Assembly (NCBI RefSeq): GCF_000355805.1
Contig: NZ_CM001837.1
Coordinates: forward strand, 2,779,868 to 2,843,867
Source of the DNA: Dokdonia sp. PRO95
Lineage (GTDB): Bacteria; Bacteroidota; Bacteroidia; Flavobacteriales; Flavobacteriaceae
Direction of reading: 5' to 3'
Length of the DNA stretch: 64,000 nt
Shown here: one piece after another, positions 1 to 64,000 of the stretch
How the letters are laid out: each line of letters opens with the position of its first letter
Position numbering within the stretch: position 1 is the first letter of the stretch
Notes under the pieces: generated by a model
What the model saw: the letters and a program-made list of their open reading frames with translations, nothing else
The model's database searches: none
What the model was told of the DNA's origin: nothing
Position numbers and translations under genes: made by a program

Positions 1-1615
1 CACTGATCCATAATTCATAACCATGTACACCATCATCTGCACTAATAATAAGATTTCCATTAAAATCAATGAATTCGGATTCATCATCAATGCCTCCCGC
101 ATTTGAACCTATATTTAGATGTTTTGTACCCTCTAAATTTCCATCTGATGTATAAAGTCCATAATAACCATATTTATTTCCTCTGAAAAATAGTTTATCA
201 CTTACAGCAGTTAATAATGATGGAATAACTCCGTATTGATGATTTACATCAAAAAATATTTCAGTCCCTTCAGTGGTACCATCAGTTACCCAAAGTTCGT
301 TACCATTGACTTCATTTTTCCCGTTAAAAAAAATCTGATTTCCATATGAAAGAAATCCCTGCTCAGATACAGATATATTTGTAACTTCAACATCTTCTGA
401 TAAAATGACTGTTCCGTTTGGAGTGCCATCACTTTTCCATAATACGGTCATGTTATTTTCATTTTGCGCAAAGTAAACTACATAATCTTGAGTACTACTA
501 CCCGCTAATAATTGAGGTGAAGAATTAGCCAAAAAAATAGTTCCAGAATTTGTACCATCACTTACCCAAAGACCTGATTGTTCTGCACCGTCAGAACCAA
601 TAAAATAAATTAAATCACCCTCTAATTGTAAGATTGCATCATAATTAATTCCTGATAAATTACCAGGATTGAGATCTAAAAATAAAGTTGTACCAACGGT
701 ACTCCCATCTGTCTCCCATAGTTCATTACCGCTTATTCCATTATTGGCTAAAAATATCAACTTATCGTTTAAAACTACACCAAGCATACTATTGCTACTA
801 CTGGAATTTCCTGAGCGAATATCTTTCAACAATTCTGTACCTTCAGGTGTTCCATCACTTTTCCAAAGTTCTGTTCCGTTGCTACCATCATTAGCAAAAA
901 AATAGAAACTTCCATTAAAGACAATAGCTCCTTGGGCAACTGCGCCCGATTGGTTGCCACTTCGAATATCCTTTAATAGAACGGTCCCCTCTTCCGTTCC
1001 ATCTGTAGTCCATAATTCAGTACCATATTGATTCACTGAAGCCTTAAAAATTAGCTGATCATTAAAAACAAAAAAATCGTTAGGAAAACTATCACCACTT
1101 TCTTCAATATCTTTTAAAACAAATGTGCCCTCAACAGTACCATCACTTACCCAAAGCTCATTTCCATATATTTCACTATATGCTCCAAAGTATACTTTTC
1201 CATTATACTCTATAATTTGATAAATTGATTGTGTGCTATAACTTACATTTCTATCTGTCAATTGAATTGTGCTTTCTTCTGTTCCTTCAGACACCCATAG
1301 TTCTCTATTGTCTGAGCCGTTTTCAGCAACAAAAAAGACTTTGTTACCTATAGGAGTTAAAGACGTAATATCATCATATAAACCAGAAGCAAAATCTTTT
1401 ACCATGAATGTATTAGTACTCAAACCATCAGAAAACCATAATTGATCATCTTCTGAACTGAAGAAAAAACCATTATCTACCCTCGTAAGTCTTTCAGGAT
1501 ATCCATCATTGGAAAATTCTAGTTCTAAGAGTGTGGCATCTAAAGTCTGACTTAATGCTAAATTAGATGATATTAAGAATATAGAAACCAAGAGGAATAC
1601 GTATTTTTCTTTCAT
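1..1615 (-). CDS. ELWxxDGT repeat secreted protein (C-terminus off the window edge)
   Basis: The reading frame opens with ATG at 1613-1615 and stays open to the window edge, about 538 codons, so the C-terminus is missing. It begins with a signal peptide (MKEKYVFLLVSIFLISS..., ending near ALSQ). About ten repeats follow, roughly 45-55 residues apart, each built around variants of ELWVSDGT..GT (ELWKSDGT, ELWTTDGT, ELWETDGS, VLWKSDGT). The repeats match the ELWxxDGT repeat family, which is probably a beta-propeller-like array. Family members in Bacteroidetes often end in a T9SS sorting domain, but that region is not in view. The ligand is unknown. The gene is transcribed away from the permease at 2011. 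Confidence 0.85.
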   Translation of the reverse strand, partial: MKEKYVFLLVSIFLISSNLALSQTLDATLLELEFSNDGYPERLTRVDNGFFFSSEDDQLWFSDGLSTNTFMVKDFASGLYDDITSLTPIGNKVFFVAENGSDNRELWVSEGTEESTIQLTDRNVSYSTQSIYQIIEYNGKVYFGAYSEIYGNELWVSDGTVEGTFVLKDIEESGDSFPNDFFVFNDQLIFKASVNQYGTELWTTDGTEEGTVLLKDIRSGNQSGAVAQGAIVFNGSFYFFANDGSNGTELWKSDGTPEGTELLKDIRSGNSSSSNSMLGVVLNDKLIFLANNGISGNELWETDGSTVGTTLFLDLNPGNLSGINYDAILQLEGDLIYFIGSDGAEQSGLWVSDGTNSGTIFLANSSPQLLAGSSTQDYVVYFAQNENNMTVLWKSDGTPNGTVILSEDVEVTNISVSEQGFLSYGNQIFFNGKNEVNGNELWVTDGTTEGTEIFFDVNHQYGVIPSLLTAVSDKLFFRGNKYGYYGLYTSDGNLEGTKHLNIGSNAGGIDDESEFIDFNGNLIISADDGVHGYELWIS

Positions 1616-2010
1616 AACTATTTGTCGATTATTGATAGTGGATGAATATAGAAAATACCGTAAGAATTTACATAAGTAAGCCATAAAAATTTTTGAAATT
1701 TAATTAGTTCAAGTCCATTCCACACACATTACACTTCACTCCTACGTCGTCGCATAAAAGTGTTCTAGACACACTCTAAAAGTAACCTATTGATTTGAAA
1801 TACAATTACGAGAAACCGTAAACACCCAATATTTTCTCCTAATGCCAAGCAAATCTCTTAAAACAAGGATCATCCATAACCCAGCGATTCTCTTTCTGTA
1901 ATGTACCCACCACAAATGCGATTAACTACCCACATAAAAGTCTAAGGCTTATTACTCCTCACTTACAGTTTTTATTTACCTTAGAAGTTCCAGAAAAATC
2001 ATCGCAACAT
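1616..2010. other. Intergenic region between divergent genes
   Basis: This 395-base spacer separates the minus-strand repeat protein from the plus-strand permease. It must hold both promoters, but no clear TAnnTTTG box, hairpin or repeat stands out, and no gene is seen in it. Confidence 0.5.
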
Positions 2011-3735
2011 ATGACTAAACAAACCAAAGAGTTCGACCACTTAAAATCGGTAGATGAAGAACAGCTACCCGTAGGAAAAAACAAATTAAAAGATTGGACG
2101 CATTTTGCTGGGCTCTACGCTGCAGAGCATGTAGCAGCAACGGAGTTTGTTATTGGGGCAACCTTTGTTGCACTGGGCGCCAAAACTTCAGATATTATTC
2201 TAGGTTTGTTAATCGGTAATATTCTGGCTGTATTAAGTTGGAGATTCATCACCTCCCCTATCGCTGTAGAAACGCGTTTAAGCCTCTATACCTATCTCAA
2301 TAAGATAGCAGGTGACTCGATGACCAAGTTATATAATTGGGCAAATGTGATCATCTTTTCGGTTATTTCGGCAGCGATGATTACGGTATCGTCTACGGCG
2401 GTACGTTTTGCATTTGATATTCCTGCGCAACTTAATTGGTACCCCACAAATGCTTGGTTTGTACTGATTGTTTTGGCGGTGGGTATTGTTGTGGTTTCCA
2501 TCGCACTCTATGGTTTTAATGCCGTTTCTGAGTTTTCTGGGCTCTGTGCGCCCTGGCTTTTTGTAATGTTTACGGGAGGTGCAATGGTGCTGCTGCCTGC
2601 ATTGTCACTAGATGTGTTAGATAAAACCATACCATCAAATTGGGCAGATTTTATGACGCTAGGTAATCAGTCCATCTGGACAGGTATTAATAGCGATGGA
2701 GAAGCTGGAATTGGACTTGTAGAAGTTATCGGTTTTGGATGGGCGGCAAATACAATTACCCATTTTGGACTGGTAGATATGGCATTATTACGTTTTGCCA
2801 AAAAGAAAAACTATGCCTACGCTTCTAGTACGGGTATGATGTTTGGTCACTACGTAGCGTGGATTGCTGCAGGAATTATGGGAGCTGGTGCTGCCGTTAT
2901 TTTAGGGAAGTCTATTGTAGAACTTGATCCAGGTGATGTTGCTTATTACGCTTTAGGTTGGTCTGGTTTTGTCATTGTGATTGTTGCAGGATGGACTACA
3001 GCAATAACAAATTTATATAGAGCAGGTCTCGCTGCTCAGGCCATTTTTTCAAACCATTCTAGAAAGAAAACAACCATCGTCGTAGGTTTAGTCACCGTGA
3101 CCATCGCTTGTTTTCCTTTTGTATTCTCACAGATTTTACCACTCCTCACCTATGCAGGATTGCTCGTAGTACCAGTAGGTGCGATTGTATTTACAGAGCA
3201 TCAAATCTTCCCTAGAATAGGTTTTACAAGATACTGGTCATCATACCGCAAGCTTAAATTTAGTATGCCGGCTGTTGCCTCTTGGGGATTAGGCTTGGTT
3301 TTTGGCTTCGGACTGCAAGCGCTAGATGTGATATCCTTTTACTACCTCTTTATCCCTACTTGGTTTTTTACCATCGCTATGTACACCTTCCTTGCATCTA
3401 GATATGGGGCAAAAGATAGCTATACAGAAGAGGTAAAAGAAGAAGCCCTTAGAGAGGAAACTATAAAACGTTTTCAAGAGCAACAAGCCGCTCAAGAAGA
3501 TGTGCAGGTTAAGGATACTTCTATGTTTTCAAAGGCATTGAAATTCCTAGCAATTTCAGCACTTATAGCTAGTCTAGCACTGGCTTGCAATGTGATGTTT
3601 GGCAGTACTTCAGAGGCAGAATATATTGATAACAGACAACTATTTTACACGTACACTTTTATCTGTACTATCCTTTATTTTGTATTAGCATATTGGGCAT
3701 TACGCAGAGGAAAATTAAATAACGCAACTATCTAA
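2011..3735 (+). CDS. NCS1-family (purine-cytosine permease-like) transporter
   Basis: This 574-residue inner-membrane protein has about twelve hydrophobic segments. Its N-terminal region, with GLYAAEHVAATEFVIGA and GLLIGNILAVLSWR, resembles nucleobase:cation symporter-1 carriers. A charged, Glu-rich cytoplasmic stretch around residues 465-510 precedes the last two membrane spans. Its stop overlaps the start of mannitol 2-dehydrogenase (TAATG), so the two are translationally coupled. The family normally carries nucleobases, hydantoins or vitamins, but the partner enzyme suggests uptake of a hexitol. That substrate is inference. Family assignment is firm; the cargo is not. Confidence 0.82.
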   Translation: MTKQTKEFDHLKSVDEEQLPVGKNKLKDWTHFAGLYAAEHVAATEFVIGATFVALGAKTSDIILGLLIGNILAVLSWRFITSPIAVETRLSLYTYLNKIAGDSMTKLYNWANVIIFSVISAAMITVSSTAVRFAFDIPAQLNWYPTNAWFVLIVLAVGIVVVSIALYGFNAVSEFSGLCAPWLFVMFTGGAMVLLPALSLDVLDKTIPSNWADFMTLGNQSIWTGINSDGEAGIGLVEVIGFGWAANTITHFGLVDMALLRFAKKKNYAYASSTGMMFGHYVAWIAAGIMGAGAAVILGKSIVELDPGDVAYYALGWSGFVIVIVAGWTTAITNLYRAGLAAQAIFSNHSRKKTTIVVGLVTVTIACFPFVFSQILPLLTYAGLLVVPVGAIVFTEHQIFPRIGFTRYWSSYRKLKFSMPAVASWGLGLVFGFGLQALDVISFYYLFIPTWFFTIAMYTFLASRYGAKDSYTEEVKEEALREETIKRFQEQQAAQEDVQVKDTSMFSKALKFLAISALIASLALACNVMFGSTSEAEYIDNRQLFYTYTFICTILYFVLAYWALRRGKLNNATI

Positions 3736-5219
3736 TGGGAGAATTGACACCACTTAATCAAGAAAATCTAGCCGAAATAGGCAATAAAATATCAGTACCT
3801 ACCTATGACCGTTCACCACATAAGGCGAGCATTGTACACATAGGCGTAGGTGGTTTTCATCGCGCTCACCTTGCATACTACGTGCATCAACTAAGACAAC
3901 TGGGTGAAGCATCAGAATGGGAAATTTGCGGGATAGGCTTGCGCCAAAATGATAAAAAACTTCACGATATTTTCAAGAAACAAGACCATCTATACACCTT
4001 GATGGTACAGCATCCAGACGGAAAAAAGGAGGCAGAAGTCATTGGCGCTATTGTCGATTTTAAAATGGGTACAGACAGTCCAGAAGCTGTCATCACCCGT
4101 ATGGCAGCGCCTGAAACAAAGATTGTATCATTGACCATCACTGAAGGTGGATACAATTTTAATCCTAATACAGGTGAATTCAATTTTGAAAATCCGCAGA
4201 TTCAGCATGAGCTCGCACATCCTGACGATCCAAAAACGGTATATGGTTTTCTTACAGCATCCTTAAAAAGACGTCGTGACGAAGGCTTACCTGCTTTTAC
4301 GGTACTGTCTTGTGACAATATTGAGCATAATGGCAATATGATACAGAAAATGTTGCTCGCTTTCGCGAAAGCGCAAGACCCTACACTAGCACAGTGGATA
4401 GAAAAAGAGGTGAGTTTTCCTAACAGTATGGTAGATCGTATCACGCCAATAACCACGCAAGAAGACATCAAATTACTAGCAGAAACTTATGGCGTGGAAG
4501 ATGAATGGCCTGTTACCTGCGAACCTTTTATACAATGGGTGGTAGAAGATAATTTTTCTAATGGAAGACCCGCTTTTGAAAAAGTTGGCGTCCAGTTTGT
4601 ACCCGATGTAGTTCCTTATGAGAAAATGAAATTACGCCTGCTTAACGCTGGACATTCTGTGTTAGGACTTTTAGGAGTGCTACACGGCCACTCTACTATA
4701 GATGTATGTGTACAAGATGAGCTATTTGCACAGTATTTAAGAGCCTTTTTTGACGAAGAAGCAACACCAGTTTTAGGTGAGATTAAAGGCATTAATCTAG
4801 CAGATTATAAAGAGAGCTTGCTGGAGCGATTTGGGAATCCAAATATTAAGGATAGTGTAGATCGTATCTGTTCAGAGAGCTCGGCAAAGCTTCCAAAGTT
4901 TTTAATAGCAACTATTCAAGAGAATTTAGCTACTGGTGGAAGTATCAAATATGCGACACTTGTTTTAGTAGCTTGGTGTTATTATAGTGACAAACAAGAA
5001 AACCAAAACGGGCAAAAACTAGTCATTCAAGACGAAATGAAAGAGGAGTTGCATCAAGCAGCAAAGAAGACTACAGAAGATGCTTTAAGCTTTATAAAGC
5101 TGGAATCTATTTTTGGAAACCTTATTGATAACAAGAGATTTACAGATCTATACACGGAGATGGTTAATCGTTTTTACAATGACGTTGCTATTAAAAAGTA
5201 TATGCAAGAATTGTTATAA
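3735..5219 (+). CDS. Mannitol 2-dehydrogenase (long-chain polyol dehydrogenase)
   Basis: This 494-residue cytoplasmic enzyme is expected to oxidise D-mannitol to D-fructose with NAD+. The N-terminal Rossmann motif (VHIGVGGFHRAHLAYY) lies around residues 34-49. The catalytic pattern K-x4-N-x2-H is present as Lys299, Asn304 and His307 (KLRLLNAGH), matching the family. Length is normal for the long-chain polyol dehydrogenase family. The start codon shares one base with the stop of the upstream permease. Residues 209-213 (AFAKA) are encoded by one copy of the palindrome that recurs across this window. Related enzymes use fructuronate or tagaturonate, so mannitol is the likeliest but not the only possible substrate. 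Confidence 0.88.
   Translation: MGELTPLNQENLAEIGNKISVPTYDRSPHKASIVHIGVGGFHRAHLAYYVHQLRQLGEASEWEICGIGLRQNDKKLHDIFKKQDHLYTLMVQHPDGKKEAEVIGAIVDFKMGTDSPEAVITRMAAPETKIVSLTITEGGYNFNPNTGEFNFENPQIQHELAHPDDPKTVYGFLTASLKRRRDEGLPAFTVLSCDNIEHNGNMIQKMLLAFAKAQDPTLAQWIEKEVSFPNSMVDRITPITTQEDIKLLAETYGVEDEWPVTCEPFIQWVVEDNFSNGRPAFEKVGVQFVPDVVPYEKMKLRLLNAGHSVLGLLGVLHGHSTIDVCVQDELFAQYLRAFFDEEATPVLGEIKGINLADYKESLLERFGNPNIKDSVDRICSESSAKLPKFLIATIQENLATGGSIKYATLVLVAWCYYSDKQENQNGQKLVIQDEMKEELHQAAKKTTEDALSFIKLESIFGNLIDNKRFTDLYTEMVNRFYNDVAIKKYMQELL
4358..4373. repeat. 16-bp palindrome copy 1, inside mannitol dehydrogenase
   Basis: Perfect CGCTTTCGCGAAAGCG. It is read as Ala-Phe-Ala-Lys-Ala in the gene and lies in a helix where related enzymes have similar residues, so it looks like a sequence fitted to existing codons rather than an insertion. 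Confidence 0.9.
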
Positions 5220-5344
5220 ATAGCTGTTTTGAGTTGCTTGATACTCATTTTAGTCATTAAAAAGATAAAAGCAGCTCAAGGTGTGGGTTTTAGCTAAGGT
5301 AAAGTATAAAATATGTTATAAGAGGAATTGTACACTTTAAAAAT

Positions 5345-7492
5345 CTAGGTAATAGTTATAGGGTGTACATTCTCCTGTATGATATCCTCAAGCGCTTCTT
5401 TGTTTATAGGCTTATTGATTATATCACGTATGCCCACATTGCGGCATCGCTCTTTTACCTCGCTTATTTCTAGTGCTGTTAATGCTATTATAGGTATATG
5501 TTTGTTTTCTGCTGAAATCACTTCTGAGGCTTCAAATCCGTTCATCACGGGCATATTGAGATCCATTAAGATGAGATCAAAATGGGTGTTGCGATATTCT
5601 TTTATAGCTTCTTCTCCATTTACAGCAATGGTACACTTGTGACCTAGGGTGCTTATTAGTTTTTGAGTTACTAGTTGGTTGATTTTATTGTCCTCAACGA
5701 CTAGTATTTCTAGACTCTTAGATGCAGAAACCATCGGTTGCTCATCATGATTTTTTGCAACCTCGCATGCCAATATAAACGAGAATTCTGACCCCACACC
5801 TACATCACTTTTTACAAATAATTTACTCCCCATAATCTTCATTAAGGACTTGACGATAGGCAGTCCAAGACCAATGCCGTATGAGGTGTTTTCTTCTGTA
5901 TTAGCTTGTTTAAAACTATCAAAAATGACTGCTAGATTTTCTTTAGAGATACCTGTTCCTGTGTCTGAGACTTTAAAAGTGATGTGATCCATGCCTTTTT
6001 CTTTTTCAGCTAAACTTACACTGAGCGTTACAGTACCATTTTTTGTGTTTTTAAGCGCATTATCAATGAGTTTTAAAAGAACCTCTGTAAGATTAGTTTC
6101 ATCTAAGATGTAGTAGCTGGAAATCTCATCTGCAATAGCTAGTTTTAGTTCCGTTTTTTGCTCGTTTGCTAGATAATGTAAGGAGGTGGTAATATTCTCT
6201 AAGAGGTTACGTAAATGAACCTTTGTACACTTAATCGTAAGGTTGTTAGACTCTACCTCATTAATCTTCAATATGTTATTTACCACCGATTTTAAATGAT
6301 CTCCAGAGAATTTTAAAGCATTCAAAAGACCTTTATTTGTCTTAATAATGGAAGGGTTTTCTATAAGCATCTCTGTGATTCCTACCACTCCGTACAAGGG
6401 TGTTCTCAAGTCGTGACTAATGTTAACTAATAGCTCAGATTTTAATTTGTGGGCGTGTTCTGCTTCATTTTTTGCTTGTAATAGTGCTTTATTATTTTTT
6501 TCAAGTGCTAAGAATGACAACCGCCTTTTGTGATTATAAAAGATTAAAAAGGCGGTACTTAAAAATAGCAGCGCACTAATACCTCCTATAAAGATAGCGT
6601 TAGATTTTAATTGAGACGATTCGGCTTTTTGTTGGAACTCTTTTACTTTAAAATCTGCTTCAACTTGTTCTATTTGGAGATTTTTTACCTCATTAAAATC
6701 TAAGTCCTTATAATAGAAATGTTTTCTAAGGCTTTCCAGAGCCGCATCATATTCTCCTAGCTCTTGATGTATCTCACTTTTAAAATCATAAATATCTATG
6801 AGTTCTCTGGTGAGGCTATGCTCCTCTCCTATCTCTAGTGCGTTATTGATAAAGCTGAGCGCAAGTCTATGATCTTCTTTTTGGTTGTGATAAATAGCAA
6901 AGTTCAACTGCTGTAAAAGCCCGTAGATGGGGTCTTCTTTGTCAATGAGAGGCAACAACGTATCGGCTTCTAGAATGTAAGGATATGCTTTATCTGGATC
7001 TTTAAAATTTAGGTACATACCCGATATATTGTAATAGGTATAAAAGGAATGCTCATTTTTGCCTGCCTCTAGTGTGTATACGATAGACTTTTCAAAGTAA
7101 GCAGCAGCCTCGTCTGCCGTGGTTATATCCATTGAGTATATATTACCGAGACCGTTGAGTGAAGCTACGTTTACAAAGTAATCATCTGTCTTTTTGCTGA
7201 GTGCGAGGTTGTAGTACTTTTTCGCGGAAGAGAAATCTTTTATGGCTTGATAGGTATTTGCCAGACTCACATAAGCCTTTGCCTGTAAGGTTTTATCCTT
7301 ACCTTTATTTGCATATTGCACGGCTGATGTTGCAAATTTTAATCCATCCTTATAATTCCCGTTTATGTTTTCCTCCTTAGAAGAGGAAATTAAAATACCC
7401 ACGCTATCTATATCGCCACTTGCGCTATTTTGAGATAAAATAGGCACGCAATAGCAGTATACAAATAGGACTAAAAGTAGCTTGTTTTTCAA
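5345..7492 (-). CDS. TPR-containing hybrid sensor histidine kinase/response regulator
   Basis: A secreted or periplasmic sensor part holds several TPR repeats (for example GKDKTLQAKAYVSLANTYQA). It is followed by one membrane span (IFIGGISALLFLSTAFLIF), a HisKA domain with SHDLRTPLYG, a HATPase domain (DNALKN, DTGTGISKEN, GIGLGLPIV) and a C-terminal receiver with LILMDLNMPVMNG. In the longest frame (GTG at 7546) the phospho-accepting His is residue 378 and the receiver Asp is 662. I prefer the TTG at 7492, which gives a clean signal peptide (MKNKLLLVLFVYCYC...). This is a typical Bacteroidetes phosphorelay protein. No partner or target gene is adjacent and the signal is unknown. Confidence 0.88.
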   Translation of the reverse strand: MKNKLLLVLFVYCYCVPILSQNSASGDIDSVGILISSSKEENINGNYKDGLKFATSAVQYANKGKDKTLQAKAYVSLANTYQAIKDFSSAKKYYNLALSKKTDDYFVNVASLNGLGNIYSMDITTADEAAAYFEKSIVYTLEAGKNEHSFYTYYNISGMYLNFKDPDKAYPYILEADTLLPLIDKEDPIYGLLQQLNFAIYHNQKEDHRLALSFINNALEIGEEHSLTRELIDIYDFKSEIHQELGEYDAALESLRKHFYYKDLDFNEVKNLQIEQVEADFKVKEFQQKAESSQLKSNAIFIGGISALLFLSTAFLIFYNHKRRLSFLALEKNNKALLQAKNEAEHAHKLKSELLVNISHDLRTPLYGVVGITEMLIENPSIIKTNKGLLNALKFSGDHLKSVVNNILKINEVESNNLTIKCTKVHLRNLLENITTSLHYLANEQKTELKLAIADEISSYYILDETNLTEVLLKLIDNALKNTKNGTVTLSVSLAEKEKGMDHITFKVSDTGTGISKENLAVIFDSFKQANTEENTSYGIGLGLPIVKSLMKIMGSKLFVKSDVGVGSEFSFILACEVAKNHDEQPMVSASKSLEILVVEDNKINQLVTQKLISTLGHKCTIAVNGEEAIKEYRNTHFDLILMDLNMPVMNGFEASEVISAENKHIPIIALTALEISEVKERCRNVGIRDIINKPINKEALEDIIQENVHPITIT

Positions 7493-7546
7493 CTTAAATA
7501 ACTTTTGGGGCAGTAGTAAGATAGCAAAGAATAATTTAAAAGTCAC

Positions 7547-7886
7547 TGGAAAAGAAATTATTACGATAAAATGCCACTTATTTGATGTTCAAAGATTGTA
7601 GAAGTACAATTCAAATAATCATAAGTTTTAAGGATTATAAATGTGATTAATGGATTCTGTGTGTACAATAAAAACTAAGTTACTATCAATAACAGTACTA
7701 TGATCTCTTCTTTTAGCTTAGTATATTTATTGATTAGATTCATCTTAATTAAAGTATTATCGTAAAATAAAAATATAATTATACATATAAATACTTGATT
7801 TACAGGTTTTTGTATGTATTTTTTTAAAATACAGCGAATTTTCTTGTTTGCTATGATATTCTATATATACTTTTAACAATCGATAA
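7547..7886. other. AT-rich intergenic region
   Basis: The spacer between divergent transcription units is AT-rich and has no ORF of note. A weak inverted repeat (GTATTTTTTTAAAATAC) ends about 55 bases before the next gene. It may belong to a promoter or operator, but nothing decisive is visible. Confidence 0.4.
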
Positions 7887-8189
7887 ATGCAGCAGTTTAA
7901 AACTTATATAGCACTTTTCTATATTACCTTGATTATGGTTTTCAAGGTGGCTGGTTTGCATGCGTTTTCACATGATGTTGATGAAGGCGGTATTGAGCAT
8001 TGTGAAGTCTGTGAGATTACAACAATAACGAACTTTACTCCTATAGTTGAGACAGTATTTACACCGGTTCTAGTGCCAGAACCTGTCTATGTAGCTACTA
8101 CCCTAACAAGCGCAACAGGCTTTATCGATTTTGAGAATAGGTATTTCTTAGATACTTCTCACACTCGGCCACCGCCAGTTTTATCTTAA
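7887..8189 (+). CDS. Small secreted Cys/His protein of unknown function
   Basis: This 100-residue protein has an N-terminal hydrophobic segment that could be a signal or anchor. A cluster of possible metal ligands follows: HAFSHD, then EHCEVCE (a Cys-x2-Cys). It ends in TRPPPVLS. The layout loosely recalls DUF2946-type proteins, small exported proteins found near metal transport genes, but I cannot assign a family. It precedes an ABC ATPase, a TonB-dependent receptor and two permeases, so a metal-related role is plausible. Function is unproven. Confidence 0.65.
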   Translation: MQQFKTYIALFYITLIMVFKVAGLHAFSHDVDEGGIEHCEVCEITTITNFTPIVETVFTPVLVPEPVYVATTLTSATGFIDFENRYFLDTSHTRPPPVLS

Positions 8190-8440
8190 ATTATATTGCA
8201 TAGTAGCCCTTATCTCCTTGAAGGAATGAGGCAAGGTTGACACTTGATCAATTTAACGCAATACGTTTTATACATATTTATAATGTATTGATAATCAGCT
8301 TTATAATGTTGTAATGCGCTAGGCCATATAATTACTTCTTACGGGATACTCCCTCTATTACATTTCGCTTTTATGGGCCGCCACAGGCTATATTAAAAGC
8401 GTTCATACAATTATTTTATATTATATAATTTTTTGATTTT

Positions 8441-9130
8441 ATGCTACGAGCATTAAATATTACTAAGTCCTACAATGGAAATGTAGCACTTAAGGACGTG
8501 ACATTTGAGGTGTCAAAAGGCGAAATCTTTTGTTTACTTGGCCAAAACGGAGCTGGTAAAACAACAACAATCAATATATTTTTAGGTTTTATAAATAAAG
8601 ATGGAGGCCAAGCATTTATAGCCGATAAGGAAGTAGGTGTAGATGACGTAAATCACCTCACGGCTTATATTCCTGAAACGGTACAGCTATATGGGAATCT
8701 TACTGGGTTAGAAAATTTAGACTTTTTTAGTAGGCTAGCAGGTTTTAAATATTCGAATTTAGAGCTTAGTGAATTTCTAGATAAAACTGGGCTGCAACAA
8801 GAAGCTCAATCAAATAGACTCTCCTCCTATTCTAAGGGAATGCGTCAAAAGGTAGGTATTGCTATCGCCCTTGCTAAAAATGCTGAAGTCATTTTTATGG
8901 ATGAACCTACTTCTGGTCTAGATCCAAAAGCTACATCAGAGTTTACAACAATCTGCAAGGAACTTGCAGCGATGGGTAAAATTATTTTTATGGCTACACA
9001 CGATATTTTTAATGCTGTAGAACTCGGCACTACTATAGGCATTATGAAAAAAGGTGTACTTGCCCAAAAGCTTAATGCTAATAGCATTAATGCCGAACAA
9101 CTTAACCAACTTTATTTACAAACTATTTAA
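8441..9130 (+). CDS. ABC transporter ATP-binding protein
   Basis: This 229-residue cytoplasmic ATPase has Walker A (GQNGAGKTTT), a variant signature (SSYSKGMRQK in place of LSGGQ) and Walker B (VIFMDEPTSG) followed by the ATHD switch region. YSKGM signatures are common in ABC-2 exporter ATPases of the NosF/CcmA type. Nine bases separate it from the TonB-dependent receptor. The two ABC-2 permeases downstream are the likely membrane partners. Substrate is unknown; metal, siderophore or antimicrobial export are all possible. Confidence 0.88.
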   Translation: MLRALNITKSYNGNVALKDVTFEVSKGEIFCLLGQNGAGKTTTINIFLGFINKDGGQAFIADKEVGVDDVNHLTAYIPETVQLYGNLTGLENLDFFSRLAGFKYSNLELSEFLDKTGLQQEAQSNRLSSYSKGMRQKVGIAIALAKNAEVIFMDEPTSGLDPKATSEFTTICKELAAMGKIIFMATHDIFNAVELGTTIGIMKKGVLAQKLNANSINAEQLNQLYLQTI

Positions 9131-9138
9131 TCAAATTC

Positions 9139-11640
9139 ATGAAATATTTATTATCAATCATACTCACTATTGCTTCATATGCTTTGGCCACGAGCCAAGT
9201 TTCGGTAGAAGGACTTGTTACAGATTCAGAAAATGAGCCCATATTAGGCGCTACAATTATATATACAAATATTGATACAGGGCTACGTGATGGCACTATC
9301 TCTGATAGCGAGGGAACTTTTCGCTTTAAGCTAAAAGAAATAGGAAGCTATTTAATATCAATAAGCTACGTAGGAATGTATCCTCAAGAATTTAAAAAAG
9401 AGTTCACAGAAAATAAGGCGTATGACCTAGGTAATATCAAGCTACTAGATAATGTAGATGAGTTGCAAACGGTAGAGATATTAGGACGTGTAAGAAAGGA
9501 TTATAATAGTGACTACTCTTTTTCTGCAACTAAAATTGCTATTAAAAATAAGGAACTACCGCAGGCAGTAGCAACGGTTACAAAAGAACTTATAGATGAT
9601 AGACTAGCGTTTCAATTACCAGACGCCGTAAAAACTGTAAGTGGAGTATCTGCTACTGGATTATATAATCACTACAACATAAGAGGTATCACACAAGCAG
9701 ATGATGGACAAGTACTCAATGGAATGCGTACTCGTCAATATTATTTTTTACAACCTATTACTTCTCATCTAGAACGAGTAGAGGTAATTAAAGGACCATC
9801 ATCAGTTACATTTTCTAGTGCAGATCCTGGGGGAACGGTAAATATGGTGACAAAAAAACCACTTACGGAACAAAGGAATTCTGTAAGTTTTACAACAGGA
9901 AGTTTTGGAACATTGAGAGCTACTGCTGATTTTACAGGTCCATTAAATAATTCTAAGACACTGCTATATCGTTTTAATGCAGCTTTTCAAGAAGCCGACT
10001 CTTTTAGAGATGTAGTTAATAACAATGCTATTTTAATTGCACCGTCTCTAAGTTTTATACCTAATGAAAATACATCACTTAATGTCGAAATGATATACAA
10101 TGATGCACAAGGAAACTTAGATAGAGGTCAACCAATTTTTGGTGCTATTAATGGAGAGTTTGACTTGAATAGCACGCCTATTTCTAGAAATGTGGGTGCT
10201 TCAAACGATCATTATAAAAATAAGGAAGTTATCCTAATGGCTAGCTTTAGACAGCAACTCACAGAAAATCTAGGATTTAATGCACAATATATGAAACAAA
10301 CCTGGGATGAAGATCTAGCTGAGCACAGAGTAGATGGAACAGCTGTTGATATTGATGGTAATGTAATCCCTACACTTGCAAGAATGCGCTATGACAGAAG
10401 ACAGCAATTCTGGGAGACAGATAACTTTAGTGCTTATTTTAATTATGATATTAAAAAAGGGAACATTACAAACAAGTTTCTTGTAGGTTATGATGCTACA
10501 CGATGGGAGCGCCAGATAGGTGCAGGATTTCTCCGTGCAAGAAGATACTTAACTGTAAGTGGTGGACAGGCAAATTTTGATCCAGAAAATCCTGATAATT
10601 TCCAGCAAACTGTAGTAGATGGAGTAACAATACCAGTGCCTGCAGTTCCTCATTTTAACCTAGATAGCCCATTTAATGGAGCACGGAATACAGATAACTA
10701 TAACCTTGCAGAATTATCTATTCCTGCAAATTTGAATACCTCTGATGGGATTTATATTCAGAATCAATTTAAAGTTGGGAAATTATCTGCTTTAGTTAAT
10801 TTGAGATATGAGTGGTTTACAGATATTTTTAATTACAAAGGCGATGAAGAGGAATTTAAAACAAATGCTTTTGTACCTAGACTAGGTCTAACTTATGAAG
10901 TTACAGATGCAATTAGTGCATATGGTACTTATCTAGAAGGTTTTCAACCACATACAAATACGGTTTCCTTGTCCCCCACCTCTGAAGGTTTTTTTTGGGC
11001 CGCTTCACCTAGTAGATTTGATCCTCTAGAGAGTACCTTATTTGAAGTAGGTGCAAAAGGTGAATTTCTTAAAGGAAGAATATTTGCAAACCTTTCTATT
11101 TTTGATATTACTCAAAAAAATATCTTATTAGGAGACACCTATGATTTAGATAGTCTAACTGCTAGAGGAGAGCAACGAAGCAGAGGATTTGAAACGGATA
11201 TTTCCGGTTATATATTACCTAATTTTCAACTTACGGCTTCTTATGCATTTACAGATGCTACCATAGAAGAGGATGCAATTGAAGAATTTATAGGAGAACG
11301 AATAGGCGGTGCACCAAAACACAATGCAAATTTTTGGGCACGATATGATTTAAGGTCTACTTCCGCTTTAAAAGGAATAGGTTTTGGATTAGGAGCACAA
11401 TATGTTGATGAGCGTTTTACGTGGTATAATCCTACATATGATACAAATAGAGTATTACTGCCATCGTATACCGTTTTTGATGCGGCAGTTTATTATAAAC
11501 CAAACATTGCAGGTATCCAGTTAACGCTCAAATTAAACAATTTATTTGATGAGACCTACTGGCTTGGTGGACTCAATCCTTCGAGATTAGGACCTGGAGC
11601 ACCTAGAAATGTATTGTTCAATGCTACATATAAATTTTAA
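9139..11640 (+). CDS. TonB-dependent receptor, siderophore type
   Basis: This 833-residue outer-membrane protein has a signal peptide (MKYLLSIILTIASYALATS), then a carboxypeptidase-regulatory-like domain to about residue 100 (VEGLVTDSENEPILGATI). Next come a plug domain around residues 135-240 (YNIRGI, VEVIKGPSSVTF, PGGTVNMVTKKP) and a long beta-barrel ending in the aromatic residue Phe (NATYKF). The plug motifs match FhuA/FhuE-like siderophore receptors. It is embedded between an ABC ATPase and two ABC-2 permeases with tiny gaps, so all four are probably one operon. An iron or metal chelate is the likely ligand. Confidence 0.9.
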   Translation: MKYLLSIILTIASYALATSQVSVEGLVTDSENEPILGATIIYTNIDTGLRDGTISDSEGTFRFKLKEIGSYLISISYVGMYPQEFKKEFTENKAYDLGNIKLLDNVDELQTVEILGRVRKDYNSDYSFSATKIAIKNKELPQAVATVTKELIDDRLAFQLPDAVKTVSGVSATGLYNHYNIRGITQADDGQVLNGMRTRQYYFLQPITSHLERVEVIKGPSSVTFSSADPGGTVNMVTKKPLTEQRNSVSFTTGSFGTLRATADFTGPLNNSKTLLYRFNAAFQEADSFRDVVNNNAILIAPSLSFIPNENTSLNVEMIYNDAQGNLDRGQPIFGAINGEFDLNSTPISRNVGASNDHYKNKEVILMASFRQQLTENLGFNAQYMKQTWDEDLAEHRVDGTAVDIDGNVIPTLARMRYDRRQQFWETDNFSAYFNYDIKKGNITNKFLVGYDATRWERQIGAGFLRARRYLTVSGGQANFDPENPDNFQQTVVDGVTIPVPAVPHFNLDSPFNGARNTDNYNLAELSIPANLNTSDGIYIQNQFKVGKLSALVNLRYEWFTDIFNYKGDEEEFKTNAFVPRLGLTYEVTDAISAYGTYLEGFQPHTNTVSLSPTSEGFFWAASPSRFDPLESTLFEVGAKGEFLKGRIFANLSIFDITQKNILLGDTYDLDSLTARGEQRSRGFETDISGYILPNFQLTASYAFTDATIEEDAIEEFIGERIGGAPKHNANFWARYDLRSTSALKGIGFGLGAQYVDERFTWYNPTYDTNRVLLPSYTVFDAAVYYKPNIAGIQLTLKLNNLFDETYWLGGLNPSRLGPGAPRNVLFNATYKF

Positions 11641-11642
11641 GG

Positions 11643-13082
11643 ATGCGTAGAGAAGTAATTTACCTACTAGCACGCCAGTTATGGAAAGATGCTTTTAGAT
11701 CCAAAGTAATGATTATCGCTTTGGGCCTTATGGTATTTTTAATGTTTTTTTCTGTGCAAACTGGCTGGTCTAGCTACCACGATCAGAATTATACAAGAGG
11801 TTTAGTACAAGATGAAGTACAAGCGAGCTGGGAGAATAATCCAGATAAACATCCACATCGCATGTCACATTATGGCTCTTTTGCACTGAGGATGAAGCAC
11901 ATCCTCAGTGTTTTTGACCTAGGTATGGAAAATTTTGTAGGTAATGCTGTATTTCTAGAGGCGCATAAACAAAATACTGTAAACTTTTCTGAAGCAAGTA
12001 TGTCTACAGGGCTATTGCGTTTTGGAGAAGTAAGTCTTGCAATGCTCCTGAAAATCATTGTACCCTTGCTGCTTTTTTATCTAGGTTATGCTACCATTGC
12101 TAGGGAGCGTGAGCATGGAACATTAAAATTACTTATAGGTCAGGGAATAACTAGAAAGGAAATTGTTTTTGGTAAATGGTTAGGTATATATTATTTATCA
12201 CTTATTTTTTTGATTCCTGTATTTACAATCGTACTGGTGATGATTTTACTTGAGTCACATGACACAATGCATTCTAGGAGCCTAATACGTTATCTCATAT
12301 TGTTTATATCGTATTCATTGTTTTTTGCTATTCTCAGTGCGATAACAATTTTAGTTACTGGGTATAGTGCAACAGCTAAAGGAGCTCTAGTAAAACTTTT
12401 AGGGATATGGCTGCTATTTGTAATTGTACTTCCAAAATCTTTACAAGCCGCTGGCTATTATCTCTATCCCACTCCATCAAAGATTGAGATGGAGATGCTA
12501 GTAGAACATGATTTAAAGAAACTAGGAGATAGTCATAATCCAGATGACGTTCATTTTAATGCTTTACGTGATTCTGTACTTCTCGTGCATGCTGTAAAAA
12601 ATGTAGAAGATCTTCCTTTTAATTATAGTGGTTTTGTGATGTCTGAGGGTGAAAAACTGAGTACCTCGGTGTATTTAAAACATCAGAATGATTTATATAA
12701 CGTTTACACGAAACAAAATAATGTAGAGCGTTACTCAGCTTTTATTAATCCATATACTGCAGTAAATAATATTTCGATGGCGTTTTCTGGTACTGATTTT
12801 CAATCTTTTTTACATTTTAAAGATGAAGCAGAAGCATATCGCTATCACCTTGCACAAGAAATGAACCAATTACAAATGGATTATATTCCAAACAAAGGTA
12901 AAGAAGGGCCTTCTGTCATATCTAATGAGTTTTGGAAAAATTTTCCACCTTTTGAATATCATTTTTTAAGTATATCTAGACTTTTTCAAAACGAACTTAT
13001 TTCTATCCTAGCAGTATTGATGTGGATAATCGTATCCCTGTTTGGGCTTTTTAAATTATCTAAAAACTTAAAAGCACTATAA
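11643..13082 (+). CDS. ABC-2 type permease with DUF3526-like region
   Basis: This 479-residue inner-membrane protein has a span near the N-terminus (VMIIALGLMVFLMFF), a large extracytoplasmic loop, and a cluster of spans around residues 135-265. A second long loop follows before a C-terminal span. The REREHGTLKLLIGQGI stretch is typical of ABC-2 permeases and the overall plan fits DUF3526 members. The stop is followed at once by the ATG of a second permease, which suggests a heterodimeric channel driven by the ATPase at 8441. Confidence 0.82.
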   Translation: MRREVIYLLARQLWKDAFRSKVMIIALGLMVFLMFFSVQTGWSSYHDQNYTRGLVQDEVQASWENNPDKHPHRMSHYGSFALRMKHILSVFDLGMENFVGNAVFLEAHKQNTVNFSEASMSTGLLRFGEVSLAMLLKIIVPLLLFYLGYATIAREREHGTLKLLIGQGITRKEIVFGKWLGIYYLSLIFLIPVFTIVLVMILLESHDTMHSRSLIRYLILFISYSLFFAILSAITILVTGYSATAKGALVKLLGIWLLFVIVLPKSLQAAGYYLYPTPSKIEMEMLVEHDLKKLGDSHNPDDVHFNALRDSVLLVHAVKNVEDLPFNYSGFVMSEGEKLSTSVYLKHQNDLYNVYTKQNNVERYSAFINPYTAVNNISMAFSGTDFQSFLHFKDEAEAYRYHLAQEMNQLQMDYIPNKGKEGPSVISNEFWKNFPPFEYHFLSISRLFQNELISILAVLMWIIVSLFGLFKLSKNLKAL

Positions 13083-14423
13083 ATGTATTCACTTTTATTA
13101 AAATCATTTTTCAGGACAAGAATCTTCCTGATTAGCCTAGTTTTACTATTGGGAGTTGGTATTATAAGTATTTTAATAGGAAAACAATACTTGATAAAGC
13201 AGCAAAAAGTAATTAATGCTGCCAAACAATATCAAACAGAAAGTATTAACCAAAATATACAATACCATAGTGATGATCTGGGGCTATTATTATATTATCA
13301 ACGGTTTGCCTTTATAAAGGAACCAGCTGCTATAAGTGCTATTTCTATTGGTCAAAGCGATGTAAATCCTTTACTTCAAGCAGTCACCATACGTGGTCTT
13401 GAAGGACAAAAATATGATACAGATTTTGAAAATCCATCACTCTTAATGTCTGGAAATTTAGATTTGGGATTTGTAATTATATATTTATTTCCTTTGGTTC
13501 TAATTGCGATGACCTTTAATTTATATTCTGAAGAAAAAGAATTAGGTACTTGGCGTATTCTTTCTGCTCAAACTTCTAGTAAGACGGTATACTTACTTAA
13601 AAAATTAATGGTACGTGGGCTTTTTGTAATTACACTATTTAGTATTCTTATGATAGTGGCAAGCATAATACTCAATATACCCTTAGATGTTAATTTTGCA
13701 GGTGTATTTGTTCAAGGTTTGTTATATCTCATTTTTTGGCTCTCTCTTTGTTTATGCGCCATTTCATTCTTAAAAAGTTCAAGTTTTAATGCACTTATAT
13801 TAACTTCAGTATGGGTGATTCTAACCATTCTAATTCCTGCCATAGTTAATAATTATGTGACTAATAAATATCCCGTTCCAGAAGCTCTCAATGCAATGGT
13901 AGAACAACGTGATGGATATCATGAAAAATGGGATTTAAAGAAGGATATTACCATGGATGGTTTCTTGGAAGCTTACCCTCAATATGTGGGTTATGATGTT
14001 CCTGAAGATGTCTTTAGCTGGATTTGGTATTACGGAATGCAGCACATGGGTGACCTCACAGCACAAGAAACAAGTGAGGAAATGACAGAAAAATTAACGA
14101 TGCGAAATAATGTAAGTAGGAAAATAGCAAATTTTGTTCCTACAATGCACGCACAGCTTAGCTTCAATAAATTGGCTGGAACTGATATGAATAGTCATTT
14201 AGACTTTCTAAAAGAACTAACACGTTTTCACGAAAATTTGCGTTTGGGATTTTATACGAAGATTTTTGATAAAGAGTCTGTAGATGCCGTACAGTGGGAT
14301 AATCACCAAGCAAAGTTCTATAAACAAAGTCACACTTTTAATTGGCTTTATTTAATATTTCCAACAGTATTAATAAGCTTTATTATAAGCACGATTAGCA
14401 TATATAATTTTAGGAAAATTTAA
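13083..14423 (+). CDS. ABC-2 type permease, second subunit
   Basis: This 446-residue membrane protein has the same plan as its upstream neighbour: one N-terminal span, a large loop, a middle group of spans including EEKELGTWRILSAQ (the ABC-2 hallmark region), a further loop and a final span. It begins directly after the stop of the previous permease. The pair probably forms the transmembrane part of one exporter or importer. Substrate unknown. Confidence 0.82.
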   Translation: MYSLLLKSFFRTRIFLISLVLLLGVGIISILIGKQYLIKQQKVINAAKQYQTESINQNIQYHSDDLGLLLYYQRFAFIKEPAAISAISIGQSDVNPLLQAVTIRGLEGQKYDTDFENPSLLMSGNLDLGFVIIYLFPLVLIAMTFNLYSEEKELGTWRILSAQTSSKTVYLLKKLMVRGLFVITLFSILMIVASIILNIPLDVNFAGVFVQGLLYLIFWLSLCLCAISFLKSSSFNALILTSVWVILTILIPAIVNNYVTNKYPVPEALNAMVEQRDGYHEKWDLKKDITMDGFLEAYPQYVGYDVPEDVFSWIWYYGMQHMGDLTAQETSEEMTEKLTMRNNVSRKIANFVPTMHAQLSFNKLAGTDMNSHLDFLKELTRFHENLRLGFYTKIFDKESVDAVQWDNHQAKFYKQSHTFNWLYLIFPTVLISFIISTISIYNFRKI

Positions 14424-14496
14424 GTAATGGGGAGATGGATTGTTAATGTACTTCGGTACACAAAGGGTTAATGTAATTTCCACTCCCCTATACTTA
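14421..14496 (+). terminator. Structured 3' end of the ABC/TonB operon
   Basis: An outer stem pairs AATGGGGAG-type sequence (14427-14435) with CTCCCC (14483-14488), with AAGTA/TACTT also able to pair outside it. Inside is a UUCG tetraloop hairpin, TGTAC-TTCG-GTACA (14447-14460). It lies directly at the end of the last permease gene. There is no U-tract, so it may stabilise or process the mRNA rather than end transcription. Confidence 0.5.
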
Positions 14497-15035
14497 ATTT
14501 ATAAACGACTATCAACATAGTGATAAATCTATAAAATAAATTACTATGATAGCACTTTAAGAATAGCGTTGGTTACATTCAGTAAATTTTCAACCTTCTC
14601 AACATTACAAGCATCACATTTTGTATTTAATAAGTCTAAATTTCATATACTAGAATTCCAAATAATTATTTGAATCTTAGAAGATGTTATTCTCATTACA
14701 TAGTTTGATTCATTGATAAGCTCTAAATTCCTAATAATTATGCTATCAACAATAAAATTTCCTATCACAATAACTCTAGTATTTGTTTAAATCTCAGTAA
14801 CAAATTTTGTTTTATTTTATTTTTCCTATCTTAGATACGCATAGATATAAATCCCTAGTATCTAAATAATTATGCGCTACATTTAAAATAGTCGTTAGTT
14901 TGTAATCTAACGGTTTTGGTAAATGTTATCATATTTCTGAAAACAGCCTAATGCTTCTTCAGTAGCATTAATCTTAAGATTTATGAATAAGCTTTGTTTT
15001 ACTGCTGAAGTATTCTTAACTAACCACCGCCCCAT
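14497..15035. other. Long AT-rich intergenic region
   Basis: No gene is seen here. Two short inverted repeats are present: TTAGATAC/GTATCTAA (14831-14865) and TAATGCT/AGCATTA (14949-14970). They sit in the presumed leader of the histidine kinase that follows. I see no known riboswitch. Confidence 0.4.
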
Positions 15036-16493
15036 ATGAATAGTTTTGATATTAATTTTTTAATAGTTTCCTCATTTACCGCCATCTTTGGTGTTTTCGG
15101 AGTTTATCACTTTGTTTCTTATTTAATTTTAAGGCACAAAATTCTGTGTCACTATTGTATCATACTTTTTGGACTTACACTACATTGGAGTTGGTCACTT
15201 TTTCCAGACGGATTTCTTCCTGAGGTAATTCAAAAAAATGGATCGCTTATCTCTGCAATGACTACCACCTTTGGATTTTTATTGTTTACAACCAATTATT
15301 TAAATATTCATCGCGGCAATCATCCTAAAATATCACGTAGTTATACTTTTTTAAAATATAGCACAGTTTTAATCCCAATTCTTTTTGTTCTCAATATTCT
15401 AACTATCCATATTCCTTGGTTACATAGTTCGCTCGTAATGTCTGCAGCCATTACTGCTTTGCTATCTGTACTTTTGAATATTTTCTCTGGGATTCGCTTA
15501 TTTAATGAAGAGCGTTTTAATAAATACTATTTGTATGCGTATTCCCCAATGCTCCTCTCCTCAGTTATCTATATAAGTGCATGGTTTTTAAAGGAAAACT
15601 ATAATGTTGATAGGGAGTTTATCGTATTCATTACGTCATTACTTATTACACTCCAACTTATTTTATTTTCTATTCTCGTTAGTTATAAGTTTAAGTTTAT
15701 AGAAAAGTCTAACATGAGGACGCAGGTAGAAACTAATAAAATGCTTGCTTTAGAAGTAGACAAGCAGACGAAAGATCTACAAATTGCAAAACAAGATGTA
15801 GAGAGTAAAAATCGCGAACTTGAGTCTGTCAATTCTCTTAAAAACAAGCTGTTTTCTTTGCTTACACATGACGTTAGAGGACCTCTGCATAATATTTCTT
15901 TACTGGTCAATCTACTTGAAAACCAAATAGAGGACAATGAACTAAAAGAAATCTCACAAAGTCTCAAAAATGAGTTGGATGAGAGAATTGCCATGGTAAG
16001 CGCCTTACTAGACTGGTCATATAATCAGCTAGAAGGAATTAAACTCAATAAAAAGCACTGCGATATTGAAGAAATATTTAATACTATGGCTAAGCAATTT
16101 CAACGCCCAGCAAAAGAAAAGGACGTAAAGCTATTATTCGAAATTGAAACCCCTACCCTATTTATTGATGAAAATATGTTTAAAGTAGTCTTACGTAATT
16201 TGATTTCAAACGCCATAAAATTTAGTACAAAGAATCAAAATGTCATATTATCCAGCAAGAAAGGGCCAGATGGCATTGAAATAGGCGTACAGGATTTTGG
16301 TGTGGGAATGACAACTAGCTGGCATAAAAATCTAGTTAAAGATTGCATACCAAAAACAACATTAGGCACTAAGGGAGAACAAGGGACTGGCTTTGGGCTA
16401 CTCATTACAAAAGACTTCGTAGAAATGAATGGAGGCGAACTCTTCTGTACAAGTACACCAAATGAAGGCACCCATTTTGTAATGCGGTTTTGA
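15036..16493 (+). CDS. Membrane-bound sensor histidine kinase
   Basis: This 485-residue protein has about six or seven N-terminal membrane spans (to about residue 225), a coiled linker, then HisKA and HATPase domains. The H box is SLLTHDVRGPL with phospho-accepting His278. The N box is LISNAIKF with Asn392. A G box (DFGVGM) and GTGFGLLIT follow. The integral-membrane sensor suggests detection of a hydrophobic signal or membrane state. No receiver lies next to it on the same strand. The receiver at 16717 is on the opposite strand and belongs to another gene group. Confidence 0.88.
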   Translation: MNSFDINFLIVSSFTAIFGVFGVYHFVSYLILRHKILCHYCIILFGLTLHWSWSLFPDGFLPEVIQKNGSLISAMTTTFGFLLFTTNYLNIHRGNHPKISRSYTFLKYSTVLIPILFVLNILTIHIPWLHSSLVMSAAITALLSVLLNIFSGIRLFNEERFNKYYLYAYSPMLLSSVIYISAWFLKENYNVDREFIVFITSLLITLQLILFSILVSYKFKFIEKSNMRTQVETNKMLALEVDKQTKDLQIAKQDVESKNRELESVNSLKNKLFSLLTHDVRGPLHNISLLVNLLENQIEDNELKEISQSLKNELDERIAMVSALLDWSYNQLEGIKLNKKHCDIEEIFNTMAKQFQRPAKEKDVKLLFEIETPTLFIDENMFKVVLRNLISNAIKFSTKNQNVILSSKKGPDGIEIGVQDFGVGMTTSWHKNLVKDCIPKTTLGTKGEQGTGFGLLITKDFVEMNGGELFCTSTPNEGTHFVMRF

Positions 16494-16520
16494 GGTGAGG
16501 CTTTATCTAAAGTGTATCAG

Positions 16521-16610
16521 CTCGAATCAATCACTTTTCAATAAATAATGTTGTTTTTTAATTTTAATACTTTCATTAAAGAAGTACTATTCTATTAATT
16601 TTGATTCGAG
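16521..16610. repeat. Perfect 10-bp inverted repeat with 70-base loop
   Basis: CTCGAATCAA (16521-16530) and TTGATTCGAG (16601-16610) are exact inverted copies, each flanked by TATCAG (before the left arm, after the right arm). They sit in the gap between the convergent histidine kinase gene and the AT-rich cassette. They could act as a two-way transcription stop or mark a boundary. Confidence 0.5.
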
Positions 16611-16716
16611 TATCAGAACAGTATGAGCTATCCATTTTGTTTAAACATAAATAAACATAGTTCCCGCTTAATATTTAGAATAAATTCAAGTACATCCTAG
16701 ACACTTTATGATATCC

Positions 16717-17103
16717 TCAATTTATTTTTTTTCTTTTTAAAAGAAATTCTTTTAAAGCAATTATTTCAATAGGTTTAGTAAGAATGTCGTATCCATTACT
16801 TAATCCTTTTTCATTTAAACTTTCTTCAATTTTATGATTTCCCGTCATAACAATTATTTTCTCTGATGAATAATTTATAGACTGAAGTTTTTTAAGTATT
16901 CCAAAACCATCTAAATCACTTTTTACTGATAAAGATATATCTACTATAACAGCATCGTATTTATTAACTTTTTCGAATGATTTGAAATCTTGTGATTTTG
17001 TATAAACAGAAAAATTTATTGCCTTATTGAAGAATAAATCGTTTACATAATTAAAAGCTGTTTCTAAAAAGACAAACTCATTCTCAAAAATTAGAACTTC
17101 CAT
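16717..17103 (-). CDS. Stand-alone response regulator receiver protein
   Basis: This 128-residue protein is a single receiver domain with no output domain. Likely active-site residues are an acidic start (FENE, residues 6-9), the phospho-acceptor Asp55 in VIVDISLS, the Thr in VMTGNH and the Lys in ILTKPI. It starts three bases after the stop of the kinase-like gene at 17107-18768, so it is the third gene of an operon and likely that protein's partner. The gene is much more AT-rich than its neighbours outside the cassette. Confidence 0.8.
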   Translation of the reverse strand: MEVLIFENEFVFLETAFNYVNDLFFNKAINFSVYTKSQDFKSFEKVNKYDAVIVDISLSVKSDLDGFGILKKLQSINYSSEKIIVMTGNHKIEESLNEKGLSNGYDILTKPIEIIALKEFLLKRKKIN

Positions 17104-17106
17104 AAC

Positions 17107-18768
17107 TTAAAACTTTTTAAATTCTATACTAAAAAATAATATATGATTTTTTGACCATAACCTACCATTTAATCCCATTTGATCAAGGAAATCCTTAATT
17201 TCTATTAAACCGTGTGTATTTCTTTTTAATATTGCCATTCTATCATCAGAATTAAAATCCCTCACAAAACTTGGTTCAGTTTCTTGAGAACTGTGAATAA
17301 AATTATTATGAAAAGTCATAATATATTTGGAATCAAGCTGTTCTATTTGCACACCATAATTATTATCCAACTTATATTTACTAATGTTACTAAGCCAATT
17401 TGAAAAAACCAAATCGATACCAGTTTCATTCATCTTTACTTTATTATTCAATTCTTTATCTTTTCCAATAAATTCATACTCGAAATGAATGCTATTTAAA
17501 TGAAATGATACAGATTCTCTTAATCTTACTAAGATATTAATAAATGGATAATAATTACTTTCAAGAACGTTAAATGGATTATTAGACTTTTCTAATATCG
17601 TATCTGCTCTATCGAGTATCAATTTTAAGGAAGTTCGCAACTTGTTTCTTTCGTGCCTCAAGTACGGCTCAATTTTCAATCTTCGATCGTTAGATTGTTC
17701 CATATCATAATCATTTGAAATATCTAAATATGTTTTTAAAGGGCCAATTTTATTTCTTGTAAAATGCATTGAATTAATTGCGTTATTAACGTAAGTTACT
17801 TTTTTAGCAATATTGTCAAAATTCTTCCTACTCTCTAAATCTTGTCTTCTCTTGAAATTAAAAATATGCGATAATCTCACGAAAAATGGAGATATGAGTT
17901 TATAAAATAAATCTTTGCTTTTAAATATATTACTTCCATCTTCCTCTGATAAAGTTAGTAAGTAATACATTTCTATTGTATTACTTTTCGTTTTAAACAA
18001 TAGGTTATTATGACTTATTTTATCATTTACGGTTATATTCAAATCATACAAAATAGTTTTTTCTAATTCAGTGAAAATTTTTAAAGATTCAAATTCTAGC
18101 TCATAAGTAAAAAGAGAACCGTTAATAATATTAAGTCTTGAGTCAACAATTTCAAAGCAAATTATTTGATTTATAGGTTTTAAAAATATGTTATGCTTGT
18201 TCAAAACGGGTAATATTTCATCGTATACCTCGTGCATATTATCTAAGGCATTTTCTTGCAGTAAAAAAGTATCTAATGAATTATTTAGTTCATCATAAAA
18301 TCCTTTAAAGGATTTTCTAAACTTGCTCAATGAATTAATTCCAAATAAAACAACTAAAATTATTAAAAATTCTAAAATGATTTTTTTATCAATAAACAAT
18401 ATAAGGGCTAATGGCGCAAAATAAAGAATGAGTGCCATACTCTTATCTATATAATTTTTAGAGTTGATTATAGGTAGAATTAGTAATGTAAATAGAGAGA
18501 TATTTAATTCTTTGAAATTGACAAGTATAAATCCAATGAAGGCATAATCAACCAATAATTTAATATGCTGAAAACCATCGTTTTTTGAATGAAATAATAA
18601 ATGAAATACTGTATACGACAGAAATGCAATAAGTAACTGCCACATAATAAATTTATCATTAAACTTGATAACAATAAAAACACTAAAAATCAATATAATA
18701 AGTCTATATACAATAGAAACTATACTATCTTTTGCATATTCCGCGTCTTTAAAAACTTTAAAATCCAT
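17107..18768 (-). CDS. Divergent membrane histidine kinase-like protein
   Basis: This 553-residue protein has five or six N-terminal membrane spans (to about residue 150), a middle region of unclear fold, and a C-terminal kinase-like part. The candidate H box is MHFTRNKIGPLKTYL, a variant of H-x-x-R-N-x-x-x-P. A candidate N box is VFSNWLSNISKY. The glycine boxes of the ATPase are poor (TFHNNF where DxGxG is expected, then THGLIEIKDFL), so kinase activity is uncertain. Its start overlaps the end of the upstream two-TM gene by 11 bases and a receiver gene follows. The AT-rich composition suggests acquisition. Confidence 0.68.
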   Translation of the reverse strand: MDFKVFKDAEYAKDSIVSIVYRLIILIFSVFIVIKFNDKFIMWQLLIAFLSYTVFHLLFHSKNDGFQHIKLLVDYAFIGFILVNFKELNISLFTLLILPIINSKNYIDKSMALILYFAPLALILFIDKKIILEFLIILVVLFGINSLSKFRKSFKGFYDELNNSLDTFLLQENALDNMHEVYDEILPVLNKHNIFLKPINQIICFEIVDSRLNIINGSLFTYELEFESLKIFTELEKTILYDLNITVNDKISHNNLLFKTKSNTIEMYYLLTLSEEDGSNIFKSKDLFYKLISPFFVRLSHIFNFKRRQDLESRKNFDNIAKKVTYVNNAINSMHFTRNKIGPLKTYLDISNDYDMEQSNDRRLKIEPYLRHERNKLRTSLKLILDRADTILEKSNNPFNVLESNYYPFINILVRLRESVSFHLNSIHFEYEFIGKDKELNNKVKMNETGIDLVFSNWLSNISKYKLDNNYGVQIEQLDSKYIMTFHNNFIHSSQETEPSFVRDFNSDDRMAILKRNTHGLIEIKDFLDQMGLNGRLWSKNHILFFSIEFKKF

Positions 18769-19489
18769 AGATTATTTTTAATATTTTCTGATATAAAAAA
18801 TTCACTACAAAAGTTATGTAGCACAACTTAAATAAAGCAAGGACTATTATTCCAGTATTTGTTTTGGGTTCTACCTGTATATTTTCACTAGTTTCGAAAA
18901 TTAGACTTATTATATTAAAAAAATGATTTAAGATATAATTATCATGTAATTCCTTAAATTGAATTTCAAATATTTGATTTTTTTCAATTGAGGTTGGTAA
19001 TAAAACGAAAAACATTCCCAAAAAGACTATTAACAATATTGATATTATAGCTTTTATATTATAGGATGTCATATGGGATACCAAAGCGATAAATTTTCTG
19101 AAAGTAATATTTTCAATAAGCATTGATGTTTTGAGAGTGTTTCGACATTTTTTTATTATTACTAATTCATCATCAAATCCATGATTAGCCAGTTTTCTAC
19201 AGCAATAATCAGCCAAGGAAAATTTCTCTTTAAAGCTCTGAACCGAGTTAATGGCATAAATTAGTTTATTAGTATTTAAATAATCATAACCATAATCTTT
19301 CTCTTCTATACTTTTGCCATATAGTGCTATGAATTTTTTGACATCTGTGTAAAGAGGTCTTGTGAAATTCTGATTGTGAGTACTTTCTTTCTTAATTTGA
19401 ATAATTAAATATAAAATTTGAAATTTATCATTTACCTCACTTTTTTCTAAATCATTATATAATTTAATAAGAAAATTTCTGCTCAACAT
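18758..19489 (-). CDS. Two-TM membrane protein of unknown function
   Basis: This 243-residue protein is the first gene of the cassette. About 150 mainly helical soluble residues are followed by two membrane spans near residues 160-180 (IISILLIVFLGMFFVLLP) and 210-235 (IIVLALFKLCYITFVVNFL), separated by a loop of about 40 residues. I recognise no family. Soluble-domain plus two-TM architecture is common among effectors of signalling and phage-defence modules, but that is only analogy. Its end overlaps the kinase-like gene by 11 bases. Confidence 0.65.
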   Translation of the reverse strand: MLSRNFLIKLYNDLEKSEVNDKFQILYLIIQIKKESTHNQNFTRPLYTDVKKFIALYGKSIEEKDYGYDYLNTNKLIYAINSVQSFKEKFSLADYCCRKLANHGFDDELVIIKKCRNTLKTSMLIENITFRKFIALVSHMTSYNIKAIISILLIVFLGMFFVLLPTSIEKNQIFEIQFKELHDNYILNHFFNIISLIFETSENIQVEPKTNTGIIVLALFKLCYITFVVNFLYQKILKIIYGF

Positions 19490-19765
19490 TATTATAAATT
19501 CTAGAGTTTGCTGTTATTAATCTAATAATATATACTTCTTTAATTTTTAGGTATTCGCACAGTCAGATGGTACTTTTTTAATTTTCTATTTGCGCTATTT
19601 CATTAAATTAAAAAAAAAGAAAATTGCCAAACCTATTCCAACGCAACTTACGGTAAACCGCAAGCTACTCTAAATCCCCATAAAAACCTACCAACCAAAA
19701 CATAACATTTTAAATTTTTTACATTTTCTCTCATCTAGTTGAGAATAATTATTACTTTTAAAGTC
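19490..19765. other. Intergenic region between cassette and thiamine operon
   Basis: This AT-rich spacer contains the divergent promoters of the cassette (leftward) and the thiamine operon (rightward). A weak imperfect hairpin, CTTACGGT..ACCGCAAG, lies at 19648-19665. No gene is seen. Confidence 0.4.
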
Positions 19766-19848
19766 TAAACTTTAGGAGTAGCTATTAAATTAGTTTGAGA
19801 AAAATCCTTAGAACCTGATTTGGTTAATACCAACGTAGGGAAAAGTTA
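19766..19848 (+). ncRNA. TPP riboswitch (THI element)
   Basis: The sequence holds the conserved core: a TGAGA-containing arm (19795-19800), then GAACCTGATTTGGTTAAT, then ACCAACGTAGGGAA. This matches the thiamine pyrophosphate aptamer consensus (CUGAGA, ACCUGAUCUGGNUAAUNCCAGCGUAGGGAA). Closing-stem bases AACT (19768-19771) and AGTT (19844-19847) can pair. It lies about 100 bases ahead of thiS and should switch the whole thiamine operon off when TPP is plentiful. Confidence 0.93.
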
Positions 19849-19951
19849 GAGGTAGTGCATTCCTGCATATTTCCTCTATTTTTAATTCTATCCTTCTCAT
19901 TCCTTTATCGTTTATATAACCGAGGCATTATGCTTCATAATTGTATTAAAC

Positions 19952-20155
19952 ATGATAAACATAAAGGTCAATCAAACCTCGTATCAATTTCCAGCACAGG
20001 TCACACTAGACCAGATTCTCTCGCAACTCGACATTTCGGTCAGTGGGATTGCTGTGGCTATTAATGAGCGCATTATTACTAGATCACAATGGGTTTCCAC
20101 CATTCCTGATGATGGCGATGCTGTGCTTATTATTAAAGCCACACAAGGTGGATAA
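19952..20155 (+). CDS. thiS: Thiamine biosynthesis sulfur carrier protein ThiS
   Basis: This 67-residue ubiquitin-like protein ends in the Gly-Gly tail (ATQGG) that is adenylated by ThiF and then thiocarboxylated to give sulfur to the thiazole ring. Length and the AVAINERIITRSQW core fit the family. It is the first gene behind the TPP riboswitch and is followed by thiC. Confidence 0.92.
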   Translation: MINIKVNQTSYQFPAQVTLDQILSQLDISVSGIAVAINERIITRSQWVSTIPDDGDAVLIIKATQGG

Positions 20156-20201
20156 TAGCGACTTCTAGGTACTTCAAGAGTAGAAAAACATCATTAATTA
20201 A

Positions 20202-22070
<1,869 letters not shown>

Positions 22071-22085
22071 AAAGATGTGGGAGTT

Positions 22086-22147
22086 CCCACGCTGCAAAAG
22101 CGTGGGCAGGCTTTCCACTACAATCTTTTGCCAGAAAAAGGCAAAAG
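22086..22147 (+). other. Two intra-operon hairpins after thiC
   Basis: CCCACGC/GCGTGGG (22086-22106) and CTTTTGCC/GGCAAAAG (22125-22147) form two separate stem-loops in the gap between thiC and the next gene. Neither has a U-tract. They may be mRNA processing or stability elements that set relative expression in the operon. Confidence 0.5.
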
Positions 22148-22177
22148 GATTTTCATTACAATCCTTAACTCAAAAAG

Positions 22178-22765
22178 ATGATCATCGTACTATCACCAGA
22201 ATATGATATCCCTAATGAAGTAGAAACACTCAACCAGTTATTTAAACAAGGATTAGCATGCTATCATGTAAGAAAACCACATAAAAGTTATGAGGAATAT
22301 TGCGCCTACATACAGCAGATAGATACTGCATTTCATGACAAGATTGTAGTGCACGATTACCATAAAGTCATCAACGAATTTAATTTAAAAGGAATCCATT
22401 TTAAGGAACAACATCGCATAGATCACATAGATAATCCTGGTAAGTATTTTAAAGGTTTAAATATGTTCGGAAAAACGATAAGCTCCTCTTTTCATGATTT
22501 GCAAGCTCTAGAAGACTGCTATTTTGAATTTGACTATCACTTTTTGAGTCCTGTGTTTAATTCCATTTCAAAAGAAGGCTATAGTGGCCGTGGCTTTGAT
22601 GTAACTGATAGCAATAAAACAATCATTGCCTTGGGCGGGATCTGCCCAGAAAATGTAGCACAAGTCAAACAACTAGGCTATAACGGAATTGCAGTTTTAG
22701 GAAGTATATGGAAAGCAGTGAATCCGTTGCAGAGTTTTAAAAAAATAAAATCAGCATTTGGATAG
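22178..22765 (+). CDS. ThiE/TenI-family protein, possible thiazole tautomerase
   Basis: This 195-residue TIM-barrel protein belongs to the thiamine phosphate synthase superfamily: HVRKP, VVHDYHKV, KGIHFKEQH, IALGGICPENV and GIAVLGSIW correspond to barrel strands of ThiE and TenI. It is shorter than the true ThiE at 23679 and lacks that enzyme's LIINDHY and TSTKKN signatures. A TenI-like role (tautomerising the thiazole made by ThiG) is therefore more likely than coupling, but this is inference from family and context. Confidence 0.75.
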   Translation: MIIVLSPEYDIPNEVETLNQLFKQGLACYHVRKPHKSYEEYCAYIQQIDTAFHDKIVVHDYHKVINEFNLKGIHFKEQHRIDHIDNPGKYFKGLNMFGKTISSSFHDLQALEDCYFEFDYHFLSPVFNSISKEGYSGRGFDVTDSNKTIIALGGICPENVAQVKQLGYNGIAVLGSIWKAVNPLQSFKKIKSAFG

Positions 22766-22790
22766 TCTATCTCAAAACAATAAACAGTTC

Positions 22791-22881
22791 GCGTTAAGGA
22801 TTGAGTGGCATGTCTGAGCTCTTTTATGAATTTTTCATTCATAAAAAGCGAGTAGCGAAAGCCTGACCTGCAAGGGAACGC
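22791..22881 (+). ncRNA. Candidate structured RNA element in the thiamine operon
   Basis: The element is closed by GCGTT (22791-22795) and AACGC (22877-22881). Inside is a hairpin, CTTTTATGAA against TTCATAAAAAG with one bulge, and a conserved-looking tail (AGCCTGACC-type sequence near 22860). From memory, similar intergenic elements occur in other Flavobacteria. I cannot run a search and cannot name the family. It lies 25 bases before the TTG start of thiD. Confidence 0.45.
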
Positions 22882-22905
22882 CCTAATAGAAAGTAGAATA
22901 TAGTA

Positions 22906-23679
22906 TTGAAAACAAACAATTACATATTAACCATTGCAGGCTTAGACCCATCAAGTGGCGCAGGAATCACTTCAGATATTAAAACATTTGAAGCGCACCG
23001 GCTATACGGTTTATCAGTGTGTACCGCAGTCACGGTTCAAAATGATGTCGATTTTAAAGAATGTGTGTGGATAGACAAAGCTGTGATTATTTCGCAAATA
23101 GAAACGCTTTTTGAACGGTTTGAAATCTCCGTAGTGAAGATTGGTATTATTCAATCATGGGAAGTGCTGTCGCTTGTTTTGGATAGCTTACATATGCTTA
23201 ATCCTGAGATAAAAATCATTGTAGATCCCATCATAAAGGCGAGCGCTGGCTTTGATTTTCATAGCCTCGAGCATCAAGATATTTTGGATAAAATATGGTC
23301 ACAATGTTATGTGATTACTCCTAATTATGATGAGATCCAACTACTGTATCCAGACCTCAGTATTGAAGAAACGATAGAACACATAAGCAACTTGACAAAT
23401 ATTCACTTAAAAGGCGGACATAGAAAGGATAAAACGGGCTGGGACCTGCTTTACCACAGTAAAACCGTTGTAAAAAATATTACTCCTAAGGCAGAAAAGG
23501 TGTTACAAAAACATGGAAGCGGTTGTGTGCTTTCGGCCGCGCTGGCGAGTAATATTTTGTTGCAGCAAGGTATAGAAGAAGCCGCGATAAACGCAAAATA
23601 CTATACCGAAGCCTTTTTAAACTCAACCGATAGCTTACTGGGACAACACAGTTATCCAACAATAAAAATTAAATCGTAA
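22906..23679 (+). CDS. thiD: Hydroxymethylpyrimidine/phosphomethylpyrimidine kinase ThiD
   Basis: This 257-residue ribokinase-fold enzyme phosphorylates HMP and HMP-P to HMP-PP. Family blocks include TIAGLDPSSGAGITSDIKTF at the N-terminus, VDPIIKASAGF, TPNYDEIQLL, LKGGH and the catalytic GSGCVLSAALASN region. The start codon is TTG; no ATG allows a full N-terminus. Its stop overlaps the ATG of thiE by one base (TAATG). Confidence 0.93.
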   Translation: MKTNNYILTIAGLDPSSGAGITSDIKTFEAHRLYGLSVCTAVTVQNDVDFKECVWIDKAVIISQIETLFERFEISVVKIGIIQSWEVLSLVLDSLHMLNPEIKIIVDPIIKASAGFDFHSLEHQDILDKIWSQCYVITPNYDEIQLLYPDLSIEETIEHISNLTNIHLKGGHRKDKTGWDLLYHSKTVVKNITPKAEKVLQKHGSGCVLSAALASNILLQQGIEEAAINAKYYTEAFLNSTDSLLGQHSYPTIKIKS

Positions 23680-24320
23680 TGATACCAAAACTACATTATA
23701 TCTCTCAGGGTAAAACGCCAGAAGTGCATCTTGATAACATAGAGAATGCTTGTACGCATGGAGCAACACTGGTGCAACTTCGCTTAAAAAATGTCTCTTT
23801 AGACCAGGTACTAATTACAGCAAAAGAAGCGCGAGCAATAACCGCACAATACCGTACAAAACTCATCATCAATGATCACTATGAGATAGCAAAAGAAGCA
23901 AAAGCAGATGGTGTGCACTTAGGAAAAACCGACTCCTGCCCTACTATCGCTAGAACGCATTTATACTCTTGGCAAATTATAGGAGGTACTGCAAATACGC
24001 TAGAAGACTGTGTATCATTGATAAACAAAGGAGTAGATTACATAGGTCTTGGGCCGTTACGTTTTACATCTACCAAGAAGAATTTAAGCCCAATTTTAGG
24101 TTTTAACGGTTATCGTCTCATTACAGATGAATTAAAAACTAAAACTCCCATTATCGCAATTGGAGGAATCACCACAGACGACGTAACAGATCTACTAGAA
24201 ACAGGTATTTATGGAATCGCTATATCTGGAGAAATTACCAATGACTTTACAAAAATAGAAGCCTTCCAGCAATCCCTAGGAGCATCATTAATAGAAGAAC
24301 AACGCCATACATTTAAATAA
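23679..24320 (+). CDS. thiE: Thiamine phosphate synthase ThiE (operon copy)
   Basis: This 213-residue TIM barrel joins HMP-PP and thiazole phosphate to thiamine phosphate. Substrate-binding blocks are LVQLRLKN, LIINDHYEIA, ADGVHLGKTD, IGGTANTLED and GPLRFTSTKK. Length is normal. It is coupled to thiD and followed three bases later by thiG. A second full copy with the same first ten residues and a nearly identical tail (EQRHTFK versus EQRHSFK) is found at 40103. Confidence 0.93.
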   Translation: MIPKLHYISQGKTPEVHLDNIENACTHGATLVQLRLKNVSLDQVLITAKEARAITAQYRTKLIINDHYEIAKEAKADGVHLGKTDSCPTIARTHLYSWQIIGGTANTLEDCVSLINKGVDYIGLGPLRFTSTKKNLSPILGFNGYRLITDELKTKTPIIAIGGITTDDVTDLLETGIYGIAISGEITNDFTKIEAFQQSLGASLIEEQRHTFK

Positions 24321-24323
24321 TAT

Positions 24324-25094
24324 ATGAACGATATTTTAAGAATAGCTGATAAGGAATTCAGCTCACGATTATTTACTGGAACGGGAAAATTTAGCTCAAA
24401 TCAATTGATGACAGAGGCTTTGATAGCCTCTGAAAGCGAACTAATAACCGTTGCTCTAAAGCGTGTAGATGTTGCAAATGAAGAGGATACTATGCTGCAA
24501 AGTATTATGCGTCCTCATGTGCATATACTACCTAACACCTCTGGAGTAAGAACTGCAACAGAAGCCGTTTTTGCAGCGCAGCTAGCACGTGAAGCACTAG
24601 AGACTAATTGGATTAAACTAGAAATTCACCCCGATCCCAAATACCTTTTACCAGACCCTATAGAAACCCTCAATGCCGCCGAAGAACTAGTAAAATTAGG
24701 TTTTGTAGTGATGCCATACATACACGCAGATCCCGTGTTATGTAAAAGGCTGGAAGATGTGGGTGTACAATGTGTAATGCCCCTAGGAGCTCCAATAGGC
24801 ACTAATAAAGGAATAAAAACGGTAGACTTTCTAGAAATTATTATTGAGCAAAGTAACGTGCCAGTAATTGTAGATGCTGGAATTGGTAGTCCGTCGCATG
24901 CGGCTTACGCCATGGAGTTAGGAGCTGATGCTGTTTTAGTGAACACAGCCATCGCAGTTTCTAAAAATCCTGTAGCTATGGCAAAAGCATTTAAAATGGC
25001 AGTACATGCAGGTCGCACGGCTTACAATGCAAAATTAGCTCCCGTAAAAACATATGCAGAAGCTAGCAGCCCGCTCACTTCATTTCTTAATTAA
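24324..25094 (+). CDS. thiG: Thiazole synthase ThiG
   Basis: This 256-residue enzyme forms the thiazole ring from deoxyxylulose phosphate, dehydroglycine and ThiS thiocarboxylate. [35 protein letters not shown] and [20 protein letters not shown] are family blocks. Lys98 in WIKLEI is the likely Schiff-base lysine. The gene lies between thiE and thiH, with which ThiG normally forms a complex. Confidence 0.95.
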
Positions 25095-25105
25095 AACAAC
25101 TGCCT

Positions 25106-26224
25106 ATGTCTTTTAAAAACACCTTTGACACCTATGACTGGGGTACCGTAGAGAATGAAATCTATAGCTACACAGCACAAGATGTGCGGCATGCTCTTGA
25201 TAAGGAAAAAATAGATTTGGAAGATTTTAAAGCACTCATTTCTCCTGCTGCCAAAGACTTTCTTGAGGAAATGGCACAGCGTAGCCATGCGCTTACTAAA
25301 AAGCGATTTGGTAATACCATTCAGATGTATATTCCGATGTATCTGTCTAATGAATGTCAAAACATATGTACGTACTGCGGTTTTAGTATGACTAACAAAA
25401 TTCCTCGTAGAACACTCAATGATGAAGAGATCCTAAAAGAGGTTGCATTTCTAAAATCTAAAGGATATGATCACATTTTACTGGTTACCGGAGAAGCAAA
25501 CAAAACTGTTGGTGTTTCTTATCTAAAGCACGCAATTGAAATCATCAGAGATCATTTTTCAAATATAAGTATCGAAGTACAGCCACTGGATCAAGAGGAA
25601 TATGAACAACTCGTTAGTGCTGGTTTGTATGCTGTATTGGTATACCAAGAGACCTATCATAGGGCAACGTACAAAAACCATCACCCTAAAGGAAGAAAAT
25701 CAAACTTTGACTATCGCTTAGATACTCCTGATAGACTGGGTAAAGCTGGCATTCACAAGATAGGTATTGGTGCTTTATTTGGTCTAGAAGATTGGCGCGT
25801 AGATAGTTTTTATACAGCATTACATCTAAAATATTTACAAAAAACCTATTGGCAAACAAAGTACTCTATCTCCTTCCCCAGATTAAGACCGCATCAAGGA
25901 GAAGTACAACCTAAGGTTGAAATGACAGACTCAGATCTGGTGCAGCTTATTTGTGCTTATCGTTTACTAGATGAAGATGTAGAGTTATCTATGTCTACAA
26001 GAGAAAGTGAATGCTTCAGAAATAACATAATAAGTCTAGGGATAACGTCAATAAGTGCACAATCTAAGACAAACCCTGGAGGCTACGTCGTGGATCCACA
26101 ATCATTAGAACAATTTGAAATTTCAGACGAAAGAGATACTGATGAAATCAAACAAATGATTGAATCTAAAGGATACCAAGCGGTTTGGAAAGATTGGGAT
26201 AAAAGTTATTTTAAAACTGTGTAA
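25106..26224 (+). CDS. thiH: 2-iminoacetate synthase ThiH
   Basis: This 372-residue radical SAM tyrosine lyase makes dehydroglycine for ThiG. The 4Fe-4S ligands are Cys84, Cys88 and Cys91 (CQNICTYC), the radical SAM CxxxCxxC pattern. The C-terminal STRESECFRNNIISLGIT block is also typical. ThiH rather than oxygen-using ThiO is present. Its stop lies two bases before the ATG of thiF. Confidence 0.95.
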   Translation: MSFKNTFDTYDWGTVENEIYSYTAQDVRHALDKEKIDLEDFKALISPAAKDFLEEMAQRSHALTKKRFGNTIQMYIPMYLSNECQNICTYCGFSMTNKIPRRTLNDEEILKEVAFLKSKGYDHILLVTGEANKTVGVSYLKHAIEIIRDHFSNISIEVQPLDQEEYEQLVSAGLYAVLVYQETYHRATYKNHHPKGRKSNFDYRLDTPDRLGKAGIHKIGIGALFGLEDWRVDSFYTALHLKYLQKTYWQTKYSISFPRLRPHQGEVQPKVEMTDSDLVQLICAYRLLDEDVELSMSTRESECFRNNIISLGITSISAQSKTNPGGYVVDPQSLEQFEISDERDTDEIKQMIESKGYQAVWKDWDKSYFKTV

Positions 26225-26225
26225 A

Positions 26226-27281
26226 ATGGATCTAACCACTTCAGAAAAACAACAATATAGCAGACACCTTATTCTAGACGAAATAGGACTAGAGGGCCAA
26301 TTAAAAATAAAAAATGCAAGCGTTTTAGTGATAGGTGCTGGTGGTTTGGGATGTCCCGTGTTGCAATATCTCACAGCAGCAGGTGTAGGCAGAATAGGAG
26401 TTATAGATAATGATGTTGTTGAGCAATCTAATTTACAACGTCAAATTTTATATACTCATGATGATATTGGAAGTAACAAAGCGATAACAGCTGCAAGCCG
26501 CTTAGAAAAGCTCAATCCTTATATTACATTGGATACGTACCCAGTGCGTCTTACTAAAGATAATGCACTAGAGCTCTTTGGAAGCTATGATATTATTGTG
26601 GATGGCTCTGATAATTTTGCTACGCGATATTTAGTAAATGATGCTGCTGTATTAAAAGATAAACCTGTTGTGCTAGGCTCTATTTATAAATTTGAAGGTC
26701 AGCTGGCTGTATATAATTATAAAAGTGGTCCTACCTACCGATGTTTATACCCAACACCTCCTAAGCAAAATGAAATGCCTAATTGCTCTGAAGCAGGCGT
26801 TCTAGGCGCACTAGCAGGAATTATAGGTGCATTACAAGCCAATGAAGTATTAAAAATAATCTGTGATATAGGTGAAGTTCTTTCTGGCAAACTACTCACC
26901 TATAATATATTAAGCATGAGTCAAATGGTCTTAAGATTTGATAAGGATGCTTATACTGATGTTAGTTGTCTAGAAGATAAGTATGACTTACAATGTGAGC
27001 TTCCTATTGATAATGTGGGTATCACAATAGAGGAGCTTAATAAACATCCAGAAAAATACAATTTGCTAGACGTTAGAGAATATCATGAGCGAGCATTACA
27101 TCACATAGGAGGACAACATATTCCTTTAGGCGAACTGCAGAATAGAGCACACGAAGTATTACAAACTAAAGACCTTGTGGTGTATTGTAAAGCTGGTGTA
27201 CGTAGTAAAAAAGCTATCGAATTATTGCAAAAAGAAGACTTTGAGTGCAGGCTTTTGTATCTGACGGGGACTGTTTTGTAG
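26226..27281 (+). CDS. thiF: ThiF/MoeB-family adenylyltransferase with rhodanese domain
   Basis: This 351-residue E1-like enzyme should adenylate the ThiS C-terminus. The nucleotide loop GAGGLGCPVLQYL and the NLQRQILY and DGSDNFATRY blocks are clear. A C-terminal rhodanese domain (from about residue 265) has the active Cys in VVYCKAGVRSKK and may supply sulfur directly. I chose the ATG at 26226; a longer frame opens with TTG inside thiH. It is the last operon gene, before a strong terminator. A role in molybdopterin synthesis cannot be excluded. Confidence 0.88.
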   Translation: MDLTTSEKQQYSRHLILDEIGLEGQLKIKNASVLVIGAGGLGCPVLQYLTAAGVGRIGVIDNDVVEQSNLQRQILYTHDDIGSNKAITAASRLEKLNPYITLDTYPVRLTKDNALELFGSYDIIVDGSDNFATRYLVNDAAVLKDKPVVLGSIYKFEGQLAVYNYKSGPTYRCLYPTPPKQNEMPNCSEAGVLGALAGIIGALQANEVLKIICDIGEVLSGKLLTYNILSMSQMVLRFDKDAYTDVSCLEDKYDLQCELPIDNVGITIEELNKHPEKYNLLDVREYHERALHHIGGQHIPLGELQNRAHEVLQTKDLVVYCKAGVRSKKAIELLQKEDFECRLLYLTGTVL

Positions 27282-27316
27282 ACTTTTTGTTCAACAATTT
27301 TAATTCTATGTAAAAG

Positions 27317-27345
27317 AAAACGCCTTAGCTATGCTAAGGCGTTTT
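27317..27345. terminator. Bidirectional terminator between thiF and FKBP gene
   Basis: AAAACGCCTTAGC (27317-27329) pairs fully with GCTAAGGCGTTTT (27333-27345) over a TAT loop. The A- and T-tracts on either side allow it to end both the thiamine operon and the convergent isomerase gene. Confidence 0.9.
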
Positions 27346-27367
27346 ATAAACTTAATATTAGTTTGTC

Positions 27368-27796
27368 TTATGCAATCTCTAGGAGCTCAAGTTCGAACTC
27401 TAAGGTTTGTCCTGCTAGTGGGTGGTTTGCATCTACAATGATGTGATCTTCATTTACTTCAGAAACACGTAATTGTTGCTCAGAACCATCAGGTCTTGAA
27501 GCTACTAAAATAACACCTACTTCTGGCTTTATTTCCTCTGGTAACTGTGTTTTAGGTACTTTTTGAAATAGCTCCTGTTGTACATCACCGTATGCTTCTT
27601 CCTTAGTTATTGTAACCGTTTTCTTCTCGTTAACCACCATATCTATAAGCGCATTCTCAAATCCTGGAATAAGTTGGCCTTTGCCAAGTTCTACCTGTAA
27701 AGGTTCTCTTTGTAAAGAGCTATCAAACACCTGTCCATCTGCTAATTTTCCTGTGTAGTGTACTTTTACTACATCACTTCCTTTTACTTTACTCAT
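27368..27796 (-). CDS. FKBP-type peptidyl-prolyl isomerase (SlyD-like)
   Basis: This 142-residue protein has the FKBP fold split by an insert-in-flap chaperone region, as in SlyD. VKVHYTGKLADGQVFDSS and LIPGFENALIDM are the FKBP motifs and the EEAYGDVQQELFQKVPK stretch is the inserted flap. There is no signal peptide, so it is cytoplasmic. It lacks the His-rich metal-binding tail of E. coli SlyD. A TAGCTTTG promoter box lies just upstream. Confidence 0.92.
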   Translation of the reverse strand: MSKVKGSDVVKVHYTGKLADGQVFDSSLQREPLQVELGKGQLIPGFENALIDMVVNEKKTVTITKEEAYGDVQQELFQKVPKTQLPEEIKPEVGVILVASRPDGSEQQLRVSEVNEDHIIVDANHPLAGQTLEFELELLEIA

Positions 27797-27827
27797 AATT
27801 ACTTGTTTTTAATCCAATTATAATTTG

Positions 27828-27835
27828 CAAAGCTA
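27828..27835 (-). promoter_or_regulatory. Promoter -7 box for the FKBP gene
   Basis: TAGCTTTG on the minus strand matches the Bacteroidetes -7 consensus TAnnTTTG, about 30 bases ahead of the ATG. No convincing -33 TTG is seen at normal spacing. Confidence 0.5.
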
Positions 27836-27987
27836 CAAGAAGTAAATAGGCTTACGAAAGATTCTATCAATGAATCTAGGCAGATCAAAAACTTCCACTG
27901 CGATATGTAATCATATGATGATTTAAAACACCAAGTATTACATCAAAAATAAAGGTCTGACACCCCTGCCAGACCTCTATAAGCTCA

Positions 27988-28014
27988 AAAATCGTGAGCC
28001 CCTCTCACGATTTT
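27988..28014. terminator. Terminator-like hairpin
   Basis: AAAATCGTGAG and CTCACGATTTT pair perfectly over a short pyrimidine loop, with T-rich sequence at the end. It lies downstream of the minus-strand gene at 28125 and may end its transcript. Confidence 0.6.
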
Positions 28015-28124
28015 GATTCATTTGAATTATGTGCAAAACTACTTTGAATCTAAGAGAAGCATGAACGCTATTCAATAAGAAGCTAGTGCTATTGATAATC
28101 TTTTGACTTGTTGTAAATAGGTTA

Positions 28125-28553
28125 TTATACTTTGTAAAAATTACTTATTTCATATTGAGCCAGCTTAGGAACAGCTGCTGTATATACTTTAATCTCCCAG
28201 TGACTCAAATGTGGCATCATTTCCATAGGATGATTAAAGAAGACCTCATTATCTGCTGTTGTAAAAGTAGCAGAAGGTATAATATAAAAAGCTCTTGGAG
28301 TGTTATTTATTATAGTCACGAGACCTAGAAAACGATGCGGTGCAACTTGACCGTAATCAAGCTTTTGTATTTTTATACTTTCTTCTTCGTGAAGATTAAT
28401 AGAACGCAGCTGTAACTCGCTTGTTCTGCCTGTAGGCGCTGTGATAAGAAAGTCTAACCCTTCTACCCTATCAATATCAGCAGTAATTGTAAATCCTGCT
28501 TTTGAGAGTTCATTTGTTACAAAATCTAATAATAGGGATGTTTCGTTTATCAT
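28125..28553 (-). CDS. Conserved-looking hypothetical cytoplasmic protein
   Basis: This 142-residue protein has no signal peptide and no membrane span. The pattern of alternating strands (LDFLITAPTGRTSELQLRSIN, RFLGLVTIINNTPRAFYIIP) recalls small nuclease-fold proteins of unknown function, but no catalytic set is convincing. I chose ATG at 28553. A longer TTG start at 28565 would lie inside the promoter box at 28563-28570 and is rejected. Function unknown. Confidence 0.7.
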   Translation of the reverse strand: MINETSLLLDFVTNELSKAGFTITADIDRVEGLDFLITAPTGRTSELQLRSINLHEEESIKIQKLDYGQVAPHRFLGLVTIINNTPRAFYIIPSATFTTADNEVFFNHPMEMMPHLSHWEIKVYTAAVPKLAQYEISNFYKV

Positions 28554-28562
28554 AATGGGGTG

Positions 28563-28570
28563 CAAAAGTA
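28563..28570 (-). promoter_or_regulatory. Promoter -7 box for the gene at 28125-28553
   Basis: TACTTTTG on the minus strand matches TAnnTTTG. Its place ten bases ahead of the ATG at 28553 decides the start of that gene and predicts a very short leader. Confidence 0.55.
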
Positions 28571-28655
28571 ATTATTTCTTTAAAAAAGATGATTACTTTA
28601 TCACTATAACAAGACTCCAATTTTGCAATAAATATACTTTGAGTTGGATGTTTTA

Positions 28656-28671
28656 CGCTTTCGCGAAAGCG
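28656..28671. repeat. 16-bp palindrome copy 2, intergenic
   Basis: Perfect CGCTTTCGCGAAAGCG, extended to a 20-bp palindrome by TA on both sides. It lies between two minus-strand genes. Confidence 0.9.
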
Positions 28672-28784
28672 TACTTCAAGGACTAAAGGCTTGGAATATT
28701 ATTATACAAAACCTTAATGTGGTAAATACACATTTCTATGGAGTATTTTGTCTAAGAGCACCTCTAACAAAACCTTGGATTAGA

Positions 28785-31700
28785 TTATTTAACGATAACT
28801 TTTACTGTAGAATGCTTTGTACCAGTGTAAACTTTCATAAAGTATATAGAAGAAGATAGGTCTGATATATCAAGTGTAACCCTCTGCTGCGCATCTACTT
28901 TGTGCTCCATGATAACTTGTCCTAACATATTAATTAACTCAATGCTATCAATTAGTTGTTGACTATCAATGAATAATTTATTCTTTGCTGGATTAGGATA
29001 ATAGGTGAAATTTCTAGAATTTAACACTTCAGTATCAAGTGTGGAATCTGCCGTTTTAAGGAGGATATCATCTATAAGGACGCTATTTTGATTGTTATGG
29101 TTATCAGGTGATTTTGCTAGGTGTTGAATTGAAATTCTTATTTTTTGATTTATAAAAGCCGAAAGGTCTATCTCATAATCATCATAATTATTTGTGCCAG
29201 AACTATAAATATAATCTTGTACAACTCCATTGACTACTACTCTTAAAGACGAATCTGAAGATGTCTCGCTAATAGTTTGCTTTGCTTTAAACTTCATTAA
29301 GAGCTCAGAAGCTTGGCTTGGATTAATTTCAAAATTTACCTTAGAGATTCGATCTTGATTTAATATCCAACTTTCTTGCTGACTATCACTATTTTTCCAT
29401 GGATTTGCTCCTTCTTTAGAAAACATTTTTACAGCACTATTGCTGTCATTTTCAATAATTAAGCTACTATTAGAGAACTCCGTGCTTTCTAAGATAATTC
29501 CAAAAGGTAAACCATCTTCAAAATCAAACAGTGTTGTAGTACCATCTTCAACTGGTATAGCCGTTTCATAAGCAGTGTCTAAGTTAAAAGAATCAAGCGC
29601 TATACTGTTTACTATAGATGAATGGCCTACATACAAACCGAAAGAATATTCTCCACTTAATACGGGTGTGAACGTTGTTTCTACTGGAAAGTATTCATAA
29701 AACCCAAAATCAAATCCTGAAAAATAATTAATATTATTATCTAGTAACCAATGTTCTGAGCCCATCCCTATTTTGACACGTACACTATGGGAACTGTAGT
29801 CACCTATTTCCCTTTTCATTTTAACTATAAACTTGTAAGTAACTCCAGCCTCTAAGTAAAACATGGGAGTTATTAATGAGGTACGTAGACCATATTCATC
29901 AAAAGTTACGTAGATAAAATTCGTATCACCATCACCAACAAGATGTTCGGATAAATTTTGATTGCTCGATATCCAGTTATCTTCACCTTTTAAACAATTA
30001 GGTAGAGTTCCCTCTCCGTAGGTATCCATTTCTGTAAAATTTTCTACCCAAGGTAAACTTTCAATACTACAGGCAGTTGTAAAATGAAGAGCTGTGGTAG
30101 GTGAACTAGCTACATTTGAATTACACAGAGATCTTAGGTAGTAGTCATATTCAGTATCTGGCTGTAGATTGGTAATGTCAATACTTAAATTTGTAGTAGT
30201 TTCAATAATACCATCTCCTTGCGCAAAGCCTGATGGTCCATACTCTATCTCGTAGGTACTATTATCATTAAGCATTTCCCATTTAATGGTTGCACTACTT
30301 GTGCCAATACTTTTGGTATTTATATTTAAGGGAATATTACAAGATGATTGTGAGTCATATAAAAAATCATCTATCATCACCAGAGAGTACTCATAAGATT
30401 GATCATGAATGATTGCGATATGCTTATCTGTTCCAGTATACTCTGAAAAATCAATAAAAAATTCACGACCAAAAGTCTGAATTTCATCTGCTTCGATAGT
30501 AGTATAACTGTGAAAAGTATTTCTATCTAGTGGATTAGACATTGTACCTACAATAATACCACTGCCTACAGTATTGAGACCTGTTGTTTCATTTCTTAAC
30601 CATAATCTAAGTGTTTTAGTATTATCAAAATCTATTAGAAATGGAGATACAAGCATCCCTGGCATCAAATTTTCAGAGGTAGGGAAATCATTTACAAAAG
30701 CAGTATTTGGTGCAGACTTTATTGGAGCATATAAATTTTGTCGATCAATTATTCCTGCAAGATCATGGTTAGACCTCTCCCAGCAAAAGTCTGTTATTCC
30801 ATCCGTTTGATGTTGTTCCTGTGCATCGTAACTATCAAAATTCTCAAAAAAAGGAGCTTGTAAAGTGCATGTTATAGTAAATGAATAACTATTACTCCAG
30901 TTGCTATAACCTAAGTTATCATTGCAAACGGCTCGTACATAATAATCATATTTGCCATTACTTAACTCATCAATTTGAAATGGGTTTGTTGTACTTGTAG
31001 TTATAGTGCCTTCTCCTAAAACGAAATCCTTTGGGCCATATTCTATCTCCCAACTTTCTGGACTCTCTTGATTATTATTGTCTTGCCACTCTAGAGTTAC
31101 AGAACCTTCTTCTGATTGATAAGCCGTTAGGCTTGTAGGAGTAACACAAGTAACCTCAGAATAATGAAAGTCATCAAAAAGGATCACTTGTCTTCTATTG
31201 CTTGGCCCTTGTTTAAAACCGATATACTTATCTGTAAGGGCATAATCTGAAAATGTCACTTCATATTTTGTGTAAGTATCTTCATTATCGGCAGCATTAG
31301 TTATAGTATGATACGGTGTGAAAGTAGTGTAATCATCCGGATCTGAAAGTGTACCTATGATCACCTCGTTTGGGGAAGCATACGCACTAGATATTGGTTG
31401 AAGCCAAAATGATATTTTTTTGTAATTATCAAGATCAGCTAGCCTAGGAGATACTAATACTATTCTATCAGATGGAGTATCACCAGTAGGATAGGCAATT
31501 TCATTAAAAATCCGCACACAATTAGACCCAGTATTTGCAGGGTATCCATTAGGCCCTACATCATCTACTAAGCTAATATTATTAAGACTATCATCCCAAT
31601 AAGGACTTCCGCTGCCGGTAGGGCGTATTGCTGTCCAACAATTTTCAAAACGTCCTTCTCCTTGTGTCTCAAAACTCTCAGAATAGCCTGCGAGATATCC

Positions 31701-33431
31701 TTCACATTTTGTCGTAAAATTATTGACAAAAGACCAATCACTCCAATCATTATTACACTTTGCGCGAACGTAAAAATCATAACTAGTATTTGATTGTAAG
31801 TCTTGTAAAGTCACATTCTCTGTAGATGATTGTACACGCTGACCAGTATCTAAGGAAAAGCCAACAGGACCATAAACAATTTCCCATAAGTTAGATGTAG
31901 AATTACTGTAACTATCCCAACTTATATCAACCTCATTAAACCGTTCGTGTAGAACTTTTGAGTAAAGTGGCTCCGTACACGAGGGAATATTTTCATATTT
32001 AAAATCATCAAGATAAAATTCAGTATCATAAAATTCATCACCATGCTGTATAGCAATATATGTGGCTTCAAAGTTTTCACTTAACTCATTTAAATATACT
32101 GTATGTTCTCTCCAAGGTGCTAAGGGTAAACCATTGCGTTTTACCTCACTCATTTGTTCTGGTGTAATAGTTTCAATGAGATCAAAAGTATCTGGATTAT
32201 TAGGATCTGTCATGGTACCGATATGAAGACTAGATTCGTTAAAACCTGATGAATATCTTCTTTTTACAATCAATTTAAATCTAATTCGCTTACTATTATC
32301 TAAATCTAAAATAGGCTTAGATATTAAGTAAAAATCTGATGACGGGGCCGAAGAAGAGTCACTACCATTATAGAAGTGTACAAACTGAGTTCCAGAAGAA
32401 GGCAGTATGGTCTCATTAAAAGACTCTCCCCATGACTGTTGATAGTTAAATTCAATACTTTCAGTTGTACGTATATCAGCAAAAGCATTATGATTGTTAA
32501 CGATTGTAGTCCAGCATGGGTTTATACCCGTTGCATGTTCAAAAGATTCAGTGTAGTTTGCTTCTATAGGGATGCATGCTGTCATGAAATGAATGGGATC
32601 AGACCACTCAGAAAAAAGTGCTTCTGTATCACATTTTGAGCGGATCTTAATCGAGTATTCTGTGCCTTCTATAAGATTATCCAAGACAATTGAGGGTGAA
32701 TACGTTAATAGCCGTTGCGTACTATTAGAAACATTAAGAATTTCGTATTCAAATTCCCATAATAATTCAGTGCCTGAACCAGACCAATTAATCTGAGCGC
32801 TATCGTCTGTAATATTTGATGCAGTAATATCAAAGGGGTTTACACAATCTACAGATTGGACATATTTAAAATCATCTATAAATACCTGTTCACCACGACT
32901 TCTATAAGTTTGTTGCAATTTAAAAGCAATGTATTTATCTGTTCCACTATAATTATTGAGATAAACGCTTCTTCTTTCCCATTCCCCGTAAGGAACATCT
33001 TCGTAAATCGTACTGAGTTCTGTAAAAGATTCAGGCGTTTCTGGGTCAGATACAGTCCCTACGATTAAGTCACCTTCGTAGGCACTTATGTAAAATTCTA
33101 GTTTTTTGTCAGTTGACAGATCAGGTAATTCAGGTGATATTAAAATAATAGCATTAGCTGTTGGAGATGTATCAGCTAAGTGAATAGAATATCCTGTTGT
33201 ACCTCTAAAAACTTCATCAGATAAAGAATAATATGTAGAAGAAGAATTACTAGGGAATTCTTTAACAGTCCAACAATCACTTATCTCAGAAGTATCAAAA
33301 TTATGTTCATAACCAACTGTAAATGTATCTGTACAATCGTTTACCGAACAGTCATCATTATCTAGTGAGTTAGAAAAAAATGTAATTGCTGAAAATAAAA
33401 TGTAAAATTTACTTAGTAAATAAGAATTCAT
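28785..33431 (-). CDS. Large secreted FN3 / adhesin-like protein with T9SS sorting domain
   Basis: This 1548-residue exported protein has a hydrophobic leader. Then four to five repeats follow, each pairing a jellyroll-like adhesin module (VFIDDFKY, FYLDDFKY, ILFDDFHY, VMIDDFLY near each module end) with a fibronectin type III domain. The FN3 units carry WEIEYGP and YDYYVRAVCN type motifs. A last carbohydrate-binding-like module ends in VLIDDILLK. The C-terminal 75 residues, from YYPNPAKNKLFID, are a type A T9SS sorting domain ending in KVIVK. It is likely a surface or secreted adhesin; no catalytic domain is visible. Confidence 0.88.
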   Translation of the reverse strand: MNSYLLSKFYILFSAITFFSNSLDNDDCSVNDCTDTFTVGYEHNFDTSEISDCWTVKEFPSNSSSTYYSLSDEVFRGTTGYSIHLADTSPTANAIILISPELPDLSTDKKLEFYISAYEGDLIVGTVSDPETPESFTELSTIYEDVPYGEWERRSVYLNNYSGTDKYIAFKLQQTYRSRGEQVFIDDFKYVQSVDCVNPFDITASNITDDSAQINWSGSGTELLWEFEYEILNVSNSTQRLLTYSPSIVLDNLIEGTEYSIKIRSKCDTEALFSEWSDPIHFMTACIPIEANYTESFEHATGINPCWTTIVNNHNAFADIRTTESIEFNYQQSWGESFNETILPSSGTQFVHFYNGSDSSSAPSSDFYLISKPILDLDNSKRIRFKLIVKRRYSSGFNESSLHIGTMTDPNNPDTFDLIETITPEQMSEVKRNGLPLAPWREHTVYLNELSENFEATYIAIQHGDEFYDTEFYLDDFKYENIPSCTEPLYSKVLHERFNEVDISWDSYSNSTSNLWEIVYGPVGFSLDTGQRVQSSTENVTLQDLQSNTSYDFYVRAKCNNDWSDWSFVNNFTTKCEGYLAGYSESFETQGEGRFENCWTAIRPTGSGSPYWDDSLNNISLVDDVGPNGYPANTGSNCVRIFNEIAYPTGDTPSDRIVLVSPRLADLDNYKKISFWLQPISSAYASPNEVIIGTLSDPDDYTTFTPYHTITNAADNEDTYTKYEVTFSDYALTDKYIGFKQGPSNRRQVILFDDFHYSEVTCVTPTSLTAYQSEEGSVTLEWQDNNNQESPESWEIEYGPKDFVLGEGTITTSTTNPFQIDELSNGKYDYYVRAVCNDNLGYSNWSNSYSFTITCTLQAPFFENFDSYDAQEQHQTDGITDFCWERSNHDLAGIIDRQNLYAPIKSAPNTAFVNDFPTSENLMPGMLVSPFLIDFDNTKTLRLWLRNETTGLNTVGSGIIVGTMSNPLDRNTFHSYTTIEADEIQTFGREFFIDFSEYTGTDKHIAIIHDQSYEYSLVMIDDFLYDSQSSCNIPLNINTKSIGTSSATIKWEMLNDNSTYEIEYGPSGFAQGDGIIETTTNLSIDITNLQPDTEYDYYLRSLCNSNVASSPTTALHFTTACSIESLPWVENFTEMDTYGEGTLPNCLKGEDNWISSNQNLSEHLVGDGDTNFIYVTFDEYGLRTSLITPMFYLEAGVTYKFIVKMKREIGDYSSHSVRVKIGMGSEHWLLDNNINYFSGFDFGFYEYFPVETTFTPVLSGEYSFGLYVGHSSIVNSIALDSFNLDTAYETAIPVEDGTTTLFDFEDGLPFGIILESTEFSNSSLIIENDSNSAVKMFSKEGANPWKNSDSQQESWILNQDRISKVNFEINPSQASELLMKFKAKQTISETSSDSSLRVVVNGVVQDYIYSSGTNNYDDYEIDLSAFINQKIRISIQHLAKSPDNHNNQNSVLIDDILLKTADSTLDTEVLNSRNFTYYPNPAKNKLFIDSQQLIDSIELINMLGQVIMEHKVDAQQRVTLDISDLSSSIYFMKVYTGTKHSTVKVIVK

Positions 33432-33861
33432 AAATGCTTGATAATAGATACGCTGCTATAGATGTAAAAGACTTAATTTCAAATATAACTAAAAGTATAT
33501 TTTAAGCTCTGTATTATCAATCAATTACATATTTTAATGAAAAATTACGCTTTCGCGAAAGCGTAAAAAGAAAACCTTAAATCATAGTGTAAATAACATG
33601 ACCCACCTTTTAATGATTAAATCTATAATTTAATGTACAAAATGATAAACTGTTAACTGAGTCAATAAAAAAACTACTCTTCATGTAATGTAATGAGGAT
33701 AATGCCGTCAGATTACAAATCGTTTAAACTGATATCCTTATTATAGATGACGATTCACAAGAAATATGTTGTCATCTATTTGATTATGTAAGCATTAAAA
33801 AAATTAACTTTTTTTAAGCTAAAAGGTATCGTTTGTACACTAGTTTTACATCTTTAAAATT
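33432..33861. other. Intergenic region with palindrome
   Basis: Divergent spacer between the T9SS protein and the NhaC-family gene. It holds palindrome copy 3 and the likely promoter of the riboswitch transcript. No gene is seen. Confidence 0.5.
33548..33563. repeat. 16-bp palindrome copy 3, intergenic
   Basis: Perfect CGCTTTCGCGAAAGCG in the context TTA-palindrome-TAAAAAG, the same flanks as copy 5 at 40771. Confidence 0.9.
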
Positions 33862-33927
33862 AATTATCAAGAATCTCACAAAGGAGATAGCAACCTGCAA
33901 TAACGAGCAAGGTGCTAAATAGATAAG
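33862..33927 (+). ncRNA. Compact SAM-I-like riboswitch candidate
   Basis: Conserved SAM-I blocks appear in order: TTATCAAGA (33864-33872), AGCAACC (33889-33895), GGTGCTAAAT (33911-33920) and GATAAG (33922-33927). P1 is TTATC/GATAA, P3 is ACCTGC/GCAAGGT. The P2 arm is only a short hairpin (ATCTC/GAGAT) and P4 seems absent, so this is a reduced form. GGAGATAGCAA (33883-33893) can instead pair with TTGCTAT-TAT-CTCC (33969-33982), immediately before the start codon. Ligand binding would therefore free translation or block it through that switch. Confidence 0.7.
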
Positions 33928-33990
33928 CCAATTAATTGGAAACAATGTTAACGCATACTTCTATCTAATTGCTATTATCTCCTTGCAAGA

Positions 33991-35325
33991 ATGAAGAAGA
34001 ACATGACACAGACTACACAAATTACCCCAAAATTTACAGCCCTAATTCCGCTTTTCGTATTTGTAATTACATTTTTAGGCGTTGGTATTTATCAAGATGA
34101 TTTTTATGCTCTACCTGCACCTATGGCTGTTATTGCTGGAATTATCGTTGCTTTTATAATGTTTAGACAGACTATAAATGCTAAGATTGACATCCTCCTC
34201 AAAGGATGTGGTGACGATAAAATTTTAACCATGTGCCTCATTTATCTACTAGCTGGTGCATTTGCCGCAATAACTAATGCTACAGGTAGTGTAGATGCGA
34301 TTGTAAACCTAGGTCTAGATTATATTGCGATACAATATATTTACGTAGGTATTTTTGTGATTGCTGGGTTTTTATCGGTTTCTACGGGAACATCTGTGGG
34401 AGCAATTGTAGCTTTAGCACCCATTGTTGTTGGTTTTGCAGATAAAAGTAGTGCAGACCTTGCCATACTTTGTGGAGCCTTACTAGGAGGTAGTATGTTT
34501 GGAGATAACCTCTCAGTAATTTCAGATACCACGATTGCTGCCACTCAATCTTTGGGAACAAAAATGAGTGATAAATTCAAGCAAAATATAAAGATTGCGG
34601 TTCCTGCTGCACTTATAACAATCGCTATCTTAATTTTTCAAGGAGTAGATCTAACAACAGATATTACAGAAACAGTTGTTTATGAATATGATGTAATAAA
34701 AATTGCTCCTTATGTCCTCGTCATTATACTTTCTATTGTAGGCCTCAACGTTTTTGTTACGTTACTTGTAGGTGTACTTGCTGCAGCCTTACTAGGGATC
34801 GTTTATGGTGATTTTACCATCATAGAATCTACTAAAATTGCTTACACAGGTTTTACAAATATGACTGAGATTTTCTTGTTATCTCTGCTCACTGGAGGTC
34901 TTGCTGCGCTTGTGGCTAGTAATGGCGGTATTGAATTTATTTTAGTGAATATTAAAAAACTAATTAAGAGTAAAAAAACTGCGCAACTTGGTATTGCAGC
35001 GCTGGTAAGTACCATCAATATGGCAATTGCAAATAACACCGTTTCCATAATCGTCGCTGGACCTATCGCAAAGACCATTAATGATGAATATGAGTTAGAT
35101 AATAAGAAAACGGCTTCTATTCTGGATATTTTCGCTTGTATCTTTCAGGGGTTATTACCTTATGGAGCCCAGGTTTTGATGATCTTGAGCTTCTCAGAAG
35201 GTAATATCAATTACTTACATCTTGTAGCAAATACTTGGTATTTACTATTGCTGTTTGTAGTCACAATCTTATACATCATCTTTAAGAGTGATACAAATAA
35301 TCACGCTTTCGCGAAAGCGAACTAA
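33991..35325 (+). CDS. NhaC-family carrier, probable methionine transporter
   Basis: This 444-residue inner-membrane protein has about eleven to twelve spans and NhaC-family blocks: GTSVGAIVALAPI, LGGSMFGDNLSVISDTTIAA and ANNTVSIIVAGPIAK. Members are usually annotated Na+/H+ antiporters, but NhaC-family proteins placed behind SAM riboswitches are predicted methionine transporters (MetT). The SAM-I-like element directly upstream supports the latter here. The last codons before the stop (HAFAKAN) are encoded by palindrome copy 4. Family is firm, substrate inferred. Confidence 0.82.
   Translation: MKKNMTQTTQITPKFTALIPLFVFVITFLGVGIYQDDFYALPAPMAVIAGIIVAFIMFRQTINAKIDILLKGCGDDKILTMCLIYLLAGAFAAITNATGSVDAIVNLGLDYIAIQYIYVGIFVIAGFLSVSTGTSVGAIVALAPIVVGFADKSSADLAILCGALLGGSMFGDNLSVISDTTIAATQSLGTKMSDKFKQNIKIAVPAALITIAILIFQGVDLTTDITETVVYEYDVIKIAPYVLVIILSIVGLNVFVTLLVGVLAAALLGIVYGDFTIIESTKIAYTGFTNMTEIFLLSLLTGGLAALVASNGGIEFILVNIKKLIKSKKTAQLGIAALVSTINMAIANNTVSIIVAGPIAKTINDEYELDNKKTASILDIFACIFQGLLPYGAQVLMILSFSEGNINYLHLVANTWYLLLLFVVTILYIIFKSDTNNHAFAKAN
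35304..35319. repeat. 16-bp palindrome copy 4, at the 3' end of the NhaC-family gene
   Basis: Perfect CGCTTTCGCGAAAGCG read as Ala-Phe-Ala-Lys-Ala, two codons before the stop. A half-site (GCGAAAGCGAA) follows about 65 bases later. Confidence 0.9.
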
Positions 35326-35397
35326 GCAATATTAAAGCAAGAGGTAATTTTTAAAAGAAGATGGTGTTTAAATAAAATTCCAGCGAAAGCGAATAAA

Positions 35398-35440
35398 GGC
35401 AAGTTAGATAATAGCATCATCTAGCTTGCCATATTTTTTA
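35398..35440. terminator. Terminator between convergent genes
   Basis: GGCAAGTTAGAT (35398-35409) pairs with ATCTAGCTTGCC (35419-35430) with one G-T type mismatch, then a T-rich run follows. It can end the NhaC-family transcript. Confidence 0.75.
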
Positions 35441-36286
35441 TTGATTTGTCAATATTACAATTGTTACGTCAATATCTTCCCAAACTTTATTCTCATGATA
35501 ATCACCACATACATTATCTAGCGCATCATAACCTAACTGCCAGTCAAAAATATTCATATCTGGAATACTTCCAGAAAGCACAAGACTATCCTCATTTACA
35601 ACAATATCAAAAGTCTCTGTTGCTGTGATTCCATTCATTTCAAAAAGTATGGTGACCTCATTGTTATCATAACTAATTACATCTCCTATGATATCTGGTG
35701 TAAAGGCACTGAAAAATGTTCCTACATTAGTGGTTCTCTCTGACTCATTGCCCACATTAACAGAGCTTGTGTTTACAGTTACCTTAGCATTATCGAGTAA
35801 ATCAATAGGTGCAATTGCGTTCTCGTTCAGTTCGTAGCTTATTTCATCAAAGGTACCACTCACTCCTGCCCTATTGTCGTAGTCTGGGTATTTATATGCT
35901 GTCCATTCTATTTGTATTCTAGCTGCAGGAACTTCTTCTTCATTTGCACTTAATAACGCTAAGAAAGTCTGGAAACTCTCACTCTCTTCTTGAGTAAGTT
36001 GGACAGCATCGGCTGGCGGCATTACAGTATTTGAAGTAGAAGATATACGACTCACCATCTGTACGATATTTGATTTAGTTTTTTCATACGTATCGTAGCG
36101 GTTGTTACCTTCAATATGATATATATGGCAGGAAATACACTTATTATCAATGACTTGTTTCAGTGTAGTTGTGTAATACTCTTGAGCCGCAGCATCATTT
36201 ACAGGGTACTCAACATCTGCTTGCTCTGAGGTACAGCCGGTCATTACGAGTAGACCTAGTACAATTATTAATTTATAAGCTGACAT
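35438..36286 (-). CDS. Lipoprotein with cytochrome c and YceI-like domains
   Basis: This 282-residue protein has a lipobox (LVMTGC, Cys18). A haem c motif CISCH near residue 50 comes next, with a candidate axial Met in VMPPAD. The C-terminal half, from about residue 130, resembles a YceI beta-barrel (SGTFDEISYELN, FFSAFTPDIIGD, LSGSIPDMNIFDW). A fusion of haem c with a YceI-like domain is unusual. It is the last gene of a four-gene minus-strand cluster and overlaps the gene upstream by 19 bases. Electron transfer at the outer face or in the periplasm is likely. Confidence 0.78.
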   Translation of the reverse strand: MSAYKLIIVLGLLVMTGCTSEQADVEYPVNDAAAQEYYTTTLKQVIDNKCISCHIYHIEGNNRYDTYEKTKSNIVQMVSRISSTSNTVMPPADAVQLTQEESESFQTFLALLSANEEEVPAARIQIEWTAYKYPDYDNRAGVSGTFDEISYELNENAIAPIDLLDNAKVTVNTSSVNVGNESERTTNVGTFFSAFTPDIIGDVISYDNNEVTILFEMNGITATETFDIVVNEDSLVLSGSIPDMNIFDWQLGYDALDNVCGDYHENKVWEDIDVTIVILTNQ

Positions 36287-36666
36287 TTTGATAATATAAT
36301 TTCATTAAACATCTCATCTAATCCACTGTAAACCCCCTTCACAGTTATTTCATTTCCTATGGTTAAGGACCCTTCCAGTTGAGCGTTTTCTATTTCACAC
36401 TTTATTTGCTCATTAAGAATAACAATGGTTGTTTGTTCTCCTTTTTCTAATAATGAGACCTTACCGGTAACCTCGATAACTTGATTTAATAAGGTACGAG
36501 CAGCCTCTGTATCAGATTCCATCTTGTCAATTAAGGTGGTTGCCGTAACTTTCAAATCTGCATTTGAGGTAGTAACACTTTCTGCGGGCTTATTAAATGA
36601 ATAGATCCCGTAAACAATAGCCCCTACAATGACTAAAAGCGCAACAATACTTATCTTTTTACCCAT
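36268..36666 (-). CDS. Membrane-anchored OB-fold protein (tRNA_anti-like)
   Basis: This 132-residue protein has one N-terminal span (ISIVALLVIVGAIVYGIY) and an exported OB-fold domain (VIEVTGKVSLLEK, GNEITVKGVYSGLDE). It resembles the tRNA_anti-like family common in Bacteroidetes. It starts one base before the end of the YceI gene spacing and overlaps the cytochrome gene, so it is translated with it. Role unknown. Confidence 0.75.
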   Translation of the reverse strand: MGKKISIVALLVIVGAIVYGIYSFNKPAESVTTSNADLKVTATTLIDKMESDTEAARTLLNQVIEVTGKVSLLEKGEQTTIVILNEQIKCEIENAQLEGSLTIGNEITVKGVYSGLDEMFNEIILSKCQLIN

Positions 36667-36667
36667 A

Positions 36668-37210
36668 TTACTTATAATTTGCTACAAGATTAACATCAAT
36701 GTCTGCTGCAATTTTGTCTTTTACAAGAGATGGTATTTCAATGTCATATGTTTCTAAAACAAGTTTAAAGTCGCTAGTTACCTTTAAGGTTTTGTCTTTC
36801 ATCACTTCAATAGTCGCTTTAACAGACGTAGGTTGTTTTTTACCATGAAAAAGCATAGTGCCATTAATATTTACATCTTCATAAACTTGAGGAGAATTTA
36901 AATCAATATCCGTTTCAAAAGTTCCTTGAAATTTTGCAGATGGGTACTTATCTGAGTGCACATATTTTTCATTAAAGTGCTCCTCCATCAAGGCTTTTTC
37001 AAATTTGAAAGATTTGAGTAAAACATTAAAAGCTATTAACTTCTTCTCTATATTAAGAATGCTAGCTGCTTGATTACTTGTAGCCTCAATATTTTCTATA
37101 GGGGTTTTTGAGGAGAAAGAGATAGTGCCCGTTCTAGTAACTAGCTTTTCTTGTGCTTGAGTAAGGCTTGAAGCAAAGACTAGAAATAAAATTGCGATTG
37201 ATTTGTACAT
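36668..37210 (-). CDS. YceI family protein
   Basis: This 180-residue secreted protein has a signal peptide (MYKSIAILFLVFASSLTQA) and a lipocalin-like YceI fold: TRTGTISFSSKTPIENIEATS, HVHSDKYPSAKF-type strand, TMLFHGKKQPTSVKATI. YceI proteins bind polyisoprenoid or amphiphilic molecules in the periplasm. It sits one base upstream of the OB-fold gene and 23 bases after the DUF5777 barrel gene. Confidence 0.88.
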   Translation of the reverse strand: MYKSIAILFLVFASSLTQAQEKLVTRTGTISFSSKTPIENIEATSNQAASILNIEKKLIAFNVLLKSFKFEKALMEEHFNEKYVHSDKYPSAKFQGTFETDIDLNSPQVYEDVNINGTMLFHGKKQPTSVKATIEVMKDKTLKVTSDFKLVLETYDIEIPSLVKDKIAADIDVNLVANYK

Positions 37211-37233
37211 GGTATAAGAGTTAAATTGATTTG

Positions 37234-38130
37234 TTATAATGAGAATTCTCGCAGTATGCTGAAACCGAAGTTAATATCACGATTGAAGAAATTACCGCTT
37301 TGATTGATAGCAAATTTCCCTGGGTGTAAAGCAAATGCATTTGTAAAAAACAATTGGAAAACATGGCCGCCTGTCTCTATATCAAGTCCTAAAGCGAGCG
37401 TATTCTTGCGAGCACTGTGCGCATCAAAGGTAGGTAGCGTGTAATAATACTCCCCATTAATCGAAATAGATCTCGATATGAGATAACGACCACCTACAGC
37501 TACAGAATATATAGCGTTAGGATCTTCCTGAGTTTCAGTTAAGTTTCTGTAAACTAGTGTAGGAGAAAGTTGAAGGGATAGTTTTTCTGAAAACTTGCGA
37601 CTTATCAGTAATTGATTTACATATTCTAGTCTTCCTGAGAAGTTATTATTACGTGCCTCTGGAAAATACTCTCTAGTCTTAATATCTAAGCTCCCAAAAT
37701 AGCTTAATGCAAAAGGGAATGACTTTGTTCCAGATCTTTGTCTAAGAGCACTTACCTTAATACTATTTGAATAGGTTTTGTCTGGCTTATTTGATCTCGC
37801 CACACCCAGTTGAATATAGTCTGTAAGGCCATATTCTAGACTAAAGTGCATATTATTAATTTGATCAAGACCAAAGAAATTGTCAATACCTTTTATTTTT
37901 CCAAAAACGTGTGAGATTCTAAAGTGTAATTGACTTTTCTTTACACGTTCAGTAGATTGCCCGATAAGTAATCTAGTAGATTTAAATGAAGCGATAACTT
38001 CGTTATCTCCTTCTATAGTAAGGTCATCAAGTTCTGAGAATAAATCATCGATTTCTGTTTCTTGTGGTTCTTGAGATTGAATGCTTAGCGAGAATACTAC
38101 ACTGAATAGTATTGACAAGAAAAATTTCAT
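37234..38130 (-). CDS. DUF5777-type outer-membrane beta-barrel protein
   Basis: This 298-residue protein has a signal peptide (MKFFLSILFSVVFSLSIQS), a short acidic linker (EIDDLFSELDDL) and a series of amphipathic beta strands ending in an outer-membrane type C-terminus (FGFSILREFSL). HFRISHVFGKIKGIDNFFGLD matches the DUF5777 family. It is the first gene of the cytochrome/YceI cluster. A channel or scaffold role is likely; function is not established. Confidence 0.8.
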   Translation of the reverse strand: MKFFLSILFSVVFSLSIQSQEPQETEIDDLFSELDDLTIEGDNEVIASFKSTRLLIGQSTERVKKSQLHFRISHVFGKIKGIDNFFGLDQINNMHFSLEYGLTDYIQLGVARSNKPDKTYSNSIKVSALRQRSGTKSFPFALSYFGSLDIKTREYFPEARNNNFSGRLEYVNQLLISRKFSEKLSLQLSPTLVYRNLTETQEDPNAIYSVAVGGRYLISRSISINGEYYYTLPTFDAHSARKNTLALGLDIETGGHVFQLFFTNAFALHPGKFAINQSGNFFNRDINFGFSILREFSL

Positions 38131-38507
38131 TAATAAGGTATAAGTTGGTTAGCTTAAGTTTGTTAAGTCCTTTTTTAAGAGGTTTTACAAATTCAGCTCA
38201 AATTTAGAGTATAATCACAAATAATCTTAACAAATTTTAACTTTTAATCAGAGTAACAGAAAGTTACCCAATAATTACTCGCATTACTATATATGTCACA
38301 AAGGCACTTATAACGTGCCATGCTATGATGAGTTCTTAAATTTGTAAATCACATTAAGCTTAAAGTCTTATCACAAACGTTTTATTTAGAATTTCACTTT
38401 CTAACGTATACTGTTAAACCTATCCCAAAATCAAACCCTACCGAGAACCGAATGAGAAGCTGCTGCGTTATATATGTAAATCTATATAACACAAACACTA
38501 AACAATT
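38131..38507. other. Intergenic region between divergent genes
   Basis: The spacer between the DUF5777 cluster and the fasciclin gene is AT-rich. A TAAATTTG sequence near 38339 matches the -7 consensus but is far from the fasciclin start. No gene or clear hairpin is seen. Confidence 0.4.
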
Positions 38508-39182
38508 ATGAAAACAGTAAACGTATTATCAATGGCACTTTGTGCAGGACTTTTATCACTTGCATCATGTGAAGGTTCAAAAAACATGGGAAAAGAAGAA
38601 GCAGCAGATCAAAAAGAGATGATGGATGATAAGTTGTCTCAAGTAGAAGATATGATGGACGATAAAATGACTGAGGGAGAAGACATGATGGATGAAATTA
38701 CAGTAACGGTAGGTGGAGCAGCAATGTATCCTTCTAAAAATATTGTAGAGAATGCTGTAAACTCAAAAGACCACACAACCCTAGTTGCTGCGGTAAAAGC
38801 TGCAGGACTTGTAGAAACTTTACAAGGAGAAGGACCATTTACAGTTTTTGCCCCTACAAACGCTGCTTTTGAAAAACTTCCAGAAGGAACGGTTGCAACA
38901 TTACTTAAGCCAGAAAATAAAACGGCTTTACAAGATGTACTTACGTACCATGTAGTTGCAGGAAAATTTGATGCAGCTGCTATTATGAGTGAGATTAAAA
39001 ACAATAATGGTACAGCTACTTTTACAACTGTAAACGGAGCAAAACTAATGGCTTCTTTAAATGGATCATCAGTAATTCTTATGGACCAAAATGGAAATAA
39101 GTCTACAGTAACTATTGCAGATGTAAATCAATCTAACGGTGTAATACACGTAGTTGATACCGTGGTTTTACCAGCTAAATAA
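38508..39182 (+). CDS. Fasciclin (FAS1) domain lipoprotein
   Basis: This 224-residue lipoprotein has a lipobox (LLSLASC), a Met/Asp/Glu-rich linker with repeated DDKMTEGEDMMD-like units (about residues 30-65), and one FAS1 domain from about residue 77. The H1 box (FTVFAPTNAAFEKLP), YHVVAGK and IHVVDTVVLP regions are intact. FAS1 domains mediate surface adhesion. It is a single-gene unit followed by a terminator. Confidence 0.92.
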   Translation: MKTVNVLSMALCAGLLSLASCEGSKNMGKEEAADQKEMMDDKLSQVEDMMDDKMTEGEDMMDEITVTVGGAAMYPSKNIVENAVNSKDHTTLVAAVKAAGLVETLQGEGPFTVFAPTNAAFEKLPEGTVATLLKPENKTALQDVLTYHVVAGKFDAAAIMSEIKNNNGTATFTTVNGAKLMASLNGSSVILMDQNGNKSTVTIADVNQSNGVIHVVDTVVLPAK

Positions 39183-39202
39183 TTATAAGAATACCCAACT
39201 TG

Positions 39203-39240
39203 AAAAGCGTCGACTGTAATAAACAGTTGGCGCTTTTTTT
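39203..39240 (+). terminator. Terminator after the fasciclin gene
   Basis: AAAAGCGTCGACTGT pairs with ACAGTTGGCGCTTTT with two imperfect positions, followed by a run of T. Confidence 0.8.
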
Positions 39241-39351
39241 ATTCCAGCTTTTTCCTGTGGTAAATCCCTTGTATTAAAAGAACTAGCTCAATGATTTTGA
39301 GATTGTGAATATCTATTGTGGTTTTTTAATTTTTCGCCTTGAGCTAACCGC

Positions 39352-39359
39352 TATTTTTG
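39352..39359 (+). promoter_or_regulatory. Promoter -7 box for the DUF4494 gene
   Basis: TATTTTTG matches TAnnTTTG, 22 bases ahead of the ATG at 39382. Confidence 0.45.
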
Positions 39360-39381
39360 GCAACCTTAAAATAAAAGAGAT

Positions 39382-39942
39382 ATGAGTGCAACTTGGTATG
39401 AGTGCAAAGTAAAGTATAGAAAATTTGATGAAGCATCAGGAACACAAAAGGTAAAAACGGAGCCTTTTTTAGTGGATGCCATATCATATACAGAAGCAGA
39501 AAGTAGGATAACCCAAGAAATGGCAGCCTATTTAAGTGATAGCGAAGAAATCAAAATCACAAATATAAAAGTAGCAAACTACGCAGAGATTCATCCATTT
39601 GAAAATTCTGATAGGTGGTTTAAATCTCGAGTATCTCTTATCGCCTTTGACGAAGAGAGTGGTAAAGAGCGCAAGACTAACCAGTATTTACTAGTACAAG
39701 CAAATGATGTAAAGGAAGCTTATGAAAATACGGTAACGACCATGAAAGATACCATGGGAGAATATACTATCCCGGCAGTTTCTGAGTCACCTATTATGGA
39801 CGTATTTCCATACTTTTCTGGAGAAGAAGAAGATCTTGAGCGTCTAGAAGAATTTACACGAATCAAAGATTCTGTACCCGTAGATCATAGTGAAAATGAA
39901 AAACTAGCGATGGAAGACGCTCTTACTACCGAAGAGGAATAA
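39382..39942 (+). CDS. DUF4494 domain protein
   Basis: This 186-residue cytoplasmic protein begins with TWYECKVKYRKFDE, the start of the DUF4494 family of Bacteroidetes. It contains two related halves (WYECKVKYRKFDEASG and WFKSRVSLIAFDEESG), suggesting internal duplication. The C-terminus is acidic. Function is unknown. It is a monocistronic unit with its own promoter box and terminator. Confidence 0.85.
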   Translation: MSATWYECKVKYRKFDEASGTQKVKTEPFLVDAISYTEAESRITQEMAAYLSDSEEIKITNIKVANYAEIHPFENSDRWFKSRVSLIAFDEESGKERKTNQYLLVQANDVKEAYENTVTTMKDTMGEYTIPAVSESPIMDVFPYFSGEEEDLERLEEFTRIKDSVPVDHSENEKLAMEDALTTEEE

Positions 39943-39965
39943 ATCTTTTGTTAGTTACGATACTA

Positions 39966-40008
39966 AAAGAGGCTGTTTGTATAATTACAATCAGCCTCTT
40001 TATTTTAT
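39966..40008 (+). terminator. Terminator after the DUF4494 gene
   Basis: AAAGAGGCTG (39966-39975) and CAGCCTCTTT (39992-40001) pair perfectly and a T-rich tail follows. Confidence 0.85.
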
Positions 40009-40052
40009 AAGAACCTGTACGTGTGACCATGCTGTTTACGTTGTGTGATAAG

Positions 40053-40060
40053 TATCTTTG
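40053..40060 (+). promoter_or_regulatory. Promoter -7 box for the second thiE
   Basis: TATCTTTG matches TAnnTTTG about 42 bases ahead of the ATG at 40103. No TPP riboswitch is visible here. Confidence 0.5.
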
Positions 40061-40102
40061 TCTAACTTAGTATATATTACATAGGTCCTAAATATCAAGA
40101 AT

Positions 40103-40744
40103 ATGATCCCAAAACTTCATTACATCTCTCAAGGTAACTCGCTTAAAGAGCATATAGAGCACATACAGAAAGCATGTAATGCTGGAGCAGAGCTCGTACA
40201 GCTACGTGTAAAAAAATGTTCTCAAAAAAAGCTGCTAGCCATTGCTCAAGAAGCTAGAGAGATTACCGCTCATTTCCAGACGAGACTAATTATTAATGAT
40301 GATTATAAAATTGCCAAAGAAGTCAAAGCAGATGGCGTACATCTAGGAAGCTCTGATGCCTGCCCTACTATTGCTAGAAAACACTTATATACTTGGCAAA
40401 TTATAGGAGGTACTGCACATACTTTACAAGATTGTGAGACGCTTATTACAAAGCAAGTAGATTATATAAGTCTAGGGCCTTACAGCACTACTACCACAAA
40501 AGAAACTACAGCAAGCACGCTGGGTGTTTCTGGTTACAAAGCGATTATAAAAGAGCTGGGAACCACTACTCCTATTCTTGCCGTGGGAGGCATTACTCTT
40601 AATGATGTTAAGGATATATTAGAAGTAGGTATCGATGGTATTGCCGTTTCAAAAGCGATAACGACAGATTTTAATAGCATTCGCTTGTTTAATGAACTTC
40701 TGGGTGCATCATCTACACATGAACAGCGACATAGCTTTAAATAA
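40103..40744 (+). CDS. Second thiamine phosphate synthase (ThiE paralogue)
   Basis: This 213-residue protein has the same length as the operon ThiE at 23679. It shares its first residues (MIPKLHYISQG) and its tail (EQRHSFK). Binding blocks LVQLRVKK, LIINDDYKIA, ADGVHLGSSD and IGGTAHTLQD are conserved. The loop after GP differs: YSTTTTKETTASTLG instead of RFTSTKKNLSPILG. It stands alone, without a visible riboswitch, so TPP may not regulate it. It may be a constitutive backup or have a changed substrate. Confidence 0.87.
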   Translation: MIPKLHYISQGNSLKEHIEHIQKACNAGAELVQLRVKKCSQKKLLAIAQEAREITAHFQTRLIINDDYKIAKEVKADGVHLGSSDACPTIARKHLYTWQIIGGTAHTLQDCETLITKQVDYISLGPYSTTTTKETTASTLGVSGYKAIIKELGTTTPILAVGGITLNDVKDILEVGIDGIAVSKAITTDFNSIRLFNELLGASSTHEQRHSFK

Positions 40745-40770
40745 TGCTTCTCGGTAATTCATAATAGTTA

Positions 40771-40786
40771 CGCTTTCGCGAAAGCG
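40771..40786. repeat. 16-bp palindrome copy 5, intergenic
   Basis: Perfect CGCTTTCGCGAAAGCG with TTA/TAA flanks, just after the second thiE gene and before its terminator. Confidence 0.9.
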
Positions 40787-40802
40787 TAAAAAGTTTACAA
40801 AG

Positions 40803-40838
40803 AAAAAGCCCATCTAAATTAATAGATGGGCTTTTTTT
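40803..40838. terminator. Bidirectional terminator between thiE paralogue and cold-shock gene
   Basis: AAAAAGCCCATCTA (40803-40816) pairs fully with TAGATGGGCTTTTT (40823-40836), with A- and T-tracts on both sides. Confidence 0.92.
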
Positions 40839-40855
40839 AAAACTTGAAGTATATG

Positions 40856-41047
40856 TTAGATAACTCTTACGTTTACTGCGTTTAATCCTTTGTTACCTTC
40901 TTTAAGTTCAAATTCAACTTGATCACCTTCGCGAATCTCGTCGATTAACCCAGAAATGTGTACAAAGTGGTCTTTTTCAACACCTTCTTCTGTAATAAAA
41001 CCAAATCCTTTAGTGTCGTTGAAAAATTTTACTGTTCCGTTATTCAT
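40856..41047 (-). CDS. Cold-shock domain protein
   Basis: This 63-residue single-domain protein has both RNA-binding motifs: KGFGFI (RNP1) and HFVHISGL (RNP2 region). It acts as an RNA chaperone. It differs at only six positions from the second cold-shock protein at 59164. It has its own promoter box (41090-41097). Confidence 0.95.
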   Translation of the reverse strand: MNNGTVKFFNDTKGFGFITEEGVEKDHFVHISGLIDEIREGDQVEFELKEGNKGLNAVNVRVI

Positions 41048-41089
41048 AATATAATGTATTTAAAAATGTGATTATTTTTTATCACAATG

Positions 41090-41097
41090 CAAAACTA
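41090..41097 (-). promoter_or_regulatory. Promoter -7 box for the cold-shock gene
   Basis: TAGTTTTG on the minus strand matches TAnnTTTG, leaving a leader of about 40 bases, which could carry cold-responsive structure. Confidence 0.5.
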
Positions 41098-41107
41098 CAA
41101 TTAAAAA

Positions 41108-42670
41108 TTACCAATCTATAGGGAAATAGTCTTTTAAAAATTTTCCAGACCAATGTTTTCCCGTATTGATACCATCAATAAGTGGATCCATTACCCTAGC
41201 AGCGCCATCTACAATGTCTAACGGTGGTTGAAAGTCATGTACTTCTACTTTCTTTTTTGATAATTCTGCAGGGTCCTCATCTGTTACCCATCCCGTATCT
41301 ACGGCATTCATATAAATTCCAGACTTAGCAAAAGTGGCAGAAGATGTGTGTGTAAGCATGTTTAATGCCGCCTTGGCCATATTAGTATGTGGATGCCTAT
41401 CCTCCTTTTTAAAACGGTGAAATTTACCTTCCATAGCAGATACATTTATGATATGCTTTTGTCCAGTATTTTCCTTCATCATAAGGTTAGACAAGCGATT
41501 ACATAAAACAAAAGGCGCCACAGCATTTACTAGCTGTACTTCTACCATCTCCGTAGTTTCTATCTCGCCTAGCTTTAATCGCCAGCTATTAGTCTTACGT
41601 AAGTCTACTTGTTGTAAATCTGCATCCAGTTTTCCTTCTGGAAAGACTTCGCTAGTTTGTAAGGAATTATCAAAACTGTAAGGAATCTGAGAAAGCTCTG
41701 CCGAACTGCGTAGGCCAATACCTGGTTCAGGTCCATGCCAAGTAACTGGAAGCACATTATTCTTACTAGTTTTTGCGGTGCTTACACTTAAGTCTGATAA
41801 CTCCTGAAGGCAAGTAATGTGATCTTCTAAGAGTGGCTGCGCCAGTTTAGGAAGCTGGTCTACCGGCAGCTTTTCATTTTCCATTAAGTGGAAATAAAAA
41901 CCAGATGGTCTGCGCACCGTTTGTGCCGCGTTATTAATTAAAATATCGAGTCTATCGTACTTTTGCTCTATATAATTACAGAAAATCTCTACACTAGGAA
42001 TATGTCGTAAGTCAAGGCCATGAATGTGCAGGCGGTCACTCCAGTCACCATAATCTTCTTCCTTTGCATATCGTATTGCGCTATCTGCAGGAAAACGTGT
42101 GGTTGCTACCACCGTCGCACCAGAACGTAGGAGCATGAGAGTTATATGATAACCTATTTTTAATCTTGAGCCTGTTATTACAGCTACTTGCCCTTTTAAA
42201 TCGGCTGTTTGAAAACGTTTTGCATAATTAAGATCACCACATGAGGTACACATTGCATCATAAAAGTGATGTAGCTTAGTATACACTGTTTTACACACAT
42301 AGCAATTTCTTGGAGACTCGAGTTCAGGTGTATCTTCTGGAATTGCAGCTGCGCCTAGCAACTTGGGAGCAACAAAGAGCGCAGCTTCTCTAGCAGAACG
42401 TATACCTGTTGATTTACGAGCGTGTTTATCTCTCGCAATCATTTTACGTTTGGCTGCTTTCTTTGCGTCTTTCCTCCTACGCTGGAACTCATCTCTATTA
42501 GGTCGAGATAACATTCCTGAGGCTTTGAGAAGCGCTGTGCGCTGTTCTTCTGGAAGCTCAAAAAGCTGATTGGTATCGGCTACTAGTTGTTCTAAAGTGG
42601 TTATACATTCATTTATTTCTTCTGGTGACAGAATACGTTTATCGTCATGGGTGCTCTTATCTTCCGGCAT
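41108..42670 (-). CDS. SDR-fold protein with N-terminal zinc ribbon and missing catalytic Tyr
   Basis: This 520-residue protein has a Lys/Arg-rich N-terminal region, a Cys4 zinc-ribbon-like motif (CYVCKTVY then [12 protein letters not shown]) and a short-chain dehydrogenase fold. The Rossmann loop is altered ([10 protein letters not shown]) but NNAAQ, the Ser of NVSAMEG and the Lys of TNMAKAAL (about 433) are present. The usual catalytic Tyr four residues before that Lys is Thr. Activity as a normal dehydrogenase is doubtful. I chose ATG at 42670 because the longer TTG start at 42682 lies in likely promoter sequence. Confidence 0.78.
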
Positions 42671-42682
42671 ATTGCTCTGCAA

Positions 42683-43087
42683 ACTAAATTTTGGTAAAGG
42701 TAATTATACTGCGTTTTACCGTGGTGATAATAACTCGTATTATTATGGTGATATGTATGAATAACGCTTTCGCGAAAGCGTAACGCACTAGAACAAAAAG
42801 TTTTAAGACTATAAACCATTAATTTATCATTAAGTAGGTAGTTTTAGTGTTCAATATGCGAAATATCTATACTTAAATTTTCTAAAAGCTGTGATTGAAT
42901 AAATTTTATGTCTGTTGTTATTGATTTATTATCAGTTTAATAGCTCAATTTTTACGATGAAAATAAATATTGTTCTAAAAATTATAATTATTTGTTAAAA
43001 GTTCATTTTTCACATTGAGAATACCTTGCTTATCTGTGGTTATTTGTCTGATTTATGCATATTTGCGTCACAATTAAGCAAATCTGA
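42683..43087. other. Intergenic region with palindrome
   Basis: Divergent spacer that holds palindrome copy 6 and then a stretch of AT-rich sequence with no gene or known RNA element. Confidence 0.5.
42765..42780. repeat. 16-bp palindrome copy 6, intergenic
   Basis: Perfect CGCTTTCGCGAAAGCG with TAA/TAA-like flanks (ATAAC...GTAAC). Confidence 0.9.
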
Positions 43088-43705
43088 ATGATTAAAAACT
43101 ACACTGTTTACTTTCTCTTTCTATTACTTAGCACTTCGGTTTTTGGTCAGAAGGTTGGAATTAATACTCAAACTCCTCGTAAAACATTAGAAGTTGCAGG
43201 TGATATGGTAGTTACTCAACAAACTGTAATTTCAGAATTGCCACCAATTGCAGATGGTGATGAAGCGAGTTTTCTAATTCAAAATGACAGTGACTTTATT
43301 ATTAAGCTTGATCCCAAAAATCCTTCTGGTGCGGCATTAGGTTATATACAGACATATATTATCGAAAATCCAAACTTAGACTGGGTAAGAGATTTTGACA
43401 CAGGCATTTCGGCCACAGATTACGAACTTATTGTGGCTTCTGCACATTTTAACAATCAACTCGTACTTGTCGGAATAGAACAAGATAAATTCTCTTTACC
43501 CTATACTTCTACTTTTATCGAAAATGGAACTTGGCACATCATTGCAGATTACCCTGGTGTGGCAAACGACTTTGATACAGTAGATTCTAAGTGGGAAATA
43601 CAGACATTGATTTTTTCTAAGGATTTAACTAAGCAATTTGGTGTCATTTCAGTCCCAATGGGCGGCGGAACTACAAACGCGGCTGCAACACCATTTATAG
43701 ATTAA
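43088..43705 (+). CDS. Secreted VGIxT protein 1 of a tandem trio
   Basis: This 205-residue protein has a signal peptide (YTVYFLFLLLSTSVFGQ) followed by VGINTQTPRKTLEVAGDM. That is the motif found at the start of many Bacteroidetes surface proteins and tail-fibre or trimeric-adhesin-like proteins. The rest is a beta-rich domain without recognised family. The tail MGGGTTNAAATP is related to the ends of the next two proteins. Two bases separate it from the following paralogue. Confidence 0.75.
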   Translation: MIKNYTVYFLFLLLSTSVFGQKVGINTQTPRKTLEVAGDMVVTQQTVISELPPIADGDEASFLIQNDSDFIIKLDPKNPSGAALGYIQTYIIENPNLDWVRDFDTGISATDYELIVASAHFNNQLVLVGIEQDKFSLPYTSTFIENGTWHIIADYPGVANDFDTVDSKWEIQTLIFSKDLTKQFGVISVPMGGGTTNAAATPFID

Positions 43706-43707
43706 TT

Positions 43708-44334
43708 ATGCGAACGTTTCTATTATTGTTAATCTTATTCTCATCACTTGCGCATGCTCAAGTAGGCATAGGAACAACAAATCCTCAAGCAGATTTACAT
43801 ATTGCAGGTGATTTACTGGTACAAGACGCTTTTAAAACAGCAGAGCTCGGAACGGTTTCTGCCGCAGAAGAAGATTTTGAATTAGTGACTCATATTACTA
43901 CTAGTAATCCTCCTGGACTTGTCACAAAGCTTGATGTTTCAGAAGTTTCTGCGGCTCCTATCAATGTTGTAAATTATACATTCTCAAACCTAGAAGGTGA
44001 TAACCTTACAGATGTCGATTTACAATTTAAGACTGATAAGTATATCGTCGCTGTTGCAAATTTTCAATATATAGGGGATGGAGTTAGTAAGACTACTGTA
44101 AACCCTACGGTGCGATCTATGGGTACTTTTGTAATAAGAACCTTTGAAAGTGGAGATTCTTGGCATCTTGAAATTGGAAACAGAGAGCTAGATCCAGTTG
44201 CAGGTGGTACGGTTACTTACAAAGTCACGCTAGTTGTTTATGATAAATCTTACTATAGAGAACTACCACAAATCATTACTAACTTAGGCTCCTCAAATAG
44301 CGGTACAGCTTCATCAATACCTGATTTAAATTGA
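43708..44334 (+). CDS. Secreted VGIxT protein 2 of a tandem trio
   Basis: This 208-residue paralogue has a signal peptide (MRTFLLLLILFSSLAHA), then QVGIGTTNPQADLHIAGDLLV. A beta-rich domain containing YTFSNLEGDNLTDVDLQF and a tail NSGTASSIP follow. Its TGA stop overlaps the TTG start of the third paralogue (TTGA), so they are coupled. Function unknown; probably surface-exposed or part of an assembled fibre. Confidence 0.75.
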   Translation: MRTFLLLLILFSSLAHAQVGIGTTNPQADLHIAGDLLVQDAFKTAELGTVSAAEEDFELVTHITTSNPPGLVTKLDVSEVSAAPINVVNYTFSNLEGDNLTDVDLQFKTDKYIVAVANFQYIGDGVSKTTVNPTVRSMGTFVIRTFESGDSWHLEIGNRELDPVAGGTVTYKVTLVVYDKSYYRELPQIITNLGSSNSGTASSIPDLN

Positions 44335-45011
44335 GAACTTCTTTACTTTCATATTCTTTATTGCTAGTTACAGTGGTATGTAGCATATCTGCAATGCGCG
44401 CTCAGGTAGGAATAAATAAACCTAATCCCTCAGCAATACTTGACGTAGATGGTGATATAATTGTAGATCAAACATTAACACTAGAAAACCCAGGAAACTC
44501 TTTAGAAATAAGGGGTTTAAATCTACTTGTTGTTTCTACTGCTAATGATATGTTACAGTATGACATTGATATTGCAAAATATGGACCTATTAACAATGTG
44601 CAATTTGAATTTACAGATTTATCTTATGATGGCTTACAAGATTATAATACTCAGGTCCCTGTAGATGAATATGAAATGGTTGTACACAGTTTTTTCTTTA
44701 AGCGAGTGGGAAGCGATAACTATAACGTATTATTGGGAAGTAATTCATCTGTTTTAAATGTAGAGGGTTATCAAGTCTATGCTTATAAACACGCCACACA
44801 CAATACGTGGTTTTTGAGAGCTATTGTAAACGACTCATCATTTCAGATTGATACTGGCTTGGGTTCTATTATAGAAAATAATATTGATATGATTCTCAAT
44901 GTAGCTTTATACCGCAAAGGATTACTTACTAAAACACTTAACGAGGTTAATGTAGATATGGGAACGTCAAGTACTGGTACAGCTCCTCTTCCTGCTGGAT
45001 TTACAAATTAA
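44331..45011 (+). CDS. Secreted VGIxT protein 3 of a tandem trio
   Basis: This 226-residue paralogue starts with TTG in a four-base overlap with its neighbour. A signal peptide (LLSYSLLLVTVVCSISAMRA) precedes QVGINKPNPSAILDVDGDII. The domain has VQFEFTDLSYDGLQDYNTQV, which aligns with YTFSNLEGDNLTDVDLQF of protein 2. The tail is TSSTGTAPLP. The three probably act together. Confidence 0.73.
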   Translation: MRTSLLSYSLLLVTVVCSISAMRAQVGINKPNPSAILDVDGDIIVDQTLTLENPGNSLEIRGLNLLVVSTANDMLQYDIDIAKYGPINNVQFEFTDLSYDGLQDYNTQVPVDEYEMVVHSFFFKRVGSDNYNVLLGSNSSVLNVEGYQVYAYKHATHNTWFLRAIVNDSSFQIDTGLGSIIENNIDMILNVALYRKGLLTKTLNEVNVDMGTSSTGTAPLPAGFTN

Positions 45012-45097
45012 TGAAGGACTATATTATATGAGGTTATTAAAGCCAACTAATTAAATTGTACGCACTTTAAAATCTTACAAAAAAGTATATTCGCGCC

Positions 45098-45997
45098 ATG
45101 TGGATGTATTTAGGCTTACTCGCCGCACTATTTCTTGGATTACACAACTTAGCAAAGAAACATGCAGTGCAAGGTAACGAGGTGTTACCAGTATTGTTAG
45201 GTACGCTTAGTGCAGGCTTTGTATTAATACTTCCATTTTTTATAGGTTCAAGATTTTTTCCAGAATACACTAAGGAAATAGGGTTTCACATCACTTCTAT
45301 TCCTTGGAAAACGCATGGATTTATCATTATCAAGTCCATGATTATGACTGCTTCATGGATTCTAGCTTATCAAGCCTTAAAGCACCTCCCTATCACCATA
45401 GTTACTCCTATACGATCTGCGGGGCCATTTTTTACATTTATAGGTGCTATTTTCATTTACAAAGAACAGCCAAATGCGCTGCAGTGGGTAGGTTTCTTTG
45501 TGATTATTCTATCAGTAATTCTTTATGCAAATATTGGTAAGAAAGAAGGGATTCACTTTAGAAAGAATAAGTGGATTTTTGCCATAATAGGTGCTACTTT
45601 TTTAGGAGCCTCTAGCGGATTGTACGACAAGTTCCTAATTCAGAGCCTAGCTCTTAACCCGCAAACATTGCAATTCTGGTTCTGTTGGTATACCATCTTA
45701 ATGTTACTAGTGATACTCTCAATTACGTGGTTTCCAAAAGCAGAAAAAAGAAAAGCATTTACCTTTAGATGGACAATTATAGCAGTAGGTGTGCTATTGC
45801 AAACCGCCGATTATTTTTATTTTAAAGCGCTACAGGATCCTGATGCGCTTATCATGTTACTTTCTGCAATAAAACGTAGCCAACTTATCATTGCGGTAGT
45901 TATAGGTGGTCTTGTATTTAAGGAAAAAAATAAACGTAAGAAATTGATTCCACTCGCAGGTATTTTACTTGGTGTCTTCCTCATTTTGTATTCGTAG
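45098..45997 (+). CDS. EamA/DMT-family transporter
   Basis: This 299-residue protein has ten predicted spans in two related halves, typical of drug/metabolite transporters. TPIRSAGPFFTFIGAIFIYKE and LLSAIKRSQLIIAVVIGGLVFKEK are the paired EamA blocks. Substrate unknown. TATATTCG directly before the ATG resembles a promoter box and would give an almost leaderless mRNA. Confidence 0.87.
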   Translation: MWMYLGLLAALFLGLHNLAKKHAVQGNEVLPVLLGTLSAGFVLILPFFIGSRFFPEYTKEIGFHITSIPWKTHGFIIIKSMIMTASWILAYQALKHLPITIVTPIRSAGPFFTFIGAIFIYKEQPNALQWVGFFVIILSVILYANIGKKEGIHFRKNKWIFAIIGATFLGASSGLYDKFLIQSLALNPQTLQFWFCWYTILMLLVILSITWFPKAEKRKAFTFRWTIIAVGVLLQTADYFYFKALQDPDALIMLLSAIKRSQLIIAVVIGGLVFKEKNKRKKLIPLAGILLGVFLILYS

Positions 45998-46074
45998 TAA
46001 GGTAAGGTTCGGTTGTCTTTCATTTGTATGAGTCTATATTAGATTTTTTAGCATACATGAAAATGTTCTTTTTA

Positions 46075-46090
46075 CGCTTTCGCGAAAGCG
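46075..46090. repeat. 16-bp palindrome copy 7, intergenic
   Basis: Perfect CGCTTTCGCGAAAGCG (context TTTA...TAAC) between the EamA gene and the TetR operator. Confidence 0.9.
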
Positions 46091-46193
46091 TAACATCTTA
46101 CCTATCCCCTTTCGTGTCTATTAAACCAGCTCTATTTAAAAAGGATTATTACTATATCTATTTCTGCCTTAAATTAAATGTTTGTTAAAAAAG

Positions 46194-46207
46194 AATGAAC
46201 GTTCATT
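46194..46207. promoter_or_regulatory. Palindromic TetR-type operator
   Basis: AATGAACGTTCATT is a perfect 14-bp palindrome. It lies 35 bases ahead of the TetR-family gene and just upstream of its -7 box, where a bound repressor would block RNA polymerase. It is probably the autoregulatory site and controls the genes that follow. Confidence 0.8.
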
Positions 46208-46215
46208 TTTGAAGC

Positions 46216-46223
46216 TATCTTTG
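46216..46223 (+). promoter_or_regulatory. Promoter -7 box for the TetR operon
   Basis: TATCTTTG matches TAnnTTTG and is 18 bases ahead of the ATG at 46242. Confidence 0.55.
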
Positions 46224-46241
46224 CATCGTTAATTGGATAAC

Positions 46242-46826
46242 ATGGCAAAACTTCAAAAAAGTATAGATAAACGTAATGCGCTTGTAAAAGCAACCATAGA
46301 GCTTGTAAACAATAATGGTTTTCATGCTACACCTATGAGTAAAATAGCCAAAATGGCAAACGTTTCTCCGGCTACTATCTATTTATATTTTGAGAATAAG
46401 CAAGACCTCGTTAATAAAACCTATATAGAAGTCAAGGCTTCTTATACCGAGTATGCATTTGCATCTTATGATCCTTCCCTCTCTGTTGAATCTGGTTTTG
46501 AATACATCTGGAAACGTATTGCAGATTTCAAGTTAAAAGAATGTGAGAAAGCAATGTTTCTCGCACAGTGTGATAATACCCCAATGATTGATGAAGAAAG
46601 TAGACAAGAAGGAATAAAGCACTTACAGCCCCTACTCGACTTGTGGGAACGCGGTAAAAAGGAAGGAATTATTAAGCCATTATCAGATTTTATATTATAC
46701 GCATATGCAATTAATCCGCTTTCATTTTTAATGATGACCCAAAAGCGAGGAGCATTTCAATTAGATAAAACACACATGGAAGAGGCTTATCAATCTGCAT
46801 GGAGTAGTATTAAAGTATGTCAATAA
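46242..46826 (+). CDS. TetR-family transcriptional regulator
   Basis: This 194-residue protein has an N-terminal helix-turn-helix (ALVKATIELVNNNGFHATPM, ISKIAKMANVSPATIYLYFENK-like region at about residues 15-60). The ligand-binding half is variable. I use ATG at 46242; an upstream TTG at 46233 is too close to the promoter box. It leads a run of redox genes and has a palindromic operator upstream. It probably derepresses them when it binds a toxic electrophile. Confidence 0.9.
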   Translation: MAKLQKSIDKRNALVKATIELVNNNGFHATPMSKIAKMANVSPATIYLYFENKQDLVNKTYIEVKASYTEYAFASYDPSLSVESGFEYIWKRIADFKLKECEKAMFLAQCDNTPMIDEESRQEGIKHLQPLLDLWERGKKEGIIKPLSDFILYAYAINPLSFLMMTQKRGAFQLDKTHMEEAYQSAWSSIKVCQ

Positions 46827-46854
46827 AAACAACAAGAACGCAAATAATAAGAAT

Positions 46855-47487
46855 ATGGATTTATTAGATAAGTTAAACTGGAGATATGCCGCAAAGGCAA
46901 TGAATGGTGAAAAAGTAGCCGAAGATAAAATTGAGAGAATTTTAGAAGCTACAAGACTTGCCCCTACTTCAAGCGGACTACAGCCTTTTGAGGTTATGGT
47001 GATTAAGAACCAAGATATTAAAGAACAAATAAGACCTGTGGCCTGGAACCAGTCTGTAATCACTGATTGTTCACACTTATTAGTTTTTGCAGCTTGGGAC
47101 ACATATACTCCTGAGAGAATCAACTACATGTTTGATCTTACTAATGATATAAGAGGATTTAAAAATGAAGGTTGGGAAAATTACCGCCAGATGTTATTAG
47201 ACTCTTACCCTCAAAAAGACGAGCAAGAAAACTTTGAGCACGCTGCTAGACAAGCATATATTGCTTTTTCGCATGCAATTATTGCCGCAGCTTATGAAAA
47301 TGTAGATGCAACACCACTAGAAGGTTTTGACGCTACAGAAGTAGATAAAATATTAGGCTTACGCGAAAAAGGTTTACGTAGTGCAGTATTACTTCCTTTA
47401 GGTTACAGAAAAGAAGATGAAGACTGGCTAGTAAATCTTGTAAAGGTGAGGAAACCTATGGAAGATATGGTAACTGTAATAGAGTAA
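46855..47487 (+). CDS. Nitroreductase-family NAD(P)H oxidoreductase
   Basis: This 210-residue flavoprotein resembles NfsB-type enzymes: LNWRYAAKAMNGEKV, RLAPTSSGLQPFEVMVI (FMN phosphate loop) and GLRSAVLLPLGYR are family blocks. It is predicted to reduce quinones or nitro compounds with FMN. It lies 28 bases after the TetR gene in the same direction. Confidence 0.9.
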   Translation: MDLLDKLNWRYAAKAMNGEKVAEDKIERILEATRLAPTSSGLQPFEVMVIKNQDIKEQIRPVAWNQSVITDCSHLLVFAAWDTYTPERINYMFDLTNDIRGFKNEGWENYRQMLLDSYPQKDEQENFEHAARQAYIAFSHAIIAAAYENVDATPLEGFDATEVDKILGLREKGLRSAVLLPLGYRKEDEDWLVNLVKVRKPMEDMVTVIE

Positions 47488-47500
47488 AAGATATATAGCG

Positions 47501-48499
47501 ATGACTAAAAGTATATTATTAAAAAGTAGACCAGAAGGAACACCATCTGTATCAAATTTTGAATTTGTTACAGACGAAAAAAGCTTATCTGCTGGTTCTG
47601 GTGAAATCTTAGTAGAAGCAGCATATGTTTCTGTAGATCCTTATTTAAGAGGTAGAATGAGTGATGCTAAGTCATACATTGAACCTTTTGAAATAGGTAA
47701 ACCTATTCATTCTGGTGTAGTTGCAAAAGTAATAGCATCTAATAATGATGCTTTTAAGGAAGGTGATTATGTTTCTGGAATGCTAGATTGGGCAACTGCT
47801 CAAGTGCATACTGGAGAAGGACTGCTTAAAGTAGATCCGTCAAAAGCATCATTAAGTGCATACTTAGGTATTTTAGGAATGACTGGACTTACAGCCTTTC
47901 TAGGTTTACACGAGATAGGAAAACCCGTAGCTGGAGAAACGCTCGTAGTTTCTGGTGCGGCTGGTGCTGTAGGTAGCGTTGTAGGACAGATTGGAAAAAT
48001 CTTAGGACTACGCGTAGTAGGAATTGCTGGAACTGATGAGAAGGTAGCAATGCTTAAAGACAAATTTGGCTTTGATGCAGCTATCAACTACAACACTACA
48101 GATGATATGGCGGCGGCAATAAAAACTGCAGCGCCAGATGGTGTAGATGTTTACTTTGATAATGTAGGTGGTCCTATATCTGACGCAGTGCTCGTAAATA
48201 TAAATCGTTTTGCAAGAATGATTATTTGTGGAGCAATCTCTGTGTATAATAATACAGAAATACCAATGAGTATGAGTGTACAGCCGTTTTTAGTTAAAAA
48301 TAGCGCACTAATGCAAGGCTTTATTGTTTCAAATTATGCAGAGAAATTTCCCGAGGCTATGAAGCAACTGGCTACTTGGTTATCTGAAGGTAAACTGACT
48401 TACACGGAAACTGTAGTAGAAGGTTTTGAAAATATCCCAACAGCTTTTCTTGATTTATTTGAAGGTAAAAACAAAGGGAAAATGGTCGTAAAGATCTAA
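47501..48499 (+). CDS. Zinc-free NADP-dependent medium-chain reductase (CurA/LTB4DH-like)
   Basis: This 332-residue enzyme has VDPYLRGRMSD near residue 48, the nucleotide motif SGAAGAVGSVVGQIGK and FDNVGGPISDAVL, all typical of the CurA/leukotriene B4 12-hydroxydehydrogenase group. It lacks the zinc ligands of alcohol dehydrogenases. Such enzymes reduce double bonds of alpha,beta-unsaturated carbonyls. It lies 13 bases after the nitroreductase. Confidence 0.9.
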   Translation: MTKSILLKSRPEGTPSVSNFEFVTDEKSLSAGSGEILVEAAYVSVDPYLRGRMSDAKSYIEPFEIGKPIHSGVVAKVIASNNDAFKEGDYVSGMLDWATAQVHTGEGLLKVDPSKASLSAYLGILGMTGLTAFLGLHEIGKPVAGETLVVSGAAGAVGSVVGQIGKILGLRVVGIAGTDEKVAMLKDKFGFDAAINYNTTDDMAAAIKTAAPDGVDVYFDNVGGPISDAVLVNINRFARMIICGAISVYNNTEIPMSMSVQPFLVKNSALMQGFIVSNYAEKFPEAMKQLATWLSEGKLTYTETVVEGFENIPTAFLDLFEGKNKGKMVVKI

Positions 48500-48527
48500 G
48501 GATTATTGAAAGAAAAAGAAAAGTACG

Positions 48528-49688
48528 ATGAACAATTTTGAATTTAAGAATCCGACTAAAGTCATCTTTGGAAAGGATACGATTGAAAAGCTAAGTGAAG
48601 AGATTCCTGCAGATGCTAAGGTGCTATTATTATATGGTGGTGGAAGTATCAAGAAGAATGGAATTTACGACCAAGTAAAAACAGCGCTATCAGATGTAGA
48701 TGTTACTGAGTTTGGAGGTATTCCTGCAAATCCTGAGTATGCAATACTTATGGAAGCGTTAGAGGTAATTAAAGACAAAGAAATTACATATTTACTTGCT
48801 GTGGGTGGTGGTTCTGTAATTGACGGAACAAAGTTTTTATCTGCAGCAGCTCTTTATGATGGAGATACGCCATGGGATATTCTTACACAGAATATTAAAA
48901 CTGAGAAAGGAATGCCTTTTGGAACGGTATTAACACTACCAGCTACAGGATCTGAGATGAACTCAGGATCTGTAATTACGAGAAAGGAAACGCAAGAAAA
49001 GCTTGCTATGGGAGGTCCAGGATTATTTCCAGTATTTTCGATCTTAGATCCGCAGGTTATTACTTCTATTCCAGAACGCCAGCTAGCAAATGGTCTTACA
49101 GACGCATTTACTCATGTTCTTGAGCAATATATGACGTACCCTATAGGTGCGCGTTTACAAGATCGTTTTGCCGAGAGTATCTTACAAACACTTATCGAGG
49201 TAGCTCCTAATGTTATTAAAGACCCAACAGATTACAAAGCCGCAGCAGATTTTATGTGGAGTTGTACTATGGCTCTTAATGGATTAATCCAAAAAGGAGT
49301 TCCTACGGACTGGGCGGTACATGCCATTGGTCATGAACTTACAGCAATGTTTGGTATAGATCACGCACGTACGCTAGCAGTTATTGCTCCTAGTCACTAT
49401 AAATTCAATTTTGAAGCTAAGAAAGAGAAACTGGCTCAATATGCAGAACGTGTATGGAACGTAACGGATGGTAGTGTAGATGATAAAGCCTATGCTGCTA
49501 TTGAAAAGACGGAGGCTTTCTTCAAAGAATTAGGAATAGATACGAAGCTCTCAGATTACACAGAAGATTACAAAGGAACTGCTGAGAAAATTTCTAAGCG
49601 ATTTACAGATCGTGGCTGGGAAGGTCTAGGAGAACACCAATCATTAACTCCTGATAATGTAGAGAAAATAGTCAAAATGGCTTACTAA
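48528..49688 (+). CDS. Iron-containing alcohol dehydrogenase (YqhD/butanol dehydrogenase-like)
   Basis: This 386-residue enzyme has the NAD(P) loop LLLYGGGSIKKNGIYDQV, GGGSVIDGTKF and metal-ligand region FTHVLEQYMTYP and HAIGHELTAMFGIDHARTLA. It probably reduces aldehydes with NADPH. It follows the zinc-free reductase by 28 bases and fits a reactive-aldehyde detoxification run. Confidence 0.92.
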   Translation: MNNFEFKNPTKVIFGKDTIEKLSEEIPADAKVLLLYGGGSIKKNGIYDQVKTALSDVDVTEFGGIPANPEYAILMEALEVIKDKEITYLLAVGGGSVIDGTKFLSAAALYDGDTPWDILTQNIKTEKGMPFGTVLTLPATGSEMNSGSVITRKETQEKLAMGGPGLFPVFSILDPQVITSIPERQLANGLTDAFTHVLEQYMTYPIGARLQDRFAESILQTLIEVAPNVIKDPTDYKAAADFMWSCTMALNGLIQKGVPTDWAVHAIGHELTAMFGIDHARTLAVIAPSHYKFNFEAKKEKLAQYAERVWNVTDGSVDDKAYAAIEKTEAFFKELGIDTKLSDYTEDYKGTAEKISKRFTDRGWEGLGEHQSLTPDNVEKIVKMAY

Positions 49689-49696
49689 TAACAATT

Positions 49697-50503
49697 ATGA
49701 AAATTATCCAATCACTAGCACTTGTGCTTACTATTATTACAGCAACAAGCTGTAAAGAATCAAACACAAAAACAACTTCTGAAAAAGTTTCGGAAGTAAC
49801 AACAGAAACCAAAAAAGAAAAAGAAATGAACGTTTTATTTGTATTAACATCACACGACCAACTAGGAGACACTGGAAAGAAAACAGGATTTTGGGTAGAA
49901 GAATTTGCTGCGCCATATTATTCGTTACTTGACAAAGGTGTAAACATCACAATCGCAACTCCAAAGGGAGGAGCTGCACCTATAGATCCAAGTAGTGACT
50001 CTCCAGACGCTGCAACAGAAGCTACAGAGCGTTTTGACAAAGATGAAACTGCAAAAAACCTTATCGCAAACACAAAAGTGCTTGCAGATATGAATGCAGA
50101 TGATTTTGACGCTGTATTTTACCCAGGAGGTCATGGACCATTATGGGATCTTGCAAATGATGATAAGTCTATCGCACTTATTGAAAAATTTAATAGTCAA
50201 GATAAGCCAGTAGCTTTTGTATGTCACGCTCCAGCTGCATTGAAAGGTGTAAAAGGAACTGATGGAAACCCATTAGTACAAGGAAGAAAAGTAACAGGAT
50301 TTACTAATACTGAAGAAGAAGCTGTACAACTTACTGAGGTAGTACCTTTCTTAGTAGAAGACATGCTTACTAAAAACGGTGGTATCTATTCTAAAAAAGA
50401 AGATTGGGCTGCATATGCAATCCAAGATGGAAACCTTATTACAGGTCAAAACCCAGCTTCGTCAGAACTAGTTGCAGATAAATTATTAGAAAGTATCAAG
50501 TAA
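49697..50503 (+). CDS. Lipoprotein DJ-1/PfpI (Hsp31-like glyoxalase) family protein
   Basis: This 268-residue protein has a lipobox (ITATSC) and a charged linker, then an Hsp31-type DJ-1/PfpI domain. The catalytic Cys is in VCHAPAAL and the Glu in WVEEFAAPYY. PGGHGPLWDL is the family oxyanion loop. Related enzymes detoxify methylglyoxal to lactate without glutathione. Export as a lipoprotein is less usual. An internal ATG at residue 44 could give a cytoplasmic form. It closes the redox run and is followed by a terminator. Confidence 0.87.
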   Translation: MKIIQSLALVLTIITATSCKESNTKTTSEKVSEVTTETKKEKEMNVLFVLTSHDQLGDTGKKTGFWVEEFAAPYYSLLDKGVNITIATPKGGAAPIDPSSDSPDAATEATERFDKDETAKNLIANTKVLADMNADDFDAVFYPGGHGPLWDLANDDKSIALIEKFNSQDKPVAFVCHAPAALKGVKGTDGNPLVQGRKVTGFTNTEEEAVQLTEVVPFLVEDMLTKNGGIYSKKEDWAAYAIQDGNLITGQNPASSELVADKLLESIK

Positions 50504-50523
50504 TTGATGTAATTATTACAAGT

Positions 50524-50553
50524 AAAAAGGTTGCCATTTGGCAACCTTTTTTT
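50524..50553 (+). terminator. Terminator of the TetR/redox operon
   Basis: AAAAAGGTTGCC (50524-50535) pairs with GGCAACCTTTTT (50540-50551) over a four-base loop and a T-tract follows. It separates the SDR gene from the operon. Confidence 0.92.
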
Positions 50554-50601
50554 ATGGAATCAAGTGTGGTATTCTTTAGTCTAATTTATTTTGATAAGTC
50601 A

Positions 50602-50617
50602 CGCTTTCGCGAAAGCG
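50602..50617. repeat. 16-bp palindrome copy 8, intergenic
   Basis: Perfect CGCTTTCGCGAAAGCG followed by TAAAAAG, the same right flank as copies 3 and 5. Confidence 0.9.
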
Positions 50618-50781
50618 TAAAAAGCTATAAATGACATTAAAATTATAAATGTTAGTGAAATTAACATCTAGCCCGTAGGTTGACTACAATGCGTTAAAAC
50701 ACTCTTATTGCCTTCTTAAAATACAACTAAGACCTATGGTAAAGCTGCAAAGTCCACTTAACTTTATAAAAAAACAAAATT

Positions 50782-51522
50782 ATGGAACTTACAAATAAGA
50801 CAATAATCATTACAGGAGCATCAAGTGGTATAGGAGAAGCAACCGCACACAAACTAGCATCACACGGGGCTAATGTGGTATTAATGGCTCGTAGTGAAGA
50901 TAAATTAAAAGAGTTACAAAAAGCAATCTCAGATAAGGGAGGTAAGGCAATAGTAGCAACAGGAGATGTAACAAGCAAGGATGACTTTGATAAAGGTGTT
51001 GAGGCAGCGATAAAGGAATATGGTCAGATAGATGCGCTTATAAATAACGCAGGATTAATGCCGCTATCATTTATAGAAAAACTCAAAACAGATGAGTGGA
51101 TGCAAATGGTAGATGTAAATATTAAAGGAGTATTAAATGGAGTTGCAGCCGTTCTACCAGAACTGAAAAAAAATAAAGGAGGACATATTATCAATATATC
51201 TTCAATGGCAGCACATCGCTATTTTCCTGGTGGAGCTGTGTACTGCGCCACAAAAAGCGCTGTAAAAATGTTTTCTGAAGGATTACGCCAAGAGCTAGCT
51301 CCAGAATATGGAATTAACGTAACATCTATTGAGCCAGGTGCCGTAAGTACAAGCCTTACTGAAACAATCACAGACGAGGACGTTAAAGAAATGATGGAAG
51401 GAATGCAAGAAATGACAACATTAGAATCTGAAGATATTGCTAATGCAATTTATTACTCATTAAGCCAGCCAGCACGTGTAAATATTAATGATGTTTATAT
51501 CGTACCAAGTGAGCAAAAGTAA
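50782..51522 (+). CDS. Short-chain dehydrogenase/reductase
   Basis: This 246-residue classical SDR has the Rossmann motif TGASSGIGEAT at residues 11-21, NNAG and the catalytic Tyr/Lys pair in YCATKSAVK (Y-x3-K). The preceding Ser is in NISSMA. It is a single gene behind the terminator at 50524 and acts probably as an NADPH-linked carbonyl reductase. It may share the detoxification theme. Confidence 0.92.
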   Translation: MELTNKTIIITGASSGIGEATAHKLASHGANVVLMARSEDKLKELQKAISDKGGKAIVATGDVTSKDDFDKGVEAAIKEYGQIDALINNAGLMPLSFIEKLKTDEWMQMVDVNIKGVLNGVAAVLPELKKNKGGHIINISSMAAHRYFPGGAVYCATKSAVKMFSEGLRQELAPEYGINVTSIEPGAVSTSLTETITDEDVKEMMEGMQEMTTLESEDIANAIYYSLSQPARVNINDVYIVPSEQK

Positions 51523-51553
51523 GCTCAGGTAATTATAACAATGCAAATAATAT

Positions 51554-51584
51554 AGGGTATGCTTTCGCAAAAGCATACCCTTTT
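51554..51584. terminator. Bidirectional terminator carrying a degenerate palindrome copy
   Basis: AGGGTATGCTTT (51554-51565) pairs with AAAGCATACCCT (51570-51581) with a T-tract after it. The core ATGCTTTCGCAAAAGCAT is a two-to-three base variant of the dispersed palindrome, here built into a working hairpin between convergent genes. Confidence 0.85.
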
Positions 51585-51587
51585 ATT

Positions 51588-53615
51588 TTACCAAATTTCT
51601 ATGCGCTCCTCCTCTTTCTTAAAGTTTTCTTGTCCTTCTACTACATCAAAGGCTTCATAAAAAGGTGTAAAGTTCATTAATGGACCGTTTACACGCCACA
51701 TAGGTGGTGAGTGTGGGTCTGTAGCCACATAATTACGCAAGTATTCATCTCTTGTCTTTACTCGCCAAATACGAGCTACAGACATAAAAAATCTTTGATT
51801 AGGCGTGTAACCGCCTATGGAGATCGTATCTTTTCCTTGCTCAGTCATTTTAAAGGCATCATAAGCAATTGCGATTCCGCCATTATCTGCGGTGTTCTCA
51901 CCTACTGTGAGTGCTCCTTTAAGGTGCACACTATCTAAAACGGTAAAAGAATCATACTGCTCGATAATTTGCTGCGTCTTTGCCTTAAATTTTTTGTAGT
52001 CATCATCTGTCCACCAGTTAGTCACATTACCGTCTTTGTCATACTGCGCTCCTTGATCATCAAAAGCATGTGTAAACTCATGACCTATTACCATACCTAT
52101 ACCTCCATAATTTACAGCATCGTCTGCATAAAGATCAAAATAAGGCGGCTGTAATATTCCTGCAGGAAACACTATTTCATTAAGAGATGGGTTATAATAT
52201 GCTGTAACTGTAGATGGTGTTGTACCCCATTCATCACGATTAGGCGCTTTGTTTAATTGTTTAAGTTCGTAGTTGTAACTGTCTTTACGTAAAGCTACTA
52301 CGTTTTCAAAAAACTGCCCTCTGTCAATTGACACATCATACTCGCGCCATACATCTGGATACCCTATTTTTTTATTGATAGTATACAGCTTTTCTTTAGC
52401 TTTTACTTTAGTACTATCACTCATCCATGCTAGGTTTTCAATGCGAACTTCTAGTGCGCTCTGAAAATTATTTACAAGTTCCAGCGCTCTCTTTTTTGCA
52501 TCCTCATTGAAGTAACGCTTGACATACAGCTGCCCTAATGCAAATCCTATTTGCCTGTCTACATTACGTACCATGCGTTTAGATCGAGATTGTTGCTCAG
52601 ACTGTCCAGAAATAACCTTAGTGTAGGCAAATGCAGCATCTTGAAATGGAGTGCTTAAGATATTATCATGACTACTTATAGAATGTGCTTTTAGATATAC
52701 TTTCCACTGCGCTAGTGGCACACTTGATAACATGCTATTCAATGCATCATAATATGCGGGCTGTCTAACGTCAAGAGAGTCTACATTTGCTCCTAAGTTC
52801 TCTAGCATTTTTGGCCAACCTATAGCAGGTTGTTTAGCCGCTAGATCTTCAACTGAAAACTTATTGTAGTTGTCCTTTATGACTCTGCGCTCGATACGTG
52901 TTTTATGAGCGCTAGCAAGTTGTTGTTCTATGCTGTATACTGTTTCCGCTTTCGCGAAAGCGTTATCCTCACCCACTAATTCAAATATGGTAGCTATGTA
53001 CTTTTTATAGGCCTCTTGAATTGCTTTTGACGAGCCATCTTCATTGAAGTAGTAATCACGGTCAGGTAATCCTAAACCAGTCTGACCAACATGCAGAATG
53101 TTTACAGTGCTATTTTTTTGATCTGGAGATATGTAAGGAGCTATTACCGAATAATCTCCGCTCATGATTTGATTGCTCACAAAGCCCATCATCTCTGAAA
53201 CATTATTAATGGATTCAATTCGATTGAGAATGGGCTTCATAGGTTCAATCCCTCGTTTATCAATACTTAAAGTATCCATACCTGACGCATAAAAATCACC
53301 TACAAGTTGTTCTACAGAACCTTTGATATGTGTTTCTGTTGAGACTTCTTCTAAGATATTCTTTAATAACTCTTGCTGCGGAATGTTTAAAAATCTATAC
53401 GCTCCTACTCCTACTTGATCATCTGCAATAACAGCATTATCATACCACGTTTTATTGACGTGATTGTAGAAGTTATCTCCAGGTGCAATGGAGGTATCTA
53501 TACCGTCAAAGGCAATAGCTTTCTGTTTTTGCTGAGCGATATCTTCATTTCCACTTTTAGTATCACATGAAATCACTAAAACAGCTATGGCTGCTGAGTA
53601 AACAAGATTTTTCAT
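51588..53615 (-). CDS. M13-family zinc metallopeptidase (PepO-like) lipoprotein
   Basis: This 675-residue lipoprotein (VLVISC) has the peptidase M13 N- and C-terminal domains. The zinc site is HEFTH (His512 and His516) with third ligand Glu573 in GENTADNGG; NAYYNPSLNEIVFPAGILQ-type sequence lies before it (TAYYNPSLNEIVFPAG). The family cleaves oligopeptides. It is expected in the periplasm or at the outer membrane. Palindrome copy 9 encodes AFAKA near residue 220. Confidence 0.94.
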   Translation of the reverse strand: MKNLVYSAAIAVLVISCDTKSGNEDIAQQKQKAIAFDGIDTSIAPGDNFYNHVNKTWYDNAVIADDQVGVGAYRFLNIPQQELLKNILEEVSTETHIKGSVEQLVGDFYASGMDTLSIDKRGIEPMKPILNRIESINNVSEMMGFVSNQIMSGDYSVIAPYISPDQKNSTVNILHVGQTGLGLPDRDYYFNEDGSSKAIQEAYKKYIATIFELVGEDNAFAKAETVYSIEQQLASAHKTRIERRVIKDNYNKFSVEDLAAKQPAIGWPKMLENLGANVDSLDVRQPAYYDALNSMLSSVPLAQWKVYLKAHSISSHDNILSTPFQDAAFAYTKVISGQSEQQSRSKRMVRNVDRQIGFALGQLYVKRYFNEDAKKRALELVNNFQSALEVRIENLAWMSDSTKVKAKEKLYTINKKIGYPDVWREYDVSIDRGQFFENVVALRKDSYNYELKQLNKAPNRDEWGTTPSTVTAYYNPSLNEIVFPAGILQPPYFDLYADDAVNYGGIGMVIGHEFTHAFDDQGAQYDKDGNVTNWWTDDDYKKFKAKTQQIIEQYDSFTVLDSVHLKGALTVGENTADNGGIAIAYDAFKMTEQGKDTISIGGYTPNQRFFMSVARIWRVKTRDEYLRNYVATDPHSPPMWRVNGPLMNFTPFYEAFDVVEGQENFKKEEERIEIW
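52947..52962. repeat. 16-bp palindrome copy 9, inside the M13 peptidase gene
   Basis: Perfect CGCTTTCGCGAAAGCG read on the minus strand as Ala-Phe-Ala-Lys-Ala (EDNAFAKAETV). Confidence 0.9.
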
Positions 53616-53640
53616 AAGGTTATTATTAAATAGATTTAAA

Positions 53641-54210
53641 TTATTCTTCCCATCCCCAAGGTGCGTCTGGAGTTTCTATAGGATTTGTGAGATCCATTAC
53701 GACTGTAAACAAACGATCTGTACCTAGTCTTCTTAAGTTATATGTAAATGATGTTTCATCTACGGTAATCCACCACACATTAGTCGCTGCTCCGGGAATC
53801 ATTTGCTGTGTGTGGACATCTGCAGGAAAAAATTGAATATTTGCTTTTCCAGCGTTACTGGCTGTACCACCATAAAAGTTAATTTCATCCTCGCTGCCAT
53901 CTTCGTGGCGGTGGTCATGTTTTAGAGAGATAATTCCGTCATTAATAGTAAGTATCCACGTACGTGACTTATCATCACCTACAAAAAACGGGATTCTAAT
54001 CTCGTTTTCACTGCAAGAACGTACATGCATAGTGAGTTGTTTACCACCAAAAGCCTTATCTTCTTTAGGTTGTTTAAGTACTCCTTGGTATGCTTTACCA
54101 CAATGCGCCTTGAGCGTATTCCAAAATTGTTGAGAAGGTAATTCTGTTTGTGAAGTGGCAGAAACTGAAATTAAACCGATTACGAGAAGAAAAAGAAGAT
54201 TTTTTATCAT
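53641..54210 (-). CDS. Secreted protein of unknown function
   Basis: This 189-residue protein has a signal peptide (MIKNLLFLLVIGLISVSATS). Two Cys residues (AHCGKAY and VRSCSEN) may form a disulfide. A His/Asp-rich patch (KHDHRHEDGSEDE) and RTWILTI strands suggest a small beta-barrel. I recognise no named family. I use ATG at 54210; the TTG at 54216 only adds two residues. It lies 25 bases upstream of the peptidase gene on the same strand, so they may be cotranscribed. Confidence 0.72.
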   Translation of the reverse strand: MIKNLLFLLVIGLISVSATSQTELPSQQFWNTLKAHCGKAYQGVLKQPKEDKAFGGKQLTMHVRSCSENEIRIPFFVGDDKSRTWILTINDGIISLKHDHRHEDGSEDEINFYGGTASNAGKANIQFFPADVHTQQMIPGAATNVWWITVDETSFTYNLRRLGTDRLFTVVMDLTNPIETPDAPWGWEE

Positions 54211-54478
54211 TCTCAAATGTAATTAAATTAAGTAAAGTGTAGATATTTAATATTTTAGGGCCACTGTAAAAATTTTTATATCAGCACTTTATAAATTTAA
54301 AATCTGAGGTTTTGATAAATATGTGTATTACGTCTGATATAATGAGATATTCATCATATTATATAAGGAATTCCTCTGATACTAAGAAGCATATTCTTAC
54401 ATTAAACAATGTGTGTTATGCGTATCTTGTGCGCGATGTAGAATCCCAAATCAACACATTGAATTTTAAGATTACACT

Positions 54479-56119
54479 ATGAACTACAAAAATCACCTAT
54501 TCGCATTAGCTTGCACCATACTCGGTAATTTAACGTTAACTGGGCAAGTTGGAATAGGTACTACCTCTCCAGACGCATCAAGTATGCTCGATATCACTTC
54601 CGCAGAAGCAGGTATTCTCATTCCAAGAATGACAGAAACAGAAAAAGAGGACATCGATTCTCCAGTAAAAGGACTATTAGTTTTTCAAGATGATGGAAAT
54701 GAGGGTTTTTGGTATTTTGATGGTACTATATGGGTGCCTATTGATAACAAAGGAGAGTTTGTAAGCATAGGAGGAGTTATAAGAAATACCACAAATAGAA
54801 AGGTTGACGACTTTGTAGTAGGAAGTACTTCTCTTCAAAATATAGCTGGAGGCGATGATGATAGACGTTTGTTTTTTGACAAAAGTAGAGGAGCCTTTAG
54901 AGCTGGATATAATGATGATGACTCATGGGATGATGCAAACCGAGGAAATTACAGCGTCGCACTAGGCTTTAATAGCGTAGCTAGTGGAACGTTTTCTACA
55001 AACATAGGTCGTGGTGGTGATACTTCTGGAGATTATGCAGTCTCAATAGGGCGTGAAAATAAAGTGTCTGGTGCGAATGCTACTAGCTTTGGGTACATTA
55101 ACGAATCCTCAGCTGCTTATGCAACAACTTTTGGTAGGGCAAATGTTGCAAGTGGCGAGTATGCAATGGCTGGTGTTCTTGCCAGTAAAGCCACAGGACT
55201 GCACTCTGTAGCTCTTGGAAATACAAGTACCGCTTCTGGTGAAAATTCATTTGCTCTGGGACGTCTCAATCAAGCTTCAGGACTTAATAGTATAGCTTTT
55301 GGATTTACGAATGTTGCAGATAAGGAAGGAGCTATTGCCATGGGAAATGTTAATAGAGCTACTGGTGATCGTAGTGTTGCTTTAGGTAATAACTTGCTTG
55401 CGCGTTCTTATAGTGAAGTTGCCGTTGGTTTATACAACACAGATTATACACCTGCATCCACATCATTAACCGTAGGTGAAGATCGAATTTTTAGTGTAGG
55501 AAATGGTTTTAGAACTGGTGGTGTAACAACGTTCAATAATGCACTAACCATCTTAAAAAATGGTCATGTAGGTATAGGCACAGATACTCCAGGAGAAGCC
55601 TTGGAAATTCATGGTGATGATAACTTTAGTGGTGATGCAGATTTTGATGCTCACAGCTATGGTACTAACATTACTTCATTTCACATCCGTAGTGCTTTTG
55701 GGACACAAAACAATCCACAAGCCGTTTCTGGTAAGGCTAATGCAAATTACTATAACATGGAAGCTCAAGGATATGATGGTACTGCATACAGAAATGCATC
55801 TGCTATTAGAATGGGGTCTATGGCAAATAATCGTACTGGAGCCTCAGACATGCCAGGACGTATTGACTTTCACACTTCAACAGATGGCACTATTGACAAC
55901 AAATTGAGAATGCGTCTTGATGACAATGGAAATGTTGGGATAAATACTGGAAACGCTGTTCTTACTGAAAAACTAGAAGTTAACGGTAAGATTAAAGCGG
56001 TGGATGTTAACTTTTCTGGGTTGCCTATATTTGAAGATGATGCTACTGCAGGAACAGGTGGACTTACTCAAGGTGATATGTACAGAACAGCCGGAGGAGC
56101 TTTAAGAATTAAGCTATAG
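54479..56119 (+). CDS. Surface protein with YadA-type head repeats
   Basis: This 546-residue protein has a signal peptide (HLFALACTILGNLTLTG), then QVGIGTTSPDASSMLDITS and a GLLVFQDDGNEGFWYFDGTIW module common in Bacteroidetes surface proteins. About residues 155-310 are short head-type repeats: SVALGFNSVASGTFS, HSVALGNTSTASGENSFALG, RSVALGNNLLA. These match the left-handed beta-roll of trimeric autotransporter heads. The C-terminus has NVGINTGNAVLTEKLEVNG. No membrane anchor is visible, so attachment is unclear. It shares its N-terminal motif with the trio at 43088-45011. Confidence 0.85.
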   Translation: MNYKNHLFALACTILGNLTLTGQVGIGTTSPDASSMLDITSAEAGILIPRMTETEKEDIDSPVKGLLVFQDDGNEGFWYFDGTIWVPIDNKGEFVSIGGVIRNTTNRKVDDFVVGSTSLQNIAGGDDDRRLFFDKSRGAFRAGYNDDDSWDDANRGNYSVALGFNSVASGTFSTNIGRGGDTSGDYAVSIGRENKVSGANATSFGYINESSAAYATTFGRANVASGEYAMAGVLASKATGLHSVALGNTSTASGENSFALGRLNQASGLNSIAFGFTNVADKEGAIAMGNVNRATGDRSVALGNNLLARSYSEVAVGLYNTDYTPASTSLTVGEDRIFSVGNGFRTGGVTTFNNALTILKNGHVGIGTDTPGEALEIHGDDNFSGDADFDAHSYGTNITSFHIRSAFGTQNNPQAVSGKANANYYNMEAQGYDGTAYRNASAIRMGSMANNRTGASDMPGRIDFHTSTDGTIDNKLRMRLDDNGNVGINTGNAVLTEKLEVNGKIKAVDVNFSGLPIFEDDATAGTGGLTQGDMYRTAGGALRIKL

Positions 56120-56214
56120 ATTACTGTTGTTTTCCTGATTCTTATTAAAAACTCTTTAAATCAACAAGTGCTCCATGTTGACTGGATAGCTGATTCTGTT
56201 TAAATGAAAGTCTT

Positions 56215-57048
56215 CTATTTCTTACTCCTAAACCAGTTAAACTCTGTACTCTTAATAACGTAACCTAATCTTATGATACTACTTGATTGCTGGTAATCAA
56301 GTAATGATTCTGCTTGACCTAAATACCACTCAAGCATGATGTATTGGTTAAGTTTACTTGTTTTAAAAGGATTATAATATAATCTAGAGCGCACCACGCC
56401 TCTACCATCAAAACCTAGTCCCTTGCGTAGCATAAGATTTAATGTGAGCTTATCATGTTTAATCTCATGGTTAATGTGTACTTCCCCTACTCCTACATAA
56501 TCTAAAAGATCTTCATTACTTTCTTGGTAACCAAAAGGCAGCCAAAGCTCAAATCGTGCTGTAGTATTTTTAAAAAGAGGTGTTGTGTATCCAGCGGTAA
56601 TACGATTCCAACTACGAGAAGATATACTGTCTCTGCCGTTAGATTCATGCTCAAATTCAAGTGAGGCTATACCTCTCAATTGATTGTCCTTATTAAAAAT
56701 GGCTTTACCTATAGCGATAGACGGATTAAAATTTACATCTCTAAATGGTAATGACTCTTTATAAATATTCCAGAATGCCTTTTGTGTATAAGTCAAATAC
56801 AAATAGGACTCAAACGGAAGTAAGTCCCTTGAGATAATCTGTTTGAAACTTACTTGAAATTTGGCATCTGCGCTATTGCGATCTATATCTCTGTTTGTAG
56901 GTAAGCCCGTAACAAAGTAATTGTCTTGGTAACTAGAGAATGAAGGCAAGTCTTGTAAAGAATCATTAAACTTCTCACGAGTTATTTGCTGGCCTAAAGC
57001 AACGCTGCAAGACAGAGTCAGAACAAATATAAATAGTTGTTTTATCAT
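56215..57048 (-). CDS. pldA: Outer-membrane phospholipase A (OMPLA family)
   Basis: This 277-residue beta-barrel enzyme hydrolyses phospholipids in the outer membrane. Its catalytic set is complete and correctly spaced: His134 and Ser136 in HESNG and Asn148 in SRSWNR, the same H, H+2, H+14 pattern as E. coli OMPLA. A signal peptide (MIKQLFIFVLTLSCSVALG) supports the ATG at 57048. A longer frame from 57093 is rejected. Confidence 0.9.
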   Translation of the reverse strand: MIKQLFIFVLTLSCSVALGQQITREKFNDSLQDLPSFSSYQDNYFVTGLPTNRDIDRNSADAKFQVSFKQIISRDLLPFESYLYLTYTQKAFWNIYKESLPFRDVNFNPSIAIGKAIFNKDNQLRGIASLEFEHESNGRDSISSRSWNRITAGYTTPLFKNTTARFELWLPFGYQESNEDLLDYVGVGEVHINHEIKHDKLTLNLMLRKGLGFDGRGVVRSRLYYNPFKTSKLNQYIMLEWYLGQAESLLDYQQSSSIIRLGYVIKSTEFNWFRSKK

Positions 57049-57143
57049 CAGTTTAAGATATGAAATTACTAATACAATGCTGAGCCATTGCAATGAAAAC
57101 TTAAACTAACTAAAAGAAAACGACAGCTTCTTGTGTTTAGAGC

Positions 57144-58484
57144 TTATTTTTTCCTCTTCTTTTTTGGAAGCGGCTTAGGTTCGTTACTTTTAAGAGTAGA
57201 TGCGATACGTTCTGCCATCAGTTTATCAATGAGTTCTTCTTTTGTTAAGTGGTGAAAAACGTTGTGTACTTTATCTTTTAGTTCACTTGCAATTTCTCTG
57301 TTAGGCTTCGTTTTGAAGATTTTCTTAGCCCATAGTACCGTATTATTATCCTCAATTTGTTGTGGTGACGCTTTCGCGAAAGCGGAAAAAGAAATACCAA
57401 GCTCATGTTCAAACTCAGGAATCTCTTTTACTTCCTCTTCTTGTAATATAGTAAGCGCATATCCAGTTGCACCAGCACGAGCTGTACGACCACTTCTGTG
57501 TACATACATATCGTAAAATTCTGGAAGGTGATAATTTACAACGTATTCAATACCTTTTACATCAATACCTCTAGCAGCAAGGTCTGTTGCTACCAGAATG
57601 TCAATGTGCCCTTCTCTAAATTGCCCCATCATACGGTCACGTATAGCCTGACTTAAACTTCCATGGATGGCTCCCGAAGAGAATTTATTAATCGCTAGAT
57701 TTTTGGATAGTTTATTAACTGCTGCTTTTGTTTTACAAAAGATGATACCTCTCTGCCCTATTCTTGAGTTCAAGAAATGCATTAAAACGTCTAGTTTTTC
57801 AATAGGCTCAACAACTACATATTCATGTGTAATTTTCTGACTACCTAGGGTCGCCATTTCGGCGCTAACTTCTATTGGGTTCTTAGAAAGGTAATTTTGA
57901 ACTATTTGTTTGATTGCTCCCGGCATGGTAGCAGATAATAGAAAAGTCCTTCTATTATTAGGCATAGCAGTAACAATAGTATCTAGACTATCTTTAAGTG
58001 AGCTTACCATCTCATCTGCCTCATCAAGAACAAGATAATTTGCTTGTGTGATGTTTATAGCCTTGCGCTCCATAAGATCTATAAGACGTCCAGGTGTTGC
58101 TACAATAATTTGAGCAGGTTCCTTAAGTCTTTCTATCTGATCTTTTACAGGTACACCTCCATAAAGAACGGCAATACTCACCTTAGGAAGGTTTACCGCA
58201 AGTGCCGCCATGTTAGATTGTATCTGTTGCCCTAGTTCTCTAGTAGGTACTAGAATTATTGCTTGGGTAGTCGGATTTGTACGATCTATAAGCTGTAATA
58301 ACGGTACCCCAAAGGCTACCGTTTTTCCAGTTCCAGTTTGTGCGAGTGCTATGACATCCTTTTTAGACGTAAGCATAGCAGGGATGGCCTGCTGCTGTAT
58401 ATCTGTAGGTGAAGTAATCTCTTGTGATTGTAAAGCTTTCTGGATGGCATCCATCACGCCTAATGCAGTAAAAGTACTTGTCAT
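57144..58484 (-). CDS. DEAD-box RNA helicase
   Basis: This 446-residue helicase has all core motifs in order: AQTGTGKT, PTRELGQQ, TPGRLIDL, DEAD, SAT, then HGSLSQAIRDRMM, ATDLAARGIDV and HRSGRTARAG. A basic C-terminal tail (PKKKRKK) likely binds RNA. It fits ribosome assembly or mRNA decay roles. Palindrome copy 10 encodes AFAKA after the helicase core. It lies upstream of nothing else on this strand and close to a DnaJ-KTSC and a cold-shock gene. Confidence 0.95.
   Translation of the reverse strand: MTSTFTALGVMDAIQKALQSQEITSPTDIQQQAIPAMLTSKKDVIALAQTGTGKTVAFGVPLLQLIDRTNPTTQAIILVPTRELGQQIQSNMAALAVNLPKVSIAVLYGGVPVKDQIERLKEPAQIIVATPGRLIDLMERKAINITQANYLVLDEADEMVSSLKDSLDTIVTAMPNNRRTFLLSATMPGAIKQIVQNYLSKNPIEVSAEMATLGSQKITHEYVVVEPIEKLDVLMHFLNSRIGQRGIIFCKTKAAVNKLSKNLAINKFSSGAIHGSLSQAIRDRMMGQFREGHIDILVATDLAARGIDVKGIEYVVNYHLPEFYDMYVHRSGRTARAGATGYALTILQEEEVKEIPEFEHELGISFSAFAKASPQQIEDNNTVLWAKKIFKTKPNREIASELKDKVHNVFHHLTKEELIDKLMAERIASTLKSNEPKPLPKKKRKK
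57369..57384. repeat. 16-bp palindrome copy 10, inside the DEAD-box helicase gene
   Basis: Perfect CGCTTTCGCGAAAGCG read as Ala-Phe-Ala-Lys-Ala (SAFAKASPQQ) in the linker after the helicase core. Confidence 0.9.
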
Positions 58485-58558
58485 AGTCTCTGTCTTATTT
58501 TAAATCCTATTTATCCTCTTAAATCTATCTGATTATTCAGCTTAAAAAAAAGCTATTT

Positions 58559-59008
58559 TTAAGCTTCTTGTAAATGTCTTTTAGACTTGCGGTAGTTATG
58601 CTTAGGGTAAATATTACGTTTTGCAAAACGATTAAGGTTTCCAGCATTTACCATTTTGATATAAATAGGCTTTGTAACTCCAAAGTACTCATATGTTGTA
58701 CCGTCTGTAAATGTGATTTCAAGTAGTAATCCTTTGTGTTGATAATCTGCAATGGCAGCCTTAGTTATCGTCTCTGTGTATGCTTCTAAATTTGCGGCTT
58801 TGGTCTCTGGAGCCATGCTTACTAGAAAGTGGTAACCATCTATAATACGACGACTTTGTATCTCTGCTTCTTCTTGTTTTGCATCTCCATCTTGAAACTT
58901 ATCTGGATGCCATTCTTTTACAAGGTTACGGTAGCTCTTTTTAAGTGCTTTAAGGTCAATTTCTTTTTCAACTCCAAAGAGTTTCTTGTACTCATTTATT
59001 CTCTTCAT
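58559..59008 (-). CDS. DnaJ-like protein with KTSC domain
   Basis: This 149-residue protein has an N-terminal J domain (KKSYRNLVKEWHPDKFQ, with the HPD motif) followed by a KTSC domain (ITFTDGTTYEYFGVTKPIYIKMVNA). The J domain would stimulate Hsp70. KTSC domains are small and of uncertain role. It lies between the helicase and cold-shock genes on the same strand, which suggests a stress-linked role. Confidence 0.85.
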   Translation of the reverse strand: MKRINEYKKLFGVEKEIDLKALKKSYRNLVKEWHPDKFQDGDAKQEEAEIQSRRIIDGYHFLVSMAPETKAANLEAYTETITKAAIADYQHKGLLLEITFTDGTTYEYFGVTKPIYIKMVNAGNLNRFAKRNIYPKHNYRKSKRHLQEA

Positions 59009-59111
59009 AATCAGGGCTTTTATCAGAGCGCGAAAGTACTCCTTTAAAATGGATTATAAATAAATTATAAAGAGTTAATAGTGTATAGCTCACTAATTCA
59101 CTATAAACAAT

Positions 59112-59140
59112 AAAAGCCCGTCAGTTATGACGGGCTTTTC
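59112..59140 (-). terminator. Terminator after the second cold-shock gene
   Basis: AAAAGCCCGTCA (59112-59123) pairs with TGACGGGCTTTT (59128-59139) over a GTTA loop. Read on the minus strand it ends in a T-run. Confidence 0.9.
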
Positions 59141-59163
59141 TCTTAATTGAAAGTATATATAAG

Positions 59164-59355
59164 TTAGATAACCTTTACGTTAACTGCATTTAATCCTTTG
59201 TTTCCTTCTTTAAGGTCAAATTCCACTTCATCTCCTTCTCTAATCTCATCGATTAATCCAGATACGTGTACAAAGTGATCTCTTTCAACTCCCTCTTCAG
59301 TTATAAATCCAAAACCTTTAGTGTCGTTGAAAAATTTTACTGTTCCTTTATTCAT
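59164..59355 (-). CDS. Cold-shock domain protein, second copy
   Basis: This 63-residue protein differs from the one at 40856 at six positions only, and carries the KGFGFI and HFVHVSGL RNA-binding motifs. I start it at ATG 59355; a 95-residue frame from further upstream adds an unrelated tail and is rejected. It is separated from the DnaJ-KTSC gene by a terminator. Confidence 0.94.
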   Translation of the reverse strand: MNKGTVKFFNDTKGFGFITEEGVERDHFVHVSGLIDEIREGDEVEFDLKEGNKGLNAVNVKVI

Positions 59356-59775
59356 TGTATTATAATTTAATGTATTAATACCTAGTAATAGGCAAAGATG
59401 GTGCCACAAACTACAAAGCAGTATCTCTGTATAGAGTTTTAGGCATATCAATGGATTAGCCGAGATGAGTTATAGAAGTAAAACGTTTTAAGAAAAGTTT
59501 TTGAAAGTAAAATGTTAATATCACAGGATTGATTTTTAAAAAGTAAATAGCTCTCTAGAATTAATATGGAAGTAATACACTGTAATCTAGATTGTTGAAA
59601 TTTAAACTACTGCTAACTATTAAGTTTTTGAACCATGGATTTTATATATTTTACAATACTTCTCTACGACTTGCCATGATTGCTTGTATCGTTAAACTAT
59701 TTATAAAACGTTCAGCCTTAGATTTTTGTTAACATTTTAGAAATTAAATTTACGAAAACAAAAACATCATAAGCT
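59356..59775. other. AT-rich intergenic region
   Basis: Divergent spacer. A CATCTTTG close to the -7 consensus lies upstream of the cold-shock gene. No gene, riboswitch or strong hairpin is seen. Confidence 0.4.
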
Positions 59776-60102
59776 ATGCAACATTCTAACGACACTATCT
59801 TAAAAAGCCTCAATGATTTAATTGAATATTCAACAGATTTTAGATTTCAACGTAGTGCTAGCTTTCGACAGCTTCACATTGCATTGATCAAACATTTTTT
59901 TAATGCTTCATCTGTTGTCTTAGATATTGATACTAATAAAGTTTGTTTAGGTCTAGACACTCTCAACAAAGGTGCAGAGGTAACTATTGAATATGATAAT
60001 CTAGAAAAATTCTTAAAATCTTGTATACGAAATACTGCAAGTAATGTAGCATTTTATAAAAATATACTGCATTACTATGCAAGTAATACAGCAGTAGCTT
60101 AA
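59776..60102 (+). CDS. Small protein of unknown function
   Basis: This 108-residue cytoplasmic protein has no signal or membrane segment and seems a small alpha/beta domain (RQLHIALIKHFFNASSVVLDI). I recognise no family. It is a single-gene unit and an ordinary Bacteroidetes small protein by look. Confidence 0.6.
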   Translation: MQHSNDTILKSLNDLIEYSTDFRFQRSASFRQLHIALIKHFFNASSVVLDIDTNKVCLGLDTLNKGAEVTIEYDNLEKFLKSCIRNTASNVAFYKNILHYYASNTAVA

Positions 60103-60140
60103 TAGAAATTAAAGCGATTATTTTTGAGTCGCTATTTTTA

Positions 60141-60156
60141 TGCTTTCGCGAAAGCG
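60141..60156. repeat. 16-bp palindrome copy 11, one mismatch, intergenic
   Basis: TGCTTTCGCGAAAGCG differs from the perfect form only at its first base. Confidence 0.85.
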
Positions 60157-60327
60157 TAACCCCAACCCAAACCCCAACAAGTAACATACAGTAAACGCTT
60201 GTTATTTCTTAAAAAACAGCTGTTTATTGCCAAAAATGTACTAATTAAAACATAATCCAAACGCGAGAATATTACTTGCTCAGATTTCTCGTTATATTTA
60301 TGGTACAACAATCAAACCCATATAATT

Positions 60328-60639
60328 ATGAATAATAACACAAAAGGAATATTAGGTCTACTCGCTGTAGCAGCAGGAGCTTTAGGATTATATAAATACA
60401 ATAAAATGTCTCCTGAGGAGAAAGCAGCTTTAAAAGACAAAGCAAGAAAAGCTGGAGATACTCTTAAAGAAAGCTACAACGAAGTTGAGGACCAAGTTTC
60501 TGAAAAACTTACAAGCTTAAAGAACGCCCTAGAGCGCGAAACTGCCAAAGCTAAGAACTCTGTAAACAGAAACGTAGATCACGCAGAAGATGTAATTGAT
60601 ATTACTGCAGAGAATATTGAAAATACAGTAAAGTTATAA
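60328..60639 (+). CDS. YtxH-domain-like protein
   Basis: This 103-residue protein has an N-terminal membrane segment (GILGLLAVAAGALGLYKY) followed by a charged amphipathic helical tail with repeated Lys/Glu/Ala units (DKARKAGDTLKESYNEVEDQ). That is the YtxH plan: small stress-induced membrane proteins of unclear role. It is followed by a strong terminator. Confidence 0.8.
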   Translation: MNNNTKGILGLLAVAAGALGLYKYNKMSPEEKAALKDKARKAGDTLKESYNEVEDQVSEKLTSLKNALERETAKAKNSVNRNVDHAEDVIDITAENIENTVKL

Positions 60640-60652
60640 AACGATTTCAAGT

Positions 60653-60688
60653 AAAAAAAGTCCCATCTACATGATGGGACTTTTTTTG
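60653..60688 (+). terminator. Terminator after the YtxH-like gene
   Basis: AAAAGTCCCATC pairs with GATGGGACTTTT over a TACAT loop with A- and T-tracts on both sides, so it may serve both directions. Confidence 0.92.
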
Positions 60689-60703
60689 TTTTAAGGAAGT
60701 GAT

Positions 60704-61636
60704 CTATACTCTACCTCTTCTAAAACGCATCTTCTTTGTTTGCGTCTTATCATTTTTACGTACGCTATTTATAAAATATACACCGCTTAGCAATACACAG
60801 GCTGCAATTATAGATTGAGTTGTCACATTTTCATCTAGAAAATACCAACCCAAGAATAAAGCAACGACAGGGTTGATATATGCAGAGGTTGCAACTTTTT
60901 CTGTTGAGACATTTTTAAGTAAGTAGTTAAATGATGTAAATGCCGCTATACCTCCAAAAACGATGAGACAAAGCATAGATATTTGTGCTCGCGAACTCCA
61001 ATCAACCGGAGAACTCCATGTTTCTCCTATAATGAAACTCCATGTCCATAATAAAATACCTGCACTCACCATTTGATATCCAGTGGTGATAAAGAAATTT
61101 TTAGGTAAATCTGCTTGTGCGACAAATAGGCTCCCTATACTCCAACTCAAAATACAGGTGAAAATCATTATAATTCCAAGGGTTGCTCCTTCTTGCATAG
61201 CAATCTCTCTTTGAGAAACCAATAAATACATCCCTATTAAACCTAAAACTACACCAATTATTGACTTGAGCTTTAATCCCTTTTTCTGTACAATACGCAT
61301 GAGCAAGAGAATTGACAGAGGCTGTAATGCCGCTAGAAGTGCTGCAAAACCACTATCTACATAGTTGAGAGCCCATACAAAAACACCATTCCCATAAACC
61401 AAAAAGAAAAAGCCCGCTAGTACAGAGTTACCTAATTGTTTTTTAGATATTTTGAGTGATTTCCCACTAAGTCCCGCTATTAAAAATATAATGAGACCTG
61501 CAGTGGTAAAACGTAAACCGGCCAGCATAAAAGCAGGAACTTCGGTTACTACAATTTTATTCCATAAATAGGTTGACCCCCAAAAAACATAAATTGAGAA
61601 AAAAGCTAGTATGGCTAAGTAGGTTTCCTTCTTCAT
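60704..61636 (-). CDS. EamA/DMT-family transporter
   Basis: This 310-residue protein has ten spans in two EamA halves. The N-terminal VFWGSTYLWNKIVV and PAFMLAGLRFTTAGL, and later PVVALFLGWYFLDENVT, fit the family. The C-terminus is basic (RFRRGRV). It is divergent from the Crp/Fnr regulator at 61798. Substrate unknown; amino-acid or metabolite export is common in the family. Confidence 0.9.
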   Translation of the reverse strand: MKKETYLAILAFFSIYVFWGSTYLWNKIVVTEVPAFMLAGLRFTTAGLIIFLIAGLSGKSLKISKKQLGNSVLAGFFFLVYGNGVFVWALNYVDSGFAALLAALQPLSILLLMRIVQKKGLKLKSIIGVVLGLIGMYLLVSQREIAMQEGATLGIIMIFTCILSWSIGSLFVAQADLPKNFFITTGYQMVSAGILLWTWSFIIGETWSSPVDWSSRAQISMLCLIVFGGIAAFTSFNYLLKNVSTEKVATSAYINPVVALFLGWYFLDENVTTQSIIAACVLLSGVYFINSVRKNDKTQTKKMRFRRGRV

Positions 61637-61797
61637 TGTAAGGCCTTAAATGGATTAAAATTTATAAGTTACGAACTTAACTATTTTATGCATGCGGAGT
61701 ATATCTTTATTTTTAAATAAAACAACAATAGAATTTGTAATTTATTCAAGTAAACTGCGCTCTTGAGTAGTATCTTTACCTTTATTTAAACACCATC

Positions 61798-62370
61798 TTG
61801 GACGAAATACGCACCTATATAAACCAGTTTGCTCCCGTATCTGACATAGATTGGGAACTTTTTACGTCAAAGCTTGTAGAACGCACGTTTAAAAAGAAAG
61901 AAACTATCCTTGAAGCTGGTGTAACAGAAAACTATATCTCTTTTATCAAAGAAGGATCTGTGCGTTTATTCATACCTAAAGAGTCATCTGATAAAGAAAT
62001 CACCTTTGGATTTTGTTTTGAAAACCAATTTGTGAGTGCGTATGACTCATTTTTACTTCAAGAACCATCTGATCACTCTGTGCAAGCGCTTGTTGATACC
62101 GTAATTTTGAGTGTTTCTTATAAAGATTTACAAGAAATTTACGAGAAAACAGCTATCGGTAATCTTATAGGAAGACTTACTGCCGAAAATCTTTTTATCA
62201 CAAAGTCAAAAAGACTACAATCACTACTAGACCAAACTGCAGAAGAGCGTTATTTGAGCATCTTTAAAGAACGCCCTCAGTTACTTAAGGAAATTCCTCT
62301 GAAATATATAAGCTCTTACATAGGCGTGACACCACAGGCTCTAAGCCGCATACGCAAACGTATTAGTTAA
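61798..62370 (+). CDS. Crp/Fnr-family transcriptional regulator
   Basis: This 190-residue protein has a cyclic-nucleotide-binding-like beta-roll (ENYISFIKEGSVRLFIP, ITFGFCFENQFVSAY) and a C-terminal helix-turn-helix (ISSYIGVTPQALSRIRKRI). No Cys cluster for an iron-sulfur centre is present, so it is not a classical Fnr. The start is TTG. It is followed by an acyl-lipid desaturase gene and divergent from an EamA gene, either of which might be a target. Confidence 0.87.
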   Translation: MDEIRTYINQFAPVSDIDWELFTSKLVERTFKKKETILEAGVTENYISFIKEGSVRLFIPKESSDKEITFGFCFENQFVSAYDSFLLQEPSDHSVQALVDTVILSVSYKDLQEIYEKTAIGNLIGRLTAENLFITKSKRLQSLLDQTAEERYLSIFKERPQLLKEIPLKYISSYIGVTPQALSRIRKRIS

Positions 62371-62420
62371 TACAGGTTCATTGTCTGGCATTATTTGTGA
62401 AAGTACCTTTGTAAAAAAAA

Positions 62421-63176
62421 ATGCTTATAATATTCTTTATAGTAATCCTCTGGTATAGCGGGTTATTTTTTCAGTCATTCTTTCTCCATAGATATGCAGC
62501 TCACCAGACATTTACAATGTCTAAAACCACAGAAAAGATCACATTTATATTAACTTGGCTTTTCCAAGGACCTAGTTATTTAAGTGCTTACGGTTATGGC
62601 ATCATGCACCGCATGCACCACGCTTATACAGATACAGAAAAGGATCCTCACTCCCCTTCTTACGATGCAAATCTATTTGCAATGATGTGGAAGACTAAGA
62701 CTATTTATCAAGACATAAATAACGATCGTATTGAGGTAGACCCTAAGTTTAAGAAAAACGTACCACAATGGAAGAGCTTTGATACTTTTGCAAGTTCGCG
62801 TCTATCAAGATTACTTTGGGTAGGTCTATATATCGCTTTCTTTGCGGTGTTTGCAACAGCATGGTGGCAATGGTTATTACTACCTATTGCTTTTGCTATG
62901 GCACCTATACATGGAGTGATTATCAACTGGTTTGGTCACATACTAGGATATACAAACTTCAAGACTAAGGACACTTCTAAAAATTTATTTCGCTTTGACT
63001 TCCTGATGATGGGAGAAGCATATCATAACAACCACCACAAATTTGCGGCTAGACCTAACTTTGGAGGTGTACACTGGTATGAGATTGATGTTACTTATGT
63101 AATTATGAAAGTATTACATCGCACAGGAGTAATAAAAATGAAACCTATCACGATAGACGTGCACTCGCACCATTAA
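62421..63176 (+). CDS. Acyl-CoA/acyl-lipid desaturase
   Basis: This 251-residue integral membrane di-iron enzyme has the three His boxes HRYAAH (around residues 22-27), HRMHH (around 68-72) and HNNHH (around 198-202). It introduces double bonds into fatty acids and adjusts membrane fluidity. Its stop overlaps that of the convergent msrA gene by four bases. Confidence 0.92.
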   Translation: MLIIFFIVILWYSGLFFQSFFLHRYAAHQTFTMSKTTEKITFILTWLFQGPSYLSAYGYGIMHRMHHAYTDTEKDPHSPSYDANLFAMMWKTKTIYQDINNDRIEVDPKFKKNVPQWKSFDTFASSRLSRLLWVGLYIAFFAVFATAWWQWLLLPIAFAMAPIHGVIINWFGHILGYTNFKTKDTSKNLFRFDFLMMGEAYHNNHHKFAARPNFGGVHWYEIDVTYVIMKVLHRTGVIKMKPITIDVHSHH

Positions 63177-63673
63177 AAATTGACCATTCTGTGAGCAAAC
63201 GTATTCTTAAGTTCCCCCAGCTTAGGTGATATGTAACGCTCACAGAAGGGTTTATTTGGGTTTTTCTTATAGTAATTTGTAATCTCTTCTCTTGAAGGAT
63301 TAAAGTCTTTAAAAGGCATTACGGCAGTAATTATTTTCTCTTTGCTGCTTTTTTGTAAGGTGTTTAATACCGCTTTCGCGAAAGCGTTATCCTCCTCATT
63401 ATAAACATACACCGCAGATCGATAGGTATCTCGCATGCTGTGCATTTTTCTACTCTTATGCGTGAGAAGGTGAATTTCAATTAATACCTCCAGAGGTATA
63501 ACGCTCCTATCATAATGCACAATAACAGCTTCAGAAAAGGAAGCGTGTATTCCCTCTGAAGCAATATATCCTTGCTCTACAGTCAGAACTCCACGTAATG
63601 ATTGGAAAACCGCCTCTGTACACCAGTGACAGCCACCTCCAAATCCTATTGTATATATTTCTTTATCTTTCAA
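63173..63673 (-). CDS. msrA: Peptide methionine sulfoxide reductase MsrA
   Basis: This 166-residue enzyme reduces methionine S-sulfoxide. The catalytic motif is GGGCHWC (Cys15), with His in place of the usual Phe. VEQGYIASEG, SRKMHSMRDTYRSAVYV-type regions (KMHSMRDTYRSAVY) fit the family. The start is TTG, immediately next to the stop of the upstream Mqo gene. AFAKA near residue 98 is encoded by palindrome copy 12. Confidence 0.88.
   Translation of the reverse strand: MKDKEIYTIGFGGGCHWCTEAVFQSLRGVLTVEQGYIASEGIHASFSEAVIVHYDRSVIPLEVLIEIHLLTHKSRKMHSMRDTYRSAVYVYNEEDNAFAKAVLNTLQKSSKEKIITAVMPFKDFNPSREEITNYYKKNPNKPFCERYISPKLGELKNTFAHRMVNF
63371..63386. repeat. 16-bp palindrome copy 12, inside msrA
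   Basis: Perfect CGCTTTCGCGAAAGCG read on the minus strand as Ala-Phe-Ala-Lys-Ala (EDNAFAKAVLN). Confidence 0.9.
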
Positions 63674-64000
63674 TTAGTCTAGGTTCAATAAAGCAGACGT
63701 TCGTTTTAACTCTTGATTAAAATGCTCCTTGGTTATCTCCTGCTTGTAGCTAGGTACAATCTCGCTTAATCGTTGTTTACCTTCAGCTGTTTCCATAATC
63801 TCTGGGAAGGCTTTTTCTAGTACGTCTAGCATAATTCTAGGCGCAGTAGACGCTCCTGGTGAGGCACCAAGTAAACAAGTGATTTTCCCATCAGATCCGC
63901 TTACGATTTGAGTACCAAATTCAAGTTTTCCGCCTTCAAACTCATCACGTTTTATAGTCTGTACACGCTGTCCAGCTACTTCTATGCGCCAGTCTTCATT
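63674..64000 (-). CDS. mqo: Malate:quinone oxidoreductase, C-terminal part
   Basis: The frame runs in from the window edge and ends at the TAA at 63674-63676. About 108 codons are visible: DWRIEVAGQRVQTIKRD, GGKLEFGTQIVSG, TCLLGASPGASTAPRIMLDV, KEHFNQELKRTSALLNLD. These match the C-terminal FAD-binding end of Mqo, the membrane-associated enzyme that oxidises malate to oxaloacetate and passes electrons to quinone. The N-terminal part is outside the window. Confidence 0.93.
   Translation of the reverse strand, partial: NEDWRIEVAGQRVQTIKRDEFEGGKLEFGTQIVSGSDGKITCLLGASPGASTAPRIMLDVLEKAFPEIMETAEGKQRLSEIVPSYKQEITKEHFNQELKRTSALLNLD

Follow-up and report, generated by a model that had tools for sequence, protein, structure and literature searches.

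A dispersed palindromic element of about 52 bp in Dokdonia as a possible self-DNA exchange signal

Introduction

Among described systems, the uptake sequences (USS/DUS) of Pasteurellaceae and Neisseriaceae come closest to the motif reported here. As set out in the relevant part of PMC7811141, such sequences are relatively evenly distributed, are not inserted elements but accumulate by drive, are under-represented in coding sequences and in newly acquired segments, and reach a density of ~1 per kb in Haemophilus; PMC1939737 cites Karlin for their even spacing, describes the known ones as not palindromic, and in a table gives 1008 copies of Chi in the ~4.64 Mb of E. coli. HIP1 is described in PMC4390886 as palindromic and highly repeated, within and between genes. 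As to DNA preference, Riemerella columbina, placed in the same family as our organisms by the authors of PMC7965970, is reported there to prefer its own DNA; the same work saw no competence in Flavobacterium johnsoniae.

The motif was analysed in a 64-kb stretch of Dokdonia DNA (the window) and in related genomes. It resembles USS/DUS in its hundreds of near-perfect copies, strong over-representation, lineage specificity, intergenic enrichment, even spacing (genomes G206 and G242), occurrence also in genes, a probable origin mostly by substitution, and flanking tracts. Unlike USS/DUS, it is a perfect palindrome with a core of 14-16 bp and symmetric 18-bp arms of biased base class, is sparser (1 per 4-6 kb), and was not tracked by a cognate receptor in the one candidate pair tested. 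With HIP1 of cyanobacteria it shares high iteration as a palindrome, genic and intergenic placement and confinement to lineages, but its core is GCTTTCGCGAAAGC in place of the HIP1 core GCGATCGC, and it is twice as long, sparser, armed and spaced. One copy per ~5 kb on resident DNA recalls Chi of RecBCD/AddAB; Chi sites, however, are short and asymmetric, whereas the motif is palindromic and much longer. The parS and Noc-binding sites are 16-bp palindromes for a dimer, and the motif is likewise a 16-bp palindrome suited to one, but with another sequence, arms and hundreds of copies. Finally, REP/BIME elements with RAYT are also dispersed short palindromes; in contrast, the motif mostly lacks an insertion signature and its copies avoid each other.

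Results

The window holds 11 perfect copies of the 16-mer, at the predicted coordinates, plus a one-mismatch copy at 60141, against a mean of 0.01 copies in 100 shuffles with up to 2 mismatches allowed, which bears out the original prediction of a dispersed palindrome far above chance. The genome-wide count that had been proposed as a check was also far from random, with 577 copies in the window's genome against 0 of the reversed control word; the 14-bp core occurs there 794 times. A second variant had been placed at 51558 beside the one at 60141, but the sequence there, TGCTTTCGCAAAAGCA at 51560-51575, is three mismatches from the 16-mer and supplies the stem of a hairpin that resembles a bidirectional terminator and is probably not a working copy. 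Full-text literature searches with the 16-mer and 14-mer returned no match, and searches on the motif 10-mer and on further terms gave nothing evidently relevant among the titles listed. The elements of the window, to which no strand is assigned, are as follows.

4340..4391, 52-bp element, core 4358-4373, within a gene of the mannitol dehydrogenase family (plus strand), AFAKA frame
28638..28689, 52-bp element, core 28656-28671, intergenic by gene calls, with only short open frames there
33530..33581, 52-bp element, core 33548-33563, intergenic (divergent)
35286..35337, 52-bp element, core 35304-35319, in the final codons of a gene of the Na+/H+ antiporter family (plus strand), AFAKA frame
40753..40804, 52-bp element, core 40771-40786, intergenic between convergent genes, with an identical core in Dokdonia sinensis
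42747..42798, 52-bp element, core 42765-42780, intergenic (divergent)
46057..46108, 52-bp element, core 46075-46090, intergenic, present too in uncultured Dokdonia L052
50584..50635, 52-bp element, core 50602-50617, intergenic, present too in uncultured Dokdonia L052
51554..51581, terminator-like hairpin with diverged core, the predicted variant 51558
52929..52980, 52-bp element, core 52947-52962, inside a 675-aa gene (minus strand), presumably an M13-type peptidase, AFAKA frame
57351..57402, 52-bp element, core 57369-57384, inside a gene (minus strand) that we take from its motifs to be DEAD-box-helicase-like, AFAKA frame
60123..60174, 52-bp element, core 60141-60156, one mismatch, at the outermost base
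63353..63404, 52-bp element, core 63371-63386, inside gene 63173-63673 (minus strand), presumably msrA-like, AFAKA frame

Copies sit at the centre of a symmetric element of ~52 bp, comprising a 14-bp core and two 18-bp arms. The palindromic core GCTTTCGCGAAAGC is nearly invariant and the outer C/G pair mostly conserved, with one-off 16-mers differing mostly at the outermost base; core copies with 0, 1 and 2 mismatches numbered 99, 10 and 34 in sampled stretches of G000, 117, 22 and 32 in those of G206, and 68, 13 and 4 in those of G242. The arms are biased by base class, the right one G-poor and the left one C-poor, and are symmetric in intergenic and coding copies alike; a 3-bp periodicity is significant for A and T in the arms of intergenic copies, to which missed genes may contribute. 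Similarity between copies ends at +18, and no constant T run follows. The core holds ~33 bits, with sites chosen by their 14-mer, and the arms 7, whereas marking 577-794 places in 3.3 Mb would by our arithmetic need roughly 12; this excess fits a homogenising drive, and the perfect dyad with symmetric arms over ~52 bp suits an intracellular dimer.

The five coding copies of the window all read AFAKA, as predicted, but the claim that genes always read the motif in this way fails beyond it. Five genomes, sampled over 1.66 Mb, gave 328 core sites, of which 117 received a coding and 157 an intergenic label, while 54 were ambiguous and omitted; the coding sites comprised 70 AFAKA, 26 RFRES and 21 LSRK. 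The AFAKA frame is a preference, not a rule. It had further been proposed that coding copies replace ordinary residues. Motif-free homologues were available for 23 coding sites. The proposal held for 15 of these, where alignment was ungapped throughout, and in part for 2 that were ungapped in some homologues; the remaining 6 aligned only with gaps, and insertion is possible there. Individual sites vary likewise: the core at 57369-57384 is conserved in D. sinensis, with other residues and no gap in motif-free relatives; the element at 52929..52980 aligns ungapped in most near relatives, with a 24-bp in-frame insert at that place in D. sinensis; and the D. sinensis counterpart of the core at 63371-63386 has one mismatch. 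These alignments suggest that coding copies arose mostly via substitution rather than insertion.

The 6 gapped sites, together with hundreds of hairpin-capable palindromes enriched between genes, would fit a repeat spread by transposition or seeding, of the REP/RAYT type or another. We nevertheless consider such an origin extremely improbable: the 15 ungapped sites, the end of similarity at +18 and the mutual avoidance of copies speak against it, and Y1 transposases (PF01797), tried as a partner of the motif, are absent from two carriers, G000 and G190.

In four genomes, copies are scarce within ~1.5 kb of one another. Gaps below 1.5 kb numbered 7 in G206, where 1112 control words averaged 24.8, and 0 in G242, where 1614 averaged 15.6, with no control word as low in either of these two genomes, where the control-word comparison was made; close pairs numbered 4 vs. 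27.3 in G000 and 1 vs. 5.4 in G190. Gene conversion or the seeding of repeats, suggested earlier as the means of spread, is thus not favoured, since the copies keep apart rather than cluster. The coefficient of variation (CV) of gaps was 0.66 in G206 and 0.70 in G242, against 1.02 and 1.04 under a null preserving coding and intergenic shares; the 12 sites of the 64-kb window by themselves show no evenness (CV 1.19 vs. 0.99). Enrichment between genes was 5.2-fold in G206 and 5.4-fold in G242, values that are approximate because the coding and intergenic labels rely on a home-made gene caller based on codon scores, which overlooks some genes, e.g. 63173-63673.

Copies per kb between convergent vs. 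divergent genes were 0.45 vs. 0.86 in G206 and 0.2 vs. 0.87 in G242, convergent density being the lowest in both, with the order reversed in the window (1 and 2 sites). Intrinsic terminators would be placed after genes, above all convergent ones, and carry a T run, which is not the pattern found. Although the motif is hairpin-capable and its diverged relative at 51554-51581 is terminator-like, the low convergent density in G206 and G242, the many copies inside genes and the lack of a constant T run leave transcription terminators next to no chance as an explanation.

A chromosome-structuring protein (nucleoid, loop-anchor or occlusion factor) that binds the dyad, with even spacing mattering for chromosome folding, would account for the short-range exclusion as well as for a perfect dyad with symmetric arms suited to a dimer. 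The first 592 kb and the remainder of the genome have similar densities (169 vs. 176 copies per Mb), and of 14 alignable places in a Dokdonia species pair, 8 have preserved the core between diverged flanks. Noc- and MatP-like systems, however, have an ori/ter gradient of sites, and none was seen in 20 sampled stretches; the excess information in the motif and its presence in phage contigs also speak against this explanation. Each carrier genome has a single ParB, which is not separable from those of motif-free genomes: a re-specified ParB was considered, and the carriers' protein scores low against Pfam, but in an alignment of 6 carriers with 14 others no column tells the two groups apart. We regard a structuring role as rather unlikely. 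Spacing alone is indecisive, since uptake sequences are said in PMC1939737 to be less evenly spaced than chromosome-compacting sequences should be.

The longest motif-free gaps, 24 kb in the window and 26 kb in G242, hold the same thiamine genes, which look recently exchanged, an observation in favour of a signal of the uptake type; that a block which looks exchanged carries no motif copy counts against an exchange signal. So does the longest D. sinensis gap (17.7 kb), whose GC content gave no hint that it arrived recently.

Among 397 Flavobacteriaceae genomes searched, high counts were confined to Dokdonia, a sister genus and one distant genus, with 153 copies in G190 and 579 in G242. Both of these motif-rich genomes lack m5C methyltransferases (PF00145), which disfavours the HIP1-like signal for m5C methylation that had been brought up; a signal of the HIP1 kind would have a cognate methyltransferase of nearly the same distribution as the motif. 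The motif is, like HIP1, a highly repeated palindrome in genic and intergenic DNA (PMC4390886), as a methylation or mismatch-repair signal made and maintained by a methyltransferase could be; but methyltransferase sites are far shorter than a 14-bp core flanked by 18-bp arms, and mutational models predict no exclusion, so that we hold this explanation to be very improbable.

Two phage contigs carry the motif near host density, and the phages probably infect the carrier lineages. Such occurrence would suit an intracellular self-tag, a Chi-like site at which a nuclease or recombinase is stopped or turned and that long-resident DNA, phage included, bears every few kilobases; one copy per stretch would suffice, and the spacing is similar to that of Chi in E. 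coli (PMC1939737). Against it, RecC is absent from all 26 genomes searched, with the E. coli control matched, and the palindrome is of another kind than the Chi type of site; we consider a self-tag decidedly unlikely.

Discussion

The nearly invariant core, symmetric arms, ~5-fold intergenic enrichment, exclusion and occurrence in phages support well the original prediction of a DNA-level role. We tentatively propose that the motif is a dispersed ~52-bp site for a putative, probably dimeric DNA-binding protein, with a self-DNA exchange signal as its best-documented cause, a proposal that we put somewhat below an even chance. By analogy with the uptake sequences of Haemophilus and Neisseria, our best reading is that the dynamics of the motif are most like those of an uptake or self-DNA signal, albeit palindromic, unlike the known ones. 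We postulate that a sequence-specific dimeric protein recognises the ~52-bp element, that site-bearing DNA would be preferentially taken up, or kept and recombined, by cells with this reader, and that sites would then build up by molecular drive wherever protein function permits. Selection or drive may count once per kilobase-size stretch of DNA, in which case a nearby second copy would add nothing.

It is conceivable, if doubtful, that the motif represents a new form of self-DNA recognition in Bacteroidota, built on a 52-bp dyad, with arms read as amino/keto over 18 bp, counted once per ~1.5 kb, on chromosome and phages, and in two separated lineages; presence in both would imply that the putative reader itself probably moved between them. 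In favour of the proposed exchange signal, ComEC was found in 20 of 20 genomes searched. Homologues of two Riemerella uptake genes occur in 24 of 24 searched for DUF5689, but these Riemerella-type genes were rejected as the specificity factor, since the carriers form a group in neither tree (0% of 200 bootstrap trees). Phage contigs near host density are not required by a model of uptake only.

The motif, with its regular spacing and measurable exclusion distance, gives direct access to a putative DNA-binding protein of a marine genus. As an exchange signal it would be, to our knowledge, the first long palindromic one and would help tell which marine organisms swap DNA with one another; as a site for chromosome structure or self-protection it would represent a Bacteroidota system comparable to Chi or Noc.

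In a survey of palindromes in relatives, covering the 74 of 80 loci that were 9 kb or longer, long GC-containing palindromes were found only at the two Dokdonia loci; in L032, L088 and L096 the long palindromes were AT-only or AT-rich. Where stretches sampled from Dokdonia and from genus g11 were compared for excess protein similarity, there was no DNA-binding candidate among the best 25 rows, where ThiC at 93.7% stands out. The motif could also serve as a tracer of phages and of moved metal-efflux islands; it marks such islands, which have seemingly moved out of carrier lineages.

Results

The original prediction held that a 16-bp palindrome is dispersed through the window far above chance, with eleven perfect copies and two variants. 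We recovered all 11 perfect copies of CGCTTTCGCGAAAGCG, where dinucleotide shuffles yield 0.01, together with a copy at 60141 carrying a single mismatch at an outer base, but the second variant proved to be three mismatches away and part of a terminator-like hairpin. The Dokdonia genome as a whole (one contig, 3,305,093 bases) harbors 577 copies vs. 0 for the reversed control, and 794 copies of the inner 14-mer GCTTTCGCGAAAGC. Among 397 family genomes (237 genera, a draw from a larger group), high 16-mer counts were found only in Dokdonia (577 and 630), the sister genus g191 (153) and the distant genus g11 (495, 579 and 448), with counts of 1 to 13 in 42 others; in a draw of 395 genomes of the class without g11 and g191, the 14-mer reached at most 4 per genome outside Dokdonia. 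Among 80 loci fetched with a window protein, the motif-bearing records were only those of Dokdonia sinensis and an uncultured Dokdonia. Among the listed RpoC matches to Dokdonia, g191 ranks top (89%), followed by motif-free genera (86-87%, led by sister genus g8); the list ends at 2734.5 bits and does not include g11. The motif thus joins two separated lineages. Searching open-licence PMC literature for the 16-mer and the 14-mer gave no match.

Upon alignment of copies on the core, similarity extended past the 16-mer, mostly as TTA before and TAA after, and then as 18 bp per side of biased composition ending at +18/+19, the right arm being poor in G (6-8%, where the sequence overall has about 18%) and enriched in A and C; the left arm is its mirror image. 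This bias was evident in coding as well as intergenic copies, and also in D. sinensis, g11 and, more weakly, g191; intergenic copies of g11 displayed an additional strong A at +3 and +9 (86% each). Since one-mismatch 16-mers vary mostly at the outermost base (19/22 in the window's genome, 9/9 in the first stretches of G206, taken as D. sinensis, 13/16 in the g191 genome G190 and 3/4 in G010), what stays nearly invariant is a 14-bp core, comprising about 33 bits of information, with about 7 for the two arms together. The symmetry of this 52-bp dyad leads us to infer a dimeric protein as its reader.

The motif had also been said always to read AFAKA in genes. This was true of all 5 coding copies of the window but not of carrier DNA more widely: among 328 core sites in 464 kb of the Dokdonia genome plus 1.2 Mb from another four carriers (117 coding, 157 intergenic and 54 ambiguous, left out), the coding frames were AFAKA in 70/117, RFRES in 26/117 and LSRK in 21/117, and hence the AFAKA frame is a preference rather than a fixed rule. 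As to whether coding copies are ordinary residues rather than insertions, 27 of the 117 matched a homologue in fetched DNA at ≥50% identity, 4 of them with the motif in all matches; the remaining 23, partly non-independent as a few represent one position seen in two species, were ungapped in all motif-free matches at 15 sites and in some at 2, in keeping with the prediction, but gapped only at 6. In gene 51588-53615, 26 of the 29 motif-free loci listed were ungapped at the motif site and 3 had one or two extra residues, with NAKANAE-like residues in place of NAFAKAE of Dokdonia; the picture across all loci from the window-protein search was mixed (30/80 matches ungapped). The helicase-like gene 57144-58484 reads FSAFAKAS in Dokdonia vs. 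FKKFKKAD or similar in motif-free relatives.

Of the 11 cores that could be aligned between the window's genome and D. sinensis, 7 were identical, or 8 of 14 with three further places added (one kept, two not), in flanks of 65-84% identity for the kept cores. The D. sinensis copy corresponding to window 52947, in gene 51588-53615, contains a 24-bp in-frame insert (locus L029, near 11364), the 18-base repeat of which has exactly two occurrences in that genome. A same-residue coding copy (TEG-IAFAKA) is common to D. sinensis and g11 (L246 2652 and L267 15068), which may reflect shared descent, transfer or convergence.

The gap CV between copies was 0.71 for the first 100 copies of the Dokdonia genome (p 2e-4 vs. 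exponential) and, against a null preserving coding and intergenic shares, 0.66 vs. 1.02 in G206 and 0.70 vs. 1.04 in the g11 genome G242; the 12 sites of the 64-kb window showed no departure (1.19 vs. 0.99). No cores lay <500 bp apart in either 400-kb stretch of G206 and G242 (10.1 and 5.8 expected); three closer pairs of 16-mers were noted in the Dokdonia genome (126, 100 and 262 bp). Gaps <1.5 kb numbered 7 in G206, where 1112 control words averaged 24.8, and 0 in G242, where 1614 averaged 15.6, with no control word as low in either and 0 and 2 control words, respectively, as even by CV; pairs <1.5 kb were 4 vs. 27.3 in the Dokdonia genome (20 stretches) and 1 vs. 5.4 in G190 (9 stretches). 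Cores were enriched about 5-fold in intergenic DNA, with their lowest density in convergent gaps in G206 and G242. Spacing, exclusion and placement together argue against repeat seeding, which had been offered as one possible means of spread, and equally against transposition, mutational bias and termination; they favor a benefit or drive that would be counted once for each kilobase-scale stretch of DNA.

Discussion

We are confident that the motif is being maintained as some kind of DNA-level site, which was one of the original proposals. Iterated words with spacing are already known as a kind; the motif differs from them, and is new, in its length, dyad, base-class arms and exclusion distance. 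Which role it serves is a more tentative matter. A signal for DNA exchange, by analogy with uptake sequences, is the leading candidate, at somewhat less than even odds: the accumulation pattern agrees with published accounts of such sequences (PMC7811141, PMC1939737), and self-preferring uptake is reported for Riemerella columbina (PMC7965970), but the motif is palindromic, its density is low, copies occur in phage DNA and the candidate receptor pair examined does not track it. Uptake genes of Riemerella include those of a DUF5689 protein and of an outer-membrane protein (PMC8459023); homologues of both adjoin each other in these genomes (DUF5689 in 24/24), and neither tree groups the motif carriers. 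ComEC was present in 20/20 genomes. With these points on both sides, we regard a chromosome-structuring site as unlikely, at perhaps one chance in four, and an intracellular self-tag as more doubtful still.

Between the two Dokdonia species (L293 and L290), the DUF5689 protein beside the outer-membrane barrel shares just 46% identity, suggesting a fast-evolving surface locus. Methylation was one of the roles first suggested; a signal of the m5C class is disfavored by the absence of m5C methyltransferases from carriers G190 and G242. RecC was absent from 26/26 genomes, and Y1 transposases from the carriers G190 and the window's genome. A re-specified ParB was rejected as reader: each of six carriers has one ParB, and no alignment column sets them apart from 14 non-carriers.

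The motif also works as a tracer of DNA leaving motif-bearing lineages. Among the 42 motif-poor genomes, 10 were sampled in 12 stretches holding 30 copies: 24/30 lay in genes of efflux type (for a pump, an outer-membrane efflux protein or a heavy-metal ATPase), 2/30 in a Fur-like gene and 4/30 in others, all named by reading. Pfam, run on island L170 only, identified an AcrB-family pump, an outer-membrane efflux protein and a heavy-metal P-type ATPase, with a multicopper oxidase adjoining. Metal-efflux islands with copies at conserved spacings recur in several otherwise motif-poor genera (L170, L171, L173-L179, L180, L181), and seem to derive from donors that bear the motif.

Among viral contigs (41 stretches, 30 contigs), the 30 copies of the 11 contigs with at least 2 have the arms (G 9.8%), while the eight single matches in contigs of at least 48% GC lack them (arm G 0.23-0.43), and these appear to be chance occurrences. 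Of two contigs checked with PHROGs, one (6 copies in 37 kb) had terminase, portal and baseplate-hub matches and weakly G-poor arms (0.17 at 45% GC), and the other (4 copies in 24 kb) tape-measure and integrase matches with arm G of 0.07; their densities, 0.16 and 0.17 per kb, equal that of the Dokdonia genome (577 in 3.3 Mb). Contigs L114, L129 and L146, near host density, are probably phages of motif-bearing hosts.

A 24-kb motif-free stretch (window 4374-28655; L258-L259) holds thiamine genes; its ThiC is 93.7% identical to the g11 match (median of 177 matches, 55%), and the matching g11 region is likewise motif-free. From this similarity, a recent exchange between the Dokdonia and g11 lineages is probable. 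Other features of the window are:

19764-19858, TPP riboswitch
22100-22174, Flavo-1 RNA
33859-33955, SAM-I/IV riboswitch
23679-24320 and 40103-40744, near-duplicate gene pair, presumably thiamine-phosphate-synthase-like
40856-41047 and 59164-59355, near-duplicate gene pair, which we take to be cold-shock-like

The SAM riboswitch precedes an antiporter gene whose last codons are formed by the motif.
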